Positions 1 to 64,000 of a DNA stretch of 64,000 bases are shown here, in pieces (the first letter of the stretch is position 1; each line of letters begins with the position of its first letter). Origin of the DNA: Lachnospiraceae bacterium (GTDB taxonomy: Bacteria > Bacillota > Clostridia > Lachnospirales > Lachnospiraceae); assembly GCA_015057325.1 (NCBI GenBank), contig SVEQ01000002.1:1-64000 (forward strand), read 5' to 3'. A program made the translations under genes and the position numbers. Below the pieces are notes generated by a model. That model was not told where the DNA came from, searched no databases, and saw only the letters and a program-made list of their open reading frames with translations.

Positions 1-11
1 ATGTTCGGCAT

Positions 12-42
12 GTTCCATTGAGACAGGATGTCGAATTGGAAC
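12..42. other. Imperfect hairpin near the window edge
   Basis: GTTCCA at one end pairs with TGGAAC at the other, and the inner GAC/GTC can also pair around a short loop. No T-tract follows on either strand, so I do not call it a terminator. It lies about 200 bases beyond the leuC stop, in a stretch where I see no convincing gene. Confidence 0.3.
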
Positions 43-108
43 AGTGCCGCGTACAATATCATAATGTCACCGAGATACCTAGAAACTCTTATGTCCGTAT
101 GTCTCGTC

Positions 109-218
109 ACACAGAATGTAATATATCGACAATTTGTTATGCGTCCGTTTTGAAAATGTATATAACATTTAATCTGACACAGGATATGCATACATCTGAT
201 AATCTGTACGCGTCCGTT
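109..218. repeat. Diverged direct repeat, about 68-base period, downstream of leuC
   Basis: Two imperfect copies share ACACAG followed 26-27 bases later by GCGTCCGTT (ACACAG at 109 and 177; GCGTCCGTT at 141-149 and 210-218), with scattered matches in between. The stretch 1-245 otherwise holds no supported gene: the plus-strand reading frame across 18-290 resembles nothing, and leuD, which normally follows leuC, does not start here on the minus strand. Confidence 0.35.
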
Positions 219-245
219 AAGAATAAAAGTGCATTAAACAGCAAT

Positions 246-1508
246 TTAATTAAGTTCGCACGGACACGATATCTTGCCGGTAATGGCTGACGCCGCTGCA
301 ACTGCAGGTGAAGCAAGATAGATTTCTGAATCAACATGTCCCATACGTCCTACGAAATTACGGTTTGTTGTAGCAACTGCTTTCTCGCCTGCTGCAAGTA
401 TTCCCATATGTCCTCCAAGACATGGTCCGCAAGTTGGAGTTGAAACAACTGCACCTGCCTCGATAAATGTCTTGAGAAGTCCTTCTTCCATAGCCTGAAG
501 ATATATAGCCTGTGTTGCAGGGATAACGATAACACGAAGTCCCTTTGCACATTTACGTCCTTCCATAACCTTAGCGGCAATTCGAAGATCCTCAATACGA
601 CCGTTTGTACAAGAACCGATTACAACCTGGTCAATCTTGATATCACCAACCTCGTCAATAGGCTTGGTATTCTCAGGAAGATGAGGGAATGCTACTGTTG
701 GCTTTAACTTATCAAGCTCAATTGTATATGTCTCATCATATACTGCATCTTCGTCTGCTTCAAATACTTTGTATTCCTTAACGGAATGCTCCTTCATATA
801 TTCAATAGTCTTATCATCAACAGGGAAAATACCGTTCTTTGCTCCTGCCTCGATAGCCATGTTAGCCATAGAGAATCTGTCATCCATTGAAAGGTACTGT
901 ATTCCGTCTCCAACAAACTCCATTGACTTATATAATGCTCCGTCAACACCGATAAGACCGATGATGTGAAGAATTACATCCTTACCGCTAACCCATTTGC
1001 CGGGCTTTCCTGTAAGCACGAACTTAATAGCTGAAGGCACTTTAAACCATGCCTTACCTGTTGCCATTCCCGCTGCCATATCGGTTGAACCGACACCTGT
1101 CGAGAATGCACCGAGCGCTCCATATGTACATGTATGGGAATCCGCACCAATACAAGTTTCTCCTGCAACAATAAGTCCTTTTTCCGGAAGAAGCGCATGC
1201 TCAATTCCCATTTCTCCAACATCAAAGAAGTTTGTGATGTTGTGTTCACAAGCATACTCTCTTACACATTTACAATGCTCAGCACTCTTAATATCCTTAT
1301 TAGGCGTAAAATGATCGAGCACCATTGCAATCTTATCCTTGTCAAACACTTCCTTTGTGTTGAACTTATCCATCTCATGAATGGCTACCGGTGTTGTTAC
1401 ATCATTTCCTAATACAAGATCTAAGTCTGCCTCAATGAGCTGTCCTGCTTCTACGCTTGCAAGTCCCGCATGTGCAGCCAAAATCTTCTGTGTCATTGTC
1501 ATTCCCAT
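246..1508 (-). CDS. leuC: 3-isopropylmalate dehydratase, large subunit
   Basis: This cytoplasmic enzyme isomerises 2-isopropylmalate to 3-isopropylmalate in leucine synthesis, acting with the small subunit LeuD. The 420-residue protein is full length for the clostridial/archaeal type of LeuC. The three 4Fe-4S cysteines are visible: C300 in the GSCTNGR motif, and C360 and C363 in [10 protein letters not shown]. Active-site signatures such as [13 protein letters not shown] (residues 121-133) are intact. The first ATG has AGGAG eight bases upstream, so it is preferred over the ATG three codons later. The expected partner leuD is not found in the 245 bases that remain downstream. The gene is divergent from a LysR-type regulator, which is its likely controller. 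Confidence 0.95.
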
Positions 1509-1595
1509 AACAATCTCTCCTTTTTGTTAATTTCTTTCTCATATAATCTAACACAAATAATATTATAAATATAATATATATATTTAATACTTATC

Positions 1596-1610
1596 ATAAC
1601 TTCTAGTTAT
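1596..1610. promoter_or_regulatory. LysR-box palindrome between leuC and lysR
   Basis: The sequence ATAACTTCTAGTTAT is a perfect inverted repeat with a 3-base centre and contains the T-N11-A pattern (TAACTTCTAGTTA) typical of LysR-family operators. It lies 23 bases upstream of the predicted -10 region's -35 partner of the lysR promoter, and about 90 bases from the leuC start. This position suits control of both divergent genes. Confidence 0.6.
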
Positions 1611-1618
1611 AATAATCA

Positions 1619-1647
1619 TTGACATTTATATAGCCCCTCAATATAAT
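1619..1647 (+). promoter_or_regulatory. Sigma-A promoter of the LysR-type regulator gene
   Basis: A consensus -35 TTGACA (1619-1624) and -10 TATAAT (1642-1647) are separated by exactly 17 bases and point toward the regulator gene, giving a leader of about 80 bases. The T-N11-A palindrome directly upstream would allow autoregulation. Confidence 0.75.
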
Positions 1648-1736
1648 AAAATACATAATAAATGCTACAAATTATTACTTCAATTCATGATGCTTAGCAA
1701 TAATATCACGTAATACTTATATGAAAGGTTATGATT

Positions 1737-2795
1737 ATGGAACAGAACTTGAACCAATACAAGATTTTTTATGAGGTCGCCCGTCTTGGAAACATAAGCA
1801 AGGCAGCCGAAAGTTTATATATAAGTCAGCCTGCAGTTTCAAAGTCTATAAGCAATCTTGAAACTGCACTTTCTTCTACTCTTTTTATAAGAAGTAAGCG
1901 TGGTGTAAAACTTACCGAGGAAGGAAAGACCTTGTTTGAACATTTAGAAACGGCATTTGATAACATAGAACTTGCAGAGAAAAAATTGCGTCGTATGGAG
2001 GAACTTGGTATTGGTCAGCTTCGAATCGGTGCATCGACCTCTCTTTGTAAACACATACTTCTTCCATATCTTCAAAATTATATTGAACAAAATCCGCACG
2101 TCAAAGTATCGATTGACTGTAAGCCGACTTTCGAGACGCTTCAACAAATGAAAAATGACAAGATTGACATCGGACTTATATGCGAAACCGAGCTTGACAA
2201 GGGATATAACTTCATCCCCTTCCGCTCTATTCACGACACCTTTGTGGCAACACAAACCTATCTTAACAACCTTTCCTTACGTGAAGGTCAGGGAGCTCCA
2301 TTGGAAAATGATGACACACAAGATGACGGTGTTGTTACTCGTAAAAAATCGAGGAAATCAAAAGATACTGATTTTGCAGGTTATATTCCCAACATGGCGG
2401 GACTTATTATGTTTTCAAATCCAAATGATAATAACAACAACTATGGAAATCTATCAGAAAAAGAAATACTGGAAAAATGCAACCTAATGTTACTTGATCA
2501 GGGTAATATCTCAAGAATATATATCGATGAATACATGAAAAGTAACAACATAAAGCCGAGTCAGATTTTAGAGATTAACAACATGGACCTTTTAATAGAC
2601 TTTGCCGCAATCGGTATGGGAGTTGCCGGTGTTGTCAAGGAGTTCATATCCGATTACCTTGATACCGAACAGGTTATAGAAATCCCAATCGACTACAAAA
2701 TAGAGCCGAGAACGGTTGGTTTTGTCTACAATGAAAACCTCGTTTCGTCCCCGGCTTCTAAATTCATCGATTTTATTAAACAAATAAATGATTAG
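1737..2795 (+). CDS. LysR-family transcriptional regulator with a domain insertion
   Basis: A DNA-binding regulator, probably of the divergent leuC gene. Residues 3-65 (numbered from the ATG at 1731) form the winged helix-turn-helix with the family signature AAESLYISQPAVSKSI, followed by the linker helix and the two-lobed effector domain. The protein is about 350 residues, against roughly 300 usual for the family. The excess is a charged, Asn-rich segment around residues 183-240 (2277-2450), inside the effector domain. I chose the ATG at 1737 because AAAGG lies eight bases upstream, while the in-frame ATG at 1731 has only two bases of spacing. Its stop overlaps the stop of the convergent peptidase gene by four bases. 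The effector is unknown. Confidence 0.9.
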   Translation: MEQNLNQYKIFYEVARLGNISKAAESLYISQPAVSKSISNLETALSSTLFIRSKRGVKLTEEGKTLFEHLETAFDNIELAEKKLRRMEELGIGQLRIGASTSLCKHILLPYLQNYIEQNPHVKVSIDCKPTFETLQQMKNDKIDIGLICETELDKGYNFIPFRSIHDTFVATQTYLNNLSLREGQGAPLENDDTQDDGVVTRKKSRKSKDTDFAGYIPNMAGLIMFSNPNDNNNNYGNLSEKEILEKCNLMLLDQGNISRIYIDEYMKSNNIKPSQILEINNMDLLIDFAAIGMGVAGVVKEFISDYLDTEQVIEIPIDYKIEPRTVGFVYNENLVSSPASKFIDFIKQIND

Positions 2796-3904
2796 ATTAT
2801 TATCAACTCTTTGGGCGAATGTGAAAGCACCTCACATCCGTCCTTTTTTACAACTACAAGGTCTTCTATACGAACACCAAACTTACCCGGAAGATATATT
2901 CCCGGCTCATCGGTTATTACCATATTTTCCTTCGTAACGACATCGCATTTGGGTGAAAACCTTGGTTCTTCGTGAATGTATAAACCAACACCATGCCCAA
3001 GACCATGTCCAAAATACTCTCCATAGCCACATTCCTTAATATAATCTCTGGCAAGACTGTCTATATCATTACATTTAACGCCTTCTTTGATTCCTGCCAT
3101 TGCACGCTTATTCGCCTCAAAAACTATATCATAAACCTTCTTCATTTCATCGGAAGGCTTTCCGGCAACTACCGTTCTAGTCATATCCGAACAATAACCC
3201 TTATAGACACAACCGAAGTCCATTGTCACAAAATCACCATTCTCTATAACCTTATCAGTTACCTGTGCGTGCGGCATTGAAGAGTTGGTTCCGCTTGCAA
3301 CAATCGTGTCAAAAGAAAGCTTTGACGCTCCCTGCTTTCTCATGAAAAACTCAATTTCAAGTGCAATATCATTTTCCATAACGCCCGGCTTAATAATATC
3401 TAAAACGTGTGTAAATGCTTCATCACCGATCGCTTCTGCTCGTCTTATCAACTCAAGTTCTGTCTCGTCTTTTACCATACGAGGTCTGTTAATTAATTCC
3501 CCACATACATCCAACTTAACATTTTTGATTTCCTCGACAAACTTTAAATACCTTGTAAGATTCATAGAATCTTCTACCGCAAGCTTTAAGTCACTCATCA
3601 AAAGTTCCTTGAACACTTCCATGTATGTGTGCTTTTCAAGTCTTAAAAGAGCAATGCCGGGACATTCTTTTTCCACCTGTTCATAATAACGCGAATCGGT
3701 AATTATGCACATTGACGCATCCTTTGATGTATCAGTTATCTTAAATGCAAACCTATCTTCTACGCTCATCAGAAAAGCCGCCTCACCACCTGTAAAACCG
3801 GTGTAGTAAAACAGGTTCTCCGGGCTTTCGATAAGCACTGCATCAAACTTTTTCTCATTTAATAACTCTTTTAAATTATTCCGTCGTTTTTCAAAGATGT
3901 CCAT
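2792..3904 (-). CDS. pepP: Xaa-Pro aminopeptidase (M24 family, aminopeptidase P)
   Basis: A cytoplasmic metallopeptidase that removes the N-terminal residue when proline is second. The creatinase-like N-terminal domain covers residues 1-140 and the pita-bread catalytic domain 145-365. All five metal ligands can be placed: D229 and D240 (MDFGCVYKGYCSDMTRT), H304 (GHGLGHGVG), E333 (TDEPGIY) and E347 (VRIED). Its start lies 34 bases inside the 3' end of the upstream aroE-aroK gene, with GGAGG four bases before the ATG, which suggests translational coupling. The 3' end overlaps the convergent regulator gene by four bases, leaving no room for a terminator between them. Confidence 0.93.
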   Translation of the reverse strand: MDIFEKRRNNLKELLNEKKFDAVLIESPENLFYYTGFTGGEAAFLMSVEDRFAFKITDTSKDASMCIITDSRYYEQVEKECPGIALLRLEKHTYMEVFKELLMSDLKLAVEDSMNLTRYLKFVEEIKNVKLDVCGELINRPRMVKDETELELIRRAEAIGDEAFTHVLDIIKPGVMENDIALEIEFFMRKQGASKLSFDTIVASGTNSSMPHAQVTDKVIENGDFVTMDFGCVYKGYCSDMTRTVVAGKPSDEMKKVYDIVFEANKRAMAGIKEGVKCNDIDSLARDYIKECGYGEYFGHGLGHGVGLYIHEEPRFSPKCDVVTKENMVITDEPGIYLPGKFGVRIEDLVVVKKDGCEVLSHSPKELIII

Positions 3905-5298
3905 ATAACCTCCGGATCATTACAATTAGCATCAAAGATAACATCACAAGCTCTCTCATACAGAGGCTTTCTTTCTGTCATCATTTCGCATATTCTGCCA
4001 TAAGGATCTTCCACCTGCAGAAGCGGTCTCTTACCGTCTTCTTTAACTCTTTCGTATATAACCTGCGTGGCAACATTAAGATAAATAACCTTGCCTATTT
4101 CTTTTAATAATCTTGCATTCTCTATGCGAAGCGGCATACCGCCTCCTGTTGAAACAACACAACCATCAAGCGTATTGGCAAGTTCTCTAAGCACATCTGT
4201 TTCAATCTGCCTAAAGCCCTCTTCGCCCTTCGTTGCAAAGATTTCTTTAATCGTCATATTCTCTCGCTGCTCTATATACTCGTCTGTATCAAAGAACTTC
4301 ATGGATAATTTTTCTGCTATTGCCTTGCCAAATGTTGTCTTACCACTACCCATAAAACCAATAAGCACTATATTATCCTTCGGATAAACTCTTCTTTTCA
4401 GTTCAACATAAATATCTTCCAAAATATCATTATCAACTGTAACTTTGTGCCATAACTCATAAGCAATAACCCCCTGGTAAAGAAGCATTTTTAGCGCGTT
4501 ATAAGCCTTACCGCCATGAGCCTTAACAATTTGCATAAACTTAGTCTCTGCTGGGTTATATATAAGGTCAACACCAATTTCAACCTTATCATAAAATGAA
4601 TCATCCTCAATTACACATGAATCAACATTGGGAAAAAGACCAATAGATGTCGCCTGAAATACAATAAGATTATTTTCTCTTATGTCTGCATAATCCCCAA
4701 TGCTGCAAGGGATAACAGCAGAACAATTATTAGCGCCGGCAATTGCACCATCTTTCGCAAGCTTATTCATGTCGTCTGCAATCTTTTGTGCTTTATCAAG
4801 AGTTCTGTTAAGAAGGTACACCTTGTCCGCACCATCTAACAGACACATATACACAACCGCTTTTGCTGCACCGCCTGCACCAAGAATAACAACTGTTCTA
4901 CCGTTTAAGTTAATTCCATCTTCATGAATTTGTCTTCTAAGGCCTAACATATCGGTATTGTATCCGACATAACCGCCCTTTTCTTCGTCACGCACAAGTG
5001 TATTAACAGCACCTATATGCTTAGCGCAATCATCTATTCCTACAAGACTTGCTATTACGTCATTCTTGTGTGGCACCGTCACATTCATGCCAAGAACATT
5101 AAGCTCATACGCTCCCTTTATTGCGGAATCAAGCCCTTCTGTCTCCACCTTAAATGGTACATAGACACAATCGATATCCATCTTATCGCTTATTCCGTTA
5201 TGAATTACTGGTGAAAGCGTATGCTCAACCGGATTGCCTATAAGGCCTGTAAGTCGTGTTTTTCCGTTAATTGTCATTCTGCTATCTCTTTTCATCAT
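3871..5298 (-). CDS. aroE-aroK: Fused shikimate dehydrogenase - shikimate kinase
   Basis: One polypeptide covers two steps of the shikimate pathway. Residues 8-290 are AroE: K78 in NVTVPHK and D116 in NTD form the catalytic pair, and GAGGAAKA (140-147) is the NADP loop. Residues 305-475 are AroK: GFMGSGKTT (314-322) is the Walker A loop, DTDE (337-340) binds metal and shikimate, and STGGG (384-387) is also present. The two activities are not consecutive in the pathway; the EPSP-precursor order is AroE then AroK, so here product of the first domain is substrate of the second. The start is uncertain: the first two ATGs lack a ribosome site, and the ATG eight codons in (5277) has AAAAGAG upstream and matches the usual AroE start better. 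Confidence 0.92.
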   Translation of the reverse strand: MMKRDSRMTINGKTRLTGLIGNPVEHTLSPVIHNGISDKMDIDCVYVPFKVETEGLDSAIKGAYELNVLGMNVTVPHKNDVIASLVGIDDCAKHIGAVNTLVRDEEKGGYVGYNTDMLGLRRQIHEDGINLNGRTVVILGAGGAAKAVVYMCLLDGADKVYLLNRTLDKAQKIADDMNKLAKDGAIAGANNCSAVIPCSIGDYADIRENNLIVFQATSIGLFPNVDSCVIEDDSFYDKVEIGVDLIYNPAETKFMQIVKAHGGKAYNALKMLLYQGVIAYELWHKVTVDNDILEDIYVELKRRVYPKDNIVLIGFMGSGKTTFGKAIAEKLSMKFFDTDEYIEQRENMTIKEIFATKGEEGFRQIETDVLRELANTLDGCVVSTGGGMPLRIENARLLKEIGKVIYLNVATQVIYERVKEDGKRPLLQVEDPYGRICEMMTERKPLYERACDVIFDANCNDPEVIWTSLKNDGII

Positions 5299-5358
5299 TT
5301 TTATTTATCGTTCATAATGCAATGTCAGCAACCGTTTTCTCATATCCAAATTCAGTAA

Positions 5359-7167
5359 TCATATATTAATACTGTTTAGCGCATTGAGCAATTTATTATT
5401 ACTTTCAGTATCCTTTATTGCAATGCGAACATAGTCATCTCTTTCTAATTTCTCTGACAGGTCTTTAATAAGAATATTAAATTGAGTCAGCAATTTTTGA
5501 GATAATTCTTTTGCTGTCATACCATTTAACAAACGAAGCATGCAGAAATTAGCTTGAGTAGGAATAACATGCAACCAACTAATCATCGAAAGTTCTTCTG
5601 CAAAACGTTGTCTCTCACGCCTGAACTCTTCCATCGCAAGATCGTAATCCTTCTCGTATTTTTCGCATATCTGCATATAAAACTCTGCAAGCGAGTTGAT
5701 ATTCCATATTGAAACATCTTTTTTTATGTTTGAAATCATATCTGAATCTGACGATGCAATAACTCCCAATCTTAATCCGGGAACACCATAGGATTTTGAA
5801 ATACTTTTTACAACATACAACTTATCATATTGGTTTAATACTTCCGTATTAAGCAAACTGTTATCTGGTTCATTGGCAAAATCAGAAAATGATTCATCAA
5901 TAATTAAAGAAACGCTTTTCCCTTTCGCCCAAGCAATCATTTTTTTCAAATCATTATAGCACAAATAATTACCTGATGGATTATCCGGATTAATTAGCAG
6001 TATGCTTGACACATCTTTATTCGCAAAAAAATTAACAATGTCTTCACATGTATATTGGTAATCCTCTTTATCAGGATTATAAACCTCTATGTTAGATTCA
6101 TCAATCCTGTTAACATACTCATCAAATGTAGGTTTTATCACACCAACTTTGCCAATCAAACTGCCAGTTAACGCTTTAATCAGTTCACTTGCACCATTAC
6201 CAACCGCGATGTATTGTGAAGGTATACCAAACATTTTCCCCGCTAACATTGAGTTAACTGCCATTCCGGACGGATATTCCGTAACAAGCATATCAAATGA
6301 TGCCCTCATCTCATCAAGCATTTTCTTCGGTGGATAATACGGATTTACCAAATAACAATAATCTTGTACATCAGTAAAACGCCAGTATCCTCCATATCTG
6401 TTTTTCATTCTTTTAAGTTTCGATTGAGCATCTTTACAAAAAATAGAGTTTGCAATATCCAAATCCTGAATATTATCAATTTCGTACCATTTCTCACCTG
6501 ACAGACATTTACCCCATATTTCAGCGTCATCAAGACTGGCAATTACCCGTAATACCTGCTCATAATACTCATTAAGACCCATTGCAGTCAAATATGCTTC
6601 CAAAAAAGGAACATATCTTTTTTGCGAAAATTCACAACTAAACTTATATATATTAACTGTTTTATAACAACCTACCGTATTGTTGAAATCAAAATTTCTT
6701 CCTGAAATAAAATCAACTATTCGTCCGTTATCATCAAGTCTGACACATGTACCATCCATCCAAGGTTCATACTTATCTACAAGAGTAAGTGTTTCTCTTT
6801 CATCATCAAGAAGTGCATCAAGTACTTTATCTTCAAACACTATATCCGATTCTAGCAATAAGCTGTCCTCTGCTAGTAAGTATTCTTTTGCTAATGATAA
6901 TGAATAGATATTATTTGTCTTATTATAGTCATCATTATCTATATAGACAATCGGCGTGGAAATCTGAAGTGAATTAATATGCTCCTTAAGTTGTTCTTTT
7001 TTATATCCCGTAACAATAATAATTTTTGATAATTTTTTCGTTTCTAACTGTGAAAGCATACGGTCAATTATTCTAACCCCATCAACTTCTACCATACACT
7101 TTGTGTTGTCTTTTGTTAATTCTTTTAATCTTTTGCCCATCCCGGCGGCCAAAATAATAGCCTGCAT
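5359..7167 (-). CDS. Nucleotidyltransferase fused to PLP aminotransferase-fold enzyme
   Basis: Residues 1-240 are a LicC-like sugar-phosphate/phosphocholine nucleotidyltransferase: the N-terminus has GMGKRL (9-14) and TKCMVEVDG, with SDIV (107-110) as probable metal site. Residues 260-602 are a fold-type I PLP enzyme of the HisC/CobD group: DNPSGN (395-400), D424 in IIDESF, the PLP lysine K458 in SISKSYG and R466 in GLRLG. CobD-type members decarboxylate phosphothreonine or phosphoserine. I therefore infer that the protein makes an amino-alcohol phosphate and activates it as a CDP derivative, for example CDP-ethanolamine or CDP-aminopropanol. An aminoethylphosphonate-type substrate is the main alternative. 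It is the last gene of an A+T-rich island. AGGAGG lies ten bases before the ATG. Confidence 0.75.
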   Translation of the reverse strand: MQAIILAAGMGKRLKELTKDNTKCMVEVDGVRIIDRMLSQLETKKLSKIIIVTGYKKEQLKEHINSLQISTPIVYIDNDDYNKTNNIYSLSLAKEYLLAEDSLLLESDIVFEDKVLDALLDDERETLTLVDKYEPWMDGTCVRLDDNGRIVDFISGRNFDFNNTVGCYKTVNIYKFSCEFSQKRYVPFLEAYLTAMGLNEYYEQVLRVIASLDDAEIWGKCLSGEKWYEIDNIQDLDIANSIFCKDAQSKLKRMKNRYGGYWRFTDVQDYCYLVNPYYPPKKMLDEMRASFDMLVTEYPSGMAVNSMLAGKMFGIPSQYIAVGNGASELIKALTGSLIGKVGVIKPTFDEYVNRIDESNIEVYNPDKEDYQYTCEDIVNFFANKDVSSILLINPDNPSGNYLCYNDLKKMIAWAKGKSVSLIIDESFSDFANEPDNSLLNTEVLNQYDKLYVVKSISKSYGVPGLRLGVIASSDSDMISNIKKDVSIWNINSLAEFYMQICEKYEKDYDLAMEEFRRERQRFAEELSMISWLHVIPTQANFCMLRLLNGMTAKELSQKLLTQFNILIKDLSEKLERDDYVRIAIKDTESNNKLLNALNSINI

Positions 7168-7181
7168 ATAAACTATACCTC

Positions 7182-7901
7182 CTAGTAAATATAACAGTTA
7201 AATATATATTTCCCGTTTATGTACTCCTTATTATCAAAATACGTATATTTAATTTTTTTGCCATATGATGAAGCAATACTTTCTAACCATTCTTTATCAT
7301 AAAACATCTTGGACAAGCCTTTATATTTTTCATCATAGTCCTTTATTGTCTTTCTTCTATATTCCATCAGTTCTTCTTCATACTGCTTATCATGAACTTC
7401 ACCAAGATAGACTACTTTATTACTTTTTTCAATCATCATACATAAAACATTTTTAGCATATTGTATTGACTCAAAGTATTGAAAAACACTTTCTGCCATA
7501 ACCAAATCATATTTGGGACTTACCTCTATCTCATTTGCGCCACAACACTTTATATCCTTTGAACCTGTTACGCTTTGGGCACTTGTTACCATTGCCTGAG
7601 AATAATCGGCTCCACCCACAATACAATCCAATCTTTGCTTAAACATATACAGATTAACACCGCTTCCGCAGCCGACTTCATATACACTGTTAATATCTCC
7701 ATGGGTAATTTCCATTATTGTATTATAAAAGCTAATCCATTCATTATAGAATTGTTCATAATATGAACTCTCATTTTCAACAGCCACATCAAACCCATTT
7801 ATCTTTTTCATATGACTGAATTTTTCGAATTCTGTTTTGCTATCATCATCAAATGAAACAAGTGCTTTTTTGTCCCATATTGATTTCCACTCATTACTCA
7901 T
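7182..7901 (-). CDS. SAM-dependent methyltransferase (class I)
   Basis: The motif VYEVGCGSGVNLYMF near residue 80 is the SAM-binding motif I of Rossmann-fold methyltransferases, followed by an acidic post-I position in GGADYS. The rest of the 239-residue protein has no signature I recognise, so the substrate is unknown. It sits between a TagB/TagF-like transferase and a nucleotidyltransferase fusion, so methylation of a headgroup or polymer amine is a reasonable guess and no more. I chose the ATG at 7901 because TGAGGA lies eight bases before it. It then overlaps the upstream stop codon by eight bases. The longer form would start at 7916 without a ribosome site. Confidence 0.75.
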   Translation of the reverse strand: MSNEWKSIWDKKALVSFDDDSKTEFEKFSHMKKINGFDVAVENESSYYEQFYNEWISFYNTIMEITHGDINSVYEVGCGSGVNLYMFKQRLDCIVGGADYSQAMVTSAQSVTGSKDIKCCGANEIEVSPKYDLVMAESVFQYFESIQYAKNVLCMMIEKSNKVVYLGEVHDKQYEEELMEYRRKTIKDYDEKYKGLSKMFYDKEWLESIASSYGKKIKYTYFDNKEYINGKYIFNCYIY

Positions 7902-9159
7902 CTTGTTTTTCCTCATTTACTTTTGCCAACGAATTATACTTTTTTACAATATAATTCGTCATATTCTTTGCACCGTTTCCAATATCATACCATGTTTCTT
8001 CTCTTGCCTGTTTTCTCCCCTCCGAAAATGTAGGATTAGCCATACAGTCATCTATAACACTTTTAATATTACTAAAATCTTGTTCCTTAAGTTCTACACC
8101 TAACTTTGGTAATATTTCAAAAGTCCATAATTCATCATCAAGCCACACACAATCATATTGACTCTTATCATACTGTGGTGATGTGTATATAACTGTTTTA
8201 TCAAATACAAGCGAAAAGTCAAAAAGAACACCTGAAAAATCCGATATCAAAACATCTGCTTTGCATAAAACTTCAAAATTATCATTATCATTATTCCAAC
8301 TTATTTTATCATTATATTTTTTTATTAATGCATCTAACATTTCTTTTTCTGAATTGTATGACTGTGGATGTGGTCGAATAATAATATTATATCCTGTATC
8401 AACCAAAGCATCTATCAATCTCTCACCATACTTGTATAATATGCCGTTAGTCCCCCATGAAGGTGCTAGTAAAACCGTAACACAATCATCTTTTTCCGTC
8501 TTCAATCCATTAGAATAATCATGCACGCGATTTAGCATATCATCCATATAAGGAATTCCAGTGAGACACATATCCTTTTGCGGCATTTTACGAATCAGTT
8601 CAAGTTTTTTAAGCTGTTTAATCTGATACTCGCCCGACAACAAAACCGCATCATAATAATCCAGTCCAAACATCTTATACATTGTCAAATCACTTGCCGT
8701 GTGCGGAACGTGTATATAGTAATCAACATCTTTGGACCTTCTCCATTGAAAAACATCCAAACTGGGTGTTGTCGAAACTACAACGCAGGCCATTAACATA
8801 TTCATTTTTGAAAAAGCCTTATTTCCACTTCCAATATAATCGCACTCTATGTAATTATACTTTTTTCGTAGGGCAGGATCATCTTCTGACATTGTGTAAT
8901 AATAAGCTTTTTGTTTTCGGCTTTCCAATTCATTACATATCGGTTCAAAAACATTCCAATATCTTTTATGATCAGAAAAAATGACTATCGGAAGCTTTTC
9001 AGTTGTTTTTTTATTATTACCTAAATACAACGAATATTTGATTTTTAAAAATACAGTCCTTAAAAAATATATACCAGCACTAATCAAACCAAAAATGATT
9101 GTAAAAAGCATCCCCCCGGTAGCAGGATCAATATATAAAAACATTGCGTATTTCATCAT
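7894..9159 (-). CDS. CDP-glycerol glycerophosphotransferase-like protein (TagB/TagF family)
   Basis: A membrane-anchored transferase of the family that moves glycerol- or ribitol-phosphate from a CDP donor onto teichoic acid. Residues 10-35 form one N-terminal membrane helix. The catalytic part shows the family motifs: HVPHTASD, APSWG, IIRPHPQS and ISDFSGVLFDFSLVFDK. At 421 residues it matches a single-domain TagB-like enzyme and not the longer TagF polymerases. The gene starts directly after the stop of the YidC-like fusion gene (AAGGAG-TAA-ATG-ATG); the second ATG, at 9156, has better spacing. The donor may be the CDP-linked product of the neighbouring nucleotidyltransferase, in place of CDP-glycerol. 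Confidence 0.85.
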   Translation of the reverse strand: MMKYAMFLYIDPATGGMLFTIIFGLISAGIYFLRTVFLKIKYSLYLGNNKKTTEKLPIVIFSDHKRYWNVFEPICNELESRKQKAYYYTMSEDDPALRKKYNYIECDYIGSGNKAFSKMNMLMACVVVSTTPSLDVFQWRRSKDVDYYIHVPHTASDLTMYKMFGLDYYDAVLLSGEYQIKQLKKLELIRKMPQKDMCLTGIPYMDDMLNRVHDYSNGLKTEKDDCVTVLLAPSWGTNGILYKYGERLIDALVDTGYNIIIRPHPQSYNSEKEMLDALIKKYNDKISWNNDNDNFEVLCKADVLISDFSGVLFDFSLVFDKTVIYTSPQYDKSQYDCVWLDDELWTFEILPKLGVELKEQDFSNIKSVIDDCMANPTFSEGRKQAREETWYDIGNGAKNMTNYIVKKYNSLAKVNEEKQDE

Positions 9160-11673
9160 TTACTCCTTATCATACCTTACCCAATTATCTTGATTGAAAA
9201 TATCATCTTTAACTTTATAACCTTCACAATCAATTTTTAAATAATCATCTTTTTTTCGTGTGAGTCCGTTATTTGTATATGGATTTACGGGATTATCAAT
9301 CAAACCATTGGTAGCTATTGATGGAACATCCGCATTTGTCATAAACATATTTGATTCAACAAACTCTTTTGAATTAAAATCCTTAACCATTAATAAAGGA
9401 TTAACTGATTGCACATCAAATCCATCATCCAAAATCAGTTCATCAAACTGTGCTAATCCCCATCCATGATCTGCAACAATTATAATTCTCGTATTATCAT
9501 ATACGTCATTGCTGCGAAGATAATCCATCCAGTTACCAATCTGAATTAAAGAAGCCATATTAACTTGATAATGTTGCATTTGAGTTGCAGTATCTGCATG
9601 CATACTCTTACCATTTAACATAAATCTATCAGTATGATTTTGATCATACTCTGTATTATCGACATACATTTCAGGAACATATTCCGGTTCTTTAAGAATA
9701 GTCGGTTCATGTGTTGCCTGATTGTATCCCATAAAAAAAGTATTTTCTTTTCCCGGAACAATTTCTGTTATGTTTGATAAGTTACATAATTCAGCGTACT
9801 CTCTCTCAAACGTATATATATAACTAATACCTTTTGATTTGTCATCATTTTCGTTAACAAATGAACTTACCGATGTTGTAGCAAAAACCGTAACATCATT
9901 ATAGTATCCGTCATCATATATTTTGTACTGCATAAGAAGCGGAACGGATTTGCATAAACTATAACAAAAAAAGTTTCTAAATCTTCTGTCAACAGAATCA
10001 TTATCTGAATAAGAATACCTGAATTTGTCTTCGGCATGAAATGCTCTAACAGACATATCATCATATATTGACAAATCAGAAACTTCCTGACCGTTAGCAA
10101 ACGGCGGATCAAAAATAGTTACTTTATACCCCTTATCAGAAAATAATTGAGGCATAAGCTTTAACGCCTGATTTCTTTTCTCAACAGAGAACCCCTCCTT
10201 AACGTCTTTTGAATTGAATATATAATCATATCCTCCAAAAACGCATGCTGATCCTGTCCCTGTATTAATTCCAAAAGATATTGTATTGGGATAATATGTA
10301 AAACCTGCAAATTGCTTTTTTAATTCAGGTTTTTCATTCATTATATATGGTATATAGCCACTAATTGCCCTGTCTAACATAAAAACGATGACATTTTTTC
10401 CATCTTTGCTTAATGGTATACTTAAATTGTCATTTTTTGTTTCAGCCCAGTTAGCATGTGCATATTTATTTTCAATAGAACCAATATTAATTATAGAAAA
10501 AACTGTCAATGCAATCATGACAACAAAGTTGGCAAAGAATAATTGTTTTTTGAATCTTTTGAACATAATAAAAACAACCAGAATAACGCAAACAATCGAC
10601 AATACATTAATGATATATTCTTTGGCTGAGAAAACCAAGCCATTGATATACTTCAAATTTGATGAAATATAGCCGAGTCTTGTACCAAAAAAGAACGAGT
10701 CAATTATTCCGATGAACAAAAAAGCCGTAATATACAGTTGAAACTTTTCTCTTGCACTTTTTGATATGTAAAAGAAAAAAAACAGCCACAGGCAAAAACC
10801 TGCTGAAATAATAATACTACCATATAAAAACCTCAAAGGATTCTGTATATTAGCTAAATCAACAAACTCTAACGGTGAAGATTTGATTACCGTTGTAGGA
10901 ATTACTATTCCCAGTAATAGTATAATTGCAATCTCACATACCAAAAAATGTAAAATGGAATTATCTCCACTTATAGATACATTCTCCGAATTAATTGTAT
11001 TTTCTTTTGAAAATACAATATTCTTTAGTAATGTAAAAATATTATTTAATGTCCAATACAAAACAAGCCCTGAAGGAGAATTATATAATACAACAAAGAA
11101 AACCATTGCCAATCCATAGACACTTAACTTATTAACCAAGGATTGGTTTTTTACATAAATATAACTTGATACAACATTAATCAATGTCATAATTATCGGT
11201 AAAATATTAATTCTAAATGATTCAAAAGCAATAATCCCATCCGGTTTACCGATATTTTTAATTATTAAAAAAGGAACGCCATTAAGTTGAGACAGGCTTG
11301 TAAGAAAATGATATGCAGCAATAAAAAAAGGCAATTGAATCAATAACGGAAGTGAACCTTTAAGAGAACCTAAAGGGTTATAACCTTTTTGCCTATACAA
11401 AGTTCTTAACATAAAAAAACGTTCATCGCCAACAAAATTATCCCTTATATGTTTTCTCCAATATTCGACGTCTGCTTCTTTCTTCTCTTGTTCATGCTGC
11501 ATTAGGCTAAGCATTTTATATACAGGAATCAAAATTGTATTAATAAACAAACTTAATACAATAATTGAAACGCCGGCAATTGGAACAATACTCATTGATA
11601 AGGAATAAATCAACTCATATATCATTTCAAGCGGATATATAATAACATTATAAAAAAATTGCAAAACATTCAT
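9160..11673 (-). CDS. YidC/Oxa1-like domain fused to an alkaline-phosphatase-superfamily (LtaS-like) domain
   Basis: Residues 1-235 look like YidC/Oxa1: a first helix, a cytoplasmic hairpin with YRQKGYNPLGS, then LPFFIAAYHFL and the C-terminal signature SPSGLVLYWTLNNIFTLLKN. The arginine essential in Gram-positive YidC, within the LxVRLxLxP stretch, is replaced by N45 (FINTILIP). Residues 240-400 add about five more membrane helices. Residues 425-837 are an extracytoplasmic alkaline-phosphatase-superfamily domain: D434 in VFMLDR, a likely Thr nucleophile in INTGTGSAC (471 or 473), a His in THEPT, and D735-H736 in VADHGWG. LtaS-type enzymes transfer phosphoglycerol, so I infer a phospho-alcohol transfer role at the outer membrane face. 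GGAG lies eleven bases before the start. It is the first gene of the island. Confidence 0.8.
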   Translation of the reverse strand: MNVLQFFYNVIIYPLEMIYELIYSLSMSIVPIAGVSIIVLSLFINTILIPVYKMLSLMQHEQEKKEADVEYWRKHIRDNFVGDERFFMLRTLYRQKGYNPLGSLKGSLPLLIQLPFFIAAYHFLTSLSQLNGVPFLIIKNIGKPDGIIAFESFRINILPIIMTLINVVSSYIYVKNQSLVNKLSVYGLAMVFFVVLYNSPSGLVLYWTLNNIFTLLKNIVFSKENTINSENVSISGDNSILHFLVCEIAIILLLGIVIPTTVIKSSPLEFVDLANIQNPLRFLYGSIIISAGFCLWLFFFFYISKSAREKFQLYITAFLFIGIIDSFFFGTRLGYISSNLKYINGLVFSAKEYIINVLSIVCVILVVFIMFKRFKKQLFFANFVVMIALTVFSIINIGSIENKYAHANWAETKNDNLSIPLSKDGKNVIVFMLDRAISGYIPYIMNEKPELKKQFAGFTYYPNTISFGINTGTGSACVFGGYDYIFNSKDVKEGFSVEKRNQALKLMPQLFSDKGYKVTIFDPPFANGQEVSDLSIYDDMSVRAFHAEDKFRYSYSDNDSVDRRFRNFFCYSLCKSVPLLMQYKIYDDGYYNDVTVFATTSVSSFVNENDDKSKGISYIYTFEREYAELCNLSNITEIVPGKENTFFMGYNQATHEPTILKEPEYVPEMYVDNTEYDQNHTDRFMLNGKSMHADTATQMQHYQVNMASLIQIGNWMDYLRSNDVYDNTRIIIVADHGWGLAQFDELILDDGFDVQSVNPLLMVKDFNSKEFVESNMFMTNADVPSIATNGLIDNPVNPYTNNGLTRKKDDYLKIDCEGYKVKDDIFNQDNWVRYDKE

Positions 11674-11727
11674 AACAAGCTTATCTCCTATCTACAAAAT
11701 CATAAATGAAAAATTTTTTTCTTAATG

Positions 11728-12255
11728 TCATTTTATATGCTTGTCAAACTCATTTTTTTTAAGCCCGACTTTCTTTCTGTAAATCCATTTTATGAGTTTT
11801 TCAGGGATTCTTTTAAGTATTATCTGTATCTCTTCCTTAGGATTAATCGGGTCTAATAAAATACTATACATTTCTGCTCTATTAGCTCCCCATATATCTG
11901 TAAATATCTGGTCACCGACAAAAAGTGTATTAGAAAGATCAGTTCCTAAAACTTCCATACCTTTAATATATCCTTCTCTTTTAGGTTTCCATGCTTTATA
12001 TACGTACTTTACGCCCAAAGGATCAGCAAAAGTCCTAACTCTTTCCTCATCATTATTTGAAATAAGGCATATTCCAAAACCAAGTTCTTTTAATTCCTTA
12101 ACAAAAACTCTTGCCTTTTCATCAACAGGTTCATCATGCGGCACAAGGGTATTGTCTATATCAAACAAAATACCTCTGTATCCCGCATCATAATATTCTC
12201 GTATAGGAATATCCTCTTTCTTATCAAAATATCGTGTCGGTAACCATTTACTCAT
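11728..12255 (-). CDS. yqeG: YqeG-family HAD phosphatase
   Basis: A small HAD IIIA-type phosphatase. GILFDIDNTLVP carries the DxD catalytic pair, LISNN is motif II with its serine, and LFVGDQIFTDIWGAN is motif IV. The family's physiological substrate is not settled; the closest described relatives are phosphatidylglycerophosphate phosphatases. I moved the start to the ATG at 12255 (MSKWLPTRYF) because GGAG lies seven bases upstream, and the longer reading frame to 12306 would run into the terminator hairpin. In Bacillus and many clostridia yqeG lies close to aroE; here a four-gene island separates them. Confidence 0.88.
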   Translation of the reverse strand: MSKWLPTRYFDKKEDIPIREYYDAGYRGILFDIDNTLVPHDEPVDEKARVFVKELKELGFGICLISNNDEERVRTFADPLGVKYVYKAWKPKREGYIKGMEVLGTDLSNTLFVGDQIFTDIWGANRAEMYSILLDPINPKEEIQIILKRIPEKLIKWIYRKKVGLKKNEFDKHIK

Positions 12256-12272
12256 ATTCATTCTCCAAAACA

Positions 12273-12299
12273 ACAGCGTGGAGATAATCCCCACGCTGT
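12273..12299 (-). terminator. Hairpin terminator after the fibro-slime gene
   Basis: ACAGCGTGG and CCACGCTGT form a perfect nine-pair stem with a nine-base loop. On the minus strand it is followed by TGTTTTGG, a short T-tract. It sits 42 bases past the stop of the fibro-slime gene and just before the yqeG ribosome site, so it probably ends the pilus operon. Confidence 0.7.
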
Positions 12300-12340
12300 A
12301 TATCATTTAGTATCTTTAATTCATGCTCAAAGGCATCATA

Positions 12341-15300
12341 TCAAGTAAGATCCTTAAGTGGATTAACGTTACGAACCGCCTTCAAAATGTACTCTACATC
12401 CGGGTATTTCCACTTATAGACAGGTTCTGTAACTTTTTTCTTTGTTTCAGGATCTATAGCGGTTCTTGTACCCACCTGGATAGCCTGCGGCTCTAACTCA
12501 AGTAAAAGTGAATCGAAATCATATTTATTATCCTCAGACTCGTATTCCTCTTTCTTACCAAACTCTTTTACAGTAGTAACACCGGTTGCAGGATCTGTAA
12601 CCTTGGTGATAACATACAAATCATAACCCTTCAACATAGATACATCCATGTTAAGCTGATATGTTCCTCTCGGAAGCGGTTTATCAGGAGCTTTAAATAC
12701 AATCTTATCTCCGGCACCTGTGAAGAGGAAATCATTCTTATACACAGTCTTAAGATTAGGATTAGTTGTCTCCAAACGAGTAATCGTAAAACTTCCGTAT
12801 GCAGAAAGGTCTTTCTTAAGGTTCTCATCCTCAACAGATGTACTTACCGTAAGTTCACCAACAACAACTCTAACATTATCGAGTTTTGTCTGGCTTGACT
12901 CTATTGCAGCAGCATCATCTTTCTTACCTGTACCCATATCCATTGTCTGGATATATGATGCTGTTGTTTCAACATCCATTTCTCTTACTGCATCATCTTC
13001 AGTAGCTGAATATGCTGTTTCATCGGTAAATGCCTTCGTCGCAGTATCATATAGCAAGCCTTGTATTAATACACTATCATTTTCAGCCAATCTTAATGCT
13101 GCAAAGTAATCTGTAACCTGTTTGATTTCTTCCGCGCTAAAGGATGTAGGATTGGCGAATTCAAACGTTTCAACCTCCGTAAGTTCAGTACCGGCCTTAA
13201 CCGGACTTCCTTTATCTCTTTTAACCGTGACGGTCAAGACATATTTGCCCTCACTGTTCTTATCTAGTGAAACACCTTCACCTAAACTGAATCCTTCTTT
13301 TCCGATAGTATTACCCAATTTGTCTGTGAATGTAATATTATCATTGGTTGTCAACTGTCTTTGAGTTTTAAAACTATAATTAAGTGGAATAAGATATCCA
13401 TACGGAATTGTAAGACCATCTTCCTGATTCTTAACCTTCTCATCCCAATTAAGTTTTACGTCATCGTTCTTCAACTGGAAACTCATCTTCGCCCAGAAGT
13501 TACTTGCTGTTGCATGTCGCTCAACATAGAAGAAGTCGAAATCTACTGTCTGCTCATCAACAAGTCCATAATCCTTGGAAGGATCAGTCTTGGCCTCTTC
13601 TGCCATATCATCAAGATGGAACTCATCCTTAACCTCTTTATGCTGACCACCTAAGTCAACAAGTAATTTACCGTTAACAAATACGTACACGTCATCATCA
13701 CCGGAGAAGAAGAAGTACTGATCTGCACCGGCTTTGTAAACAAAACGGCTGTGCGTATGAACTGTGTAATGGAAATTGTGCAATTCGCCATCATCTGCTT
13801 TTTCCGGCGGGTCAAACTCAATATTCTTCTTAACCCCTGTTCCGGCAGGAATAACCTTTGTCACTATAAACTTATCAATATTAGTCTGCTGACTAGTATA
13901 AGTCATAGTATTATCCCCGGCATTAAGCTTTACGCCCTTGAATGTATAACTGTTCTTTGAGGATAGTATGTCAGCTCCATAATCCTTTCCCGCAACATTG
14001 ATACTTCCCCAACCATTCTGACCGGAAGGTCTATTATATACCATTGTTATATTATATGTTCCTGCTTCTGCAACCGTAATTTTTTTCTTGTAATCACCAT
14101 TCCAATCGCCAATACGTATGTAGCCACCGGAATTAGAGTTTCTAAGGTCCCACCAATTAGTACCGGCATTAAGCTGAATTACACCATCTTCCGCCTCGGT
14201 TTCAAACTTTTCAGCCTTACTCTCGTCGTAGGCCAAATCTCCATCTGCAATAAACATACTACCGGCTTGAAGTCTATACTCACCCTTACTTGAATCAACA
14301 TCTGATGTCTTACCGTTTCTGATAGTTCTCATTGAGGGATTGAATATAAGACCTCCGGCACCGCCATCAGCGGATTCACCATGAGCCTCATTTCCTTGGA
14401 ACTCATAATAGGTTTTCTTTTCACCACTTGATGATGTTTCTTCAACCTTATGGAAAATGAGGTTGTTATATGCTGTATACGCTTTGTTATATGTAGGATT
14501 ACTCTTGTACATATTAGCTAATACAAAATATGCATAATCATAACATGTCTCAATATCCCAATATCCATACTTACCAGTTGATGTAGCATCACCATTTGAA
14601 TCCTTAGTTGCTAAATTGTACTTTGCCATAGATGCTTCGAAGGAACCAAGAGGATATGTCAAATTTTCTTGAGCACCTGCCTGATATTTATATGTACCTG
14701 TATCCTGTCTTACAATCTCAATTCTGTCAATATCAGGTGCCCAATTAGTACCATCACCCGCTAATTCAACAGAAATAACTTCACCGGCGTTAAATCTATA
14801 TGAACCTATAGTATACGGTGCTGTACCCGGATTATCCCATGTGTGATTATTAAGTGTTACTGTATCCGTTTTTTTACCGCTACCCTGACCGGAAAGATAA
14901 TTAACCGTATATTTTAAATTACGATTAGAATTGCATACATAGAAAATATTAACATAGTAATATCCTCTTTCTTTTACTTTGTAGTAAAATGTAACCTTAT
15001 GTTTATCAGGTCCACCTACATATCCAACGTTATTCTCCTTAAGACATTGTGTCTTTCCGCCTTGAACAACCGCTCCGTCAAGGACAGTATAATGATCAAT
15101 ATCATAAGCGTTAGCATTTGTTTTACCTGTCACCGAAGGATTAAGTGCATCTTCAGTGAATGTATAAGGTGTATCATATTCAGCCTTAAAATCTTCATCA
15201 GCTGCATCAATAACCTTACAGTTCTCCGGCTTGATATAAGTTCTTGCACTTATCGGATTAAGCACACCGTCAACGTATGGTCTGTCAACATTGTTGGTTC

Positions 15301-15709
15301 TATCATAACTAAGAACTTTTTTTAAACGTGCCTGAACCTGTTTTGCAAGATAATCTACCGAACTCTTTTTATATACAGGAAGACCATAATATATACTGTC
15401 AGGATTAGTTTGTAATGCATCAGTAACAAGTCCTTTTGCATACACCTGATCGCCATACGCAGTACTTGTATACGTTTTATTCTGTCCCAAATCATCCATG
15501 TGGGAATCCCAATTACCCTGCCAAGACATTGCGCCCTCAAAGAACAATCCATCTGATGGAACATCCAATATATCTACAGGGAAATATACTTCGTCAGGAT
15601 AATCATTAGGTCCTGCTTTTACAACAAGGTTTGTAGGCAGACATGTAGCAACCATTACTGACGCAAGCGACAATGCTGCTATTCGCTTAATAAACCTTTT
15701 TAATCTCAT
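12341..15709 (-). CDS. Large secreted fibro-slime-domain protein
   Basis: A 1122-residue exported protein. Residues 1-32 are a classical signal peptide (Lys/Arg, then a hydrophobic core, cut near VVKA). Two beta-sandwich, carbohydrate-binding-like segments are suggested at about 195-345 and 500-620 (GGYIRIGDW, AGTYNITMVY, then a lysine-poor DKF ending). Residues 625-752 match the fibro-slime domain: FFFSGDDDVYVFVNGKL, DLGGQHK and FDFFYVERHATASNF. The C-terminal third looks like repeated beta domains. There is no LPXTG motif and no C-terminal membrane helix. It is the last gene of the pilin operon, 34 bases after a minor pilin gene, so an adhesin displayed on or secreted by the pilus system is my inference. 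AAGGAG lies eight bases before the ATG. Confidence 0.85.
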   Translation of the reverse strand: MRLKRFIKRIAALSLASVMVATCLPTNLVVKAGPNDYPDEVYFPVDILDVPSDGLFFEGAMSWQGNWDSHMDDLGQNKTYTSTAYGDQVYAKGLVTDALQTNPDSIYYGLPVYKKSSVDYLAKQVQARLKKVLSYDRTNNVDRPYVDGVLNPISARTYIKPENCKVIDAADEDFKAEYDTPYTFTEDALNPSVTGKTNANAYDIDHYTVLDGAVVQGGKTQCLKENNVGYVGGPDKHKVTFYYKVKERGYYYVNIFYVCNSNRNLKYTVNYLSGQGSGKKTDTVTLNNHTWDNPGTAPYTIGSYRFNAGEVISVELAGDGTNWAPDIDRIEIVRQDTGTYKYQAGAQENLTYPLGSFEASMAKYNLATKDSNGDATSTGKYGYWDIETCYDYAYFVLANMYKSNPTYNKAYTAYNNLIFHKVEETSSSGEKKTYYEFQGNEAHGESADGGAGGLIFNPSMRTIRNGKTSDVDSSKGEYRLQAGSMFIADGDLAYDESKAEKFETEAEDGVIQLNAGTNWWDLRNSNSGGYIRIGDWNGDYKKKITVAEAGTYNITMVYNRPSGQNGWGSINVAGKDYGADILSSKNSYTFKGVKLNAGDNTMTYTSQQTNIDKFIVTKVIPAGTGVKKNIEFDPPEKADDGELHNFHYTVHTHSRFVYKAGADQYFFFSGDDDVYVFVNGKLLVDLGGQHKEVKDEFHLDDMAEEAKTDPSKDYGLVDEQTVDFDFFYVERHATASNFWAKMSFQLKNDDVKLNWDEKVKNQEDGLTIPYGYLIPLNYSFKTQRQLTTNDNITFTDKLGNTIGKEGFSLGEGVSLDKNSEGKYVLTVTVKRDKGSPVKAGTELTEVETFEFANPTSFSAEEIKQVTDYFAALRLAENDSVLIQGLLYDTATKAFTDETAYSATEDDAVREMDVETTASYIQTMDMGTGKKDDAAAIESSQTKLDNVRVVVGELTVSTSVEDENLKKDLSAYGSFTITRLETTNPNLKTVYKNDFLFTGAGDKIVFKAPDKPLPRGTYQLNMDVSMLKGYDLYVITKVTDPATGVTTVKEFGKKEEYESEDNKYDFDSLLLELEPQAIQVGTRTAIDPETKKKVTEPVYKWKYPDVEYILKAVRNVNPLKDLT

Positions 15710-15743
15710 ATTAATTTCTCCTTTCTTTCAACTTTTATACGGG

Positions 15744-16700
15744 TTATTTCTTTTTATACATCTTATTAGGTGCAACAGTAAGCGCATATGTATTACGCAG
15801 TTTTATGGTATCAAAATAATCATATGTCTGTACTGTATATTTGGTATTCTCCAACTGGAGATTAACATTTACAGAATTAGTACCCGCATCAGCTGAAAAG
15901 TAGAAATCTTTAACATTATCAGCCAACATACCTGACCCGCTTGAAGCATTGGCGTCTACCGCACTCTTCGCAGTGCTCATGCCATCACCTTCATAAGAAC
16001 TGTAACCTGCAATTTCACCTTTAGCCATATATACTTTATCATCCTTGTAAAGGAATATTGCATATTTCTCGACATCTGTAGTCGCATCGGGTTGATATCT
16101 TACATAAATATACTTAGGAATAACAAAGTCTGTCTTACTACCACTATGCGGCAACGGATTAAGACAATTGGCGCACTTATCATTATCCCACTCATTAACT
16201 TGAGCACAATTTGAACACGTTATTGTATTCTCAAGAATTCTGAACGACTGTACATTAACAGGTGCTGTAATTTCAAAACCACCTGTGTCTGCTCCGGAAA
16301 GCGTAAAATTATTAGCATCATAATATACATCAAGATTGCGATGTCCATTTTTTTCAAGGTTCATGTATCCATCCGAAACCAAAAACTGCTTTATTTCACC
16401 GGCTCTGTGTGTAGAAACATCTCTTTTCTTTCTGTTCTTATCATTAAGCGAAGTATCTACAGTATATGTATCAGTGTCAGCAACCTCTACACTTACGTAT
16501 GTGGCCTGCATCATTATGTCTGAAAATTGCTCACGAAACTCCATTGCCTTTGTTTGAAGATCAAGTTTCTTTCTTGTCTTGTTAAGAGCACCTGATGTTG
16601 TTCCCATAAACTGAATTACCATGAGCATAACAATCGACATGATTGTTATCGCAATCAATAGTTCAACCAGGGAGAATCCCTTATTAGTTTTTCTCTTCAA
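15744..16700 (-). CDS. Minor pilin-like protein with a four-cysteine zinc-ribbon-like knuckle
   Basis: A type IV pilin-like protein: KGFSLVELLIAITIMSIV gives the prepilin peptidase site after G8, with Phe+1 and Glu+5, followed by the hydrophobic assembly helix (PilW/GspJ-like). The extracellular domain has CxxC at C162-C165 and again at C176-C179 (16164-16217), a pattern typical of zinc ribbons, which are rare in pilins. The start codon is TTG with a GGGGGG stretch six bases upstream; no ATG is available. It follows the smaller pseudopilin gene with 12 bases between. Probably a low-abundance pilus or pseudopilus component. Confidence 0.82.
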   Translation of the reverse strand: MKRKTNKGFSLVELLIAITIMSIVMLMVIQFMGTTSGALNKTRKKLDLQTKAMEFREQFSDIMMQATYVSVEVADTDTYTVDTSLNDKNRKKRDVSTHRAGEIKQFLVSDGYMNLEKNGHRNLDVYYDANNFTLSGADTGGFEITAPVNVQSFRILENTITCSNCAQVNEWDNDKCANCLNPLPHSGSKTDFVIPKYIYVRYQPDATTDVEKYAIFLYKDDKVYMAKGEIAGYSSYEGDGMSTAKSAVDANASSGSGMLADNVKDFYFSADAGTNSVNVNLQLENTKYTVQTYDYFDTIKLRNTYALTVAPNKMYKKK

Positions 16701-16712
16701 ATCAATCCCCCC

Positions 16713-17291
16713 TTACTTAACACTATGATTACCTGTTGTTTCATCTAATGTAATTGTTGCATACGGCTGTAAATTACCGAACTTGGAAGTCATAAACTGA
16801 TATTTCCCTGCTCCTGATGTAACTCTTCCATCTGATTTATCAAATGTTATTACAGCATTAGTAACATCAGCTGCAGTACTGTCATCTGCACCCTGTGCGA
16901 TAAACTGAAGACCTTCTACTTCCTTAGGGAAAACTGCGTCGCAGTCAGCACCAACTTCGGAATCTAAAACCTGCGCTGTGACATCATCAGTAATCTTATA
17001 TACGTTGCCACCTGACAAATAACCAATTCTTACAGTATATTTACCATCACTTCTCTGGGTAATAACCATAGCCACATCACCTTTAACACTTGAAGGTGGA
17101 GGTGTTGGATTGGTTACCGCTTTAGTCTTAATCAAACAACTACTTATAAGATTGTTAAAATTATTGGCAGCAGCTTGTCGTCTTGCATCTCTCATTATTC
17201 CAAGAGATATGAAAGTAAGCCCGCCCAGTATTGCCATAATAGCAATAACAATAAGCATTTCAACTAAAGAATATCCTTTGTTCTTCTTCAT
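16713..17291 (-). CDS. Pseudopilin/minor type IV pilin
   Basis: The N-terminus KKNKGYSLVEMLIVIAIMAI is a prepilin signal cut after G6, with Tyr+1 and Glu+5 and a long hydrophobic helix. The globular part, residues 40-192, is short and has the single-headed layout of GspG/GspH-like pilins; I do not recognise a specific subfamily. GGTGG lies four bases before the ATG. It lies in a run of four pilin-like genes and is probably assembled with them by the PilB-PilC-PilMNO machinery encoded upstream. Confidence 0.85.
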   Translation of the reverse strand: MKKNKGYSLVEMLIVIAIMAILGGLTFISLGIMRDARRQAAANNFNNLISSCLIKTKAVTNPTPPPSSVKGDVAMVITQRSDGKYTVRIGYLSGGNVYKITDDVTAQVLDSEVGADCDAVFPKEVEGLQFIAQGADDSTAADVTNAVITFDKSDGRVTSGAGKYQFMTSKFGNLQPYATITLDETTGNHSVK

Positions 17292-17302
17292 ATAACCACC
17301 GC

Positions 17303-20272
17303 CTAATATACATTCTTAGCCCAATTGCTATAAGACAATATGTCCTCATACATAACCGAACCGACAGGTTTAACCGATTCAGAGTCGCTTGCAACTTTCT
17401 TATCAGTATCCAAAATCTCATCATAAGATTTGAATATTTCATATATATGCTGATATTCAGCATATGATGGCTTTAACTTGCTATGAAGAGCTTTGTCCTT
17501 ACACTCTGATATTATAGACTTAACAATCTCTCGGTTAGCAATAAAGTTGATTGAATGGTCAACCTTAATCTTACCACCGCATACTATAAGTCCCTGGAAC
17601 TCTGTAACAGTGCTGTCAAATTCCACATCCCCCTCACAGAATATAACACCTTTTACTTTAGTACCGGTAACAGTTACATCTCCTGTGCTCTGATATACAA
17701 CATAACCTGTAGACATCTCTGTTACAAGTGGAGCTGTACTGTCTCCTCTAAGGAATTCATCATTACCGTTCTTAAACTTAAAGTATGTATTAATAGGTGT
17801 AATACCTGATTCTTTGAATGTTGTAATATCGTTACTTGATAATACACTTGGATTAGGAGTATCAGTAAGGAAAAGTTTAAGTCTCTTATACTTGTTATTA
17901 AATCCTGTCGTTGCATCGAGTGAAGCGTCTAACTCATTTGAAGATGGCGTAATACTCTCGTTAAGTTCGAAATCATCATTGGCCATACATAATGCCTCGA
18001 TACTCTTCTTATCACCTATAATCTCAAGTGCTTCATCCTCGCCACTTTCCTTAACGGAAATTGCCGAATTAGAGAATATATTGGAATTATTCTCATCAAC
18101 AAGAACACAATCAACTTTGAATTGTTCATTATTGGCAATGTTATACAAGTCTACCATATCGCCAATAGATTGAAGTTTTCTAGTAACTCCGCCAACCGTA
18201 ACTTCTACCTCTTCAAAGGCTGCAGCATAGTTACGGATAAACTCTTCAGGATCAACCGGTTCATATTTTGGATTACCCTCATCATCAAGATCATCTTTTA
18301 AGTTGGTACCACTAAAATCATAGAAATAATATGCTCTACCATCAACAACTGTCTTGATAACCGGTATTTTTCCATCAACAAATCTCTCTGGAATCGAAAT
18401 TAAATATGCAATTACTTTTTTCTTCTCATCCTTCTTTGCTTTCTGCTCATCTGTAGTTTCCGGGAGTGAATCCATATACTGATTATACACATCTGAACCC
18501 GGAGTAAGCATAGCCGGCCACGTTACATACAAAGGATCACCCGGCTTATCGTGTACTACATAAGGCGGAATGTATGCTAACTGATTACTCTTTACAGATA
18601 AACTTTCACCCGTCTTGTAATCTCTGATACGATCCTCTTCGTAAGAACCCGAATCTTCATATACAGAATAGTCATCTGCTGATTTATCCTTAAATTCATA
18701 TGGTGTTTCGGCAGCAGAAGCATCCGAAAATGTTACTGTACCATCTGAATTACGTACCTTGAAAGCTTCACTCTTAACCTTTTTAGACATTTCAACATAC
18801 GCCTGACCTGCAAGATAAACACTTCTCGTTTTCTGCAAATCCAATTTAGTATTTTTACCGTTGATAACTATAGAACTACTGTTATAATGCGACTGACCAG
18901 GAAGATTGTAAAACTTACCATCTGAAGATTTGTAGTTACCGTCTGCAAGACTGGCAACCTCACCATCAGTAACGGCATCAATATATTGAGAACTGTAAGT
19001 TCTCTTGTCAGTTGTACCGTTGTTGTATCCGTAATAGTTACCGTTAAGTTTAAATGATGAACTATCAGCATTGACTTCTGTATCATCATAAACAAATGCA
19101 TTAGCACGAAGTTCAACCTTTGAACCAACCAGAGGTGAATTAGCTAATGTTGATATCTTCTTTGAGTAACCGCCTATAATAACGTTATCTGCCCATAACT
19201 GTGTATATTTATCGGTTGATTTGTCATCTTCAGCAGTTCTCGTTGCATCATCATATGCTTTAGCATTTTCAGGATCTACCTCAGTTGTATTGACACTATT
19301 CTTACCTGTACCAAAAATTGTAAGTTCGGAACAGTTCATTGCAGAAACGCTACCCGGAACAATCATCTTGTCAGCCATAATAGCAACTTTTGCATTACTT
19401 ACATAAAATCCTGAATACATACTCTTTTCAGAAACACCATCCATTTTGTTGCTGATATTGATAGAATCAGCAGAAACCTTTGTTGCTTTGGTGTTGTTAT
19501 AATCTTTATTATAGAAATCTGAAGCAGCGTATACGTTTCCGTTAATATTGGATTTGAGAGTACCGTCTCCCACAATCTCAACACCCATATCACTGATGAA
19601 TACATAATCATACACATCATCATTGTTCATTGAATTAAAATCAACACTAAACGCCGGACATGAGACAACAATATCCGTTGTTATAGACTGAACAAAATCA
19701 GCCGGCGAACCTATCTTGCTAGGGTCTTTATATGTATTGATTGTACTATATTTTGATACTCTCTTAAGAACAAGATTATGTATTGTAAGAGAAGTAGCAT
19801 CATGTGTTACATTTGCTACCTGTTCAATCGAAACACCTTCATTTGTAATAAGATCGGATATTAATGTCGCAATATATGCTTCTACTCCTGAAGTTGAATT
19901 AATATCACCATCACTAGTAACCTTATCCATGAATGACTTTTTGAGAAGCTTATTAGCATCATCATTACTCATGGTAGTATAGGTTTTCTTTTCAACATCA
20001 TAGTAAACTATAACTTTCGTGACATCATTGTAAGCATCTCCTAAATGCTCCATCGTCTTGCTACCAATACCCTGGTATATATCATCCATAGCTTTCTCAA
20101 GATAATAGAAATTATCTCGGGAGTTGATGTCATAAGCCTTTAACTTATAGCATAAACCAACAGCCACAAGAAGTGCACTTGTAAGTACTGCAAGAAACGA
20201 AAGAGTTGCAACAACTACTATAAAGCTGTTACCTTGATTTGATTTCATCATTTTTTTAATGCGTTTAGTCAA
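17303..20272 (-). CDS. Giant PilX/GspK-like pilus protein
   Basis: A 989-residue protein with a short basic leader, then NQGNSFIVVVATLSFLAVLTS (about 13-33), which is a pilin-like membrane helix preceded by glycine. Position +5 is Val, not Glu, as in GspK/PilX-type components that cap the fibre. The remaining 950 residues are extracellular, and the 820-900 region (TGDVTVTG, GVIFCEGDVEFD, FQGLIVCGGKIKVD) has short beta-helix-like turns similar to those of bactofilins and of PilX-associated domains. The start is TTG with GGAG three bases upstream; it overlaps the previous gene by eight bases. I infer a tip or cap protein; adhesion is possible. Confidence 0.75.
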   Translation of the reverse strand: MTKRIKKMMKSNQGNSFIVVVATLSFLAVLTSALLVAVGLCYKLKAYDINSRDNFYYLEKAMDDIYQGIGSKTMEHLGDAYNDVTKVIVYYDVEKKTYTTMSNDDANKLLKKSFMDKVTSDGDINSTSGVEAYIATLISDLITNEGVSIEQVANVTHDATSLTIHNLVLKRVSKYSTINTYKDPSKIGSPADFVQSITTDIVVSCPAFSVDFNSMNNDDVYDYVFISDMGVEIVGDGTLKSNINGNVYAASDFYNKDYNNTKATKVSADSINISNKMDGVSEKSMYSGFYVSNAKVAIMADKMIVPGSVSAMNCSELTIFGTGKNSVNTTEVDPENAKAYDDATRTAEDDKSTDKYTQLWADNVIIGGYSKKISTLANSPLVGSKVELRANAFVYDDTEVNADSSSFKLNGNYYGYNNGTTDKRTYSSQYIDAVTDGEVASLADGNYKSSDGKFYNLPGQSHYNSSSIVINGKNTKLDLQKTRSVYLAGQAYVEMSKKVKSEAFKVRNSDGTVTFSDASAAETPYEFKDKSADDYSVYEDSGSYEEDRIRDYKTGESLSVKSNQLAYIPPYVVHDKPGDPLYVTWPAMLTPGSDVYNQYMDSLPETTDEQKAKKDEKKKVIAYLISIPERFVDGKIPVIKTVVDGRAYYFYDFSGTNLKDDLDDEGNPKYEPVDPEEFIRNYAAAFEEVEVTVGGVTRKLQSIGDMVDLYNIANNEQFKVDCVLVDENNSNIFSNSAISVKESGEDEALEIIGDKKSIEALCMANDDFELNESITPSSNELDASLDATTGFNNKYKRLKLFLTDTPNPSVLSSNDITTFKESGITPINTYFKFKNGNDEFLRGDSTAPLVTEMSTGYVVYQSTGDVTVTGTKVKGVIFCEGDVEFDSTVTEFQGLIVCGGKIKVDHSINFIANREIVKSIISECKDKALHSKLKPSYAEYQHIYEIFKSYDEILDTDKKVASDSESVKPVGSVMYEDILSYSNWAKNVY

Positions 20273-21614
20273 ATTCTCCGCCTCCTCTTGTTCCCTGCAG
20301 GGTAATATACTTATCTGCTGTGTCTACATCTGACACTTCACCTTCAGCCATCCATATCCTAATCTTATATGTTGTCCATACTTCCTGTTGTGCTTCGCTT
20401 AAAACATCCACAACATTAAAGCCGTTCACTTTACTTACTGTAATAAAAGGGTCAACATTTTGATAAACTCTAAGATGCGCCATACCCACTTTTCCACTAG
20501 ATGATAAAAACTTAATAGAGTCATCTGCCGCCTTTGTTGCAGTTCTGCGTAAAGACGTACCAGTGGCTACATAGTTGTTGTAATTGTTCTGTATGTCAGC
20601 TGCTAATGTTGTCATCTGCCCCTTAACAAATGTTGAATAATCGTTCTCTGTCTGAATGACAAACATGTTGACTTTCTGGCTGTTTGCATTAATTCCGTTA
20701 GGATTGTCAAAATCACTTACAGAAAATTCGTCCATACCATTTATATCAAATGAGAAACGATCATCTGTATACTTATCATTATAAACTCCGGGATTATACA
20801 TTATATACACATTAGGAATCTTACTAAATGTCTTTTTGTATATTTCATACTCTTGAGTCTTGGCATGTATTCCACGTGTTGTAATTCCCTTGTCTGTGTA
20901 TGTCAACGTAGCCTTTACAGTATATCCATCACTTTTCTTACCTGACATTGTTACTTTGATAACACGTTCAGCTCCGGTTCCTCTAAGTGTACTTACATCA
21001 TCAGAATCGTTGAATACATCATCCAAATTGTTATCCTGTTCTTCCTCGAGTTTGGCTGTAAGTAAAGCCTCCTCAGCAACATTGTCGTAATTAGACAATG
21101 TTGCCGGAATAATAGCTGTTATATCAGGATCTAACTGTTCAACAACACCATGTGTTGATTCTTTCTTAACATCAGAAAAATCAACAACATAGGAATATTT
21201 CTTCTTTTGAGTACCAACAAATGTTGAACCTGTTATCTGAAAACCATCATTTGTCGCCTTCGGAGTATAACTCATAACTGTTGCACCCGAAGAGTTTGAA
21301 GCCGTATATGCACCGGTGGACTCATCGATGTTATACACTAAAGTATCCTGTCCTCCATCGGCTCCCAATTCTGTGAGAATACTTGCAAGCTTGTCAGGGT
21401 GTCTGTGATCTGTTATATCTGCTATTGAAGTCGACTTAAGATTCTCCATGAGAACCTGTGCGTATTCATTACGTGATTGTGTTTCTTTAGCCTTGTCGGT
21501 ATTCTTGATGCTCATTACAACAGAGGATACCAACGGAACAACCAATACCAGGAAAACCGCCATTGCAATTACTACTTCTACAATAGTGACACCTTTATTT
21601 TGTTTTCTTGTCAT
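20265..21614 (-). CDS. Minor pilin-like protein (PilV/GspI-like N-terminus)
   Basis: KGVTIVEVVIAMAVFLVLVV is a prepilin-type signal with cleavage after G8, Val+1 and Glu+5. The mature protein of about 440 residues is long for a minor pilin and has a beta-rich extracellular domain that I cannot assign. GGAG lies nine bases before the ATG. The stop overlaps the start of the giant PilX/GspK-like gene by eight bases, suggesting coupled synthesis of the two minor subunits. Confidence 0.8.
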   Translation of the reverse strand: MTRKQNKGVTIVEVVIAMAVFLVLVVPLVSSVVMSIKNTDKAKETQSRNEYAQVLMENLKSTSIADITDHRHPDKLASILTELGADGGQDTLVYNIDESTGAYTASNSSGATVMSYTPKATNDGFQITGSTFVGTQKKKYSYVVDFSDVKKESTHGVVEQLDPDITAIIPATLSNYDNVAEEALLTAKLEEEQDNNLDDVFNDSDDVSTLRGTGAERVIKVTMSGKKSDGYTVKATLTYTDKGITTRGIHAKTQEYEIYKKTFSKIPNVYIMYNPGVYNDKYTDDRFSFDINGMDEFSVSDFDNPNGINANSQKVNMFVIQTENDYSTFVKGQMTTLAADIQNNYNNYVATGTSLRRTATKAADDSIKFLSSSGKVGMAHLRVYQNVDPFITVSKVNGFNVVDVLSEAQQEVWTTYKIRIWMAEGEVSDVDTADKYITLQGTRGGGEFD

Positions 21615-21630
21615 TGGACATCACTCCATT

Positions 21631-22857
21631 CTACTGGTATATCTTAACCAATCCTGTCTTTGAAACGCTTACTCTTGGTGATACTGCATCATCACCGGCA
21701 ATCTTAACATATACTGGCATAGATGTTGAATTGCTTATTGTAATCTTAGCCTTAACCAAATCCTCATCATTCTTACGTTCTGATGACTGAATAAGTAACT
21801 TAACATCCTCTGCAGATGTGATTTCAGCCTCATATGACTGACTATTATCTAAAGTATACTTGCAATAATTCTTTCCATCTTTCTCGTAGAACTCATAACT
21901 GATGATTGAGATTGAATTATCACTGTTAGATATTACTGTGCTCTTCTTGTCTGCACCATTCTGACCTACAACCTTAGCTGACACATCGCTTGATGCTGCA
22001 TTAAGCATTGTATAGAAATCATAATCTGTCTCAATAGAAGCACCATCATTATCATCATACTTATTGAGAGTTCCATCAGAAGAACCAGCAGCTCCACTTC
22101 CACCTTGGAAAATATTGTTGACACCTGTCTCAACCTGATTAAGGTCAATACTTCTCTCAGGTCTTGATTCGCCTTCAATTGAGTAACATGTAAGGTCAAT
22201 ATCACCTGTGTACAAATCCTTCTTTGTATCATAAGTAATTGAAAGAGTGTCAACTGTCATTCTATCTGAATAAGTATCTATGTAAGCGACAACATCTTTG
22301 AGAGAGTTATAACTTCCATAATACTTAATCGGAAATGCTGCTGTATAACATACAAGTTCATCACTAACTGCTGCGCCTTCTTCAACATCAGCAACTGCTT
22401 CAGATGACTCTTCCGTTGTAGCAGGTGCCTCGGTTGTAGCAGGTGCCTCGGTTGTAGCCTCAGCGCTTCCATCTGAAATATTAGCATCTGCTCCGTTGGT
22501 TCCTAATGTATAGAACTCTGATTTTGCACCAAGACTTAATGCTTCAATACTGAAATCATTAGAATCTTTGATTCCCTGCAAGAACATAATTGAAATTTCC
22601 TGATTGAGATCAGCAGGGAAAGCACTCAAAACTTCTTCAAACTTCTCAGTATATTCAACAATACCTGCTTCATACTCTTCTCTGTGAGACTCTTTTTCCT
22701 GTAAATCAGCCAATCTCGTCTCTAACTGAAGATTCTCTGCATCAAGTGCCTGTTTTGCTTCATAATTAGGCTTTGCGCCGTACATAATTGAAAAACCAAG
22801 TACCAGTAAACCAACTAATACAAGAATTATTGTTTTATTTGAATCTGATAATTTCAT
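21631..22857 (-). CDS. pilO: PilO-like inner-membrane assembly protein
   Basis: Residues 8-26 are a single membrane helix, followed by a coiled coil at about 35-75 (LQLETRLADLQEKE) and then ferredoxin-like sections around residues 80-120 and 170-220. This is the layout of PilO, the alignment-complex protein of type IV pili. Between the two sections is an Ala/Thr/Glu/Pro linker with the repeat TEAPAT, absent from classical PilO. The roughly 180 C-terminal residues after the usual PilO end are an extra domain that I do not recognise. AAGGAGGG lies immediately upstream of the ATG. It follows the fused pilM-pilN gene by 12 bases. Confidence 0.75.
   Translation of the reverse strand: MKLSDSNKTIILVLVGLLVLGFSIMYGAKPNYEAKQALDAENLQLETRLADLQEKESHREEYEAGIVEYTEKFEEVLSAFPADLNQEISIMFLQGIKDSNDFSIEALSLGAKSEFYTLGTNGADANISDGSAEATTEAPATTEAPATTEESSEAVADVEEGAAVSDELVCYTAAFPIKYYGSYNSLKDVVAYIDTYSDRMTVDTLSITYDTKKDLYTGDIDLTCYSIEGESRPERSIDLNQVETGVNNIFQGGSGAAGSSDGTLNKYDDNDGASIETDYDFYTMLNAASSDVSAKVVGQNGADKKSTVISNSDNSISIISYEFYEKDGKNYCKYTLDNSQSYEAEITSAEDVKLLIQSSERKNDEDLVKAKITISNSTSMPVYVKIAGDDAVSPRVSVSKTGLVKIYQ
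22415..22450. repeat. Two perfect 18-base tandem copies in the pilO-like gene
   Basis: GTTGTAGCAGGTGCCTCG occurs twice back to back, with a third partial copy beginning at 22451. It encodes the TEAPAT linker on the minus strand. Copy number could vary by slippage without shifting the frame. Confidence 0.85.
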
Positions 22858-22869
22858 ATGTCACCCTCC

Positions 22870-24498
22870 TTACTGAACCTGCAACTCATCTGAAGTGCCT
22901 TCTAATTCTTCTTCAGGTTCTTCCGGAACCATAGATACATAGATGCACTGTAACTGGAATTCGTATGTAACCACCGCGCTATCCTTACTCTGGTTCTCAT
23001 TGATTTCTGATACGTAAATATCATCTACGCACTCTACTTTCTTAAGTTCAGTGATAAGTTTTGCAATAGCGTCATAAGATTCAGACGAACCAATAATTGT
23101 TACGCCTTGAGGAGTTGACTTAAAATCAGTCACTACTATTTCTTTAGGCTGACCTTGTTCTAAAGCATCAAGGAACATACTTACGTTCTCATTGAGAGTA
23201 CGTGTCTGATCATACATGAGTTTTGCATCCTCATATTTTGCTTTCTTTTCTTTCCATTCATTAATAATCTGCTCAACATCCTGGATTGCAAGTATCTGAG
23301 CATTAAGACTATCTTTTCTTGCCTGCGAATTATTCTTCATTATTGCTGTAAGAACGATTGATCCAATACCTGCAGCTACAAGAACAACGCATGCAATAGC
23401 TGCATATTTTACTGAATCACCACTGCCCGCACTAGACTTAGATGACTTCGCATCTGAAAGTTTGAATCCCATAGGTGCAAAACTTGCACCGATAGCTGAA
23501 ATAAGATATACAGGGCTGTAAACTTTCATATCAATCTTAGGATCAAACTTAACATTGTAAAGACTGTCCATAACCTTAGTCTGAATATTCAATTGAATCT
23601 TGAAAAGACCGTCAATACCACGAATTAACGCTCCATCACCTGTAAGATATACATCGTCAATCGGCTTATCAGGATTCTTTGTTACATAGTAGTCAATAAC
23701 ACGTCCGATGTTATTGATAAGATATCTGAATGCTCCTGTCGCAGCATTATCATCAAAATCTACTGTAATAAGTCTGTCATTCTGCAACATTGTCATAGCT
23801 GTTGTGGCATCAACACCATTCTCATCCATAACCTCAGTTACAACAGCATTGGTACCGTATGGTACTGTTCTCTGCAATAACAATGTGTCGCCTTTAACAA
23901 TGTTAAGAATAGTAGACTCACTACCCAACTGGATAACCATAGTTGTCATTGTCGCACTTGTCTGTGTCTTGATAAGCTGAAGCATAGCATTACCAACATA
24001 ATCAATAGATTGAACGTTAAGTCCTAAAAGACTTCCGAGTTCATAATAACCCTTAACCATGCTAATAGGTGCTGCAACTACCATCAACTTAATCTGTTTT
24101 GTTTTGTCATCATTAACAACATGTTCAAGTACAGAGTGCGAAACAACATAGTCTTCTATGTTAACAGGGAAATATTCTGTTGCATTAGCACTAACAATTC
24201 CCTTAATTTTGCTCTCTTTTACTTCAGGAATAAGAACCTCACGGTTAACTACCTTAGTAGATGTTAATACAAATATTGCATTTTTGTTACTTATTCCATT
24301 TGACTCTAACTGTTCTCTGATAGCCCCCGCAATCTTCTCCACGTTTCTGATGGTTCCATCTTCATAGGAATCCTCAGGGGTTTCAAATATTAACGCATTA
24401 TGTACGTTAGTCTGTTTCTTCATTGAAGGGGTAACTTCAATGATTGTAATACTCTCATTCGTAATGTCTATTGTTAAGACTTTATTACTTTTTGCCAT
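22870..24498 (-). CDS. pilM-pilN: Fused PilM-PilN type IV pilus assembly protein
   Basis: Residues 1-350 are an actin-like PilM: KVLTIDITNESITIIEV is the phosphate-1 strand, and YLTGDGALIRGIDGLF resembles the adenosine motif. Residues 375-395 are a single membrane helix, and 400-530 are a PilN-like coiled coil and ferredoxin-like periplasmic-type domain. In most bacteria PilM and PilN are separate and dock through the short N-terminal INLLP peptide of PilN; here a covalent linker of about 25 Ser/Lys/Gly residues replaces it. GGGAGG lies seven bases before the ATG. The gene sits between the prepilin peptidase and pilO genes. Confidence 0.85.
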   Translation of the reverse strand: MAKSNKVLTIDITNESITIIEVTPSMKKQTNVHNALIFETPEDSYEDGTIRNVEKIAGAIREQLESNGISNKNAIFVLTSTKVVNREVLIPEVKESKIKGIVSANATEYFPVNIEDYVVSHSVLEHVVNDDKTKQIKLMVVAAPISMVKGYYELGSLLGLNVQSIDYVGNAMLQLIKTQTSATMTTMVIQLGSESTILNIVKGDTLLLQRTVPYGTNAVVTEVMDENGVDATTAMTMLQNDRLITVDFDDNAATGAFRYLINNIGRVIDYYVTKNPDKPIDDVYLTGDGALIRGIDGLFKIQLNIQTKVMDSLYNVKFDPKIDMKVYSPVYLISAIGASFAPMGFKLSDAKSSKSSAGSGDSVKYAAIACVVLVAAGIGSIVLTAIMKNNSQARKDSLNAQILAIQDVEQIINEWKEKKAKYEDAKLMYDQTRTLNENVSMFLDALEQGQPKEIVVTDFKSTPQGVTIIGSSESYDAIAKLITELKKVECVDDIYVSEINENQSKDSAVVTYEFQLQCIYVSMVPEEPEEELEGTSDELQVQ

Positions 24499-24525
24499 GT
24501 CGTAGCCTCCCTCGCTAATCAGAAG

Positions 24526-25350
24526 TTATTGAAGTGAGTTAAAACCCACCATGTTCAGGTACCAGCCTACAAGCTGTTCCCCGCATATCATTGTAATATA
24601 GACGCCCAAAGATAAATACGGGCCAAGAGCAAGTTTCCTCTCGCTCCCCTTAACCTTCATGAGAATAATATGTATTATCGAACCTATAATACAACCAATT
24701 CCCAATGCTAAAAAATTAAGTTTCCAGCCTAAAAGTAAGCCAGTTGCTGCCATTAATTTGATGTCACCGTCCCCTATAACACCGTCAATTTCATCATCTC
24801 CGTATCTTCTTTTTGCAATACGAGTTCCGATAATATTAACAATGTACAAAAAACCGCTGACCGCAATAAGACCAATTACATATTCCCACCAATTAGATAC
24901 ATCTGCAAATAAACGAATTAGTCCACATATTAATACAACTCCGGTATATTCAACCGGAATATATTGCGTGTTCCAATCAACAACACTAAGTGCCAAAAGC
25001 ATAGTTGTTGAAACACCAAAAGCAATACGAGTAAGCGTCAATTCTCCTGACCAATAGAGAATACTTACCAATATTGCGTTACATAAAAGGAATAACAGAT
25101 AACGGCATATTGATTGAGGCTTGCAATAACCGCATTGTTTTCTAACTCTGCAATACGAGTATAACATAAACTCACTTACATAATTACTGTCTTTAAACAA
25201 TGGTTTTAATGCAATGCAATTATCAGAATGTACGCAACCGTTGCATGTTTCACAATCACTAATATGTTCTATATAACTATATAATGGAATACTTAACATG
25301 CCATACATACCACATAATACACATATAGCAAGCCATCTCAAAATGCCCAT
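24526..25350 (-). CDS. pilD: Prepilin peptidase / N-methyltransferase
   Basis: An A24-family membrane aspartyl protease that cuts prepilins after glycine and usually methylates the new N-terminus. The first catalytic Asp is in LSVVDWNTQYIP and the second in GDGDIKLMAATG, the GxGD signature. About seven membrane helices are visible. The N-terminal cytoplasmic loop has nine cysteines (CETCNGC, C, C, CGYC and one more), richer than the usual pair of CxxC motifs, and may bind zinc. The gene follows the major pilin gene by 77 bases that contain two strong hairpins. GAGGA lies before the ATG. It presumably processes all five pilin-like proteins of the locus. Confidence 0.9.
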   Translation of the reverse strand: MGILRWLAICVLCGMYGMLSIPLYSYIEHISDCETCNGCVHSDNCIALKPLFKDSNYVSEFMLYSYCRVRKQCGYCKPQSICRYLLFLLCNAILVSILYWSGELTLTRIAFGVSTTMLLALSVVDWNTQYIPVEYTGVVLICGLIRLFADVSNWWEYVIGLIAVSGFLYIVNIIGTRIAKRRYGDDEIDGVIGDGDIKLMAATGLLLGWKLNFLALGIGCIIGSIIHIILMKVKGSERKLALGPYLSLGVYITMICGEQLVGWYLNMVGFNSLQ

Positions 25351-25362
25351 ATTATTCCTCTG

Positions 25363-25403
25363 CCTAAGCGTGACTTAGGTACATTCCGAAAACGGAATGT
25401 ACC
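25363..25403 (-). terminator. Pair of overlapping hairpins between major pilin and prepilin peptidase
   Basis: On the minus strand GGTACATTCCG-TTTT-CGGAATGTACC (11-pair stem, 25378-25403) is followed at once by CCTAAG-TCACG-CTTAGG (25363-25379). The two share two bases, so they compete. Neither is followed by a clean T-tract. Partial termination or protection of the pilin mRNA end would give high pilin levels relative to the downstream machinery genes. Confidence 0.6.
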
Positions 25404-25427
25404 TTATTGTCACAAATTAGTAAAATA

Positions 25428-25883
25428 TCAATCTGTCCAAGCGTCACCAATTGTAGGATATACCATATGGTCAGCATCCTGAACACCAGCCCATACATCA
25501 ACTTCTGATGTAGCAACCTTGAATGCGATCCAGTAATCCTGAGAAACAGTATTTCCCTTGAAATCCTTCTTAGCCTTATGTGTGTACTTAGAACCAAGTG
25601 TCTTCTTAATCTCTGCAATCAACTTAGCGTTTGTAGTACCACCCATGAATGATGCGTAAGTAATAGCTGACTGCTGATCTGTAGAATCATCAAATACAGA
25701 CTCGTTAGAAAGCGCTGTCTGGATAGCACTTGCTATCTGCTGTGAGTTAGAGATTGCAGCTGAACCTCTTGACTTGTTGATGTACTTGATAAGTGCTGGT
25801 GCAAGAGCACCTGCAAGGATTGCCATGATGGCAATAACGATAATAAGCTCGACCAATGAGAAACCTTTGTTAGTTTTTTTCAT
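25428..25883 (-). CDS. pilA: Major type IV pilin
   Basis: KKTNKGFSLVELIIVIAIMA is a canonical class-III prepilin signal: cleavage after G7 of the leader, Phe+1, Glu+5 and the long hydrophobic helix. The 151-residue size and a globular domain with no cysteines fit a major pilin subunit of a Gram-positive type IV pilus. I chose the ATG at 25883, since AGGAG lies eight bases upstream; the ATG two codons earlier is too close to it. It follows pilC by 72 bases and is followed by strong hairpins, consistent with higher expression. Confidence 0.88.
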   Translation of the reverse strand: MKKTNKGFSLVELIIVIAIMAILAGALAPALIKYINKSRGSAAISNSQQIASAIQTALSNESVFDDSTDQQSAITYASFMGGTTNAKLIAEIKKTLGSKYTHKAKKDFKGNTVSQDYWIAFKVATSEVDVWAGVQDADHMVYPTIGDAWTD

Positions 25884-25955
25884 AATCATCTCTCCTTTTC
25901 TTTTTCTTATAATTTTTTATTAAAACCGTTGCGGTCGACAACGGTATTAACCTTG

Positions 25956-27170
25956 TTACATATTGTCGATTCCCTGGTACATTCCGATAATCGGTCCGTA
26001 AACAGCTGCAACAATAAGTCCAACTATACCTGCCATAACAACCATCGTAAGCGGCTCCATGGCCTGAGTAAGTGATTCTGTCGCAAGATCAACCTCTCTG
26101 TCATAAAGATCAGCAACCTTGTTCATCATATCTTCAATATTACCTGTCTCTTCACCAATCTTAACCATTTGTACAAGCATGGTAGGAAATACTTCCATAT
26201 CTCTAAGTGGTTTTGAAAGTGGAAGACCCTTTGCAACCTGTGCCTTAGTCTCCATAAGACCATCTCTAAATATCTTATTGCCCATCATCTTGGCAACCTG
26301 CTCGATTGCATCAAGCATTGGGATACCGGCTCCCATAAGGGTACTTAATGTTCTTGCAAAAGAAGCCGCATTAGACTTAATTACAAGATCCTTAAAAATC
26401 GGAGCATTGATAGCCATTTTAGCAAGACATAACTCACCAAACGACGATGATTTAAACATTTTAGCTGCCACAACAACTATAGCAACAATTGCTATTAATA
26501 TATACCACTTGTGTAAGAACAAATCGCTTCCTGCCATCATGATTCTTGTTGCAAGAGGAAGCTGTGCGCCCATCTCCGCAAACATATCAACAAAGTTAGG
26601 GATAACCGCAACCATAACTACGATAATAACCAATATCGCAACTATCATAACCATAATAGGATATGTAAGTGCTCCCTTAATCTTACCCTTCAACGCATCA
26701 TCTTTCTCGAAGTGTGTCGAAAGTCTGTCAAATGACGTTTCCAAACTACCTGATGCCTCACCGGCTGCTACCATGTTAACCATAATTGAAGGAAATACAT
26801 CCGGATTGAGTCTGAATCCATCAGCAAGACTTCCACCCTTCTCAACATGTACTTTAGCTTCAATTATTGCAGCCTTAAGCGTTTTGTTGTCCATCTGTTC
26901 AGAAAGCATCTCCAATGCTGTAATAACAGTAACACCGGCATTCAAGATACTAACCATCTGCTTACATACTACAGATAAATCTCTACTTTTAACCTTTTGT
27001 TTGAATAAAGCAAACTGTGGTCCAGTTGACTCTCCCGCATCCTTTAACTCTGTTACGGAAAGTCCTTCTATCTTAAGACGATCCATAGCCTTCTCGCGAT
27101 CCGCAGCTTCGATTGTACCCTTTTTGGCCTTTCCTGAAGCATCCACCGCCTTGTAATTATACTGTGCCAT
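25956..27170 (-). CDS. pilC: PilC/GspF-family inner-membrane platform protein
   Basis: The polytopic platform of the pilus machine, which contacts the PilB and PilT ATPases. Residues 2-60 are the short N-terminal domain (YNYKAVDASGKAKKGTIEA), followed by two GspF repeats at about 70-190 and 270-395, each ending in membrane helices (IMVMIVAILVIIVVMVAV, then PLTMVVMAGIVGLIVAAVY). At 404 residues it is standard size. The start is the ATG at 27170 with GGAGGAG eight bases upstream; the longer frame to 27206 would run through the 11-base repeats. It has its own predicted promoter. Confidence 0.92.
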   Translation of the reverse strand: MAQYNYKAVDASGKAKKGTIEAADREKAMDRLKIEGLSVTELKDAGESTGPQFALFKQKVKSRDLSVVCKQMVSILNAGVTVITALEMLSEQMDNKTLKAAIIEAKVHVEKGGSLADGFRLNPDVFPSIMVNMVAAGEASGSLETSFDRLSTHFEKDDALKGKIKGALTYPIMVMIVAILVIIVVMVAVIPNFVDMFAEMGAQLPLATRIMMAGSDLFLHKWYILIAIVAIVVVAAKMFKSSSFGELCLAKMAINAPIFKDLVIKSNAASFARTLSTLMGAGIPMLDAIEQVAKMMGNKIFRDGLMETKAQVAKGLPLSKPLRDMEVFPTMLVQMVKIGEETGNIEDMMNKVADLYDREVDLATESLTQAMEPLTMVVMAGIVGLIVAAVYGPIIGMYQGIDNM

Positions 27171-27189
27171 GTTTTCTCCTCCACTTATC

Positions 27190-27222
27190 GAACAAAATAT
27201 GAACAAAATATTAACAAAATAT
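27190..27222. repeat. Three 11-base tandem repeats in the pilC leader
   Basis: GAACAAAATAT occurs at 27190-27200 and 27201-27211, and TAACAAAATAT at 27212-27222. The 11-base period is about one helical turn. The array sits just downstream of the -10 element of the pilC promoter and upstream of its ribosome site. Confidence 0.8.
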
Positions 27223-27226
27223 TGCC

Positions 27227-27255
27227 TATTTATGATATTACTCTATATCCGTCAA
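27227..27255 (-). promoter_or_regulatory. Predicted promoter of pilC and the pilin operon
   Basis: On the minus strand TTGACG (27250-27255) and TAAATA (27227-27232) are 17 bases apart. Transcription would start inside the 11-base repeat array, about 50 bases before the pilC ATG. This splits the locus into a pilB-pilT unit and a pilC-pilA-onward unit. Confidence 0.55.
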
Positions 27256-27311
27256 AATTGCAATATTTTTTTTAAATAAAATGTAAATTTTATAAAAATC
27301 AGACAAAGTAA

Positions 27312-28364
27312 CTACATTTTCTTCTTCATAGCAACCTGATCCTGCGCATATATTAGTGCATTTTCACGACTGATAGCACCTTCTCTGTACAATTCAAACA
27401 AATGATCATCAAGAGTAATCATACCCATCTGACGGCTTGTCTGAATAGTCGACTGAATCTGGTGAGTCTTTGCTTCACGAATGAGGCTTCGAATAGCTGG
27501 GCTTCCAAGCATTACTTCAAATGCAGCAACTCGCCCTCTACCATCTTCAGCAGGAACAAGCGCCTGTGAAATAACACCTTCCAGAATCATTGCAAGCTGA
27601 ATACGTGTCTGCTGCTGCTGGTGAGTAGGGAACACGTCAATTATACGGTCAATCGTATTAGCTGCACCAATTGTATGCAATGTAGAAAATACAAGGTGTC
27701 CTGTCTCTGCCGCAGTAATCGCTGTCGATATTGTTTCCAAATCACGCATCTCTCCAAGAAGAATAATATCAGGATCTTCACGAAGTGCTGCGCGAAGCGC
27801 ATTACCGTAACTTAACGTATCCATACCAACCTCACGCTGGTTAACAACTGACTTCTTGTGATGGTGTACATACTCTATCGGATCCTCAAGTGTGATGATA
27901 TGATCCGTAAGATTCTCATTCGCCTTATTAATAATAGAAGCAAGTGTTGTTGACTTACCAGAACCGGTAGGTCCTGTAACAAGCACAAGTCCTCTTTTTC
28001 TCTTATAAAGATCAACAACTTCAGGAGGAATTCCCAACTGATCAGGTCTTGGTATAACTGTTTCAACTCGTCTGTAAGCCGCAGCCATGTTACCTCTGTC
28101 CATGAATACATTAACACGAAAACGTCCGGTCTCATCAGAATCAAACGAAAAGTCAACCTCTCCTCTTTCTTTGAGTAACTGTTTGTGACGCTCATGCATA
28201 GTTGCACCAATCATCTCTGCAGCATCTGCAGGAGTAAGCGGTGGACTCTCTACCTCTATCAAACGTCCATCAATTCTAAGTTTGGGCGGTATACCTACCG
28301 CAATGTGTACATCGGAAGCTTTCTGCTCCACAGAAAACGCAAGTAACTCTTTGACATCAATCAT
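27312..28364 (-). CDS. pilT: Pilus retraction ATPase
   Basis: A cytoplasmic hexameric secretion-superfamily ATPase that disassembles the pilus. The Walker A motif is GPTGSGKSTT (131-140), and the C-terminal AIRSLIREAK matches the AIRNLIRE retraction motif of PilT. At 350 residues it is full length. Aspartate-box LREDPDIILLGEMRD and His-box HLVFSTLHT are present. AAAGGGG lies eight bases before the ATG. It follows pilB by 29 bases. Having PilT predicts retractable pili and twitching or DNA uptake. Confidence 0.93.
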   Translation of the reverse strand: MIDVKELLAFSVEQKASDVHIAVGIPPKLRIDGRLIEVESPPLTPADAAEMIGATMHERHKQLLKERGEVDFSFDSDETGRFRVNVFMDRGNMAAAYRRVETVIPRPDQLGIPPEVVDLYKRKRGLVLVTGPTGSGKSTTLASIINKANENLTDHIITLEDPIEYVHHHKKSVVNQREVGMDTLSYGNALRAALREDPDIILLGEMRDLETISTAITAAETGHLVFSTLHTIGAANTIDRIIDVFPTHQQQQTRIQLAMILEGVISQALVPAEDGRGRVAAFEVMLGSPAIRSLIREAKTHQIQSTIQTSRQMGMITLDDHLFELYREGAISRENALIYAQDQVAMKKKM

Positions 28365-28393
28365 TATATAAACCCCTTTCCGGTTAATTAATT

Positions 28394-30112
28394 CTAGTAT
28401 TCATCTCCAGCTTCGTATACAATCTTTCTCATTTCCGAAAGTGATGTAACTCCATTAAGCACGTGTCTTGAACAACTTATCTTAAGAGTTGACATACCTT
28501 CTTTGAGGGCCTGCTTCTCAATCTCGTTAGCCGGTGCATTCTTGGCAATAACCTGCTGCAAGCTTCTTGTAACCGTCATCATCTCGTATACACCAATTCG
28601 TCCTGCAAATCCGGTTTCATTACAAAGATTACATCCATTAGGCTCGTATACAACCACACCTTCTTCATCTTCAGGCAAACCAAGAAGAACTTTCTCATGA
28701 GGCTCTGCATATCTTGGTTGCTTACATGTACAAAGACGTCTAACCAGTCGCTGTGCGATAACTCCAACAAGTGCATCACCTGCAGTGTACGGCTCAATAC
28801 CCATATCTATAAGACGTGTTACTGTAGAAGCCGCAGAGTTTGTATGAAGTGTCGATACAACCAAGTGTCCTGTAATAGCGGCCTTAACGGCAATATCAGC
28901 AGTTTCACCGTCTCGAATCTCACCGATCATGATAATATCAGGGTCCTGACGAAGAATAGAACGAAGGGCAGCGGCAAAAGTCATATCTGCTTTCTCATTA
29001 ACCTGACACTGATTAATACCATCGATATTAGCCTCGACCGGATCCTCTACCGTGATAATATTAACTTCTTCTGTATTAAGCTCACTAAGTGCTGTATAAA
29101 GTGTTGTTGATTTACCTGAACCCGTAGGTCCTGTTACAAGGATAATACCATGAGGGTTACTAAGTATTCCATCAAACACTTTCTCTTCAGACTCCGAAAG
29201 ACCGAGTCCTGACTTAGGTCTTGTAAGTCCATCTTTAGATGTAAGACGCATAACCGTCTTTTCTCCGTATACTGTAGGAAGCATAGATACACGGATATCA
29301 AACTCCTTGCGGTCAACCATGATAGATATACGACCGTCCTGAGGTTTACGTTTCTCTGAAATATCCATTCCACCCATAATCTTAAGACGAGCACAAATTC
29401 CTGAAAGTAATGAATAGTCATAGGACATTACCTGTTTAAGAACACCGTCAATACGGTATCTTATTCTTACGGAAGTCTCAAGCGGTTCAATATGGATATC
29501 TGATGCTCTCTGTCTTACACCACCTTCGAGAATCTGCTTAACAAGCAAAACGATAGGTGAATTCTCAATATCTGCATTGTATTCATCTTCTTCTGCCTGA
29601 GAAAGCATATCTTGCTCACGTTCCTTACGATAAGCTTCCGCAGCCTCCATAGCCTGATGATTACCATAGAACTTAGCTATTGAATCATCAAGGTCTTCTT
29701 CCATCGCAAGCATCGCTTCAATCTGACATCCGGTGATTATTGATAAGTCATCAATAGCCATAATATCCATCGGATCAGACATAGCAACTTTCAACAGGTT
29801 AGGATTGTTCTCATCAAAACCTATAGGAAGCACCTTGTACTTAACAATGTCCGCCTCAGGAATCAAAGCCAAAACATCATCTTCAAGTTTAACACCCTTA
29901 AGATCTATAAACTCAACTCCTAATTGCTGTGTAAGAGTAGCAATCAAGAGTTCTCTACTGATGAATCCACCATCAAGAAGAGTTCTACCAAGTTTGAGTC
30001 CTTTCTCTTTCTGCATAACGAGTGCCTGTTGCAAATCTTCTTCTGTGATAGCACCTGCCGCAACAAGAAGGTCACCCATTCTAATTTTCTTTCTTCCTAC
30101 ACCAATACGCAT
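28394..30112 (-). CDS. pilB: Pilus extension ATPase
   Basis: The polymerisation motor. Residues 10-145 are the N-terminal MshEN-like domain with two tandem segments (MGDLLVAAGAITEEDLQQAL; LGRTLLDGGFISRELLIATL), which in related proteins bind cyclic-di-GMP. Residues 200-572 are the ATPase: ASDIHIEP, Walker A GPTGSGKSTT (328-337), LRQDPDIIMIGEIRD and HLVVSTLHT. The zinc motif is CTC followed about 40 residues later by CNLC; the first half is CxC in place of the usual CxxC. GAGAGG lies nine bases before the ATG. Confidence 0.93.
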   Translation of the reverse strand: MRIGVGRKKIRMGDLLVAAGAITEEDLQQALVMQKEKGLKLGRTLLDGGFISRELLIATLTQQLGVEFIDLKGVKLEDDVLALIPEADIVKYKVLPIGFDENNPNLLKVAMSDPMDIMAIDDLSIITGCQIEAMLAMEEDLDDSIAKFYGNHQAMEAAEAYRKEREQDMLSQAEEDEYNADIENSPIVLLVKQILEGGVRQRASDIHIEPLETSVRIRYRIDGVLKQVMSYDYSLLSGICARLKIMGGMDISEKRKPQDGRISIMVDRKEFDIRVSMLPTVYGEKTVMRLTSKDGLTRPKSGLGLSESEEKVFDGILSNPHGIILVTGPTGSGKSTTLYTALSELNTEEVNIITVEDPVEANIDGINQCQVNEKADMTFAAALRSILRQDPDIIMIGEIRDGETADIAVKAAITGHLVVSTLHTNSAASTVTRLIDMGIEPYTAGDALVGVIAQRLVRRLCTCKQPRYAEPHEKVLLGLPEDEEGVVVYEPNGCNLCNETGFAGRIGVYEMMTVTRSLQQVIAKNAPANEIEKQALKEGMSTLKISCSRHVLNGVTSLSEMRKIVYEAGDEY

Positions 30113-30134
30113 TTTAAAAAACCTCTCTTATATA

Positions 30135-31676
30135 TTATAATTTTTTGTATTTTGCTTTTGAGCTAACTCCCTTAGACTTAAGCAATTTCTTGTAAGCCTT
30201 AAGTTTCTTCTTAGGAACCTTAATTCGAGCTTTGCCATGAGTTCCCTTAAACGCTTTAGCACCAACATTCTTTGTTGTTAATTTGCTTGTCTTAATACTT
30301 ATATCCTTAAGTTTCTTGCATCCGAAGAATGCCTGTTTACCAATCTTCTTAACGCTTGCAGGAATAACTATCGACTTAAGAGATGTACATTTGTAAAATG
30401 CCTTATCTCCTATACTCTCAACATTCTTACCAATTGTAACCTTGCTAAGATTAGAGCAACCGGAAAATGCTTCCTTACCGATTGTCTTAACATTGCTACC
30501 CATAACAAAAGTCTTAAGTTTCTTATTGTTCTTAAATGCACCGGCAGCGATACTTGTTACTTTGTAACTCTGACCATCTTTGTAAACAGCCTCAGGCACA
30601 ACCACAGTATCTCCGTCTGTAAGTGATGCTTTAAACTCTGCTTCTCTTTCACCATCTTTTGTAACTTTAGTTACATATTCCGCCTCCGTCTCTGTATCTT
30701 CAACTTTCTGTTCTGTCTCATCAACCTTCGGAGGTTCTTCACCTTTTGTATACTTACCTAATGTATTGACGGTTCCGGCATTACTCCACACTTTTGTTTT
30801 AGCAAGGTTAAGATGAATTGCCGGGCAAATTAAATCCTTAATATTATATACGCTATCTCCCTTAAAAACCATCTTCTCTTTGTTGTTCCAGTTAAACTCG
30901 TCATATCCGACGTTACCTGCTGCTGCAACAAAAAGGGCATTATTGGTATATGTACCCGGGGTTCTTAATCTCCACGCATCCGCCTGTCCTGCGGCCGATG
31001 CCCAATTAGAATTCGCATTCTTGTCTTTAACAGATCCCCCCGAAGTAATATATGCTGTATTAATCCTCACTCTTGCAGGATCTTTTGCTATAGGATCTGA
31101 ATTAAATCCATAACTTGTATTAGTCACATCTTCATACGATAACAAAAATACCTTGTCTGTTGTAGCCTCACCACCGGACGCATTATTGGTCGGATTATTT
31201 GAAACCGGAAGTTTGGTTGCTATTAACGCATCCTGTTCCGCTGCATTAAACGCCTTATCAATGAAGTTATACGTCTTAAAACTATTACCACTTAAATTGG
31301 CATTTGAGTCATATCCGTTAAGCCAACTTCTTACATAAGACAACTCCCATGTAGTGTTAACAAAATCATTCTCGTATGTGCACGCATCAAGATTGGTATC
31401 TGCAACAAGAAGTGCATCATTCCCCTCTACATGCAAGACTCTCCACTTAATCGCCTCATTATCAGTCCTATTAGACTGTGTGTATCTTCCAAAATAAACT
31501 AAATCCCATGTAACAACTCCATTAGAATCCTTTCTTGGATTACTCGGTGTCGCAGACGCAGATACCTTAGACATATCTCCTGTCATCGCCCCTGATAACA
31601 TAGGGATTGCAAGCATCGTAGCCATGAGCACGGATGCTACTTTTTTCTTAGTAAAACCCTTTCTCCATTTAACCAT
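30135..31676 (-). CDS. Secreted DUF6273 and leucine-rich repeat protein
   Basis: Residues 1-42 are a signal peptide (KKKVASVLMATMLAIPMLSG, cut near VSASA). Residues 45-300 look like the DUF6273 lectin-like domain common in clostridial surface proteins (FGRYTQSN, IKWRVLHVEG, SYVRSWLNG). After a Glu/Thr-rich linker, residues 370-485 are BspA-type LRR_5 repeats (IGKEAFSGCSNLSKVTIGKN and similar units). The C-terminus is very lysine-rich and has no anchor motif. The gene is 22 bases upstream of pilB and on the same strand, so it may lead the pilus transcript. AAGGAGG lies seven bases before the ATG. Binding partner unknown. Confidence 0.82.
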   Translation of the reverse strand: MVKWRKGFTKKKVASVLMATMLAIPMLSGAMTGDMSKVSASATPSNPRKDSNGVVTWDLVYFGRYTQSNRTDNEAIKWRVLHVEGNDALLVADTNLDACTYENDFVNTTWELSYVRSWLNGYDSNANLSGNSFKTYNFIDKAFNAAEQDALIATKLPVSNNPTNNASGGEATTDKVFLLSYEDVTNTSYGFNSDPIAKDPARVRINTAYITSGGSVKDKNANSNWASAAGQADAWRLRTPGTYTNNALFVAAAGNVGYDEFNWNNKEKMVFKGDSVYNIKDLICPAIHLNLAKTKVWSNAGTVNTLGKYTKGEEPPKVDETEQKVEDTETEAEYVTKVTKDGEREAEFKASLTDGDTVVVPEAVYKDGQSYKVTSIAAGAFKNNKKLKTFVMGSNVKTIGKEAFSGCSNLSKVTIGKNVESIGDKAFYKCTSLKSIVIPASVKKIGKQAFFGCKKLKDISIKTSKLTTKNVGAKAFKGTHGKARIKVPKKKLKAYKKLLKSKGVSSKAKYKKL

Positions 31677-31725
31677 TGCAGTTCCTCCTTAAAAATGTAC
31701 AGACTCCGTTGCACTATTAGTTATA

Positions 31726-31754
31726 ATTTTATCAAAGTTTAACAAATATCACAA
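31726..31754 (-). promoter_or_regulatory. Predicted promoter of the DUF6273/LRR-pilB-pilT unit
   Basis: On the minus strand TTGTGA (31749-31754) and TAAAAT (31726-31731) are 17 bases apart, about 50 bases before the start codon. The spacing and elements fit a sigma-A promoter. Confidence 0.5.
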
Positions 31755-31793
31755 GATAATTTTTGTTTTTTTTGAAAAAAATTATGGAAAAGC

Positions 31794-31820
31794 ACTTTTT
31801 TGTTTTTTCATCATAGAATA
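31794..31820 (+). promoter_or_regulatory. SigK/SigE-like promoter in front of the sigma factor gene
   Basis: AC (31794-31795) is followed after 16 bases by CATAGAATA (31812-31820), fitting the AC-N16-CATAnnnTA pattern described for sporulation sigma-K promoters. Transcription would start about 25 bases before the gene, just ahead of the GGAG ribosome site. Confidence 0.4.
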
Positions 31821-31851
31821 GTGGAAAGCCCCTTTTGGAGATATACCGCTT

Positions 31852-32514
31852 ATGAAGACTTTTAAGCAACCCTTACCCAAAGAGTCGGAACAGTATTATC
31901 TTAAGAAAAGTAAGGAAGGGGATATTGATGCAAGGAACACTCTAATTGAATATAATATGAGACTTGTTGCTCATATTGTAAAAAAATATAACAGTCCCGA
32001 AAGAAATACCGATGATTTAATATCCATAGGCACAATAGGGCTAATCAAAGCAATAGACACTTATGATATTAACAAAGGGAACCGCCTTGTTACATACGCT
32101 TCAAGGTGTATAGAAAATGAACTTCTTATGATGTTGCGTCAGGAAAGAAAATGTTCTAAAGAAGTTTCTTTATATGAACCCATCGGAACCGACAAAGAAG
32201 GAAACGAAATAAATCTCCTTGATATAATAGAATATCATGGAAAAGATATAACTGATCAGGTAGTTTTAAATGATGATATAAGGCTTTTATACAGTGCAAT
32301 TACCGGATGTCTTGAAAAAAGAGAGCTTACTGTGCTCTCTTTAAGATACGGATTATTTGGAAATGAAATACTTTCTCAACGTGAAGTAGCCTCCATATTG
32401 AATATATCACGCTCTTATGTATCAAGAATAGAGAAAAAAGCGCTATCCAAACTGGCCCTTGAATTAAACCGCACGCATACGGATAATTGTACCCACCGGA
32501 AGAACAGCCCCTAA
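31852..32514 (+). CDS. sigK: SigK/SigE-type sigma-70 factor
   Basis: A sigma factor of the sporulation SigE/SigK branch. Region 2 is NMRLVAHIVKKY through RLVTYASRCIENELLMMLRQ, and region 4 ends with the helix-turn-helix LSQREVASILNISRSYVSRIEKKAL. The stretch GTDKEGNEINLLDII is a close match to SigK. There is no N-terminal pro-sequence, unlike B. subtilis pro-SigK. The last 17 residues (His/Thr/Asn-rich) lie beyond the usual end and are encoded antisense to the U32 peptidase C-terminus, a 51-base convergent overlap. GGAG lies 11 bases before the ATG. Target genes are not known from the window. Confidence 0.85.
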   Translation: MKTFKQPLPKESEQYYLKKSKEGDIDARNTLIEYNMRLVAHIVKKYNSPERNTDDLISIGTIGLIKAIDTYDINKGNRLVTYASRCIENELLMMLRQERKCSKEVSLYEPIGTDKEGNEINLLDIIEYHGKDITDQVVLNDDIRLLYSAITGCLEKRELTVLSLRYGLFGNEILSQREVASILNISRSYVSRIEKKALSKLALELNRTHTDNCTHRKNSP

Positions 32515-33705
32515 ATCAACTTTCAACTGTTCCTTAGGGTGAGGTGCGCTTTCAACACTCTCTCCGTTTTCATTATATATTGCTTTAACCTCTAATTGCT
32601 GGTTATTACCGTCAAACGCCATCGCTTCTACAGTCTGACCTACACAGAACTTGTTTCTCTGCATAAAGCACACACATCCGTTAGCATCAACCGACTCAAC
32701 TTTACCGACATATATATAATTCTTAACATACTCGTTATTATCATATACTTGAGCATCCGAAGAAGGCTTTCCATAGTAAAAGCCTGTTGTATATTGGCGG
32801 TAGGTGCATTTACCTATTTCTTCCATGTAATATGGAAGATTTGACTTATATAACTCCTCATCCTTATAAAAGTCATCTATCGCTTTTCTGTAGGTTCTTG
32901 CAACAGTCGCAACATATAACGCTGTTTTCATACGGCCTTCAATCTTAAAACTGTCAATTCCTGCATTTATCATATCAGGTATATGTTCTATCATGCACAA
33001 ATCCTTAGAGTTGAAAATATAGGTTCCTCTATCATCCTCTTCAACAGGGAAATACTCGCCGGGACGCTTCTCTTCAACTACACTGTACTGCCATCTGCAT
33101 GGATGCGTGCAAGCTCCCTGATTTGCATCGCGTCCTGTTAAGAAATTACTAAGCAAGCATCTTCCCGAATAGGAGATACACATTGCCCCATGAATAAAGC
33201 TCTCTATCTCCATAGCATCAGGGATGTTCTCTCTTATTTCTCTTATTTCCTTAAGCGATAATTCTCTGGCAGAAACAACTCTCTTTGCACCAAGACCATA
33301 CCAGAACTTATATATTCCGTAATTGGTATTATTAGCCTGTGTGCTTACATGCCTCTCTACATTTGGCAAAATCTCGCCTGCCATCGTAAATATCGCCGGA
33401 TCAGAAATAATTAGTGCATCGACAGGTACATCTTTAATTTTCTCCATATATGCCCTTATACCTTCAAGGTCTTCATTATGAGCAAATATATTGATTGTCA
33501 CATGAAGTTTTGCTCCATGCTCGTGGCAATAATTGGCACCCTCTATCATTTCTTCAATAGAAAAATTGTGAGCCATCGCCCTAAGACCATACTGCTCACC
33601 GCCTATATATACAGCATCAGCACCATAATCAACCGCAACCTTAAGTACCTCAAGGCTTCCGGCCGGTATAAGCAATTCAACTTTTTTATCGCTTGTTTTA
33701 TTCAT
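32464..33705 (-). CDS. U32-family peptidase-like protein (TrhP-like tRNA hydroxylation)
   Basis: LIPAGSLEVLKVAVDYGADAV at the N-terminus and the U32 signature ESFIHGAMCISYSGRC identify the family. Four conserved cysteines (CISYSGRC, then CTHPC) could hold a metal or Fe-S cluster. B. subtilis TrhP1/TrhP2 (YrrN/YrrO) and E. coli TrhP make 5-hydroxyuridine at tRNA position 34. The neighbour here is the matching methyltransferase, as in Bacillus, so a tRNA role is likely and proteolysis unlikely. The start is uncertain: ATG at 33705 has a long spacing to AGGAG, while TTG at 33717 overlaps the upstream stop. The 3' end overlaps the convergent sigma gene by 51 bases. Confidence 0.87.
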   Translation of the reverse strand: MNKTSDKKVELLIPAGSLEVLKVAVDYGADAVYIGGEQYGLRAMAHNFSIEEMIEGANYCHEHGAKLHVTINIFAHNEDLEGIRAYMEKIKDVPVDALIISDPAIFTMAGEILPNVERHVSTQANNTNYGIYKFWYGLGAKRVVSARELSLKEIREIRENIPDAMEIESFIHGAMCISYSGRCLLSNFLTGRDANQGACTHPCRWQYSVVEEKRPGEYFPVEEDDRGTYIFNSKDLCMIEHIPDMINAGIDSFKIEGRMKTALYVATVARTYRKAIDDFYKDEELYKSNLPYYMEEIGKCTYRQYTTGFYYGKPSSDAQVYDNNEYVKNYIYVGKVESVDANGCVCFMQRNKFCVGQTVEAMAFDGNNQQLEVKAIYNENGESVESAPHPKEQLKVDLGAVLPVGTIIRMRAV

Positions 33706-33713
33706 AGTAGTTT

Positions 33714-34373
33714 TCAATCTCCTGTTTTAGTCATTTTCTTAACAGACAAAGCAACACCGTCACCTATCGGCAATATAGATGTTACAAGATTCTCGTGATT
33801 CATAAGTGTATACAGATAATCTCTCATTCTTCCATGAATTGTTCTGTTTCGTCTTTCAACAACAAACTTCGAATCAAGTACCTCTCCATCCTGAAGTACA
33901 TTATCCGAGAGCAAGATACCTCCATCAGCAAGAAGTCTTAATATATCAGGGAAATAATTAATATATTGTCCTTTGGCCGCATCCATAAATATGAAATCAA
34001 ACGTACCTTTAAGTTTGGTAAGTTCTTCGGTTGCATCTCCTTCAATAAGTGTAATTTTCTCTGTAACTTTTGCTCTTTCAAAGTTAATCTTTGCCTGTGC
34101 AATTCTCGGTTCCCAATTCTCTATCGTTGTTATATGAGCTTCTTTGGGTAAATATTTGCTCATAAAAATAGCCGAATAACCAACGGCTGTTCCAACTTCC
34201 AGTACACTATTCGGCTTATTCATCTCAAGCAATGTCTTAATAAATTGTCCCGTTTCTCTTCTAATTATAGGAACTTCCTGCTGCAAAGCCTCTTTTCTTA
34301 TCTCTTCGGCAATTCCTTCTTCATCTTGGTTAAACGAGTTAATAAATGATACTATTCTTTCATCAACAATCAT
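33714..34373 (-). CDS. trmR: O-methyltransferase, TrmR-like
   Basis: A class I SAM-dependent O-methyltransferase of the CCoAMT-like family. VLEVGTAVGYSAIFM is motif I, FDFIFMDAAKGQYINYF carries the metal-binding acidic residues, and LLSDNVLQDGEV gives the third. B. subtilis TrmR (YrrM) methylates 5-hydroxyuridine-34 of tRNA to 5-methoxyuridine, and its gene adjoins the U32 genes, as here. The start ATG overlaps the upstream stop (ATGA) with GAGGA before it. At 219 residues it is standard length. Confidence 0.87.
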   Translation of the reverse strand: MIVDERIVSFINSFNQDEEGIAEEIRKEALQQEVPIIRRETGQFIKTLLEMNKPNSVLEVGTAVGYSAIFMSKYLPKEAHITTIENWEPRIAQAKINFERAKVTEKITLIEGDATEELTKLKGTFDFIFMDAAKGQYINYFPDILRLLADGGILLSDNVLQDGEVLDSKFVVERRNRTIHGRMRDYLYTLMNHENLVTSILPIGDGVALSVKKMTKTGD

Positions 34374-34756
34374 TGTGCTTCCTCACCGGTGTTAATTTGG
34401 CAAATAATTCTGCTTATCTCATCCGGCGTCATAGCCGGCTCAAGTTTGTATGTCCCTGCTTGTATTTTTTCGTTATATTTTCCCAAATAAAGTCTTGCAA
34501 GCATCATATATTTATTCTCAACAAGCCCGCAGTCCGCCAAAGTTTGCGAAACATCTTTTGCACTGCTTCCGGATTCAATAGAAACCGAAGAAACCTCGTG
34601 AACACCGGCTCTATACGGTATATCAGCAAAAAGTTTGTACGAGAACTGATACGAATAAACAAAGCCCTGAAAAAGACCATATATAAACATTACATTGATA
34701 AGGGTTCTAACCGCAATACCAAGCACAACTTTCCAAATTTCAACACCTTTGTTCAT
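34370..34756 (-). CDS. Truncated MltG-like membrane protein without the catalytic domain
   Basis: Residues 8-34 are a membrane helix. Residues 55-120 look like the LysM-like domain found before the catalytic part of MltG/YceG (SGSSAKDVSQTLADCGLV, RLYLGKYNEKIQAGTYKL, MTPDEISRII). The protein then stops at 128 residues, whereas MltG is 330-400 and has its catalytic Glu in the missing part. The operon position is that of yrrL (mltG) in Bacillus, so it looks like a reduced mltG orthologue kept as a membrane protein. It overlaps the next gene by four bases. AAGG lies upstream of the ATG. Function unknown. Confidence 0.75.
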   Translation of the reverse strand: MNKGVEIWKVVLGIAVRTLINVMFIYGLFQGFVYSYQFSYKLFADIPYRAGVHEVSSVSIESGSSAKDVSQTLADCGLVENKYMMLARLYLGKYNEKIQAGTYKLEPAMTPDEISRIICQINTGEEAQ

Positions 34757-34770
34757 TAACTTAACCTACC

Positions 34771-35103
34771 TTACTCCATGAAGTCATAATCAAGTTCTAT
34801 TCCTTCTGCAATCAATTCATACATCTGCGACATTTTTCTTGAAAGCATCTGTTCTGCAACAAGAAAATCATTCACAAGAGGATCTCTCAAGATCTTTTCA
34901 AACTCAAGCCCAAGATTATTTATCTCATGGTATCTGTTAACTCCATCATCATAAGACTGCAATTCATAGTTTCGCCTTCTAAAAACATTCATTGCCTGAT
35001 ACAGTTCAGGATTACTCTTCACCGCTTCATGGGTTACATGATAACGCTTGTATTCTTCACTCTCTTTAATTGCACAATTAAGTCTTTTTGCCAATTCAAG
35101 CAT
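34771..35103 (-). CDS. YlbF/YmcA-family protein
   Basis: A 110-residue, all-helical protein with the Com_YlbF pattern: AIKESEEYKRYHVTHEAVKS then FRRRNYELQ and LLRDPLVNDFLVAE-type helices. In B. subtilis YlbF forms the Y-complex with YmcA and YaaT, which modulates RNase Y cleavage and is needed for competence and biofilm. Here the gene is 19 bases downstream of RNase J, an arrangement that suggests a role in mRNA decay. AGGGGG lies nine bases before the ATG. Confidence 0.8.
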   Translation of the reverse strand: MLELAKRLNCAIKESEEYKRYHVTHEAVKSNPELYQAMNVFRRRNYELQSYDDGVNRYHEINNLGLEFEKILRDPLVNDFLVAEQMLSRKMSQMYELIAEGIELDYDFME

Positions 35104-35122
35104 ACAATACGCCCCCTGACTA

Positions 35123-36880
35123 TCATACCTCGGTTATTATAGGAAGAATCATAGGATTTCTCTTAGTTCTCTTCCATAAAAACTCTCCAAGATCATCCTT
35201 AATAGCAGTCTTAATCTTGCCCCAATCTGTTACATTACGATCAAGACACTTTGAAAGAGCATCTTCAACAACATCATGGCATTCTTCCATCAGATTCTCA
35301 GATTCTCTCACATAAACAAAACCACGCGATACTATATCCGGTCCTGCTACCAAAAGATTACTATGTTTTTCCAGCGTAACAACCACAATTATCAAGCCAT
35401 TCTGCGACAAATGTTGTCTATCTCGCAAAACTATATTACCAACATCACCTACTCCCAATCCATCCACGAGGATTCCTTGAGAAGTAACATTGCCTACAAC
35501 CTTGGCATTCTGTTCTGAAAGCTCCAGAACATTACCATTGCTCATAATTACCACTTTTTCCTTATCAACACCCATCTCAATTGCCAGTTCTGCATGACGT
35601 TTCAAATGTCTGTATTCACCATGTACCGGAATTGCATACTTCGGCTTTGTAAGAGAATATATAAGTTTCAGTTCTTCCTGACATGCGTGACCTGATACAT
35701 GTGTGTCCTGGAATATAACCTTGGCACCTTTCATCTCCAATTCATTGATAACCTTGTTAATTGCCTTCTCATTACCCGGGATTGGGCTTGAACTTAAAAT
35801 AACCGTATCGCCCGGTTTAATACTTACTTTGTTATGAATGCTGGCGGCAATCCTTGATAATGCAGCCATATTCTCGCCCTGACTTCCTGTTGTGATAAGC
35901 ACAATCTGCTCATCAGGATAATTCTTAATCTGCTCTATTTCGATTAATGTATTATCAGGTATCTGAATAAACCCAAGTTCGGCAGCGGTATTAATAACAT
36001 TAACCATACTGCGTCCCTCAATAACAACCTTGCGACCGTATTTGTCTGCACTGTTAATAATCTGCTGTACTCTGTCCACATTAGATGCAAAGGTTGCAAT
36101 AATGAGACGATTATTCTTATTCTCAGCAAAAAGATTATCAAATGTTCTTCCAACCTTCTTCTCACTAGGAGTAAAGCCCGGCCTTTCCACATTAGTCGAA
36201 TCAGCCATAAGGGCAAGAACACCTTTTTTACCCAATTCAGCATATCTTTGAAGATCTATTGTTTCTCCAAATACCGGTGTAAAATCCACCTTGAAATCAC
36301 CTGTATGGACTAAAATACCTGCAGGCGTATAAATAGCAAGTCCGGCCGCATCAGCAATCGAATGATTAGATCTTATAAACTCGATTCTAAAACAACCAAG
36401 ATTAATAGTCTGACCATACGAAACAACCTTACGTTTTACCACATTTAACAAATTGTGCTCTCTTAACTTATTCTCAATAAGACCAACCGTAAGTTTTGTT
36501 GCATAAATTGGCATATTAATTTCTTTTTCAACGTAAGGAATCGCACCGATATGATCCTCGTGACCGTGTGTTACGACAAGTCCCTTGACCTTATCCGCAT
36601 TCTCCTTCAAATATGACACATCAGGAATGACAAGGTCTATTCCCAACATATCTTCTTCAGGAAAGGCAAGTCCGCAATCGATTACAATAATGGTATCCTC
36701 ATACTCGATTGCAGTAATGTTCATTCCTATCTGTTCAAGCCCCCCAAGAGGAATAATCTTAACGCTTTTATTCACGTTCTTTCTTTCTCTCTTATCCTCA
36801 CGTTTGTCTTCACGCTTATCCGCTCGCTTATTGTTAAAAAACTTCGCATCGCGGTCATTTCTTTTATACTCCGTTCTCAA
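35123..36880 (-). CDS. rnj: Ribonuclease J
   Basis: A metallo-beta-lactamase/beta-CASP 5' exonuclease and endonuclease. THGHEDHIG (104-112) gives H105, H107, D109 and H110 of the zinc centre, HTGDFKVDF supplies D and H ligands, and the beta-CASP motifs DTHVSGHA and PVHGEYRHL follow. Residues 10-40 are a lysine/arginine-rich leader with three DKRE repeats, an extension absent from Bacillus RNase J1 and probably RNA-binding. The start is TTG overlapping the stop of the DUF1292 gene (TTTTGA); a GTG at residue 36 is an alternative. Confidence 0.93.
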   Translation of the reverse strand: MRTEYKRNDRDAKFFNNKRADKREDKREDKRERKNVNKSVKIIPLGGLEQIGMNITAIEYEDTIIVIDCGLAFPEEDMLGIDLVIPDVSYLKENADKVKGLVVTHGHEDHIGAIPYVEKEINMPIYATKLTVGLIENKLREHNLLNVVKRKVVSYGQTINLGCFRIEFIRSNHSIADAAGLAIYTPAGILVHTGDFKVDFTPVFGETIDLQRYAELGKKGVLALMADSTNVERPGFTPSEKKVGRTFDNLFAENKNNRLIIATFASNVDRVQQIINSADKYGRKVVIEGRSMVNVINTAAELGFIQIPDNTLIEIEQIKNYPDEQIVLITTGSQGENMAALSRIAASIHNKVSIKPGDTVILSSSPIPGNEKAINKVINELEMKGAKVIFQDTHVSGHACQEELKLIYSLTKPKYAIPVHGEYRHLKRHAELAIEMGVDKEKVVIMSNGNVLELSEQNAKVVGNVTSQGILVDGLGVGDVGNIVLRDRQHLSQNGLIIVVVTLEKHSNLLVAGPDIVSRGFVYVRESENLMEECHDVVEDALSKCLDRNVTDWGKIKTAIKDDLGEFLWKRTKRNPMILPIITEV

Positions 36881-37164
36881 AACTCTACCCCCATATCACT
36901 ATCGTCCATAAGTTCATCAAATATCTTTGATAAACTATCCAATTCTTTTTCGTCCTCAACAAACGAATATTCTCCGTATTCATCATCGGACTCATTGGCA
37001 TTCTCTTTTAGAATGAAACATTCTAATTCTTCTTCATCTTCATCTGCATCAGCATCTGCTACAAGATAGTAATTAACCCCCATTAATGTTGTCTGCTCTA
37101 ATACGTAAAAATCTGTTTCCTCTCCATCTTCAAATGTGATTGTAATTGTATCCATTTCTTCCAT
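36877..37164 (-). CDS. DUF1292 family protein (YrzB-like)
   Basis: A small acidic protein: TITITFEDGEETDFYVLEQT and YYLVADADADEDEEELECFILKE match the DUF1292 fold. B. subtilis yrzB lies between yrrK (ruvX) and yrrL, and the gene here also follows ruvX. Function is unknown. The C-terminus overlaps the RNase J start by four bases. AAAGGA lies before the ATG. The long acidic stretch at residues 38-48 is typical for the family. Confidence 0.85.
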   Translation of the reverse strand: MEEMDTITITFEDGEETDFYVLEQTTLMGVNYYLVADADADEDEEELECFILKENANESDDEYGEYSFVEDEKELDSLSKIFDELMDDSDMGVEF

Positions 37165-37221
37165 ATAATTTTCCTTTCATATCGTAATTAATTATCGTGG
37201 TCACCCTATTAGGTGTAATTG

Positions 37222-37653
37222 TCATCCTTGTGTAATATCATGGCTATCAAGATAAGTTTGCAATATTATGGCTGCTGCCATTTTATCAACGTAATCCTTA
37301 CGTTCTTCTCTACGAACTCCCGATTCTTTGAGAATATTTGTTGCCTCTATAGTGGACATTCGCTCATCCTGTAAAAAAACCTCAAGTCCGGTTCTTCTTT
37401 CCAAATGCTCTTTAAACTCATTAGTTGCCTTAACCCTGTCACCTTCAGTATTATTCATATTTTTCGGATATCCAAGCACAACAAAAGAAACCTTATACTC
37501 ATCGATTAATTCCTCAATCTTAGCTAAGGTCTTTCGTAACTTATTCTCCGACTTTCTCTCTATGGTCATAATAGGCTGTGCAGTTAATCCTAATTCATCA
37601 CTAATGGCTACACCAACCGTCTTAGAACCATAATCAAGTCCCATGATCCGCAT
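37222..37653 (-). CDS. ruvX: RuvX/YqgF-family Holliday junction resolvase-like protein
   Basis: An RNase-H-fold protein of 143 residues. [15 protein letters not shown] carries the first catalytic Asp, [14 protein letters not shown] the second strand, and [13 protein letters not shown] the conserved Glu/Arg stretch; [13 protein letters not shown] supplies the last Asp. E. coli YqgF helps process 16S rRNA, and family members are proposed Holliday junction resolvases. It belongs to the IreB-RuvX-DUF1292 operon. AGGAG lies seven bases before the ATG. Confidence 0.92.
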
Positions 37654-37666
37654 CCTAAGTCTCCTG

Positions 37667-37933
37667 TTACTTAAGTCTTGTCTCGATATAATTCTCTAAC
37701 AAGACTTCAATAATCTCATCACGTTCTGCCTTCATGATCAAACTTCTTGCATTCTTATAACTTGTGATGTACGTCGGATCACCGCTCATAATATATCCGA
37801 CTATCTGACTTACAGGATTATATCCTTTTTCAGACAAAGCAGTATAAACATCTGCAAGAATCTCTGTCACCGGAAGATCGTTGTCTTTAACCACTTCTAC
37901 AAATTGTGTATTAAACATACCTTGTTCATTCAT
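37667..37933 (-). CDS. ireB: IreB family regulatory phosphoprotein
   Basis: A small (88-residue) helical protein: [43 protein letters not shown] is highly typical. In Enterococcus IreB is a substrate of the Ser/Thr kinase IreK and controls cephalosporin resistance; the phosphorylated Thr residues sit in the N-terminal tail. This copy has only one Thr in its first 12 residues (T9). AAGGA lies nine bases before the ATG. First gene of the RuvX operon, as in Bacillus (yrzL). Confidence 0.9.
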
Positions 37934-37990
37934 AATATCACGTCCTTATCTGATACATATATGATAATATACTTTTACCGAACTTGCAAG

Positions 37991-39304
37991 TCAAAATGTA
38001 TATCTGACTATTTCGTTAGTCATATCTTTGTCACCTGATATGTTTACTCTAACATATCTTTTTGAATAACCTGTGAACACAGAATCGTTGTCAGCAAGCG
38101 TTTCTTCTATCAATATCTCGTCCTCAATACCTGCAAGTGAATCAATATATTCCTGCTTCTGGTTTTGCGTAAGTTCCAGTAATCTGTCACTTCTTTCATT
38201 CTTAACTTCTTCAGGAACCTGACCATCCATATTACTAGCAACCGTTCCATTTCTTGGAGAATACTTAAATACATGTATCTCATAAAAATGTATTTTCTCA
38301 AGATTGTCGTATGTAATTTCAAACTCTTCTTTTGTTTCACCCGGAAATCCTACTATGACATCAGTAGTAATTGCCGGTCTATCATAATACTTCCGTAGCA
38401 AATCGCATTTATCCATATATTCCTCTATCGTGTATTTACGGTTCATTCTCTTAAGAGTGTCATTACATGCACTTTGCAAGGATAAATGAAAGTGAGGACA
38501 CAATTTATCTATTTGGGATATCTGTGAAAGAAAATCCTCTGTAATAATACGTGGCTCTAACGAACTTAGTCGTATTCTTGCAACATTGTCAATATCTGCA
38601 ATATCACAAATAAGACTCGCCAAATCATACTCCTTTTCAAAATCCGTACCGTATGATGACACATGTATACCTGTTAAAACAAACTCTTTAACCCCATCAT
38701 CTGCAAGTTTTTTGATTTCTTTTAATATCGAGTCCTTTCCTCTGCTTCTTACACGTCCTCTTGTATATGGAATGATACAATATGAACAGAATTGATTACA
38801 TCCGTCCTGCACCTTTATATAGGCTCTCTTGTGATCAAGATATGCTCCTTCAAGGCAGCCCATTTCCTCATATTCTTTTGTTTTGCTGATATCAATGTAT
38901 TCCGAATCGGAAGAATTATGCTTATTATCAATGCATGCCTCGCCCATATGCTCATTAATAATATCTGCAATATTCTTCTTGCAATTATTTCCGACAACAA
39001 TATCTATATAATCCTCTTTCAAAAGATTATCGTGGTCAGCATTAACGTAGCAGCCTGTAGCAACAACAATAGCCTGCGGATTACGTCTTTTGGCTCTTCT
39101 TAACATCTGTCTGGATTTTCTTTCAGCTATATTGGTTACAGAGCAAGTGTTGACAATATATATATCCGCCACTTCTTCAGGTTCAACTATAGCAAAACCG
39201 GCATCGGAAAGCTTATGTTTCATCGCATCTGCTTCGTATTTGTTAACTTTGCAGCCAAGGTTAATAATTGCTGCACTACGTGTTATTTCCATTTTGTTAT
39301 CCAT
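37991..39304 (-). CDS. mtaB: tRNA t6A37 methylthiotransferase MtaB
   Basis: A radical-SAM enzyme that converts t6A to ms2t6A at tRNA position 37. The N-terminal MTTase domain has C18, C54 and C85 for one 4Fe-4S cluster; C169, C173 and C176 (CNQFCSYC) bind the radical-SAM cluster; and a C-terminal TRAM-like domain ends the protein (residues 375-437). IPYTRGRVRSR and SLEPRIITEDFL are family signatures that favour MtaB over MiaB. AAGGA lies before the first ATG. Located 57 bases upstream of ireB. Confidence 0.93.
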   Translation of the reverse strand: MDNKMEITRSAAIINLGCKVNKYEADAMKHKLSDAGFAIVEPEEVADIYIVNTCSVTNIAERKSRQMLRRAKRRNPQAIVVATGCYVNADHDNLLKEDYIDIVVGNNCKKNIADIINEHMGEACIDNKHNSSDSEYIDISKTKEYEEMGCLEGAYLDHKRAYIKVQDGCNQFCSYCIIPYTRGRVRSRGKDSILKEIKKLADDGVKEFVLTGIHVSSYGTDFEKEYDLASLICDIADIDNVARIRLSSLEPRIITEDFLSQISQIDKLCPHFHLSLQSACNDTLKRMNRKYTIEEYMDKCDLLRKYYDRPAITTDVIVGFPGETKEEFEITYDNLEKIHFYEIHVFKYSPRNGTVASNMDGQVPEEVKNERSDRLLELTQNQKQEYIDSLAGIEDEILIEETLADNDSVFTGYSKRYVRVNISGDKDMTNEIVRYTF

Positions 39305-39335
39305 CGTTTCATCCTTAATTTATGCAACTTACTTA

Positions 39336-39364
39336 TTGACTTTTGTAATATGAAAAGTTATCAT
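39336..39364 (+). promoter_or_regulatory. Promoter of the HPr-like gene
   Basis: TTGACT (39336-39341) and TATCAT (39359-39364) are 17 bases apart, about 40 bases before the ATG of the HPr-like gene, and oriented toward it. Confidence 0.65.
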
Positions 39365-39402
39365 AGAAACAGAGAAGTACAATAATTACAGGAGGTAATA
39401 AT

Positions 39403-39633
39403 ATGAAATCAGTTAAAATCTCTTTGAATTCTATTGATAAAGTCAAGAGCTTCGTTAACGACATCGCTAAGTTCGATGCAGAGTTTGATCTTGTATCCGG
39501 AAGATACGTAATTGACGCCAAGTCAATCATGGGAATCTTCAGTCTTGATATATCTCAGCCAATCGATCTTAACATCCATTCAGAGGGTGATGACTCAGAG
39601 ATCATGAAGATTCTCGAGCCATATATCATCTAA
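39403..39633 (+). CDS. HPr-like protein lacking the phosphorylatable histidine
   Basis: A 76-residue HPr-fold protein. The second half matches HPr: YVIDAKSIMGIFSLDI corresponds to the Ser-46 region (Ser41 here), followed by the acidic EGDDSE turn. The usual GLHARP loop with His-15 is replaced by DKVKSFVND, so it cannot receive phosphate from Enzyme I in the normal way. It could still be phosphorylated on Ser41 by HprK or bind a CcpA-type partner; this is inference. A perfect AGGAGG site, a good promoter, its own terminator and strongly biased codons point to high expression. It is the only plus-strand gene in 25 kb. Confidence 0.8.
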   Translation: MKSVKISLNSIDKVKSFVNDIAKFDAEFDLVSGRYVIDAKSIMGIFSLDISQPIDLNIHSEGDDSEIMKILEPYII

Positions 39634-39646
39634 TACATATCAGATT

Positions 39647-39674
39647 AAGCTGCCTTTTTAGGCAGCTTTTTTAT
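39647..39674 (+). terminator. Intrinsic terminator of the HPr-like gene
   Basis: AAGCTGCC-TTTTTA-GGCAGCTT forms an eight-pair stem followed by TTTTTTATT. Its left arm and loop include the stop codon of the convergent YfhO-family gene, so the hairpin is partly inside that coding sequence. Confidence 0.9.
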
Positions 39675-42261
39675 TATCTTCTTTTCCCTTTACAAAGGTC
39701 ATGACGCATAATAACACATATACGAGCATTCCTGCAAGAGAAATAATTGCGCCCTCCTTAAAATACGGTGTTATATATTTAAACTCCACATCATGTTCTC
39801 CTATAGATAGTGGTACCGCAATAAATGCTCCCACCTTCTTACAATCTGTCTTCTTTCCGTCAACCATTACAGAAAAGCCATCCATTGCAGGAATCGAAGT
39901 CATCATAAGGCCATCCTTATCAGCGTTAATACTTCCTTTTACATAGTTGTCATTCATAACATCTATATCATACACGCTTTTTGACAATTTCTCATATGCT
40001 TTTTCAAATGCTTCCTGATTAAAACCGGCGAATTGGAAAGACAATGTGTTTGCAAGACCATTTGTAAGTAAATCATGCGTTATAACCAAGGTAATTATCT
40101 GATCCTTTTTTACATCGCCAATATGAATAACCTGATTTTTATATCTCTCTTTGTCTTCTAACTTAAGTTCTTCGTCAATATAAACATATGTATATGCAAT
40201 TATTCCATTATCCGTAGCAATATACATATCCATATCTTCAGGAACTTTTACCGTAACAATTGAATATTCAAATCCTTCCACAGTTGCAACCGTATAATCA
40301 TACTTATAATATCCATTTTTAAGTGCATCCGGATTGCAATCAAGCACTACATTATTAACGCATTCAACTTCAGGATAAACAATATTAAAAATATCATCCT
40401 CGCCTGTTGTCAGTTTCACAAATTCATTTTGTGAAATAAATGGTCCTGATTTTTCATAGTCCCACTCTTCTGCTTTGTCGTTAACCATATATCCTAATCC
40501 GGCAATATTGTCATTTTCAAACAGTGTATATTCACCATTTGTTTTAATGTCTGTCATCCCCGCAACGCATAGATTGCTATTGGCAATTGCATAACGTATA
40601 TTATGCATAAGATTAATAAGCGGTGAGGCTCCATACAATGAATAGAGTGCATCGTCATCATACGGCATGCCCAAGGCTCTGCTCATTCTTACATAATCAC
40701 CAAAACAATATGATAAAAACATATTCTGAACAGGCATATCAAGCAGTAACCCTTCATTATCACTTTTATTAATTACCGAAACACGTTCACCAGCATTCAA
40801 CTTCGCATCGTCCGTTAATTTCTTTGAGTCTTCAATATTATACTCCTCTTTTATACTGTCATTGGCATACTCTCTAAACACAAAAAGAGAATTAGCAAAC
40901 AATTCCGCAAATATCAAAGAACAAAAAACCACTACAAAAATATTATTAGATATACTTTTTTTCCAATACAGGACCACCAAAATAATATAAAACACAAACA
41001 ACATAAAGGAAATAAAATATCCATAAAAATCTGCAAATTCAGTTATATGGAGAAATGCTCCTACTAAAAGCACGCCTACACAGGCAACCGAAATATAACT
41101 TTTTTTCTTTGAAGCCTGGTCCACATTGTTATATAAATCCATTGCAATAAACGCAAATACAAATACAAAAATATACAATATTCTATGGTAATGACCATGT
41201 GGAATACTAAATCCGTGCCAAACATAAGAGAGCGTTCCGGAAAGTATGCTTAATGTCATAATCGCTAGAATAACAAGAAGTTTTACTTTGATTTTGCTTT
41301 TCGTGCCAATATAAATTGCAGCAAGAACTAACGCTCCTATCGAAAAGTAAGCAACCGGTTTAAATGTCAGGGAATTAGAAATGTTGTTATCGAAGATGAA
41401 CATTTTTGAGAACAGTCCCCATATACTTACAATCCATTTTCCAATGTATGATGTTCTAAATAACTTTATATTCTCCTCACTCATCGATGAACGGTTATAA
41501 GCATTCATAATTGATGGGAGAATAACTATACACGCAGATATAGCTGACATTGTTGAACTTCCAACAAAAATCAAAACTTTTTTCAATTTGTTTTCTGTAG
41601 ATTTGTCCACACAAAGCACAAACCAAAGAATTAAAAACAAACACACCTGATACGCCGTATAGAAATTACAAAGAATAGCAAGCCATAAAACAACACTATA
41701 TTTTTTCCACGATCCATCTCTTACCATTTTTTCTAACAGCAACAATAATATCGGGAATAAAATAAGTACATCATTCCAATTAAACAAATTCAATCTGTAA
41801 ATAATGCAATTTGATAACGCATAAACCGACGCACAAACAAATGATATGATTTTCTTATTGCTCGTTATTTTATTAAACTCTGTATGCATAAAGTAATACA
41901 ACATACTTACATACATGAAAGACCATTTAAGAACAATAACAAACTGCAGTACATCGCTTATTGAATTCTTCTGAACTGCAAGTATAATCAGCGTGAACGG
42001 AGAGATTAGATAATAGAACATATTCAAAAGGAAATCAAAGCCACCGCCCGCATTCCAACTAAATAAAACCGAACCGCCGGAATGCACCTTACTCCATAAT
42101 TCTACGCATAGTTGATAGTATTGCTCTCTGCAATCACCGGTAAGTATTGAGCCTTCACCCAAAGGCCATACATTTCTAAACATCGAATTAATAATTACCA
42201 CAATCCAAGGAACAAAAAAAGCTAAAATATATATTCCCTTTTCTTTTAATACTTTTTTCAT
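39658..42261 (-). CDS. YfhO-family membrane glycosyltransferase (copy 1)
   Basis: A GT-C fold membrane protein of about 867 residues with roughly 12-13 membrane helices in the first 440 residues, then an extracellular beta-rich domain. TGDCREQYYQ near residue 45 is the acidic loop expected at the active site of GT-C enzymes. B. subtilis YfhO transfers sugar from undecaprenyl phosphate to lipoteichoic acid. The start is the ATG at 42261, since GGAGG lies nine bases upstream; the longer TTG frame runs through the ribosome site. It is paralogous to the copy at 44649-47273 (shared YEKLSK, INADxxG, MMTSIP and GVPI/AVPL blocks near the C-terminus). Confidence 0.82.
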   Translation of the reverse strand: MKKVLKEKGIYILAFFVPWIVVIINSMFRNVWPLGEGSILTGDCREQYYQLCVELWSKVHSGGSVLFSWNAGGGFDFLLNMFYYLISPFTLIILAVQKNSISDVLQFVIVLKWSFMYVSMLYYFMHTEFNKITSNKKIISFVCASVYALSNCIIYRLNLFNWNDVLILFPILLLLLEKMVRDGSWKKYSVVLWLAILCNFYTAYQVCLFLILWFVLCVDKSTENKLKKVLIFVGSSTMSAISACIVILPSIMNAYNRSSMSEENIKLFRTSYIGKWIVSIWGLFSKMFIFDNNISNSLTFKPVAYFSIGALVLAAIYIGTKSKIKVKLLVILAIMTLSILSGTLSYVWHGFSIPHGHYHRILYIFVFVFAFIAMDLYNNVDQASKKKSYISVACVGVLLVGAFLHITEFADFYGYFISFMLFVFYIILVVLYWKKSISNNIFVVVFCSLIFAELFANSLFVFREYANDSIKEEYNIEDSKKLTDDAKLNAGERVSVINKSDNEGLLLDMPVQNMFLSYCFGDYVRMSRALGMPYDDDALYSLYGASPLINLMHNIRYAIANSNLCVAGMTDIKTNGEYTLFENDNIAGLGYMVNDKAEEWDYEKSGPFISQNEFVKLTTGEDDIFNIVYPEVECVNNVVLDCNPDALKNGYYKYDYTVATVEGFEYSIVTVKVPEDMDMYIATDNGIIAYTYVYIDEELKLEDKERYKNQVIHIGDVKKDQIITLVITHDLLTNGLANTLSFQFAGFNQEAFEKAYEKLSKSVYDIDVMNDNYVKGSINADKDGLMMTSIPAMDGFSVMVDGKKTDCKKVGAFIAVPLSIGEHDVEFKYITPYFKEGAIISLAGMLVYVLLCVMTFVKGKEDNKKAA

Positions 42262-42281
42262 ATGAAAAATCCTCCGCAATA

Positions 42282-43466
42282 CTATTCTTTCTGGGCAATT
42301 ACAACTTCAACTGTATCTATGGCCGTCTTCATGAGTTCATCTATAACATCCGTAAGTTTCTCCTCGGAACGCTTGATAATATCAAGGCGAGGTTTTGTAA
42401 CAGGATGCTTTGCAACAAATATTGTACAACAATCTTCATAAGGAAGAATGGAGGTCTCATAAGTATCAATCTTTTCTGAAATATCAATAATATCCTGCTT
42501 ATCCATTCCGATACAAGGTCGGAACACAGGCATATCGCAAACCTCGTTTGTACAATAAAGACTCTGCATTGTTTGGGATGCAACCTGTCCGATACTCTCT
42601 CCTGTTATAAGTGCCTGACAATCGTTTTCTTTTGCAAGATGTTGTGCAATCTTCATCATATATCTGCGCATTATAATCGTAAGTTCGTCATGAGGACACT
42701 TCTCATATATCGCAAGCTGTATATCCGTAAAATTAACAATGTGGAGTTTGATCTTGCCCGAGTAACCTGACACAATACGAGCAAGGTCAATAACCTTCTG
42801 TTTTGCTCTTTCCGAGGTATATGGAGGTGCGTTAAAGTATACCGCTTCAAGTTCAACACCTCTTTTTGATATCATATATCCCGCAACAGGCGAGTCTATT
42901 CCTCCCGACAAAAGAAGCATTGCCTTACCGTTAGTGCCAACAGGAAGTCCTCCTGCTCCTCTTATAATCTCCGAATAAATATATACATTATCTCTTATCT
43001 CAATAGTAAGTAAAACCTCCGGAGTATGAACATCTACACGATAATTAGAATATTCTTCCAACAAATAATGTCCTATTTCACTATTGATTTCCATAGACTG
43101 CATCGGATATGATTTGTCACTTCTTCTTGCATATACCTTAAATGATAAGCTTTGATTACCATATCTTTGTCCCATGTACTCTATAGATTTGGCTTTGATT
43201 GCTTCAAAATCCGTATTTTCTTCTACAACAATAGGACATATTCCTATTATACCGAATACCTTTTTTAACTCATTTATAACGTCATCATAGTCGTAGTCGC
43301 TTTTTGTCTCAAGATATATACGTCCATAGTCCTTCCTTATTGCAAACTCGCCATACGGTTCAATATGCTCTTTAATTCGACTTATAAGAACATCCTCAAA
43401 CTTATATCTGTTTTTTCCCTTTGTGCCAATCTCGGCATACTTAATCATAAATGCTTTATAATTCAT
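42282..43466 (-). CDS. thiI: tRNA 4-thiouridine synthetase
   Basis: ThiI adds sulphur to U8 of tRNA, using a persulphide from the neighbouring cysteine desulfurase, and can also feed thiamine synthesis. Residues 60-165 are the THUMP domain, and SGGIDSP (187-193) is the PP-loop that adenylates tRNA. The rhodanese domain of E. coli ThiI is absent, as in Bacillus, where the partner is NifZ. CxxxxC-type cysteines in PHDELT and EDCC stretches may carry sulphur. It follows the desulfurase by 14 bases. Confidence 0.93.
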   Translation of the reverse strand: MNYKAFMIKYAEIGTKGKNRYKFEDVLISRIKEHIEPYGEFAIRKDYGRIYLETKSDYDYDDVINELKKVFGIIGICPIVVEENTDFEAIKAKSIEYMGQRYGNQSLSFKVYARRSDKSYPMQSMEINSEIGHYLLEEYSNYRVDVHTPEVLLTIEIRDNVYIYSEIIRGAGGLPVGTNGKAMLLLSGGIDSPVAGYMISKRGVELEAVYFNAPPYTSERAKQKVIDLARIVSGYSGKIKLHIVNFTDIQLAIYEKCPHDELTIIMRRYMMKIAQHLAKENDCQALITGESIGQVASQTMQSLYCTNEVCDMPVFRPCIGMDKQDIIDISEKIDTYETSILPYEDCCTIFVAKHPVTKPRLDIIKRSEEKLTDVIDELMKTAIDTVEVVIAQKE

Positions 43467-43480
43467 TTTAGTCTCCCATA

Positions 43481-44635
43481 TTATCTTCTTGTATATTTAC
43501 GAAGCATAGGCAATAATTCCTTCAATGCTTCAACAACGTAATCCGCTTCCTCTATGGTATTATACTCACAAAAGCTGAAACGCAAAGTAGATTCTAACAA
43601 TTCTTTTTTTAATCCTATAGATTTCAAAACCCCACTTATTGCAGGATGATTTGAGGAACAAGCAGATCCCGCGGAAACGCATATCCCTTTATCCTCTAAT
43701 GCATGAAGCAAAACCTCACTTCGCACTCCTTCAAAACTTAAACTTGCTATGTGCGGTGCTTCTCCGGAATTATCGGTTACCCCTTCTATTTCCAATGCAC
43801 CGTTAATAAGTCTTTCTTTTACTTTTTGCATAGATGCAATATTATCATCAAGTCTTTTATACATTATCTCGCAGGCTTTTCCCATTCCTGCTATAGCAGC
43901 CGTATTTTCAGTTCCCGAGCGCAATCCCTTTTCCTGACCACCACCATATATAATAGGTTTTATTTTAACTTTGCTGTCAACAAACAATGCACCACTTCCC
44001 TTAGGACCGTGAATCTTGTGACCACTCATAGACATTGCGTCTATTCCGATTCTTTTTGGATAGATGACACATTTGCCAAAGGCTTGAACAGCATCTACAT
44101 GGAATAATATATTAGTACCGTTTTCTTTGTTATATTCCTTAATAGCATCTGCCACTTCCTGTATAGGCTCTATCGCACCAATTTCGTTATTAACAGCCAT
44201 AACGGATACTATGATTGTCTCATTTGTAAATTGTTTTTTTAGCTGCTCAATATCAACAATTCCTTTTTCATTAACCGGCGTAAAAGTTATATCATAGCCT
44301 TCATCCTGAAGAAACAATATAGGATTATATACCGATGCATGCTCTATTGGTGTTGTGATTATGTGCTTGCCGGCACGACAATTCGCCCTTGCCATTCCGA
44401 TAAGTGCAAGATTGTTTGATTCTGTTCCTCCTGAAGTAAATGTTATCTCTTTCGAATCACATTTCAATTGCTTACTTATCTGATCCTTTGCATTTTTAAC
44501 ATACCTCTCGGCTCCAACACCTTTTATATGCATCGACGAAGGGTTGCCGTACTCTTCATCAATAGTTTCAAGCATAATATCCCTTACTTCCGGAATAATC
44601 TTTGTCGTAGCCGCATTATCAAAATATACTTCCAT
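43481..44635 (-). CDS. Cysteine desulfurase (NifS/IscS-like)
   Basis: A PLP enzyme that strips sulphur from cysteine. FDNAATT at the N-terminus, the PLP lysine K207 in SMSGHKIHGP, and the active cysteine C326 in SAGSACSSNH identify a group I desulfurase with a short catalytic loop. At 384 residues it is standard. Coupling to thiI (14 bases apart) indicates tRNA thiolation, as for NifZ in Bacillus. AGGA lies before the ATG. Confidence 0.93.
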   Translation of the reverse strand: MEVYFDNAATTKIIPEVRDIMLETIDEEYGNPSSMHIKGVGAERYVKNAKDQISKQLKCDSKEITFTSGGTESNNLALIGMARANCRAGKHIITTPIEHASVYNPILFLQDEGYDITFTPVNEKGIVDIEQLKKQFTNETIIVSVMAVNNEIGAIEPIQEVADAIKEYNKENGTNILFHVDAVQAFGKCVIYPKRIGIDAMSMSGHKIHGPKGSGALFVDSKVKIKPIIYGGGQEKGLRSGTENTAAIAGMGKACEIMYKRLDDNIASMQKVKERLINGALEIEGVTDNSGEAPHIASLSFEGVRSEVLLHALEDKGICVSAGSACSSNHPAISGVLKSIGLKKELLESTLRFSFCEYNTIEEADYVVEALKELLPMLRKYTRR

Positions 44636-44648
44636 TTCCTATCTCTTC

Positions 44649-47273
44649 CTACTTTTGCAAATCATCTTTTTTCTTCGAATGACATCTATATGCATCGAAT
44701 GCACTTATTATAATGAATATCGCAATACATATAAATGTTACAGTGTAGCCTTTCTTTCTTGAGCCTGTAACATATTTAAACTCAACCTCATGGCTTCCCT
44801 TTTCTATAGGCACACCTATAAATGTGCCTCCTATGCATTCACATTTGGTTATCTCACCATCAACACGTACTTCAAATCCCATTGGAATAGAAGTCATCAT
44901 TATGCCGGACTCATCTGCATTTATTGTTCCTTTGATGTAATTGGCCTGTTCTTCTTCAATATCATATGCATTTTTTGAAAGTTTCTCGTAAGCAGACGCA
45001 AATGCTTCTTCATCAAATGAAGCAAAAAGATATCTCAAAGTATAATCAGAACCATATATTGTTTTTTCGGAAGGTGCAGATAATACTATAATTTCCTGAC
45101 CTTTTTTGACATTACCAATATGGTATGTACTTTGTTTAAACTGTCTTGCATCAATATGCTTAACTTCACCGTCAATACTGATATAGTTAGTTAAGTTCTG
45201 TGCCGAATAGAAAAACATGTATAAATCCATATCCTCCTCCGGAACAAAGCACAAACGTCTGGAATCTTTCTCATCATGTGTGTATTTTTCGAGGCTATAC
45301 TGATATAAACCGTATTTAAGCATCTCCTCATTAGGAGCTGTTTCATTACCATCCAAATCAGTAAAACTTATATTACCTTTTGCGGATGCAAATACCGAAT
45401 CACCATCAACAGCCTTTTTAATAAAATCATTCTGGTACTGGAAGCAGTTTTTGCCTTCACTATTCCAATCTACAATCGAACTGTTTACCATATAACCAAG
45501 ACCCGCAAGTCTGTTTGTTCTGTATAACTGAAGATATCGGTCTTTGTTTTCCAGTTCCGAATCGCTGCATATCATCTCGCTTTCGCCATGAGAATATCTA
45601 ATATTGAATATTTGATTAATAACCGGCGAGGCTCCTCTTGTTCCAAACTCCACGCTTGAATTACTTGCCATACCAAGATTATCATGAAGTGCTTTGTTGG
45701 ATGTATTAAGGGCAGATAAAAAACCGGCGTCCGCATTTTGATTAGTTATCATTCCTATATCCGGTGATGGCGTCAATGAAACAATACGTTCTCCTTTGTC
45801 AAGTTCTGCTGATTTTAGCAAATCATACGCCTGATCGACAAGTCCGTTTTCTCCGTAACACAATGCACCATCATAATATGAAAAAGAACTGTACGAACTA
45901 ATAACTATTTCCGCCATTCCAAGTACTGCAATAACATACAAGAACTGTTTGTAATCAAAACTTTTTCTTATAAATAACACAAAAAGTATAATGATAAAAC
46001 ACACAATAAGAGGTGTTACCAGGTACTCCAAAATAGAATTAAACTGCTTAATACCTGTCATCGTATAAGCAAACAAAGCAACCGCTATCACACCACTTGG
46101 TATTAACACTTTATAACTAACTGCTTCGAGATTCTGCAATATCAACAGAACCACAAACAACGCAAAGAACACAAATATGAACATAAATCTGTTATAAACG
46201 CCATTAGGAATATTCATCATGTGCCACAACAGATTAAGATGTCCCTCAAAGAAACTTACAACTAAAAATGCAAAAATAAGCAATATGCATACCTTGCGTT
46301 TCTTTTCAATTTTAACAATCGGAAATAATAAAAGTAAAAATGCCGCCGTAACTGTCATATAAATATTAGGACAATACGAACGCACTGATGCTACAGGCTC
46401 TAACACAAAAAACTGCTTTGTAAACTCCCATAACGATATGAGCGGTTTTGACACGAATGCAATTCTTGCATCCACTCCATCTGATGCAATTCGTTCTCCC
46501 GCTGCACCAACACCACCTCTTATTATCCAACTGTTAGTAACAGCTGCAGCAATAGAACTTAAAGAGAACACACAAAACCTTTTAATCTTTTTATCTTCGT
46601 CACCGCACATCTGAAAAACAAACCACATTGCAAGAAATACGCAAATTTGGAATGTCGGATATGCATTGCTTATCATACACCATACAAGAATCATGTAGTA
46701 AAGTTTCCATGGTGTATTATCTTTGGTACACATTTTCTCAACAAGCAATAATAATATTGGGAAGCATATCATAACATCCATAAACTGAATAAAGCCGATA
46801 TAACTCATAATGCCGTTGCCAAGTGTATAACAAAGGCCAAGAAATAAAGAAAGCAGTTCCTTGTACTCTTTTAATTTATTAAATCTTGTATTGTAAAAGA
46901 AATAAACAGTTGTAAATGCACATAAAGACCATTTTGCAATCATTGAAAACTGAATAAAGTCAGGAATCATATGCCTTGGCAAAATAAGCATTATCATAGT
47001 AAAAGGTGAGACAAGATATCCTGTCATTGTGTGAAAATCAATACCGTCAATAACATGCCATGTAAAATCCAATGATTGATGCAAATGAAACTTGTCCCAT
47101 AGTTCATATGCAAACGGTATAACCTGTGCCTGCAAATCTCCAACCGCAATATTGCCGTTTCCCGTTACCCATGTATCATTTAAAAACGAATGAACAAGAG
47201 CTATTATCCACGGAGCAAGTAGTGCCGCAATATAAAACCATTTTTCCTTTGCAAATTCTTTTATTCTATTCAT
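44649..47273 (-). CDS. YfhO-family membrane glycosyltransferase (copy 2)
   Basis: An 874-residue GT-C-fold protein paralogous to the copy at 39658-42261: about 12-13 membrane helices in residues 10-450 followed by an extracytoplasmic domain with the same final blocks (YEKLSK, INADESG, MMTSIPMG, GVPIEKGSHEVEFKYV). GNIAVGDLQAQV supplies the acidic loop near residue 42. It lies 10 bases downstream of wecE, so it probably transfers the N-acylated amino-sugar from undecaprenyl phosphate to a surface polymer. AAGGAG lies before the ATG. Confidence 0.82.
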   Translation of the reverse strand: MNRIKEFAKEKWFYIAALLAPWIIALVHSFLNDTWVTGNGNIAVGDLQAQVIPFAYELWDKFHLHQSLDFTWHVIDGIDFHTMTGYLVSPFTMIMLILPRHMIPDFIQFSMIAKWSLCAFTTVYFFYNTRFNKLKEYKELLSLFLGLCYTLGNGIMSYIGFIQFMDVMICFPILLLLVEKMCTKDNTPWKLYYMILVWCMISNAYPTFQICVFLAMWFVFQMCGDEDKKIKRFCVFSLSSIAAAVTNSWIIRGGVGAAGERIASDGVDARIAFVSKPLISLWEFTKQFFVLEPVASVRSYCPNIYMTVTAAFLLLLFPIVKIEKKRKVCILLIFAFLVVSFFEGHLNLLWHMMNIPNGVYNRFMFIFVFFALFVVLLILQNLEAVSYKVLIPSGVIAVALFAYTMTGIKQFNSILEYLVTPLIVCFIIILFVLFIRKSFDYKQFLYVIAVLGMAEIVISSYSSFSYYDGALCYGENGLVDQAYDLLKSAELDKGERIVSLTPSPDIGMITNQNADAGFLSALNTSNKALHDNLGMASNSSVEFGTRGASPVINQIFNIRYSHGESEMICSDSELENKDRYLQLYRTNRLAGLGYMVNSSIVDWNSEGKNCFQYQNDFIKKAVDGDSVFASAKGNISFTDLDGNETAPNEEMLKYGLYQYSLEKYTHDEKDSRRLCFVPEEDMDLYMFFYSAQNLTNYISIDGEVKHIDARQFKQSTYHIGNVKKGQEIIVLSAPSEKTIYGSDYTLRYLFASFDEEAFASAYEKLSKNAYDIEEEQANYIKGTINADESGIMMTSIPMGFEVRVDGEITKCECIGGTFIGVPIEKGSHEVEFKYVTGSRKKGYTVTFICIAIFIIISAFDAYRCHSKKKDDLQK

Positions 47274-47282
47274 ATGCTCTCC

Positions 47283-48413
47283 TTATTTTTCAAAAAAATG
47301 ATGAACGCAGTCAATTATATATGTTATCTCTTCCTCTTTCAAGCCATAATACATCGGGAGTCTAAGCAATCTCTCGCTCTCTGATGTGGTATATTTATCT
47401 TCCCCATGGAATCTTCCATACTTAATTCCCGCTTCGGAACTATGCAAAGGTACATAATGAAATACCGCCAATATGTCATGTTCTTTTAAGTATGCAAGCA
47501 ATTTTGTTCTAACGTCCAAATTATCAACTTTTATGTAGAACATATGAGCATTATGCTTGCACTCCTTAGGGATTATTGGAAGTGAAATATACCCCTTCTG
47601 TTCCAAATCGATAAGGCCTTCTCTATACATTTTCCATGATTTCATTCGATTATCATTAATCTCATCTGCACGCTCTAACTGTGCCCACAGATATGCAGCA
47701 TTTAACTCACTGGGCAAAAAAGATGAGCCCTTGTCAACCCATGTGTACTTATCAACCTGCCCTCTAAAGAACTGATTACGGTTAGTACCCTTTTCTCTTA
47801 TTATTTCTGCATGTCCAAGATAATCCGCGTTATTAAGAAGAATTGCTCCGCCTTCGCCCATGCTGTAGTTCTTTGTTTCATGGTAACTATAAGCGCCAAA
47901 ATCTCCGATAGTTCCAAGTGCTTTTCCTTTGTATGTGGCATGCATACCCTGTGCCGCGTCTTCAATCACAAAAAGATTGTGTCTTTTTGCCACATCATTA
48001 ATTACATCCATATCGCATCCGACACCTGCATAGTGAACCGGAACTATTGCTTTGGTCTTGTCTGTAATTGCATCTTCAATCAACTTCTCATCGATATTCA
48101 TTGTGTCCGGTCTTATATCTACAAATACAATCTTCGCACCATGAATAACAAATGCGTTTGCCGTTGATACAAACGTATATGATGGCATAATAATCTCATC
48201 ACCCGGCTCTATCCCGCATATTAACGAACTCATTTCCAATGCTGATGTACATGATGTTGTTAAAAGTATCTTTGCAGCATGCGTATACTCTTCCAACCAG
48301 TCCTGACATTTCTTTGTAAACTCACCGTCACCGCTTATTTTATTATTCTTTATAGCCTTAAGCATATAATCCTGCTCGCATCCAACATAAGGTGGCTTAT
48401 TAAATGGTATCAT
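47283..48413 (-). CDS. wecE: dTDP-4-amino-4,6-dideoxygalactose transaminase
   Basis: A DegT/DnrJ/EryC1 aminotransferase that makes dTDP-4-amino-4,6-dideoxy-D-galactose (Fuc4N) from the 4-keto sugar. IPFNKPPYVGCE, SCTSALEMS, PSYTFVSTANAFV, AAQGMHATYKGKALGTIGDFG and the PLP lysine K181 in HETKNYS are extremely close to E. coli WecE/RffA. 376 residues, full length. The dTDP-glucose enzymes RmlA and RmlB are not in the window. The companion WecD-like acetyltransferase candidate is at 52469-53188. GAGGA lies before the ATG. Confidence 0.93.
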   Translation of the reverse strand: MIPFNKPPYVGCEQDYMLKAIKNNKISGDGEFTKKCQDWLEEYTHAAKILLTTSCTSALEMSSLICGIEPGDEIIMPSYTFVSTANAFVIHGAKIVFVDIRPDTMNIDEKLIEDAITDKTKAIVPVHYAGVGCDMDVINDVAKRHNLFVIEDAAQGMHATYKGKALGTIGDFGAYSYHETKNYSMGEGGAILLNNADYLGHAEIIREKGTNRNQFFRGQVDKYTWVDKGSSFLPSELNAAYLWAQLERADEINDNRMKSWKMYREGLIDLEQKGYISLPIIPKECKHNAHMFYIKVDNLDVRTKLLAYLKEHDILAVFHYVPLHSSEAGIKYGRFHGEDKYTTSESERLLRLPMYYGLKEEEITYIIDCVHHFFEK

Positions 48414-48432
48414 ATCGTTCCTCTTTTCGTTA

Positions 48433-49839
48433 TTAACTCAATGCTGAATATATTCTTTTTCCCGAATCATTCTTAGGTATTTCAGGTATATATATTACTT
48501 CAAATGCCTTTCTGTTTAATCCCGTTTTTCCTGTTATATAATCCAATATTTCCTCATTAAGTTCCTGTTTGGTTACATATATTTTCATGTGGTCATCTAT
48601 TCCAACGCACGCACATTCCATATCCAAATACTTTCCCTGTAATAAGTTCTCGCATTCATCCATGTTAACACGATTACCGTATATCTTCAAAAATCTTTTC
48701 TTTCTTCCAACAATATAATAATATCCATCCTCATCACGACGTGCCATATCTCCCGTTGCAAGAACTCCACCACGTTCATCACCCTTTTGTAAGTCATTTG
48801 ACGATGTAGCATAGCCCAAAGTAACATTTTGGCCTCTGTAAATAAGTTCACCCGTAACGTTTGAACTGCTTATGTTATTACCTTTATCGTCAATTAAGGA
48901 AAACTCTCCACCGGGTATTGCAATTCCTATACTGCCGCATTTTGATAACGACTGCTCATGCGGAAGATACGACATTCTTGCTGTTGCTTCGGTCTGACCA
49001 TACATAACATAAAAACGAATATTTTTATCAGCAGCATACTGCGCAAACTCCTTATGTAATTCAGGGATAAGCTTACCGCCTGCCTGTGTCATATATTCAA
49101 GTGTCGGAAGTTCCATTCTGAAAAATCGCATTTTCTTGAGGATTTCATAGGTGTAAGGAACCCCACATATCGAAGTAGATCCTTGCGTTTTGAAGAAATC
49201 CCAAAATTGTTTCTGTACATAGCTATATTCCGTCATAAGGATACAACCGCCAACCAATAAATGACTGTTAATTACCGAAAGTCCATACGTATAATTCATC
49301 GGAAGCATCGTTATCGGCTTCTGTCTGTCATCAAGCTCCAAATACGAAGCAATCGCTTTGGCATTGGAACTAATATTATCATAAGATTGTCTGACCAGTT
49401 TGGGACTTCCCGTAGAACCCGAAGTAGTAAGCAGCAACGCCAAGTCCTCATGTAGATTCAGCTTATTATCAACGCTGCACTCGACAAGTTTGTAATCACC
49501 ATATGTATACAGACATTCAAAGTCTTCCTGTTTAAAACCTTCATGACTTACAGGTTTCCAGATATATTGTGGCTTATATGTTCTAACCAGATTATCTAAA
49601 AGATCATTATCTGTATCGGCTCCCAACAAAAGTGCTACATTAGAAGATGCTACCGTTGAAATATATCCAACTAACGAATCAATCGTGTTGCGGCATAAAA
49701 CAAAAACAAGATTCCTTTCACCGATAATGTCTTTGATTTTTCCGCTCACATCAACAAGTTCCCCATATGTTATTGTATTTCCCAAATCCGAAAGAGCAGC
49801 TGTTTTATTTCTCTCTTTAAGGTCTATATCCAAATACAT
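48433..49839 (-). CDS. AMP-dependent acyl ligase (ANL superfamily)
   Basis: An adenylating enzyme. TTSGSTGSPKLV (about residue 140) is the phosphate-binding loop, YGQTEATARM the A5 motif, and GELIYRGQNV, DEDGYYYIVGRKKRFLKIYGNRVN and PKNDSGK the C-terminal lid with its lysine. 468 residues. Acyl-AMP formation would load an organic acid onto the carrier protein at 52151 or onto CoA. The true start is the ATG at 49839 (GGAGG seven bases upstream). It is followed by wecE and preceded by LuxE-LuxC genes, as in the V. cholerae O1 rfbKLMNO region, where a similar ligase belongs to the tetronate pathway. Confidence 0.85.
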   Translation of the reverse strand: MYLDIDLKERNKTAALSDLGNTITYGELVDVSGKIKDIIGERNLVFVLCRNTIDSLVGYISTVASSNVALLLGADTDNDLLDNLVRTYKPQYIWKPVSHEGFKQEDFECLYTYGDYKLVECSVDNKLNLHEDLALLLTTSGSTGSPKLVRQSYDNISSNAKAIASYLELDDRQKPITMLPMNYTYGLSVINSHLLVGGCILMTEYSYVQKQFWDFFKTQGSTSICGVPYTYEILKKMRFFRMELPTLEYMTQAGGKLIPELHKEFAQYAADKNIRFYVMYGQTEATARMSYLPHEQSLSKCGSIGIAIPGGEFSLIDDKGNNISSSNVTGELIYRGQNVTLGYATSSNDLQKGDERGGVLATGDMARRDEDGYYYIVGRKKRFLKIYGNRVNMDECENLLQGKYLDMECACVGIDDHMKIYVTKQELNEEILDYITGKTGLNRKAFEVIYIPEIPKNDSGKRIYSALS

Positions 49840-49866
49840 ACATTTCCTCCGAAACAACATTAGTTA

Positions 49867-50934
49867 CTAACGTTCAAACGTATCACTGCAACCTCTGACT
49901 TCAGCATTTTTCATTCTGCCATACACTTCAAAATATTTGCCTTTGCGGCCGCACGGGCAATCATCCTCACCCAACACACATCCGATATCCTCTGTAAGTA
50001 TCGAATGTCCAGGATATGAATAAGGTAATGTAGATAACACCTGGATTGCACCGGTTTTGCCATAACTACACACAGAAAAATCTTCCATGTTACGAATAAT
50101 CACATCTGAATAAATGCTTGCATGAAGATGCCCACACTCACATTCCATATATATACAACCGGTTTGTTCCACCATACCATAATAATCGTGAACACTTGTG
50201 ATGCCGCAAACCTTTTTAAGTCCTTCTTTGAATTCCTCTTTAGATACTGCCTCATTTTCAAGTTTCTTCCAACCGCCACCATGTATCAACACACCATTTT
50301 CAAGCGGCAGATACTCATTAAGTTTGGCAAGTTTTTTATAAAAATATTGCCAAATCATAAATGTAAATCCAAACAATAGTATGGTTTGCCCCTCATACTG
50401 TTTGATAAACTCTTTAAGTTCGGCAACATTTAATTCCATATCATCATTGAAAGCATAAACCTTCTTTGTTCCAAAAAGCGAAAAGCCCAAGATTCCTGCT
50501 CCTCTCGCAGAAAACATATTGCGATTCTTAAGTACGGATGGACAATCAAGAATTATCATCGGCATTCTAGACTTTCCGGTGTACTCGGTAACAATACTTG
50601 CAAGAACTTTTTGTTGTAAGCCTGCCGTTTCTTTATCAAGAAATATCCTTGATACCTGTTGTCCCGAAGTCCCCGAAGATGTCATTATCTTAAAAACTTC
50701 GTCATCCGATATGCTTTTTAGTTCCATCCTCTTAAAAATTCCAACCGGCAAAAACGGAATGTCCTCAACATTCTCATAAGTTTTTAAGCCACCGCATAAT
50801 TTATCAATGAAGTTTTGATATTCCTTACAATTTTCATAATGATGTCTTGTAAGAAAGTCAAGACGCTCTGACAGTATTTTGTTTTTTTGAACATGATCGT
50901 CTTCATACGGAGCATGCTTAAGTATTTCTTCCAT
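49867..50934 (-). CDS. LuxE-like acyl-protein synthetase (copy 1)
   Basis: LuxE-family enzymes adenylate a carboxylic acid and pass the acyl group through their own cysteine to LuxC. TSSGTSGQQVS (about residue 93) is the adenylation loop. The final residues, NAEVRGCSDTFER, place a cysteine seven residues from the end, similar to the acyl-accepting Cys of bioluminescent LuxE. Two cysteine pairs, CECGHLH and DDCPCGRKGKY, are also conserved in the second copy at 57924 and may bind zinc. Weak ribosome site. It follows LuxC by five bases. 355 residues. Confidence 0.85.
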   Translation of the reverse strand: MEEILKHAPYEDDHVQKNKILSERLDFLTRHHYENCKEYQNFIDKLCGGLKTYENVEDIPFLPVGIFKRMELKSISDDEVFKIMTSSGTSGQQVSRIFLDKETAGLQQKVLASIVTEYTGKSRMPMIILDCPSVLKNRNMFSARGAGILGFSLFGTKKVYAFNDDMELNVAELKEFIKQYEGQTILLFGFTFMIWQYFYKKLAKLNEYLPLENGVLIHGGGWKKLENEAVSKEEFKEGLKKVCGITSVHDYYGMVEQTGCIYMECECGHLHASIYSDVIIRNMEDFSVCSYGKTGAIQVLSTLPYSYPGHSILTEDIGCVLGEDDCPCGRKGKYFEVYGRMKNAEVRGCSDTFER

Positions 50935-50939
50935 AACAA

Positions 50940-52142
50940 CTACCCAATTATTCTGCTCATGGCATTGATAATGTCAAAACCATCCCAAATAGTATCAATA
51001 TCAAGAGTCTTTCCAAACGGAACAACTCTGTCTATACCGTGCATTCCGGATTTGACAATATAATCCATAACAGCCTTTTCTTCAAATCCACACACAGCAC
51101 ACGTTTGAAGTTTCTTATCGTCTAATTTCGAAATAAAATCCAATGAGTCAATTACGCACTCATAAAACATACCATATCTTCCACGACAGTTATTAACTGC
51201 TTGCGCCGGCACATCTGATAAATCGCATACATAAAGTCTGTTTGAATAACTCTTAATATCTTTAATAGTCAAACCTCTACGAATATCCATAACCGCCTCA
51301 CACAAGTCAAGATATTTATCACTTGCTTTAATGTTTGCAAGCTCATACTTTGTCGCAACATCCGATACTTTATTCCAAAACAAAGCCTTTGCCGTTTTAA
51401 TTTCTTCATCATTACATCCGTCTTTATGAAAAAGGATTAAATGTGGACTTGAACATGCATTTTGATCCATAAGATAAGTATCGTTATAAAAATCATTGCA
51501 CACGGACGTCAGGTCAGAATCCGACATCTTCAAAATTGAAGGAACATTTACTATTCCAAATGAATACCTGTCCGCAAATGTTAGTTCTATACTTCTTGGC
51601 GGTAAATATATCTGTCTTATTTTATTGATGGTTTCATCGCCACCCCAAATCACTCTGACGTCGCATTGCGAAGAGTATTCCTTTGTCATCAAATCATCAT
51701 TTCTGTCATATTTAACAAACGATGTCATCTTACTAATAACAGAAAAATTATCTTCCTTAAGCACTTCCTTAAGCACTCTTAACATACAATTGAGTGAAGC
51801 AAAATCAGTTGACGGAAGCTTGACGATATTAATGTTGCCCGCAAGCAATCCGAAAGCATATGTAAACATACAATTAACAGGAACATTAGACGGTGCAATA
51901 TGAAAAACCACACCTCGTCCAACACGCCTGTTACTTCCATCACATCTGTCAAATTGTATCTTTTTTGCAGTGATATTCCCCTTACGTGCCCAAAAAGCAA
52001 AAGACATGACATCTCCAAAGGCTCTTGCCTCTTTGTCATGCCGAAGCTTATCCGAATAGTAATCCAAAAATTCGCACACCACATCAGAATAAGGTGGTAA
52101 CGCACGCATATTAAGTTGAATATCTCCTACAATATTCGCCAT
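50940..52142 (-). CDS. LuxC-like acyl reductase (copy 1)
   Basis: A member of the LuxC acyl-CoA/acyl-protein reductase family, related to aldehyde dehydrogenases: it takes the acyl group onto C230 (DQNACSSPHL) and releases an aldehyde using NAD(P)H. HIAPSNVPVNC (81-91) and VIWGGDETI (164-172) are family motifs. The 400-residue length is normal. The gene lies directly between acyl carrier protein and LuxE genes; no luciferase (LuxA/B) exists here, so light production is excluded. A nine-base gap separates it from the ACP gene. Confidence 0.87.
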   Translation of the reverse strand: MANIVGDIQLNMRALPPYSDVVCEFLDYYSDKLRHDKEARAFGDVMSFAFWARKGNITAKKIQFDRCDGSNRRVGRGVVFHIAPSNVPVNCMFTYAFGLLAGNINIVKLPSTDFASLNCMLRVLKEVLKEDNFSVISKMTSFVKYDRNDDLMTKEYSSQCDVRVIWGGDETINKIRQIYLPPRSIELTFADRYSFGIVNVPSILKMSDSDLTSVCNDFYNDTYLMDQNACSSPHLILFHKDGCNDEEIKTAKALFWNKVSDVATKYELANIKASDKYLDLCEAVMDIRRGLTIKDIKSYSNRLYVCDLSDVPAQAVNNCRGRYGMFYECVIDSLDFISKLDDKKLQTCAVCGFEEKAVMDYIVKSGMHGIDRVVPFGKTLDIDTIWDGFDIINAMSRIIG

Positions 52143-52150
52143 GTTACTTA

Positions 52151-52390
52151 TTATATCTCCACTTCGTACTTCTTAAGAATCTCTATGCCCTTCTCATAAG
52201 AACTTAAATCAATTATATCGTCTGTATCCATCATAATATCAAACGCGTCTTCAAGTGCAGCCACAAGTCCCATATGACCGACAGAATCCCATTGTGGAAT
52301 CGATTGGTACTCAAGTCCTTCTTTAACAACGTCCTTATCAATCTCTAAACCTTCTGCAAATGCTTCAATATACTTTTCTAAATTAGTCAT
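52151..52390 (-). CDS. Acyl carrier protein
   Basis: A 79-residue four-helix carrier. The phosphopantetheine serine is in WDSVGHMGLV (about residue 36), with acidic helix II (EDAFDIMMDTDDI). The DSV motif differs from the DSL of fatty-acid ACP, which indicates a dedicated carrier. It likely carries the acyl chain made by the neighbouring ligase and Lux enzymes and donates it to the GNAT. The ATG at 52390 has AAGGAG seven bases upstream; a GTG one codon earlier is less likely. Confidence 0.88.
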   Translation of the reverse strand: MTNLEKYIEAFAEGLEIDKDVVKEGLEYQSIPQWDSVGHMGLVAALEDAFDIMMDTDDIIDLSSYEKGIEILKKYEVEI

Positions 52391-52468
52391 CACAATACTC
52401 CTTATTTCTTTAACATTCGTAACCTATATATTTTATCATATAAACTATCAGGCGGCAACTTCAAACGT

Positions 52469-53188
52469 TCAATCATTATGCTTAATAAATATATGGTTTA
52501 TACCCTTGGTACGATATCCGTTAATCTCAAGAGCACGAAGCTGTCCCGGGTTATTGGAAGATACTTGCGTTTCGACTCTTTTTCCGCCCAATTTTCTAAC
52601 TATTTCCTGCTCCTTTTGAACGATTCCAAGACCGGTATTCCTGTACTTTTCATATCCTCCTCCAAGTACAGAGTTATATATAATCGCATCTTTTGTCTGA
52701 AGAATGACAAATCCTGCAGGATCATTTTTATATAAGTCCACGTAAAACAGTGCTTTTTGCTCTATAAGATCATTTACCCAGTTTATGTATCTGTCAGACG
52801 CTTTTGTGTTATCAAAATATGGATCGTTGGTTATTCTGTCTGTGGAAAACAATCCGCCTTCAATTTCTTTTTTCAGAAACTCTACATCTTCCCTGGTCAT
52901 TTCTCTATAAGACATTGCATCATATAACCTTTGATGCATCTTACTTCTTTCTGCTTCCTTAAGGTCATGCTCAACCAAAATCATATCCTCAACGTAGGTA
53001 TAGCCATGTTTTGCAAAATAAGCAGTTACATCTGCCCGCAACGAAGGAACCTTGCAAACGATGTATTGCGCCGAAAGAGTTTTCATTTTGGATTCGATTT
53101 TATTAATATCATCCTCATTTTCAATTTGAATCTCTAACGTTGAAACCCCGAGATTTCTTTCTTCCCAATATGCGTCTGTTATTATCAT
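52469..53188 (-). CDS. GNAT-family N-acyltransferase, WecD-like
   Basis: A two-lobed GNAT protein of 239 residues. The C-terminal half has the acetyl-CoA/acyl-pantetheine loop YRNTGLGIVQ and the following helix with RALEINGYR; the N-terminal lobe (WEERNLGVSTLEI) resembles WecD, which N-acetylates dTDP-Fuc4N made by WecE. Since the next gene encodes an acyl carrier protein, an acyl-ACP donor is a plausible alternative to acetyl-CoA. GAGG lies before the ATG. It stands 78 bases before the ACP gene, the widest gap in the cluster. Confidence 0.75.
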   Translation of the reverse strand: MIITDAYWEERNLGVSTLEIQIENEDDINKIESKMKTLSAQYIVCKVPSLRADVTAYFAKHGYTYVEDMILVEHDLKEAERSKMHQRLYDAMSYREMTREDVEFLKKEIEGGLFSTDRITNDPYFDNTKASDRYINWVNDLIEQKALFYVDLYKNDPAGFVILQTKDAIIYNSVLGGGYEKYRNTGLGIVQKEQEIVRKLGGKRVETQVSSNNPGQLRALEINGYRTKGINHIFIKHND

Positions 53189-53201
53189 TATTAATCTTAC
53201 C

Positions 53202-54146
53202 TCATTGCTTATTTGTTGTCTTTTGACCTGCTATATCCTTAATGACATACTGTGGCGAGTTATTAATGCATATATATATTCTTCCAATATATTCTCCAAC
53301 CAATCCAAGCATAACCATAAGTATTCCACCTACAATAAGTATTACGGAAATGGTCGAACTCCAACCGGCCATCATTTTAGGATTAATAATTCTTCTGATT
53401 ATCGTAATTATTGCATATACAAAACCGACTATCGCAGTGAAAAATCCCAAATAAGCTCCCAATTCCAACGGCTTGACAGAAAATGCCGTAAATCCGTTAA
53501 GCCACAGAGAAACAAGCGCTTTGAAACTATATCCGGACTTTCCTTCTATTCGGTCCCTATGATTGACATTCACAAAGCCCATATTTCTCGTTACTCTCAT
53601 TAAAAGACCGGCTATATAAGGATATGAATGTTCGTACTTAATTATCTCATCTATAACAAAGCGTTTGCACACAAAGAAACTGCTTCCCTTATTGTCGTCT
53701 CCCTTTATATCAAACATGTAATCCGACATTTTCTTTGCTAAATCCGAACCCCAACGTCGGAACGCATTTTGATGTGTTTCCGGATAAGAAGCATACACAA
53801 CATCATATCCGTTTTCAAATGCATCTATAAGATTAAAAACTTCGCATGCCGGCGTCTGACCATCATCATCAAGGGACACAACATAGTCTCCCGAAACATT
53901 GTTATATCCTGCCATAAGTGCACAATGCTGACCAAAATTCTTAGCAAGATTAATTCCAATAACATGACTATTTTTTTCTGCCAATTTAGAAATAACACTC
54001 CACACATTATCCGGCGAGCCGTCGTTAACCAAAACAATCTCATGTTCATATTCAGGGCGTTGCTTCATCGTATCTTCTATTTCATTTACAACAATCTCTA
54101 TCGTGTGTTCAGAACGATAGCATGGTATTACAAATGATATTTTCAT
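53202..54146 (-). CDS. Undecaprenyl-phosphate glycosyltransferase (GtrB/ArnC-like GT2)
   Basis: Residues 1-220 are a GT2 domain of the DPM1/GtrB type: FVIPCYRSEHTIE, NDGSPDN and the metal motif SLDDDGQ (about 94). IEGKSGYSFKALV precedes two membrane helices at about 235-255 and 265-290. GtrB-like enzymes move a sugar from a nucleotide donor to undecaprenyl phosphate, and the YfhO genes downstream would use that lipid-linked sugar. Start at the ATG (54146), preferred to the upstream TTG, with GGAG eight to ten bases upstream. It follows the ThDP enzyme by 16 bases. Confidence 0.87.
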   Translation of the reverse strand: MKISFVIPCYRSEHTIEIVVNEIEDTMKQRPEYEHEIVLVNDGSPDNVWSVISKLAEKNSHVIGINLAKNFGQHCALMAGYNNVSGDYVVSLDDDGQTPACEVFNLIDAFENGYDVVYASYPETHQNAFRRWGSDLAKKMSDYMFDIKGDDNKGSSFFVCKRFVIDEIIKYEHSYPYIAGLLMRVTRNMGFVNVNHRDRIEGKSGYSFKALVSLWLNGFTAFSVKPLELGAYLGFFTAIVGFVYAIITIIRRIINPKMMAGWSSTISVILIVGGILMVMLGLVGEYIGRIYICINNSPQYVIKDIAGQKTTNKQ

Positions 54147-54168
54147 TACCAATACTCCTCCAATGTCT

Positions 54169-55980
54169 TTATACCGGTGTTCCGTAACTTGTTTCCAAAG
54201 GTTCTACAATCATTTCCTCAAAGAACAAATCCCTGTCAACGTAAGGGGCCTGATCTTCTATAGGACGGAAACCGAACTTCCTTTTTCCGTAAGTAACAAG
54301 ACCATTGTGAAGGTCAACCTGTTCAGGATCACACATCACTTCGCATATAGCCGGATTATTATCCTTGGTTAATTTTTCAAGACCCTGTTTTATCTCACTG
54401 TACTTTTCAATCTTAACATAAGATAATCCAAATGCTGCTGCAATCTTACCGTAATCCGGAAAATCCAAGCCGTTAGACGGATCGGTACCTATCGACTTAC
54501 CACGAAAATGTGCTTTTTGTCCATGACGCACTCCCGAATAACCATTGTTATTGATTATCACGATTTTAATATTACTGTTGTTTCTGACAACAGTCTGAAG
54601 TTCCTGGAGATTCATCATAAATGATCCGTCACCCGTAACGGAAAAAACAGTATCTTTTGTTAAGAATGACACTCCTATTGCACCCGGAAGCGAGTATCCC
54701 ATTTCTCCCTGTGCAAGAGATGCAATCGCTCTGTTATTACGACCGATTTTGCAACTTCCGTTTGTAACCGCTCCTGTAAGTCCCGCATCGGAAGTCACGA
54801 CTGAATACTCACCAAAACATCCAGACATTTTATTGAGGAAATACTTAATATCAATCGGTTCATTATCATCTGTTTTTTCATCCAACTCCTTTGGATACAG
54901 AGCAAAAACTTCTTTCCAATGCTTACATTTATCAATCCATTCAGGCCATTTTGCTTCTATCTCGCAATTAACAAGTTTCTCCATGAAGTCCTTTGCATCA
55001 CCATGTATAAATGATTCAATATGAACACCATTTTTGGAATGTTCAACCTCATCGATATCGACAACAATGACTTTTGCTTCTCTGGCAAACTGTTCTCTGT
55101 TGGGTCCTGTCACTTCTATTGCCAATCTGCATCCAATTGATATGACAAGATCTGCATTTTGTACGGCAAAGTTAGCATATCTGTTAGCACCGCCTGCACC
55201 GACAACACCAAAATTAAGTTCATTTTCATACGGAACAGTGTCATAGGCAAATCTTGAAAATACAACAGGGATTTGGAATTTCTCAATCAACTCATTAAAT
55301 ATTTCCACACCACCCGAATGCCTAATTCCCTGACCTGCAAGTATTATAGGTCTTTTTGATGTTTTGATCGCATCAACGGTGTCCTTAATTGTTTCATCAC
55401 TTATTACAAGTGATTTTTCTTCCGGAATAAATCGCTTAAGTTTCTCCTCGTTAACCATGGAGTTCTGAATATTAAGAGGAACATCTAACCATACAGGTCC
55501 TTTTCTTCCGTTCATTGCAAGGTAAAGTGCCTTATCGATGTGATAAGCAATATCTTCTGCGTCAGATACCGTTACCGCATATTTTGTTATAGGACTGACT
55601 ATTGTTTCCGTATCCGCTTCCTGGATTCCCACCTGACGCAAAGGAAGTCCCGAAGCTTTAACCGTCTGGTCGTACGACTGCTGACCTGAAACAACTATCA
55701 TCGGAATACTGTCTTGCCATGCATGAAGAATACCTGTCATAGTGTTTGTCCCCGCACACCCTGTTGTCACAAGGCAAGCACCCAAAGTGTTATTATAAAG
55801 AGCATACGAAAGTGCAGCCATTGCACATGACTGCTCATGATGCATCGATATTCCTTCAACTTCCTCACTTCTTCTAAGAGCATCACACAAGAACACACAC
55901 TGTCCGCCCGGTACATAAAATAGATGTTTCACGCCCTGCTCTGAAATTCTTTTTATAATATAATCAGCTACTCTAATCAC
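54169..55980 (-). CDS. Acetolactate-synthase-like thiamine diphosphate enzyme
   Basis: A 603-residue ThDP-dependent enzyme. The catalytic Glu is E49 (MHHEQSCAMAA); the ThDP-Mg motif is GDGSFMMNLQELQ through INNNG. The middle FAD/DHS-like domain (GRKGPVWLDVPL, GQGIRHSGG) is present. The usual C-terminal end of ILV enzymes is modified (VEPLETSYGTPV). ALS-type enzymes make acyloins by adding acetyl from pyruvate to a carbonyl; relatives in sugar clusters (YerE) extend sugars. The start is GTG with AAGGAG nine bases upstream. The lack of a regulatory subunit and this neighbourhood argue against branched-chain amino acid synthesis. Confidence 0.83.
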   Translation of the reverse strand: MIRVADYIIKRISEQGVKHLFYVPGGQCVFLCDALRRSEEVEGISMHHEQSCAMAALSYALYNNTLGACLVTTGCAGTNTMTGILHAWQDSIPMIVVSGQQSYDQTVKASGLPLRQVGIQEADTETIVSPITKYAVTVSDAEDIAYHIDKALYLAMNGRKGPVWLDVPLNIQNSMVNEEKLKRFIPEEKSLVISDETIKDTVDAIKTSKRPIILAGQGIRHSGGVEIFNELIEKFQIPVVFSRFAYDTVPYENELNFGVVGAGGANRYANFAVQNADLVISIGCRLAIEVTGPNREQFAREAKVIVVDIDEVEHSKNGVHIESFIHGDAKDFMEKLVNCEIEAKWPEWIDKCKHWKEVFALYPKELDEKTDDNEPIDIKYFLNKMSGCFGEYSVVTSDAGLTGAVTNGSCKIGRNNRAIASLAQGEMGYSLPGAIGVSFLTKDTVFSVTGDGSFMMNLQELQTVVRNNSNIKIVIINNNGYSGVRHGQKAHFRGKSIGTDPSNGLDFPDYGKIAAAFGLSYVKIEKYSEIKQGLEKLTKDNNPAICEVMCDPEQVDLHNGLVTYGKRKFGFRPIEDQAPYVDRDLFFEEMIVEPLETSYGTPV

Positions 55981-55994
55981 TATCTGCTACTCCT

Positions 55995-56738
55995 TTATCT
56001 TAGTCCTCCATCAACTCTAAGCACCTGTCCCGTAACAAACGAAGACATATCAGAACCTAAATATACAACCGCATCTGCAATTTCTTCAGGCTTTCCTTTT
56101 CTGTGCATGATGTTCATTGAAAGAGCAATTTCCTCATCCTCTTTGCTCATACTGTTACCCATATCGGTTGCCGTAAGTCCCGGTGCAACAGCATTTACTC
56201 TAATGTTAAATGGTCCATATTCCACGGCAAGCCTTCTCATTTCTCCGATAATCGCAGCCTTGCTCGACGAATACTCTATATTGGCTCCGCCGTCAAATGC
56301 TGCAGATGAAGAAATATATACTATGCTTCCATTCTTATTACGCATCATATTTCTTGCAAGAAGCTGTGTTAATAGCATTTGTGAAAACAAATTAATATCA
56401 AATGCATTCTTAATAGTCTCAAGCTTTGTCATTGCCAAAGAACTTAACGGATTACTTGTTCCTGCATTGCAAACCAATACATCAATTGGTAATTTGTCGG
56501 ACATAATCTCCTTCGCTCCGGCTTTAATCTGTTCTTCATCTGATAAATCAACAATTATCTTTTTTATAAAGACATCATTTTTTTCACTTAACTCTTTTAT
56601 GTAATTGTCAAGCTCTTCTGAATCAGTTCTTATTACCGCATATACATTCGCACCGTTATTGGCAAACTTTTCAAGTATCGCTTTGCCAATTCCACGGTTA
56701 CAACCCGTTATTACCGCATTTTTCCCTTTAAGTAACAT
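55995..56738 (-). CDS. Short-chain dehydrogenase/reductase (FabG-like, copy 2)
   Basis: A classical SDR of 247 residues: TGCNRGIGKAI is the NAD(P) loop, CNAGTSNPLSS the NAG motif, SSSAAFDGG and the catalytic YSSSK pair follow, and the C-terminal RVDGGLR ends the fold. It probably reduces a keto group in the pathway, such as the acyloin from the ThDP enzyme 14 bases downstream. It is related to the SDR at 60831. AAAGG lies before the ATG. Confidence 0.88.
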   Translation of the reverse strand: MLLKGKNAVITGCNRGIGKAILEKFANNGANVYAVIRTDSEELDNYIKELSEKNDVFIKKIIVDLSDEEQIKAGAKEIMSDKLPIDVLVCNAGTSNPLSSLAMTKLETIKNAFDINLFSQMLLTQLLARNMMRNKNGSIVYISSSAAFDGGANIEYSSSKAAIIGEMRRLAVEYGPFNIRVNAVAPGLTATDMGNSMSKEDEEIALSMNIMHRKGKPEEIADAVVYLGSDMSSFVTGQVLRVDGGLR

Positions 56739-56758
56739 AACCTTTCCTTCCTGCTTAT

Positions 56759-57949
56759 TTAAGCATATACAATTCTTGTCATATTCTCTATCATGTTATA
56801 ACCATCCCACACAAACTCAAGTGCCATTGTCTGTCCAAGGTCTACTACTCTGTCAACACCTCTTACTCCGTTTTCAACAACAAAATCTCTGACCTTGTCT
56901 TTATCAATACCTAAAACCGAAATAGTCTGGCAACGTTTATTAAGAACAGGCAAAACCTCTTCAAGTGCATTTGCGTTATATTCAAAAAAATATCCGCCAC
57001 CGTGTTTGTAGTCAAGAACATCTTCTGTTAGTTCATCAAGAGCAACACGCATAATATAATTCTCATATGATTTAATCTTTGCACCTTTTTTACTCATAGC
57101 AAGTTCACAAAAAGCCGCATACTTATCAACCGCAACAACCGGCTCCATCGTATACTTTTCCTTAACCACAGATAACAATTCATTCCAAAATGATGCCTTT
57201 GCCTCATCAATCTTACTGCCAAACCAGACAACAAGTCTTGGAGAACTGCAGGCGTTCTGGTCTGTATAATATGTGTCGGTAAAGAAGCCTTTGGCTACTT
57301 CTCTTTTATCCTGTGTCAAATAATAATCTGAATCAATCAGTGCTATCGAATGTCTGTCAGCAAACGTCATTTCAATTGCCCTCGGTGGAATAGACGCACT
57401 TCTTATTCTTCTTATCGTCTCATCTCCCCCCCAGATAATTCGTATATCGCATATCGCTGATATCTGACTTGTTATTTCATCATCATGGGGATATCTGACA
57501 ATGCAAAAGTAACCTTTAATATCCTCATATTCCCCCGATAAGAGATCATTTATTGCATCACATACGATAGATACCTGTTCAAAATCCTTGTCTGAAACAC
57601 GTATTACAACGCTGTTGCCGGCAAGTAGTGCCGAAGTCATTGATACCGCAAAATTAATCGGCACATTGGAAGGTGAGATATGAAAAGACACACCTCTGCC
57701 CAATCTTGAAAGTTCCATATCATATGAATCCTTTATCCTTTCAAGCGAGCTTTTACGTATCCAATACGCATAGGACATTACATCCTGGTATCCTCTGCTT
57801 CTCTTATCATCCATCAGTTTTCTTGAAAGGTCTTCCAAAAACTTAAGCATCTTATCTGAAAACATAGGCAGTGCGGGATTATCTTGTATCAAGTTAAGAA
57901 TATCTTTATCGCCCACAAGGAAGTTAATTTTTTCCGTATTTATCAGCAT
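56759..57949 (-). CDS. LuxC-like acyl reductase (copy 2)
   Basis: Paralogue of the LuxC at 50940: HISPSNVPINF (90-100), IIWGGDETI (171-179) and C234 in DQNACSSPRL are aligned features. 396 residues. I chose the ATG at 57949 (AGGGGG upstream, 11 bases); the longer frame to 57979 would overlap the LuxE gene further. It overlaps the preceding LuxE gene by about 26 bases, so the pair is translationally coupled. It reduces a LuxE-bound acyl group to an aldehyde. Confidence 0.85.
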   Translation of the reverse strand: MLINTEKINFLVGDKDILNLIQDNPALPMFSDKMLKFLEDLSRKLMDDKRSRGYQDVMSYAYWIRKSSLERIKDSYDMELSRLGRGVSFHISPSNVPINFAVSMTSALLAGNSVVIRVSDKDFEQVSIVCDAINDLLSGEYEDIKGYFCIVRYPHDDEITSQISAICDIRIIWGGDETIRRIRSASIPPRAIEMTFADRHSIALIDSDYYLTQDKREVAKGFFTDTYYTDQNACSSPRLVVWFGSKIDEAKASFWNELLSVVKEKYTMEPVVAVDKYAAFCELAMSKKGAKIKSYENYIMRVALDELTEDVLDYKHGGGYFFEYNANALEEVLPVLNKRCQTISVLGIDKDKVRDFVVENGVRGVDRVVDLGQTMALEFVWDGYNMIENMTRIVYA

Positions 57950-59009
57950 AGGTATCACTGCACCCCCTAAGTTCTGCACTCTTAAGTCTTCCGATTATCT
58001 GAATGTATTTGCCTTTTCGTCCGCAAGGGCAATCATCTTCACCAAGAATTATTCCTTCATCCTCGGTAAGCAACGAATGGCCGGGATACGAATGAGGAAG
58101 TGCCGATACAACCTGAATAATGCCCTTCTCACCTATATCACACGGCGAAAAATCCTCGTATCTTCTCGTAATTACATCTGAATAAATGCTTGCATGAAGA
58201 TTACCGCATTCGCATTCCGCATAAATGCAGCCGGTCTGTTCTACCATTCCGTAATGGTCAAGAAAATGTCCGATATTGCAAACACTTTTAAGTTTTTCCT
58301 TAAACAATTGTCTTGAAACAGCTTCCGACTCAAGTTTTTTCCAGCCGCCTCCTGTCATAAGGAAAGCCTCGCTCATATCGTATTTCTTATCTGCTTTCAA
58401 GAGTTCTTTATAGAAATGTTCCCATACAAGAAACGTAAATCCAAATATTATAAATCTTCCGTCACCGTACTTGCTTAAAAAGTCGTCAAGTACGTCAAAG
58501 TTAAGCGTCATATCATCATTTGACGCATAAACCGTATCTCTTGAAACCACCTGCAAGCCTATTATAGCCGCACCTCTTGCCGTAAACATCTCACGGTTTC
58601 TTACAACCTCGGGCGTGTCTATTACAAGCATCGGAAGTCTTTTTTTCCCCCAATATGAAGATAAAATCTTAACCATTACCTTCTGCTGAATCATGGCAGT
58701 TTCTTTATCAAGAAATATCTTAGAAACCTTCTGTCCTGTCGTTCCTGATGAAGTCATGGTCTTAAATACTTCATCATCGCCTATACTCTTTAAGTCATAT
58801 TCCTTAAACATTCTGACCGGAAAAAAGGGTATATCCGCAACTCCTTTAACATTCCCGGCGTCGTAGCCCACAGCTTCAAGAAAATCAGCGTATTCCTTAC
58901 ATTTATCTTTGTGAAGAGAAGTAAGTTCTATCAATTCCTTTCTTAACATCTCCTCTTTGTCTGCACTATTAAGTTCATAAGGATCTAATTCATAGAAATC
59001 GTTTATCAT
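57924..59009 (-). CDS. LuxE-like acyl-protein synthetase (copy 2)
   Basis: Paralogue of the LuxE at 49867: TSSGTTGQKVS adenylation loop, the double cysteine motifs CECGNLH and DDCPCGRKGKY, and a C-terminal NAELRGCSD-type end with the candidate acyl-accepting cysteine (SAELRGCSDTYADKYGKN). The start at 59009 has GGAG eight bases upstream and overlaps the stop of the transketolase gene as ATGA. 361 residues. Transketolase, LuxE, LuxC and SDR form one tight block. Confidence 0.85.
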   Translation of the reverse strand: MINDFYELDPYELNSADKEEMLRKELIELTSLHKDKCKEYADFLEAVGYDAGNVKGVADIPFFPVRMFKEYDLKSIGDDEVFKTMTSSGTTGQKVSKIFLDKETAMIQQKVMVKILSSYWGKKRLPMLVIDTPEVVRNREMFTARGAAIIGLQVVSRDTVYASNDDMTLNFDVLDDFLSKYGDGRFIIFGFTFLVWEHFYKELLKADKKYDMSEAFLMTGGGWKKLESEAVSRQLFKEKLKSVCNIGHFLDHYGMVEQTGCIYAECECGNLHASIYSDVITRRYEDFSPCDIGEKGIIQVVSALPHSYPGHSLLTEDEGIILGEDDCPCGRKGKYIQIIGRLKSAELRGCSDTYADKYGKN

Positions 59010-59986
59010 GCACGATTCTCCCATTCAACTTCTATTCGCCACGCAATCTTTTCATGCGTAAGTCCTGCCTGTTCCAATACATACCGCTGACTTCCGGCAT
59101 CCAAAAAACTGTCGTTAAAACCAATAAATACCTGTCTTGGCGAAACTTCCTTTGTTGCCTTATACTCCGCAACAGCACTTCCCATACCGCCCACAACATT
59201 GTGCTCTTCGACAGTTACAACAAGCTTATGCGTTTTAAAAATTTCATCAAGTGTATCTGTATCAAGTGGTTTTATTGTGTGCATATTATAAAGCGTACAA
59301 TTAACACCTTTTTCTTCAAGTTCTTTAACAGCCTTTACCGCCTCACTTACCAAAAGTCCCGTTGCAATTACTGCGATATCACCCTTCTTTTCGGAAAGGC
59401 AAACCATTTTACCCGGTTCAAACTCATAATCCGCTCTGTAAACAATCGGACAATTAAGCCCACCGCTTAGTCGTATATACATCGGTTCGTCCGTCGATGC
59501 CGCATACTCCATAACCTTGATTGTTTCCAAACAATCCGCCGGTGAAAACACCTTAAGATTCGGCAACGCTCTCATAAATGCTATGTCTTCCGTAGCCCAA
59601 TGTGAAACTCCTGACTTTGCAGCCACAACCCCTGCCGATGAACCGATCAACTTAACATTACACTTAAGATACGATAAATGCTGCCTGACATGCTCAAGGC
59701 TCCTAACCGCAATAAAAGACGCATATGTTGTTGCAAAAACAACATCGCCCTCCATAGCAAGTCCCGCTGCTATTCCAATCATATTCTGCTCCGCAATTCC
59801 GACATTTAAAAACTTGTCAGGATACATCGACACATATCTGTCCATTCCCGAAAGTAGTGCCAAATCGGCGGTTAACAGTTTTACATTATCCAATTTTGAA
59901 GCAATATCCGGCATTGCAACACCAAACGCAGTGCCACGCTGACCGAGCATTGACCATTTTCTTATATTGACAGATGTTATATCCAT
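59006..59986 (-). CDS. Transketolase, C-terminal subunit (pyrimidine-binding half)
   Basis: The pyrimidine-binding and C-terminal domains of a split transketolase/DXS-like enzyme. E66 in VGIAEQNMIGI activates ThDP, and HxxTHWATEDIAFMR and the downstream GSAVAEY stretch belong to the PYR/C domains. The partner is the subunit at 60001-60834. Split transketolases occur in Archaea and clostridia, often for housekeeping use, but here they are inside a Lux/aldolase cluster. Two-carbon ketol transfer to an aldehyde is the expected chemistry. AGGAG lies seven bases before the ATG. Confidence 0.88.
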   Translation of the reverse strand: MDITSVNIRKWSMLGQRGTAFGVAMPDIASKLDNVKLLTADLALLSGMDRYVSMYPDKFLNVGIAEQNMIGIAAGLAMEGDVVFATTYASFIAVRSLEHVRQHLSYLKCNVKLIGSSAGVVAAKSGVSHWATEDIAFMRALPNLKVFSPADCLETIKVMEYAASTDEPMYIRLSGGLNCPIVYRADYEFEPGKMVCLSEKKGDIAVIATGLLVSEAVKAVKELEEKGVNCTLYNMHTIKPLDTDTLDEIFKTHKLVVTVEEHNVVGGMGSAVAEYKATKEVSPRQVFIGFNDSFLDAGSQRYVLEQAGLTHEKIAWRIEVEWENRA

Positions 59987-60000
59987 AGAAAAACTCCTAC

Positions 60001-60834
60001 TTATTCTTCTGTTATCTCCCCAACAGCCTGTTCATACTCATCTTTTGACAACCTGTGGTGATGCCACTCTCTTCGATTCTCAATAAATGATACACCTTTG
60101 CCCTTAACGGTTTCGGCAACAACGACATGTGGTTTACCCTCTGTAGCGTCTTTAAATGCCTCCAGAAGCGATTCCACGTCATGTCCGTCACAACAACTTA
60201 CATGCCAGTTAAAACTCTCTAATTTCGCCTTCAACGGCTCTATACCCATAACTTCTTCGGTATCACCGTCATACGATAAATGATTCCTATCTATTATTGC
60301 AACAAGGTTATCCAACTTAAAATGAGCCGCAGACATAAACGCTTCCCAAATCGAGCCCTCGTTAAGTTCTCCGTCGCCAAGCAAAATATATACCTTGTTA
60401 TCAATCTTCTTTTCCTTAAACTTAAGCGCTATTCCTATTCCTACGGATATAGCCATACCAAGACTTCCCCCTGAATACTCAAGTCCGATTTCTTTTCTCA
60501 TCGGATAACCGGTAAGTCTTCCACCATCCTTCTGAAACTCTGAAAGCTCTTCTTTTTCAATGAATCCCGCCTCACAAAGAGCCGGCAAATGAGCCAGAAC
60601 ACAATGATTCTTACTTGGTATGAATCTGTCTCTCTCAAACTTTTTGGGATTGTTGACATCATAATCCATAACCTTGCCATACAAAACCGCAAGAATCTCG
60701 ATACACGAAAGTCCGCCACCAAGATGAGAACCGTTGTTACCTGATGTTAATGCCATATCAAGAGCATTAAGTCTCATTCTCTTTGCCATTGCTTTTAAGT
60801 TGTTAATATCATCAGCATTCCAATTCAAACTCAT
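60001..60834 (-). CDS. Transketolase, N-terminal subunit (PP-binding half)
   Basis: The diphosphate-binding domain: GSHLGGGLSCIEI with His37, the ThDP-Mg motif GDGELNEGS (153-161) with N184 in IIDRNHLSYDG, and the family PSKNHCVLAHLPAL segment. 277 residues. The reading frame starts as ATGA over the stop of the SDR gene upstream, and the partner subunit follows after 14 bases. Both subunits are needed for an active site. Compared with transketolase A, the sequence is typical of the archaeal/clostridial split form. Confidence 0.9.
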   Translation of the reverse strand: MSLNWNADDINNLKAMAKRMRLNALDMALTSGNNGSHLGGGLSCIEILAVLYGKVMDYDVNNPKKFERDRFIPSKNHCVLAHLPALCEAGFIEKEELSEFQKDGGRLTGYPMRKEIGLEYSGGSLGMAISVGIGIALKFKEKKIDNKVYILLGDGELNEGSIWEAFMSAAHFKLDNLVAIIDRNHLSYDGDTEEVMGIEPLKAKLESFNWHVSCCDGHDVESLLEAFKDATEGKPHVVVAETVKGKGVSFIENRREWHHHRLSKDEYEQAVGEITEE

Positions 60835-61577
60835 GCTCTTCCACCATCAACCTTCATTATTTCACCTGTAACATAAGATGCTTCATCAGAAGCGAGGAAC
60901 AATACAGCCGAAGCAATTTCAGAAGGCTTACCCATTCTTCTAAGTCCTGTTCTGTTAATTGTTTTTTCTATCTCTTCGTCAGATTTAAATCTACCCATCT
61001 CGGTATCCGTAAGTCCCGGAGCCACTGCATTGACCCTGATATTATATATGCCAAGTTCTTTTGCAACCGACTGTGTTGCCCATATAATAGATGCCTTACT
61101 TGAGCCATAGGCAAGATAACCCGGATTTGTCTCTATTCCTCCAACCGAAGCGATATTAACAATACTTCCCGATTTCTGTCTTTGCATAATTCTTGATACC
61201 AACTGCATTATCAAGACAGGTGCAAAATAATTAACTTGAAATACTTCCTTAATCTTATCAACAGGAGTCATCTGCATAAGTCCACCATATGCAACGCCCG
61301 CATTATTTACAAGAACATCTATAGACTTCTTCTCTGCTATAATAGACTTAATTGCAGTAGTTATCGCATTATCATCAGTCAAGTCAAAATATACCGGTGT
61401 GATTTCAACGCCGAATTCTTTTGCTGTTTCTTTGATGAAGTTTTCAAACTCTTCGCTCTCTTTTCTGGCACAAGCCCATACGTTAGCACCCTTTTGAGCA
61501 AAGCGAATCACAAGTTCTTTTCCTATTCCACGATTTGTTCCGGTAATGATAACGTTCTTTCCTGAAAAATCCACCAA
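60831..61577 (-). CDS. Short-chain dehydrogenase/reductase (copy 1)
   Basis: A classical SDR: TGTNRGIGKELVI cofactor loop, VNNAGVAYGG, the catalytic YGSSK and C-terminal MKVDGGRA. 249 residues with the predicted start. No ATG is available near the N-terminus: GGAGGG is followed six bases later by TTG (61577) and nine bases later by GTG, so a TTG or GTG start is expected; the longer frame reads through that site and overlaps the aldolase gene. It overlaps the transketolase start by four bases. It probably reduces the keto product of the transketolase or aldolase. Confidence 0.85.
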   Translation of the reverse strand: MVDFSGKNVIITGTNRGIGKELVIRFAQKGANVWACARKESEEFENFIKETAKEFGVEITPVYFDLTDDNAITTAIKSIIAEKKSIDVLVNNAGVAYGGLMQMTPVDKIKEVFQVNYFAPVLIMQLVSRIMQRQKSGSIVNIASVGGIETNPGYLAYGSSKASIIWATQSVAKELGIYNIRVNAVAPGLTDTEMGRFKSDEEIEKTINRTGLRRMGKPSEIASAVLFLASDEASYVTGEIMKVDGGRA

Positions 61578-61596
61578 ATCTTCCCTCCGTATAAAA

Positions 61597-63216
61597 CTAC
61601 TCTTTAATTTCAAATGAACTCTCGGTAATAAATGTAATGTTCATTTGTCCTTTATTTGAATAATAGAAATCTCTGTACATATCCGCAATTTCACGGTTTA
61701 ACTTATCCCAATCGTTGTCCGGATTAATTGTCGGCAAAGACTCATCTGCATAGCTTTCGTTATAATGAGTTCCAAACTCATCAAATCCAGCAATATAAAC
61801 ATCCGTTGCTCCAAGCTTGCCAAGAAGTCTCAAACAATTAATAACCGCGTTGTCAAAATGATCCCAACCACGCTTAACAACACGATTGAAATTAATAATT
61901 AATTCATCATCATTTCCTTCAGACTTGATATTGGACAACAGTATTTTTTTTGTATCCTCAAACCTTTTTGTGTATGCGTCTTTTGCATAATCATATCTGA
62001 CCGAATTGATAAAAAACAAATAATCTGCCGGATAATAAGTGCTGACCGCATTAACATCTATTATTATCGGAGAATTATCATCAATAAATGCCTGTATATC
62101 ATTCTTACACGTTTCTGATTTCTTACCCGGTGCCACAAGAAGAACTTTTCTTCCCGAAATACCATCGGATAATTCCTTCATAGCCGATTCATCATCAACC
62201 ATTCTATTCTGATTTTCAAGATACTTTTGTTCAAGCAAATCATAGTCATAATGTCTTCTCTCTTCCTCCGAAAGAGAAGCTATAATATTACGCATATCAT
62301 GTGCATTGGTTCTATGATTCTTCGTAAGATATGCAATATTGTTGACATGACACTGATACATTCCCGCAATAAAGTACGGCGTGGAATACCCCCACATATA
62401 CTTTTCATGGAAGCCCTGCATGTATGTATCAATAGCATCCATTATCACATTCATATCATAGTTGCCGTAACATTTTCTCTCAAGATACCCTGCAACAAGC
62501 TCGGTAGTGGCGTTACCTGCACCTCGACCCATACCGTTAAGCGTTGCATCAATAATTATTCCACGCTCCGACTCACTCATTATATCAACAAAGCTTATAC
62601 AAAGAGCGAATGCCAACTGCTGATTATTGTGTGCATGAAAACCCAATTCTATATTCTTGTCCAAAGTTGCATCCAATATGTCAACTATTCGTCTCAAATC
62701 ATCGAAATACATCGCACCGAATGTATCCACAATTGAAACCGAATCAGGCATAAACTTGTTCATACAATCGGCAAGTTCTTTCAAATCATCATCGCTATAT
62801 GCCAACGTATTAGCCGCCTGAAACATTACTCTGTAGCCTTTGCTTCTTATCGCCTCGCCAATAATTATTGCTTCCTTATGCTTTCCATGTGGAAAAACGA
62901 CTCTAATTGCATCCACCGTCTTATTATCACATACAGGAAGATTGGCGACGTTATATCTGTCCCAATCAATCATTACTGAATACAACGAATTACTGTTCTT
63001 GCTTCTTACATATTGCGACAGATCGTCAGGAACATGATAGTAACTTGTTCCCTTCTTATATTCATCATCCTTCAACCAGCCACACTCTATAATATCCACA
63101 TTGGCGTCCTGCATTTTTGAAATGATACCGGTTATAGCAGCTTCACCAAAGTATGAATTTGTTATATATGCACCGTCTCTTAAAGTGCAATCCAATAATT
63201 TAACCAATCGTCTCAA
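61597..63216 (-). CDS. Two-domain aldolase: HMGL-like TIM barrel plus a C-terminal domain
   Basis: Residues 6-290 are a TIM barrel of the DRE-TIM/HMGL-like family (4-hydroxy-2-oxovalerate aldolase, isopropylmalate synthase): LLDCTLRDGAY holds the catalytic Arg-Asp, GFHAHNNQQLA the metal HxH, and GMGRGAGN the glycine-rich loop. Residues 355-544 form a second domain (VLLVAPGKKSE, ADYLFFINSVRYDY, VYIAGFDEFG) resembling DUF115/6-hydroxymethylpterin-kinase-like domains found in surface-glycan enzymes. Class II metal-dependent aldol addition of pyruvate, or acetyl-CoA condensation, is expected. The start at TTG 63216 has GGGAGAGG five bases upstream; the ATG at 63231 has none. Confidence 0.78.
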   Translation of the reverse strand: MRRLVKLLDCTLRDGAYITNSYFGEAAITGIISKMQDANVDIIECGWLKDDEYKKGTSYYHVPDDLSQYVRSKNSNSLYSVMIDWDRYNVANLPVCDNKTVDAIRVVFPHGKHKEAIIIGEAIRSKGYRVMFQAANTLAYSDDDLKELADCMNKFMPDSVSIVDTFGAMYFDDLRRIVDILDATLDKNIELGFHAHNNQQLAFALCISFVDIMSESERGIIIDATLNGMGRGAGNATTELVAGYLERKCYGNYDMNVIMDAIDTYMQGFHEKYMWGYSTPYFIAGMYQCHVNNIAYLTKNHRTNAHDMRNIIASLSEEERRHYDYDLLEQKYLENQNRMVDDESAMKELSDGISGRKVLLVAPGKKSETCKNDIQAFIDDNSPIIIDVNAVSTYYPADYLFFINSVRYDYAKDAYTKRFEDTKKILLSNIKSEGNDDELIINFNRVVKRGWDHFDNAVINCLRLLGKLGATDVYIAGFDEFGTHYNESYADESLPTINPDNDWDKLNREIADMYRDFYYSNKGQMNITFITESSFEIKE

Positions 63217-63243
63217 TGTAACCTCTCCCATTTTATTGCATTA

Positions 63244-63996
63244 TTATTGTTCTAACGAAAACATTAGAATTGACAAAACCGTCATTCCCGCTGTTTCCGT
63301 CCTAAGAATCCTGTTACCAAGGGTTATAATCTTACCACCTATATCTGATAATGTTTCAATCTCCGATGTATCAAAACCGCCCTCAGGACCGATAAATACA
63401 CCTATCTTTTTTTCTTTTACTGCCTCAGAAATAATCTTTTTTGAGTACTCAACCCCCTCTGCACACTCATACGGTATTATAACATAGTCAAGTTCCTTTG
63501 CATAGGAAAGTGCTTCCTTCATGCTCATCACAGGCTTAACTTCAGGAACGATTCCTCTCTTGGACTGCTTTGCAGCACTAAGAGCAATTGTGTTAAGACG
63601 TTCAACCTTTTTCGAAGCTTTTTTTTCGTCGAGTTTGACAACACATCTGTTCATCATAACAGGTACAACTTCAAACGCTCCAAGCTCGACAGCCTTTTGA
63701 ATAATCTGCTCCATTTTATCCCCTTTAGGATAGCCCTGGAACAATGTAATCTTAGCGGGCAATTCCCTGCTTTGTCCATATACGTCTGTAATCTTCAATG
63801 ACACGGCAGCATCTCCACCACCGTCATTAACATACTCCACAATGCTAGCTTCATATTCTCTGTCACTTCCATCACTAAGAAGTACATTTTCTCCGACTTT
63901 CATTCTTAACACATTGCGGATATGATTATAGTCATCACCGCTAATGCTTATGTACTCGTTATTAAGTTGTTCCGGATCTATAAAAAAGCGATACAT
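63244..63996 (-). CDS. rsmE: 16S rRNA (uracil1498-N3)-methyltransferase
   Basis: A SPOUT-family methyltransferase of full length (250 residues). The N-terminal PUA-like domain is at 1-70, and the C-terminal knot has FIGPEGGFDTSEIE and LGNRILRTETAGMTVLSIL, the SAM-binding signatures. It methylates U1498 near the decoding site. The cluster transcript appears to continue from here: the aldolase start is only 27 bases past this stop, with no terminator visible. Confidence 0.93.
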   Translation of the reverse strand: MYRFFIDPEQLNNEYISISGDDYNHIRNVLRMKVGENVLLSDGSDREYEASIVEYVNDGGGDAAVSLKITDVYGQSRELPAKITLFQGYPKGDKMEQIIQKAVELGAFEVVPVMMNRCVVKLDEKKASKKVERLNTIALSAAKQSKRGIVPEVKPVMSMKEALSYAKELDYVIIPYECAEGVEYSKKIISEAVKEKKIGVFIGPEGGFDTSEIETLSDIGGKIITLGNRILRTETAGMTVLSILMFSLEQ

Positions 63997-64000
63997 TAAA

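Follow-up and report, generated by a model that had tools for sequence, protein, structure and literature searches.

A run of 14 contiguous genes from a Lachnospiraceae bacterium, the aldolase-to-WecE genes at 47283-63231 of the 64,000 nucleotides analysed here (the window), is a variation on known surface-sugar pathways whose parts have known relatives. That its product is a surface glycan we hold with little doubt. Our more specific proposal, to which we give slightly less than an even chance, is that the operon's product would be a 4-amino-4,6-dideoxyhexose, probably Fuc4N, linked to undecaprenyl phosphate and bearing on its amine a short acyl chain that is branched and polyhydroxylated, and that this sugar would be joined, on the outer side of the membrane, to a polymer or protein of the surface. 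'Operon' here refers to gene order, strand and spacing as read from the sequence.

All window genes described below are on the minus strand. The original prediction had described 14 adjacent genes with overlaps or short gaps, and all are there, with intergenic distances of −56 to +75 bp. Its extent, 47283..63216, captured the core run and fell short at the ends, as the run continues on both sides: the aldolase ORF starts at 63231, and a YfhO gene (44649..47273) 9 bp downstream had been missed. Profile matches and synteny identify an RsmE 16S rRNA methyltransferase gene (63244..63996), 12 bp upstream of the run, and a NifS-type cysteine desulfurase gene (43481..44635), 13 bp beyond YfhO, as conserved flanks of what synteny comparison reveals to be a variable slot. 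The same gene order recurs, at 71-95% identity, in a same-genus genome (G400, locus L176), so this is not a chance grouping. Families were assigned with Pfam and NCBIfam profiles and their cut-offs, nearest structures with PDB searches, and loci whose contigs are the same by length (L093 and L176, 123554 bases; L097 and L104, 11480 bases) were counted once.

The 'ALS-like' label formerly given to the ThDP enzyme (54169..55980) has to be replaced. This three-domain protein, with GDG and HHEQ motifs, has as its best PDB match 8rph (JanthE; E 4.5e-103, vs 6.6e-67 for AHAS I), scores 349 bits to JanthE vs 229 to acetolactate synthase, and on the typed segments is 34.2% identical to JanthE vs 29.0% to acetolactate synthase; the match extends to residue 601/619 in 8rph and ends at 544/562 in 6lpi. 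The second Arg in the GARFDDR stretch of AHAS, which we take to be the acceptor-carboxylate residue, is Glu in the window enzyme and Pro in JanthE. An acetolactate synthase role is rejected on these grounds. Being YerE/ErwE-like, the enzyme is more likely to have a ketone than a 2-oxo acid as its acceptor. As to donors, 4-hydroxy-2-oxo acids are reported for ErwE (PMC12247030), and 4-hydroxy-2-oxovalerate, together with benzaldehyde, for JanthE (PMC12188165). Among 26 genus genomes, the window-type enzyme (53-90% identical) is present in 6/6 that have LuxE1 and 0/20 that do not, the best match there being at most 39% identical (Fisher 4.3e-6, uncorrected for kinship); these counts are not independent as the genomes are kin, G414 and G418 looking like sisters. 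The ThDP enzyme and LuxE1 are on different contigs in G397, G414 and G418, and also in G399, though there the contig ends break within one gene. Another YerE-type gene occurs elsewhere in the window's genome (L192), with a DegT protein the size of RfbH next to it.

The first gene of the run (61597..63231) encodes a two-domain pyruvate-aldolase-like protein with a Pfam HMGL-like match. In fold comparison, with residues 5-341 effectively covered, it shares the fold of 4-hydroxy-2-oxovalerate aldolase, a DRE-TIM N-terminal part plus helical domain, and a separate C-terminal model shares a Maf/MptE/GT42-like fold. It falls below curated cut-offs (91 vs 229 and 80 vs 286 bits), and following LRDG there is Tyr22 where 8ih7 has a His, presumably the catalytic one in 4-hydroxy-2-oxovalerate aldolases; its aldol chemistry is consequently putative. 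A pyruvate-aldolase-type gene is in the same operon as the ThDP gene, or beside it, in 6/6 genus genomes with LuxE1, be it a two-domain HMGL protein (the window's own genome G000, G400 and G397), a 273-residue HMGL-like protein (G418) or a 267-residue HpcH/HpaI protein (G414, G399). This constancy fits a 4-hydroxy-2-oxo acid donor, and we think it likely that the aldolase feeds the ThDP enzyme. Joint replacement of the two in G399 was considered and ruled out, the ThDP enzyme being on another contig and the aldolase type alone differing.

Further afield, a YerE-type gene lies no more than 4.5 kb from the aldolase in 9/9 loci that have both flanks and an aldolase 59-67% identical to the window's. 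This count leaves out the 62% aldolase of L097/L104, whose contig breaks off on one side and has no ThDP gene over the 10 kb on the other. RfbH, over its cut-off, is present in 6 of these nine, as in erwiniose-type branching. Distant aldolases as first sampled had a YerE-type neighbor in 0/11 cases, vs the 9/9 of close ones; the contrast is weakened by three distant aldolases from the genus (30-32% identity; G404, G410, G411) which do have a ThDP neighbor, making 3/14 with G406, G413 and a second G411 match left out. On an erwiniose aldolase, the titles listed from the open-access literature yielded nothing beyond the ThDP-enzyme work.

Transketolase is divided between two genes, the ThDP-binding N-terminal half (Transketolase_N, PF00456; 60001..60834; best PDB match 6yak) and the C-terminal half (Transket_pyr and Transketolase_C, PF02779 and PF02780; 59006..59986; best match 6yaj), all three domains being over their cut-offs. 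The matched structures are those of Carboxydothermus hydrogenoformans, whose transketolase is likewise split into the same halves; unlike the window's, it keeps its substrate-site residues. In the alignment a C-half His and Asp, which we assume to correspond to H461 and D469 of the phosphate/substrate site in Escherichia coli, are both Ser in the window and are gone from 10/10 cluster transketolases, while 6yaj, human transketolase and the second split transketolase of the window's own genome retain them. In the window and L033 the active-site His of the N-half GHP stretch is replaced by Tyr, and in L041 by Gln; the remaining 7 cluster transketolases, the genome's own second copy, 6yak and the human enzyme keep it. 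Loss of substrate-site residues that the genome's own other copy keeps means that free aldehydes may be used, and action on an unphosphorylated aldehyde is slightly more likely than not; the His to Tyr change could also reflect another chemistry. Split transketolases have been proposed for amipurimycin and miharamycin (PMC12247030).

Both LuxE proteins (LuxE1, 57924..59024, PF04443 186 bits; LuxE2, 49867..50934, 206 bits) and both LuxC proteins (LuxC1, 56759..57979, start uncertain, PF05893 101 bits; LuxC2, 50940..52142, 114 bits) exceed the Pfam cut-offs. DQNAC is found in LuxC1 (at 240) and LuxC2 (at 226), and RGCSD at the C terminus of each LuxE, that of LuxE2 aligning to the GCS of LuxE 7xc6. 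A bioluminescence role is rejected, the NCBIfam equivalogs being missed by far (LuxC 43.7 and 69.5 vs 750 bits, LuxE 79.7 and 84.9 vs 550). With them are two FabG-like reductases having the YxxxK motif (SDR1, 60831..61613, TTG start in the ORF list; SDR2, 55995..56738), an AMP-forming acyl ligase (48433..49860; PF00501 129 bits) whose best PDB matches are oxalate-, oxalyl- and malonyl-CoA ligases, and an acyl carrier protein (ACP; 52151..52393, GTG start) without a Pfam match, assigned from NCBIfam ACP matches that are weak and below cut-off and from a DSV motif that includes the carrier serine. Profiles bear out the gene families formerly named for the aldolase, SDRs, split transketolase, ThDP enzyme, LuxE/LuxC pairs, GT2, ligase and WecE.

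How common is this company for LuxE and LuxC? A LuxC1 match was present in 49 family genomes, and the loci read were the 26 at or below E 2.1e-59 in genomes other than the window's own, leaving out 22 weaker matches (E 4.8e-17 or worse). LuxE is nearby in 26/26 (one a fragment at a contig edge), the AMP ligase in 25/26 and ACP in 22/26. ACP is absent from L039, L051, L052 and L057, tblastn also being without a match in L039, L051 and L057; contig ends cut the loci of L039, L052 and L057. Split transketolase accompanies the core in 9/26 and is missing from 17/26, and a window-like ThDP enzyme is found in 0/26, so most family LuxE/LuxC modules do something simpler. The ACP and GNAT genes are adjacent in the window, G400, G414 and G418 and non-adjacent in L037 and L042.

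On the sugar side, WecE (47283..48413), a dTDP-4-keto-6-deoxyhexose 4-aminotransferase of the Fuc4N type, is over its curated NCBIfam cut-offs (TIGR02379 637 vs 435 bits, NF008687 629 vs 375), as the original prediction would have it, and the genome has RmlB (at G000:C7; TIGR01181 495 vs 365 bits), so dTDP-4-keto-6-deoxyglucose should be available. The GNAT-type acyltransferase (52469..53188) has neither a Pfam nor a PDB match and is a distant WecD relative that misses the WecD cut-off (NF008212, 25.7 vs 219 bits). The GT2 protein (53202..54152; PF00535) is of the PgfS/ArnC kind, an undecaprenyl-phosphate sugar transferase type, below both curated cut-offs (PgfS 180 vs 500 bits, ArnC type 176 vs 529); its C terminus is hydrophobic, as judged by eye. 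YfhO, a PgfM-like glycosyltransferase (PF09586 305 vs 28.5 bits), hints at the destination of the sugar. Together WecE, GNAT, GT2 and YfhO suggest an acylated Fuc4N on undecaprenyl phosphate. Minimal cassettes at the same site, in the order rsmE, two small ORFs, WecE, YfhO and nifS, lack GNAT, ACP, LuxC and LuxE alike (2/2).

From family membership and context at every step, a pathway can be envisaged. LuxE1 would activate a small carboxylic acid for reduction by LuxC1 to the aldehyde, to which, as a free aldehyde, the split transketolase would add a C2 ketol unit, giving an alpha-hydroxyketone. The aldolase would join pyruvate and an aldehyde to form a 4-hydroxy-2-oxo acid, which the YerE/ErwE-type enzyme would decarboxylate, adding the acyl-anion unit to the ketone to yield a branched tertiary alcohol. 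SDR1 and SDR2 would reduce the new ketones, LuxE2/LuxC2 would serve a second acid-to-aldehyde step, and the AMP ligase would load the finished acid on ACP. GNAT would shift the acyl group from ACP onto the amino group of the sugar made by WecE, GT2 would transfer this sugar to undecaprenyl phosphate, and YfhO would effect its transfer outside. That the exact order is right is unlikely. Of the pathway formerly sketched, the association of acid-to-aldehyde enzymes with carboligases and the identity of WecE stand; the ALS role and the novelty of the core do not, and YfhO had been overlooked. The association is seen in the 9/26 and 6/6 vs 0/20 counts given above.

Does the chain end as an acyl group on Fuc4N, or as a branch on a sugar ring? 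The former is marginally favored. In the main rival account, to which we assign about half the credence of our own proposal, the aldolase and YerE-type enzyme would put a side chain of the erwiniose/yersiniose type on a nucleotide 4-keto-6-deoxysugar, and ACP, LuxE, LuxC and GNAT would separately supply Fuc4N with a small hydroxyacyl group, so that one operon would serve two decorations. YerE has CDP-3,6-dideoxy-4-ketohexose as its substrate, and ErwE a sugar of that kind (PMC12247030). RfbH accompanies most of the close aldolases, in loci where the same enzyme pair should act on the ring, and RmlB should provide a 4-keto sugar. The window shares with the YerE/ErwE/JanthE systems the ThDP decarboxylase type and, in relatives, a pyruvate aldolase partner. 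However, Pfam and NCBIfam find no RfbH or CDP-3,6-dideoxy-4-ketohexose gene among the genes of the window's operon, and there is a single GT2. Moreover the window-type ThDP enzyme tracks LuxE1 exactly in the genus, and the YerE-type gene with an RfbH-size DegT neighbor lies elsewhere.

A somewhat less probable account keeps the chain short and linear: LuxE/LuxC would reduce a carboxyl and an SDR take it to the alcohol, as proposed for Vibrio cholerae O1, with transketolase and aldolase supplying precursors. The core is of a known kind, as discussed below, and commonly goes without transketolase in the family; but two full LuxE/LuxC pairs and three carbon-carbon bond enzymes in one operon count against it, and the diverged transketolase substrate site is unlike that of a precursor-supply enzyme. 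Quite improbable is a nonulosonic-acid-like or cyclized sugar built from scratch, with WecE acting on it instead of on dTDP-4-keto-6-deoxyglucose. NeuB-like proteins do occur near LuxC in 4/26 family loci (one member tested by Pfam), an AroB-like cyclase (TIGR04425) is in G399 and, below cut-off, in L100, and a cytidylyltransferase adjoins the scaffold in G414; yet all three kinds of gene are absent from the window's operon, and WecE is over the cut-offs of its own family.

For the acylated Fuc4N that we prefer, the ACP, AMP-ligase, LuxE and LuxC core has precedents in V. cholerae O1 and flagellin islands. Likened by gene content, the V. cholerae O1 tetronate genes (rfbK, rfbL, rfbN, wbe locus) and the window both have ACP, AMP-forming ligase and LuxE/LuxC (RfbN presumably having a LuxE/LuxC make-up), which provide, or in the window would provide, the acyl substituent of a 4-amino-4,6-dideoxyhexose within a surface polysaccharide, and the window has the tetronate-type module composition of these four with a 4-aminosugar transaminase. 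RfbL and RfbK are concerned with 2,4-dihydroxybutanoate (PMC12208996), and tetronate is carried on perosamine (PMC3441752). Unlike that system, the window has two LuxE/LuxC pairs, split transketolase, aldolase, a YerE-type enzyme and two SDRs, its sugar is of the WecE type, and GT2/YfhO take the place of an O-antigen route. Flagellin glycosylation islands of Aeromonas and Enterobacteriaceae have ACP, 3-oxoacyl-ACP reductase, AMP ligase, LuxE and LuxC beside sugar genes, and neither of the two papers contains the word transketolase (PMC7874193, PMC4875605). Enterobacterial common antigen shares a WecE over cut-off; unlike its WecD, the window GNAT misses that family's cut-off, and the window's acyl donor is probably ACP-bound. 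CsbB/PgfS-GtcA-YfhO multi-component glycosylation offers the likeness of an ArnC/PgfS-like GT2 with YfhO in one operon; unlike there, no flippase gene was seen in the window's operon and the GT2 is below both cut-offs. The original prediction was aware of no published system having this gene set. The core is not new; for the combination, LuxE/LuxC accompanied by transketolase or aldolase in gene clusters for polysaccharides, no description was found in the open-access literature, a weak kind of absence.

The neighborhood check once suggested finds scaffold parts linked in relatives, and the full contiguous set in 2/26 genus genomes only, G000 and G400; in G397 LuxE1 is followed by a gene other than LuxC, and there is no WecE at E 1e-100. 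A broader conjecture, which we regard as doubtful though worth stating, is that repeated rounds of LuxE/LuxC acid reduction together with aldolase, transketolase and YerE-type carboligation would build a branched sugar-like polyol acid on a carrier protein for use as an acyl group on an aminosugar, and that Lachnospiraceae LuxE/LuxC clusters with exchangeable carbon-carbon bond enzymes (transketolase, NeuB-like, HMGL, HpcH/HpaI, YerE-type) would all be forms of a single modular assembly line.

The enzymes named can be individually expressed and tested, among them a split transketolase that lacks the customary residues of the phosphate site and an aldolase fused to a Maf/GT42-like domain. If the proposal is true, YerE/ErwE-type branching would take in acyl chains as well as sugar rings, the LuxE/LuxC pairs of glycan clusters would gain a clear job, the provision of free aldehydes for ThDP enzymes and aldolases, and an unknown surface sugar would be predicted in the Lachnospiraceae, a family common in animal guts.

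Within the window, which comes from a genome of 3.05 Mb (G000), 18 consecutive minus-strand genes run from rsmE (63996) to nifS (43481) with intergenic distances of -56 to +75 bp, in the order rsmE, two-domain aldolase, SDR1, TktN, TktC, LuxE1, LuxC1, SDR2, ThDP enzyme, GT2, GNAT, ACP, LuxC2, LuxE2, AMP ligase, WecE, YfhO and nifS. Families were assigned with Pfam and NCBIfam, and LuxC, LuxE, SDR, ACP and the ThDP enzyme each have their motifs intact. All 14 genes of the original prediction are present, though it overlooked YfhO, and the grouping is real and beyond chance. The interpretation given there holds in part: acid reduction and carboligation do occur together, but ‘ALS-like’ does not suit the ThDP enzyme, better called YerE/ErwE-type. 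The operon combines known parts in a way for which a search of open-access papers turned up no description.

The same LuxE/LuxC/ACP/AMP ligase core has already been published for V. cholerae O1, whose RfbN has a LuxE/LuxC make-up. RfbL reportedly activates 2,4-dihydroxybutanoate there and putatively couples it to CoA or to RfbK, the carrier (PMC12208996); the pathway yields perosamine bearing tetronate (PMC3441752). The core is also described for flagellin islands (PMC7874193, PMC4875605).

Across the family, 49 of 397 genomes have a LuxC1 match (E 0.001 or better). The 26 non-own LuxC1 loci examined, all matching at E 2.1e-59 or better, invariably include LuxE (the L052 copy being a fragment at a contig edge), with AMP ligase in 25, ACP in 22, split TktN plus TktC in nine and a window-like ThDP enzyme or aldolase in none. 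At four loci LuxE and LuxC form a single fused ORF of 763-783 residues (L038:8318-10642, L055:4687-7038, L170:6601-8892, L171:7188-9479). Four of the 26 have NeuB-like proteins of the PEP-aldehyde condensation family (L034:12209-13210, L037:7083-8150, L041:18093-19136, L048:3687-4748), metallo-beta-lactamase-fold proteins adjoin ACP in four (L040:5086-5760, L046:11631-12344, L054:6909-7661, L055:6908-7558), and in two a thioesterase sits between LuxE and AMP ligase (L034:7506-8216, L036:11894-12601); one member of each group was checked with Pfam, the NeuB-like one being that of L034. LuxD in light-producing bacteria releases acids for LuxE, and by analogy these thioesterases and metallo-beta-lactamase-fold proteins could free acids from ACP. 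In another genome, G074, an ACP 76% identical to the window's has a 62% aldolase one gene away, at the end of a contig (L104:8995-11332, G074:C98), and a second contig (G074:C100, L039) starts with AMP ligase, LuxE and LuxC; the two may be pieces of a single cluster like that of the window.

Within the genus, LuxE1 occurs in six of 26 genomes, and exactly these have a ThDP enzyme at least 53% identical to the window's, the best match in the other 20 being at most 39% (Fisher 4.3e-6, uncorrected for kinship; in G397, G414 and G418, where the two genes lie on different contigs, this is co-occurrence per genome). In all six a pyruvate-aldolase-type gene lies within the operon or adjoins the ThDP gene. 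It is the two-domain aldolase in G000, G400 and G397, where the contig end truncates the G397 copy; G418 has an HMGL-like protein of 273 residues, G414 an HpcH/HpaI protein of 267 residues and G399 an incomplete HpcH/HpaI copy. Three aldolase types accompanying one ThDP enzyme would be expected if the shared need is a 4-hydroxy-2-oxo acid. Since the G399 contigs bearing the end of the scaffold and the ThDP enzyme each break within an HpcH/HpaI gene, the joined order there is likely SDR2, SDR, AroB-like cyclase, aldolase, ThDP enzyme, GT2, two small ORFs and GNAT. In G397 the gene following LuxE1 is not a LuxC.

The AroB-like putative sugar phosphate cyclase beside the G399 scaffold (L168:10400-11476) scores over the TIGR04425 cut-off, and one in G330 beside an aldolase and a YerE-type enzyme (L100:8289-9356) under it. 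AAA-ATPase-like genes, perhaps mobile, lie inside the G399 cluster (L168:2407-4008, with PDDEXK_9) and adjoining SDR2 in G397 (L188:528-1292). The window's genome has another YerE-type gene (L192:10189-11961, G000:C23) near a nucleotidyltransferase and a DegT protein that, at 444 residues, matches RfbH in size, perhaps a branched-sugar cluster.

What acceptor would the split transketolase use? Both halves are nearest to the split enzyme of Carboxydothermus. Where 6yaj, human TKT and the second split transketolase of this genome (L147) share a conserved His, the ten cluster enzymes compared (window plus nine loci) carry S, T, G, A or D; all ten have lost the GED-stretch Asp and eight an Arg further along, whereas L147 retains all three, which we take to be E. 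coli H461, D469 and R520, binding phosphate or acceptor. The window and L033 enzymes also have Tyr in place of the GHP-stretch His of the N half. Such changes could mean that the cluster enzyme carries out different chemistry; together they argue for an unphosphorylated acceptor, such as the predicted LuxC aldehyde.

Because rsmE directly adjoins nifS in 11 of 21 same-genus loci examined around rsmE, the operon occupies a variable slot. The complete contiguous cluster was found in G000 and G400 (71-95% identity gene by gene); the filling is two small ORFs, WecE and YfhO in G401 and G406 (both ORFs EamA in G401), and an SDR, a BspA-type repeat protein of 1440 residues and YfhO in G409. The interval (window 43481-63996; L173, L174, L175) is a variable slot for surface-sugar cassettes: two small ORFs plus WecE-YfhO, YfhO plus the BspA-repeat protein, or the full acyl cluster. 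A second YfhO gene (39661-42279) lies downstream of thiI (42285-43466), so that YfhO genes flank nifS-thiI.

As to destination, WecE scores far above its cut-offs and the genome encodes RmlB. GNAT adjoins ACP in the window, G400, G414 and G418 and not in the family loci L037 and L042; in two minimal WecE-YfhO cassettes GNAT, ACP, LuxC1 and LuxE1 gave no tblastn match. From this adjacency and joint absence we read GNAT as the link that would join the ACP-bound acyl group onto the sugar amine, and attachment of the predicted product to Fuc4N, as originally proposed, is plausible. The GT2, PgfS/ArnC-like though below cut-offs, would with YfhO fit multi-component systems reported to glycosylate cell-wall polymers.
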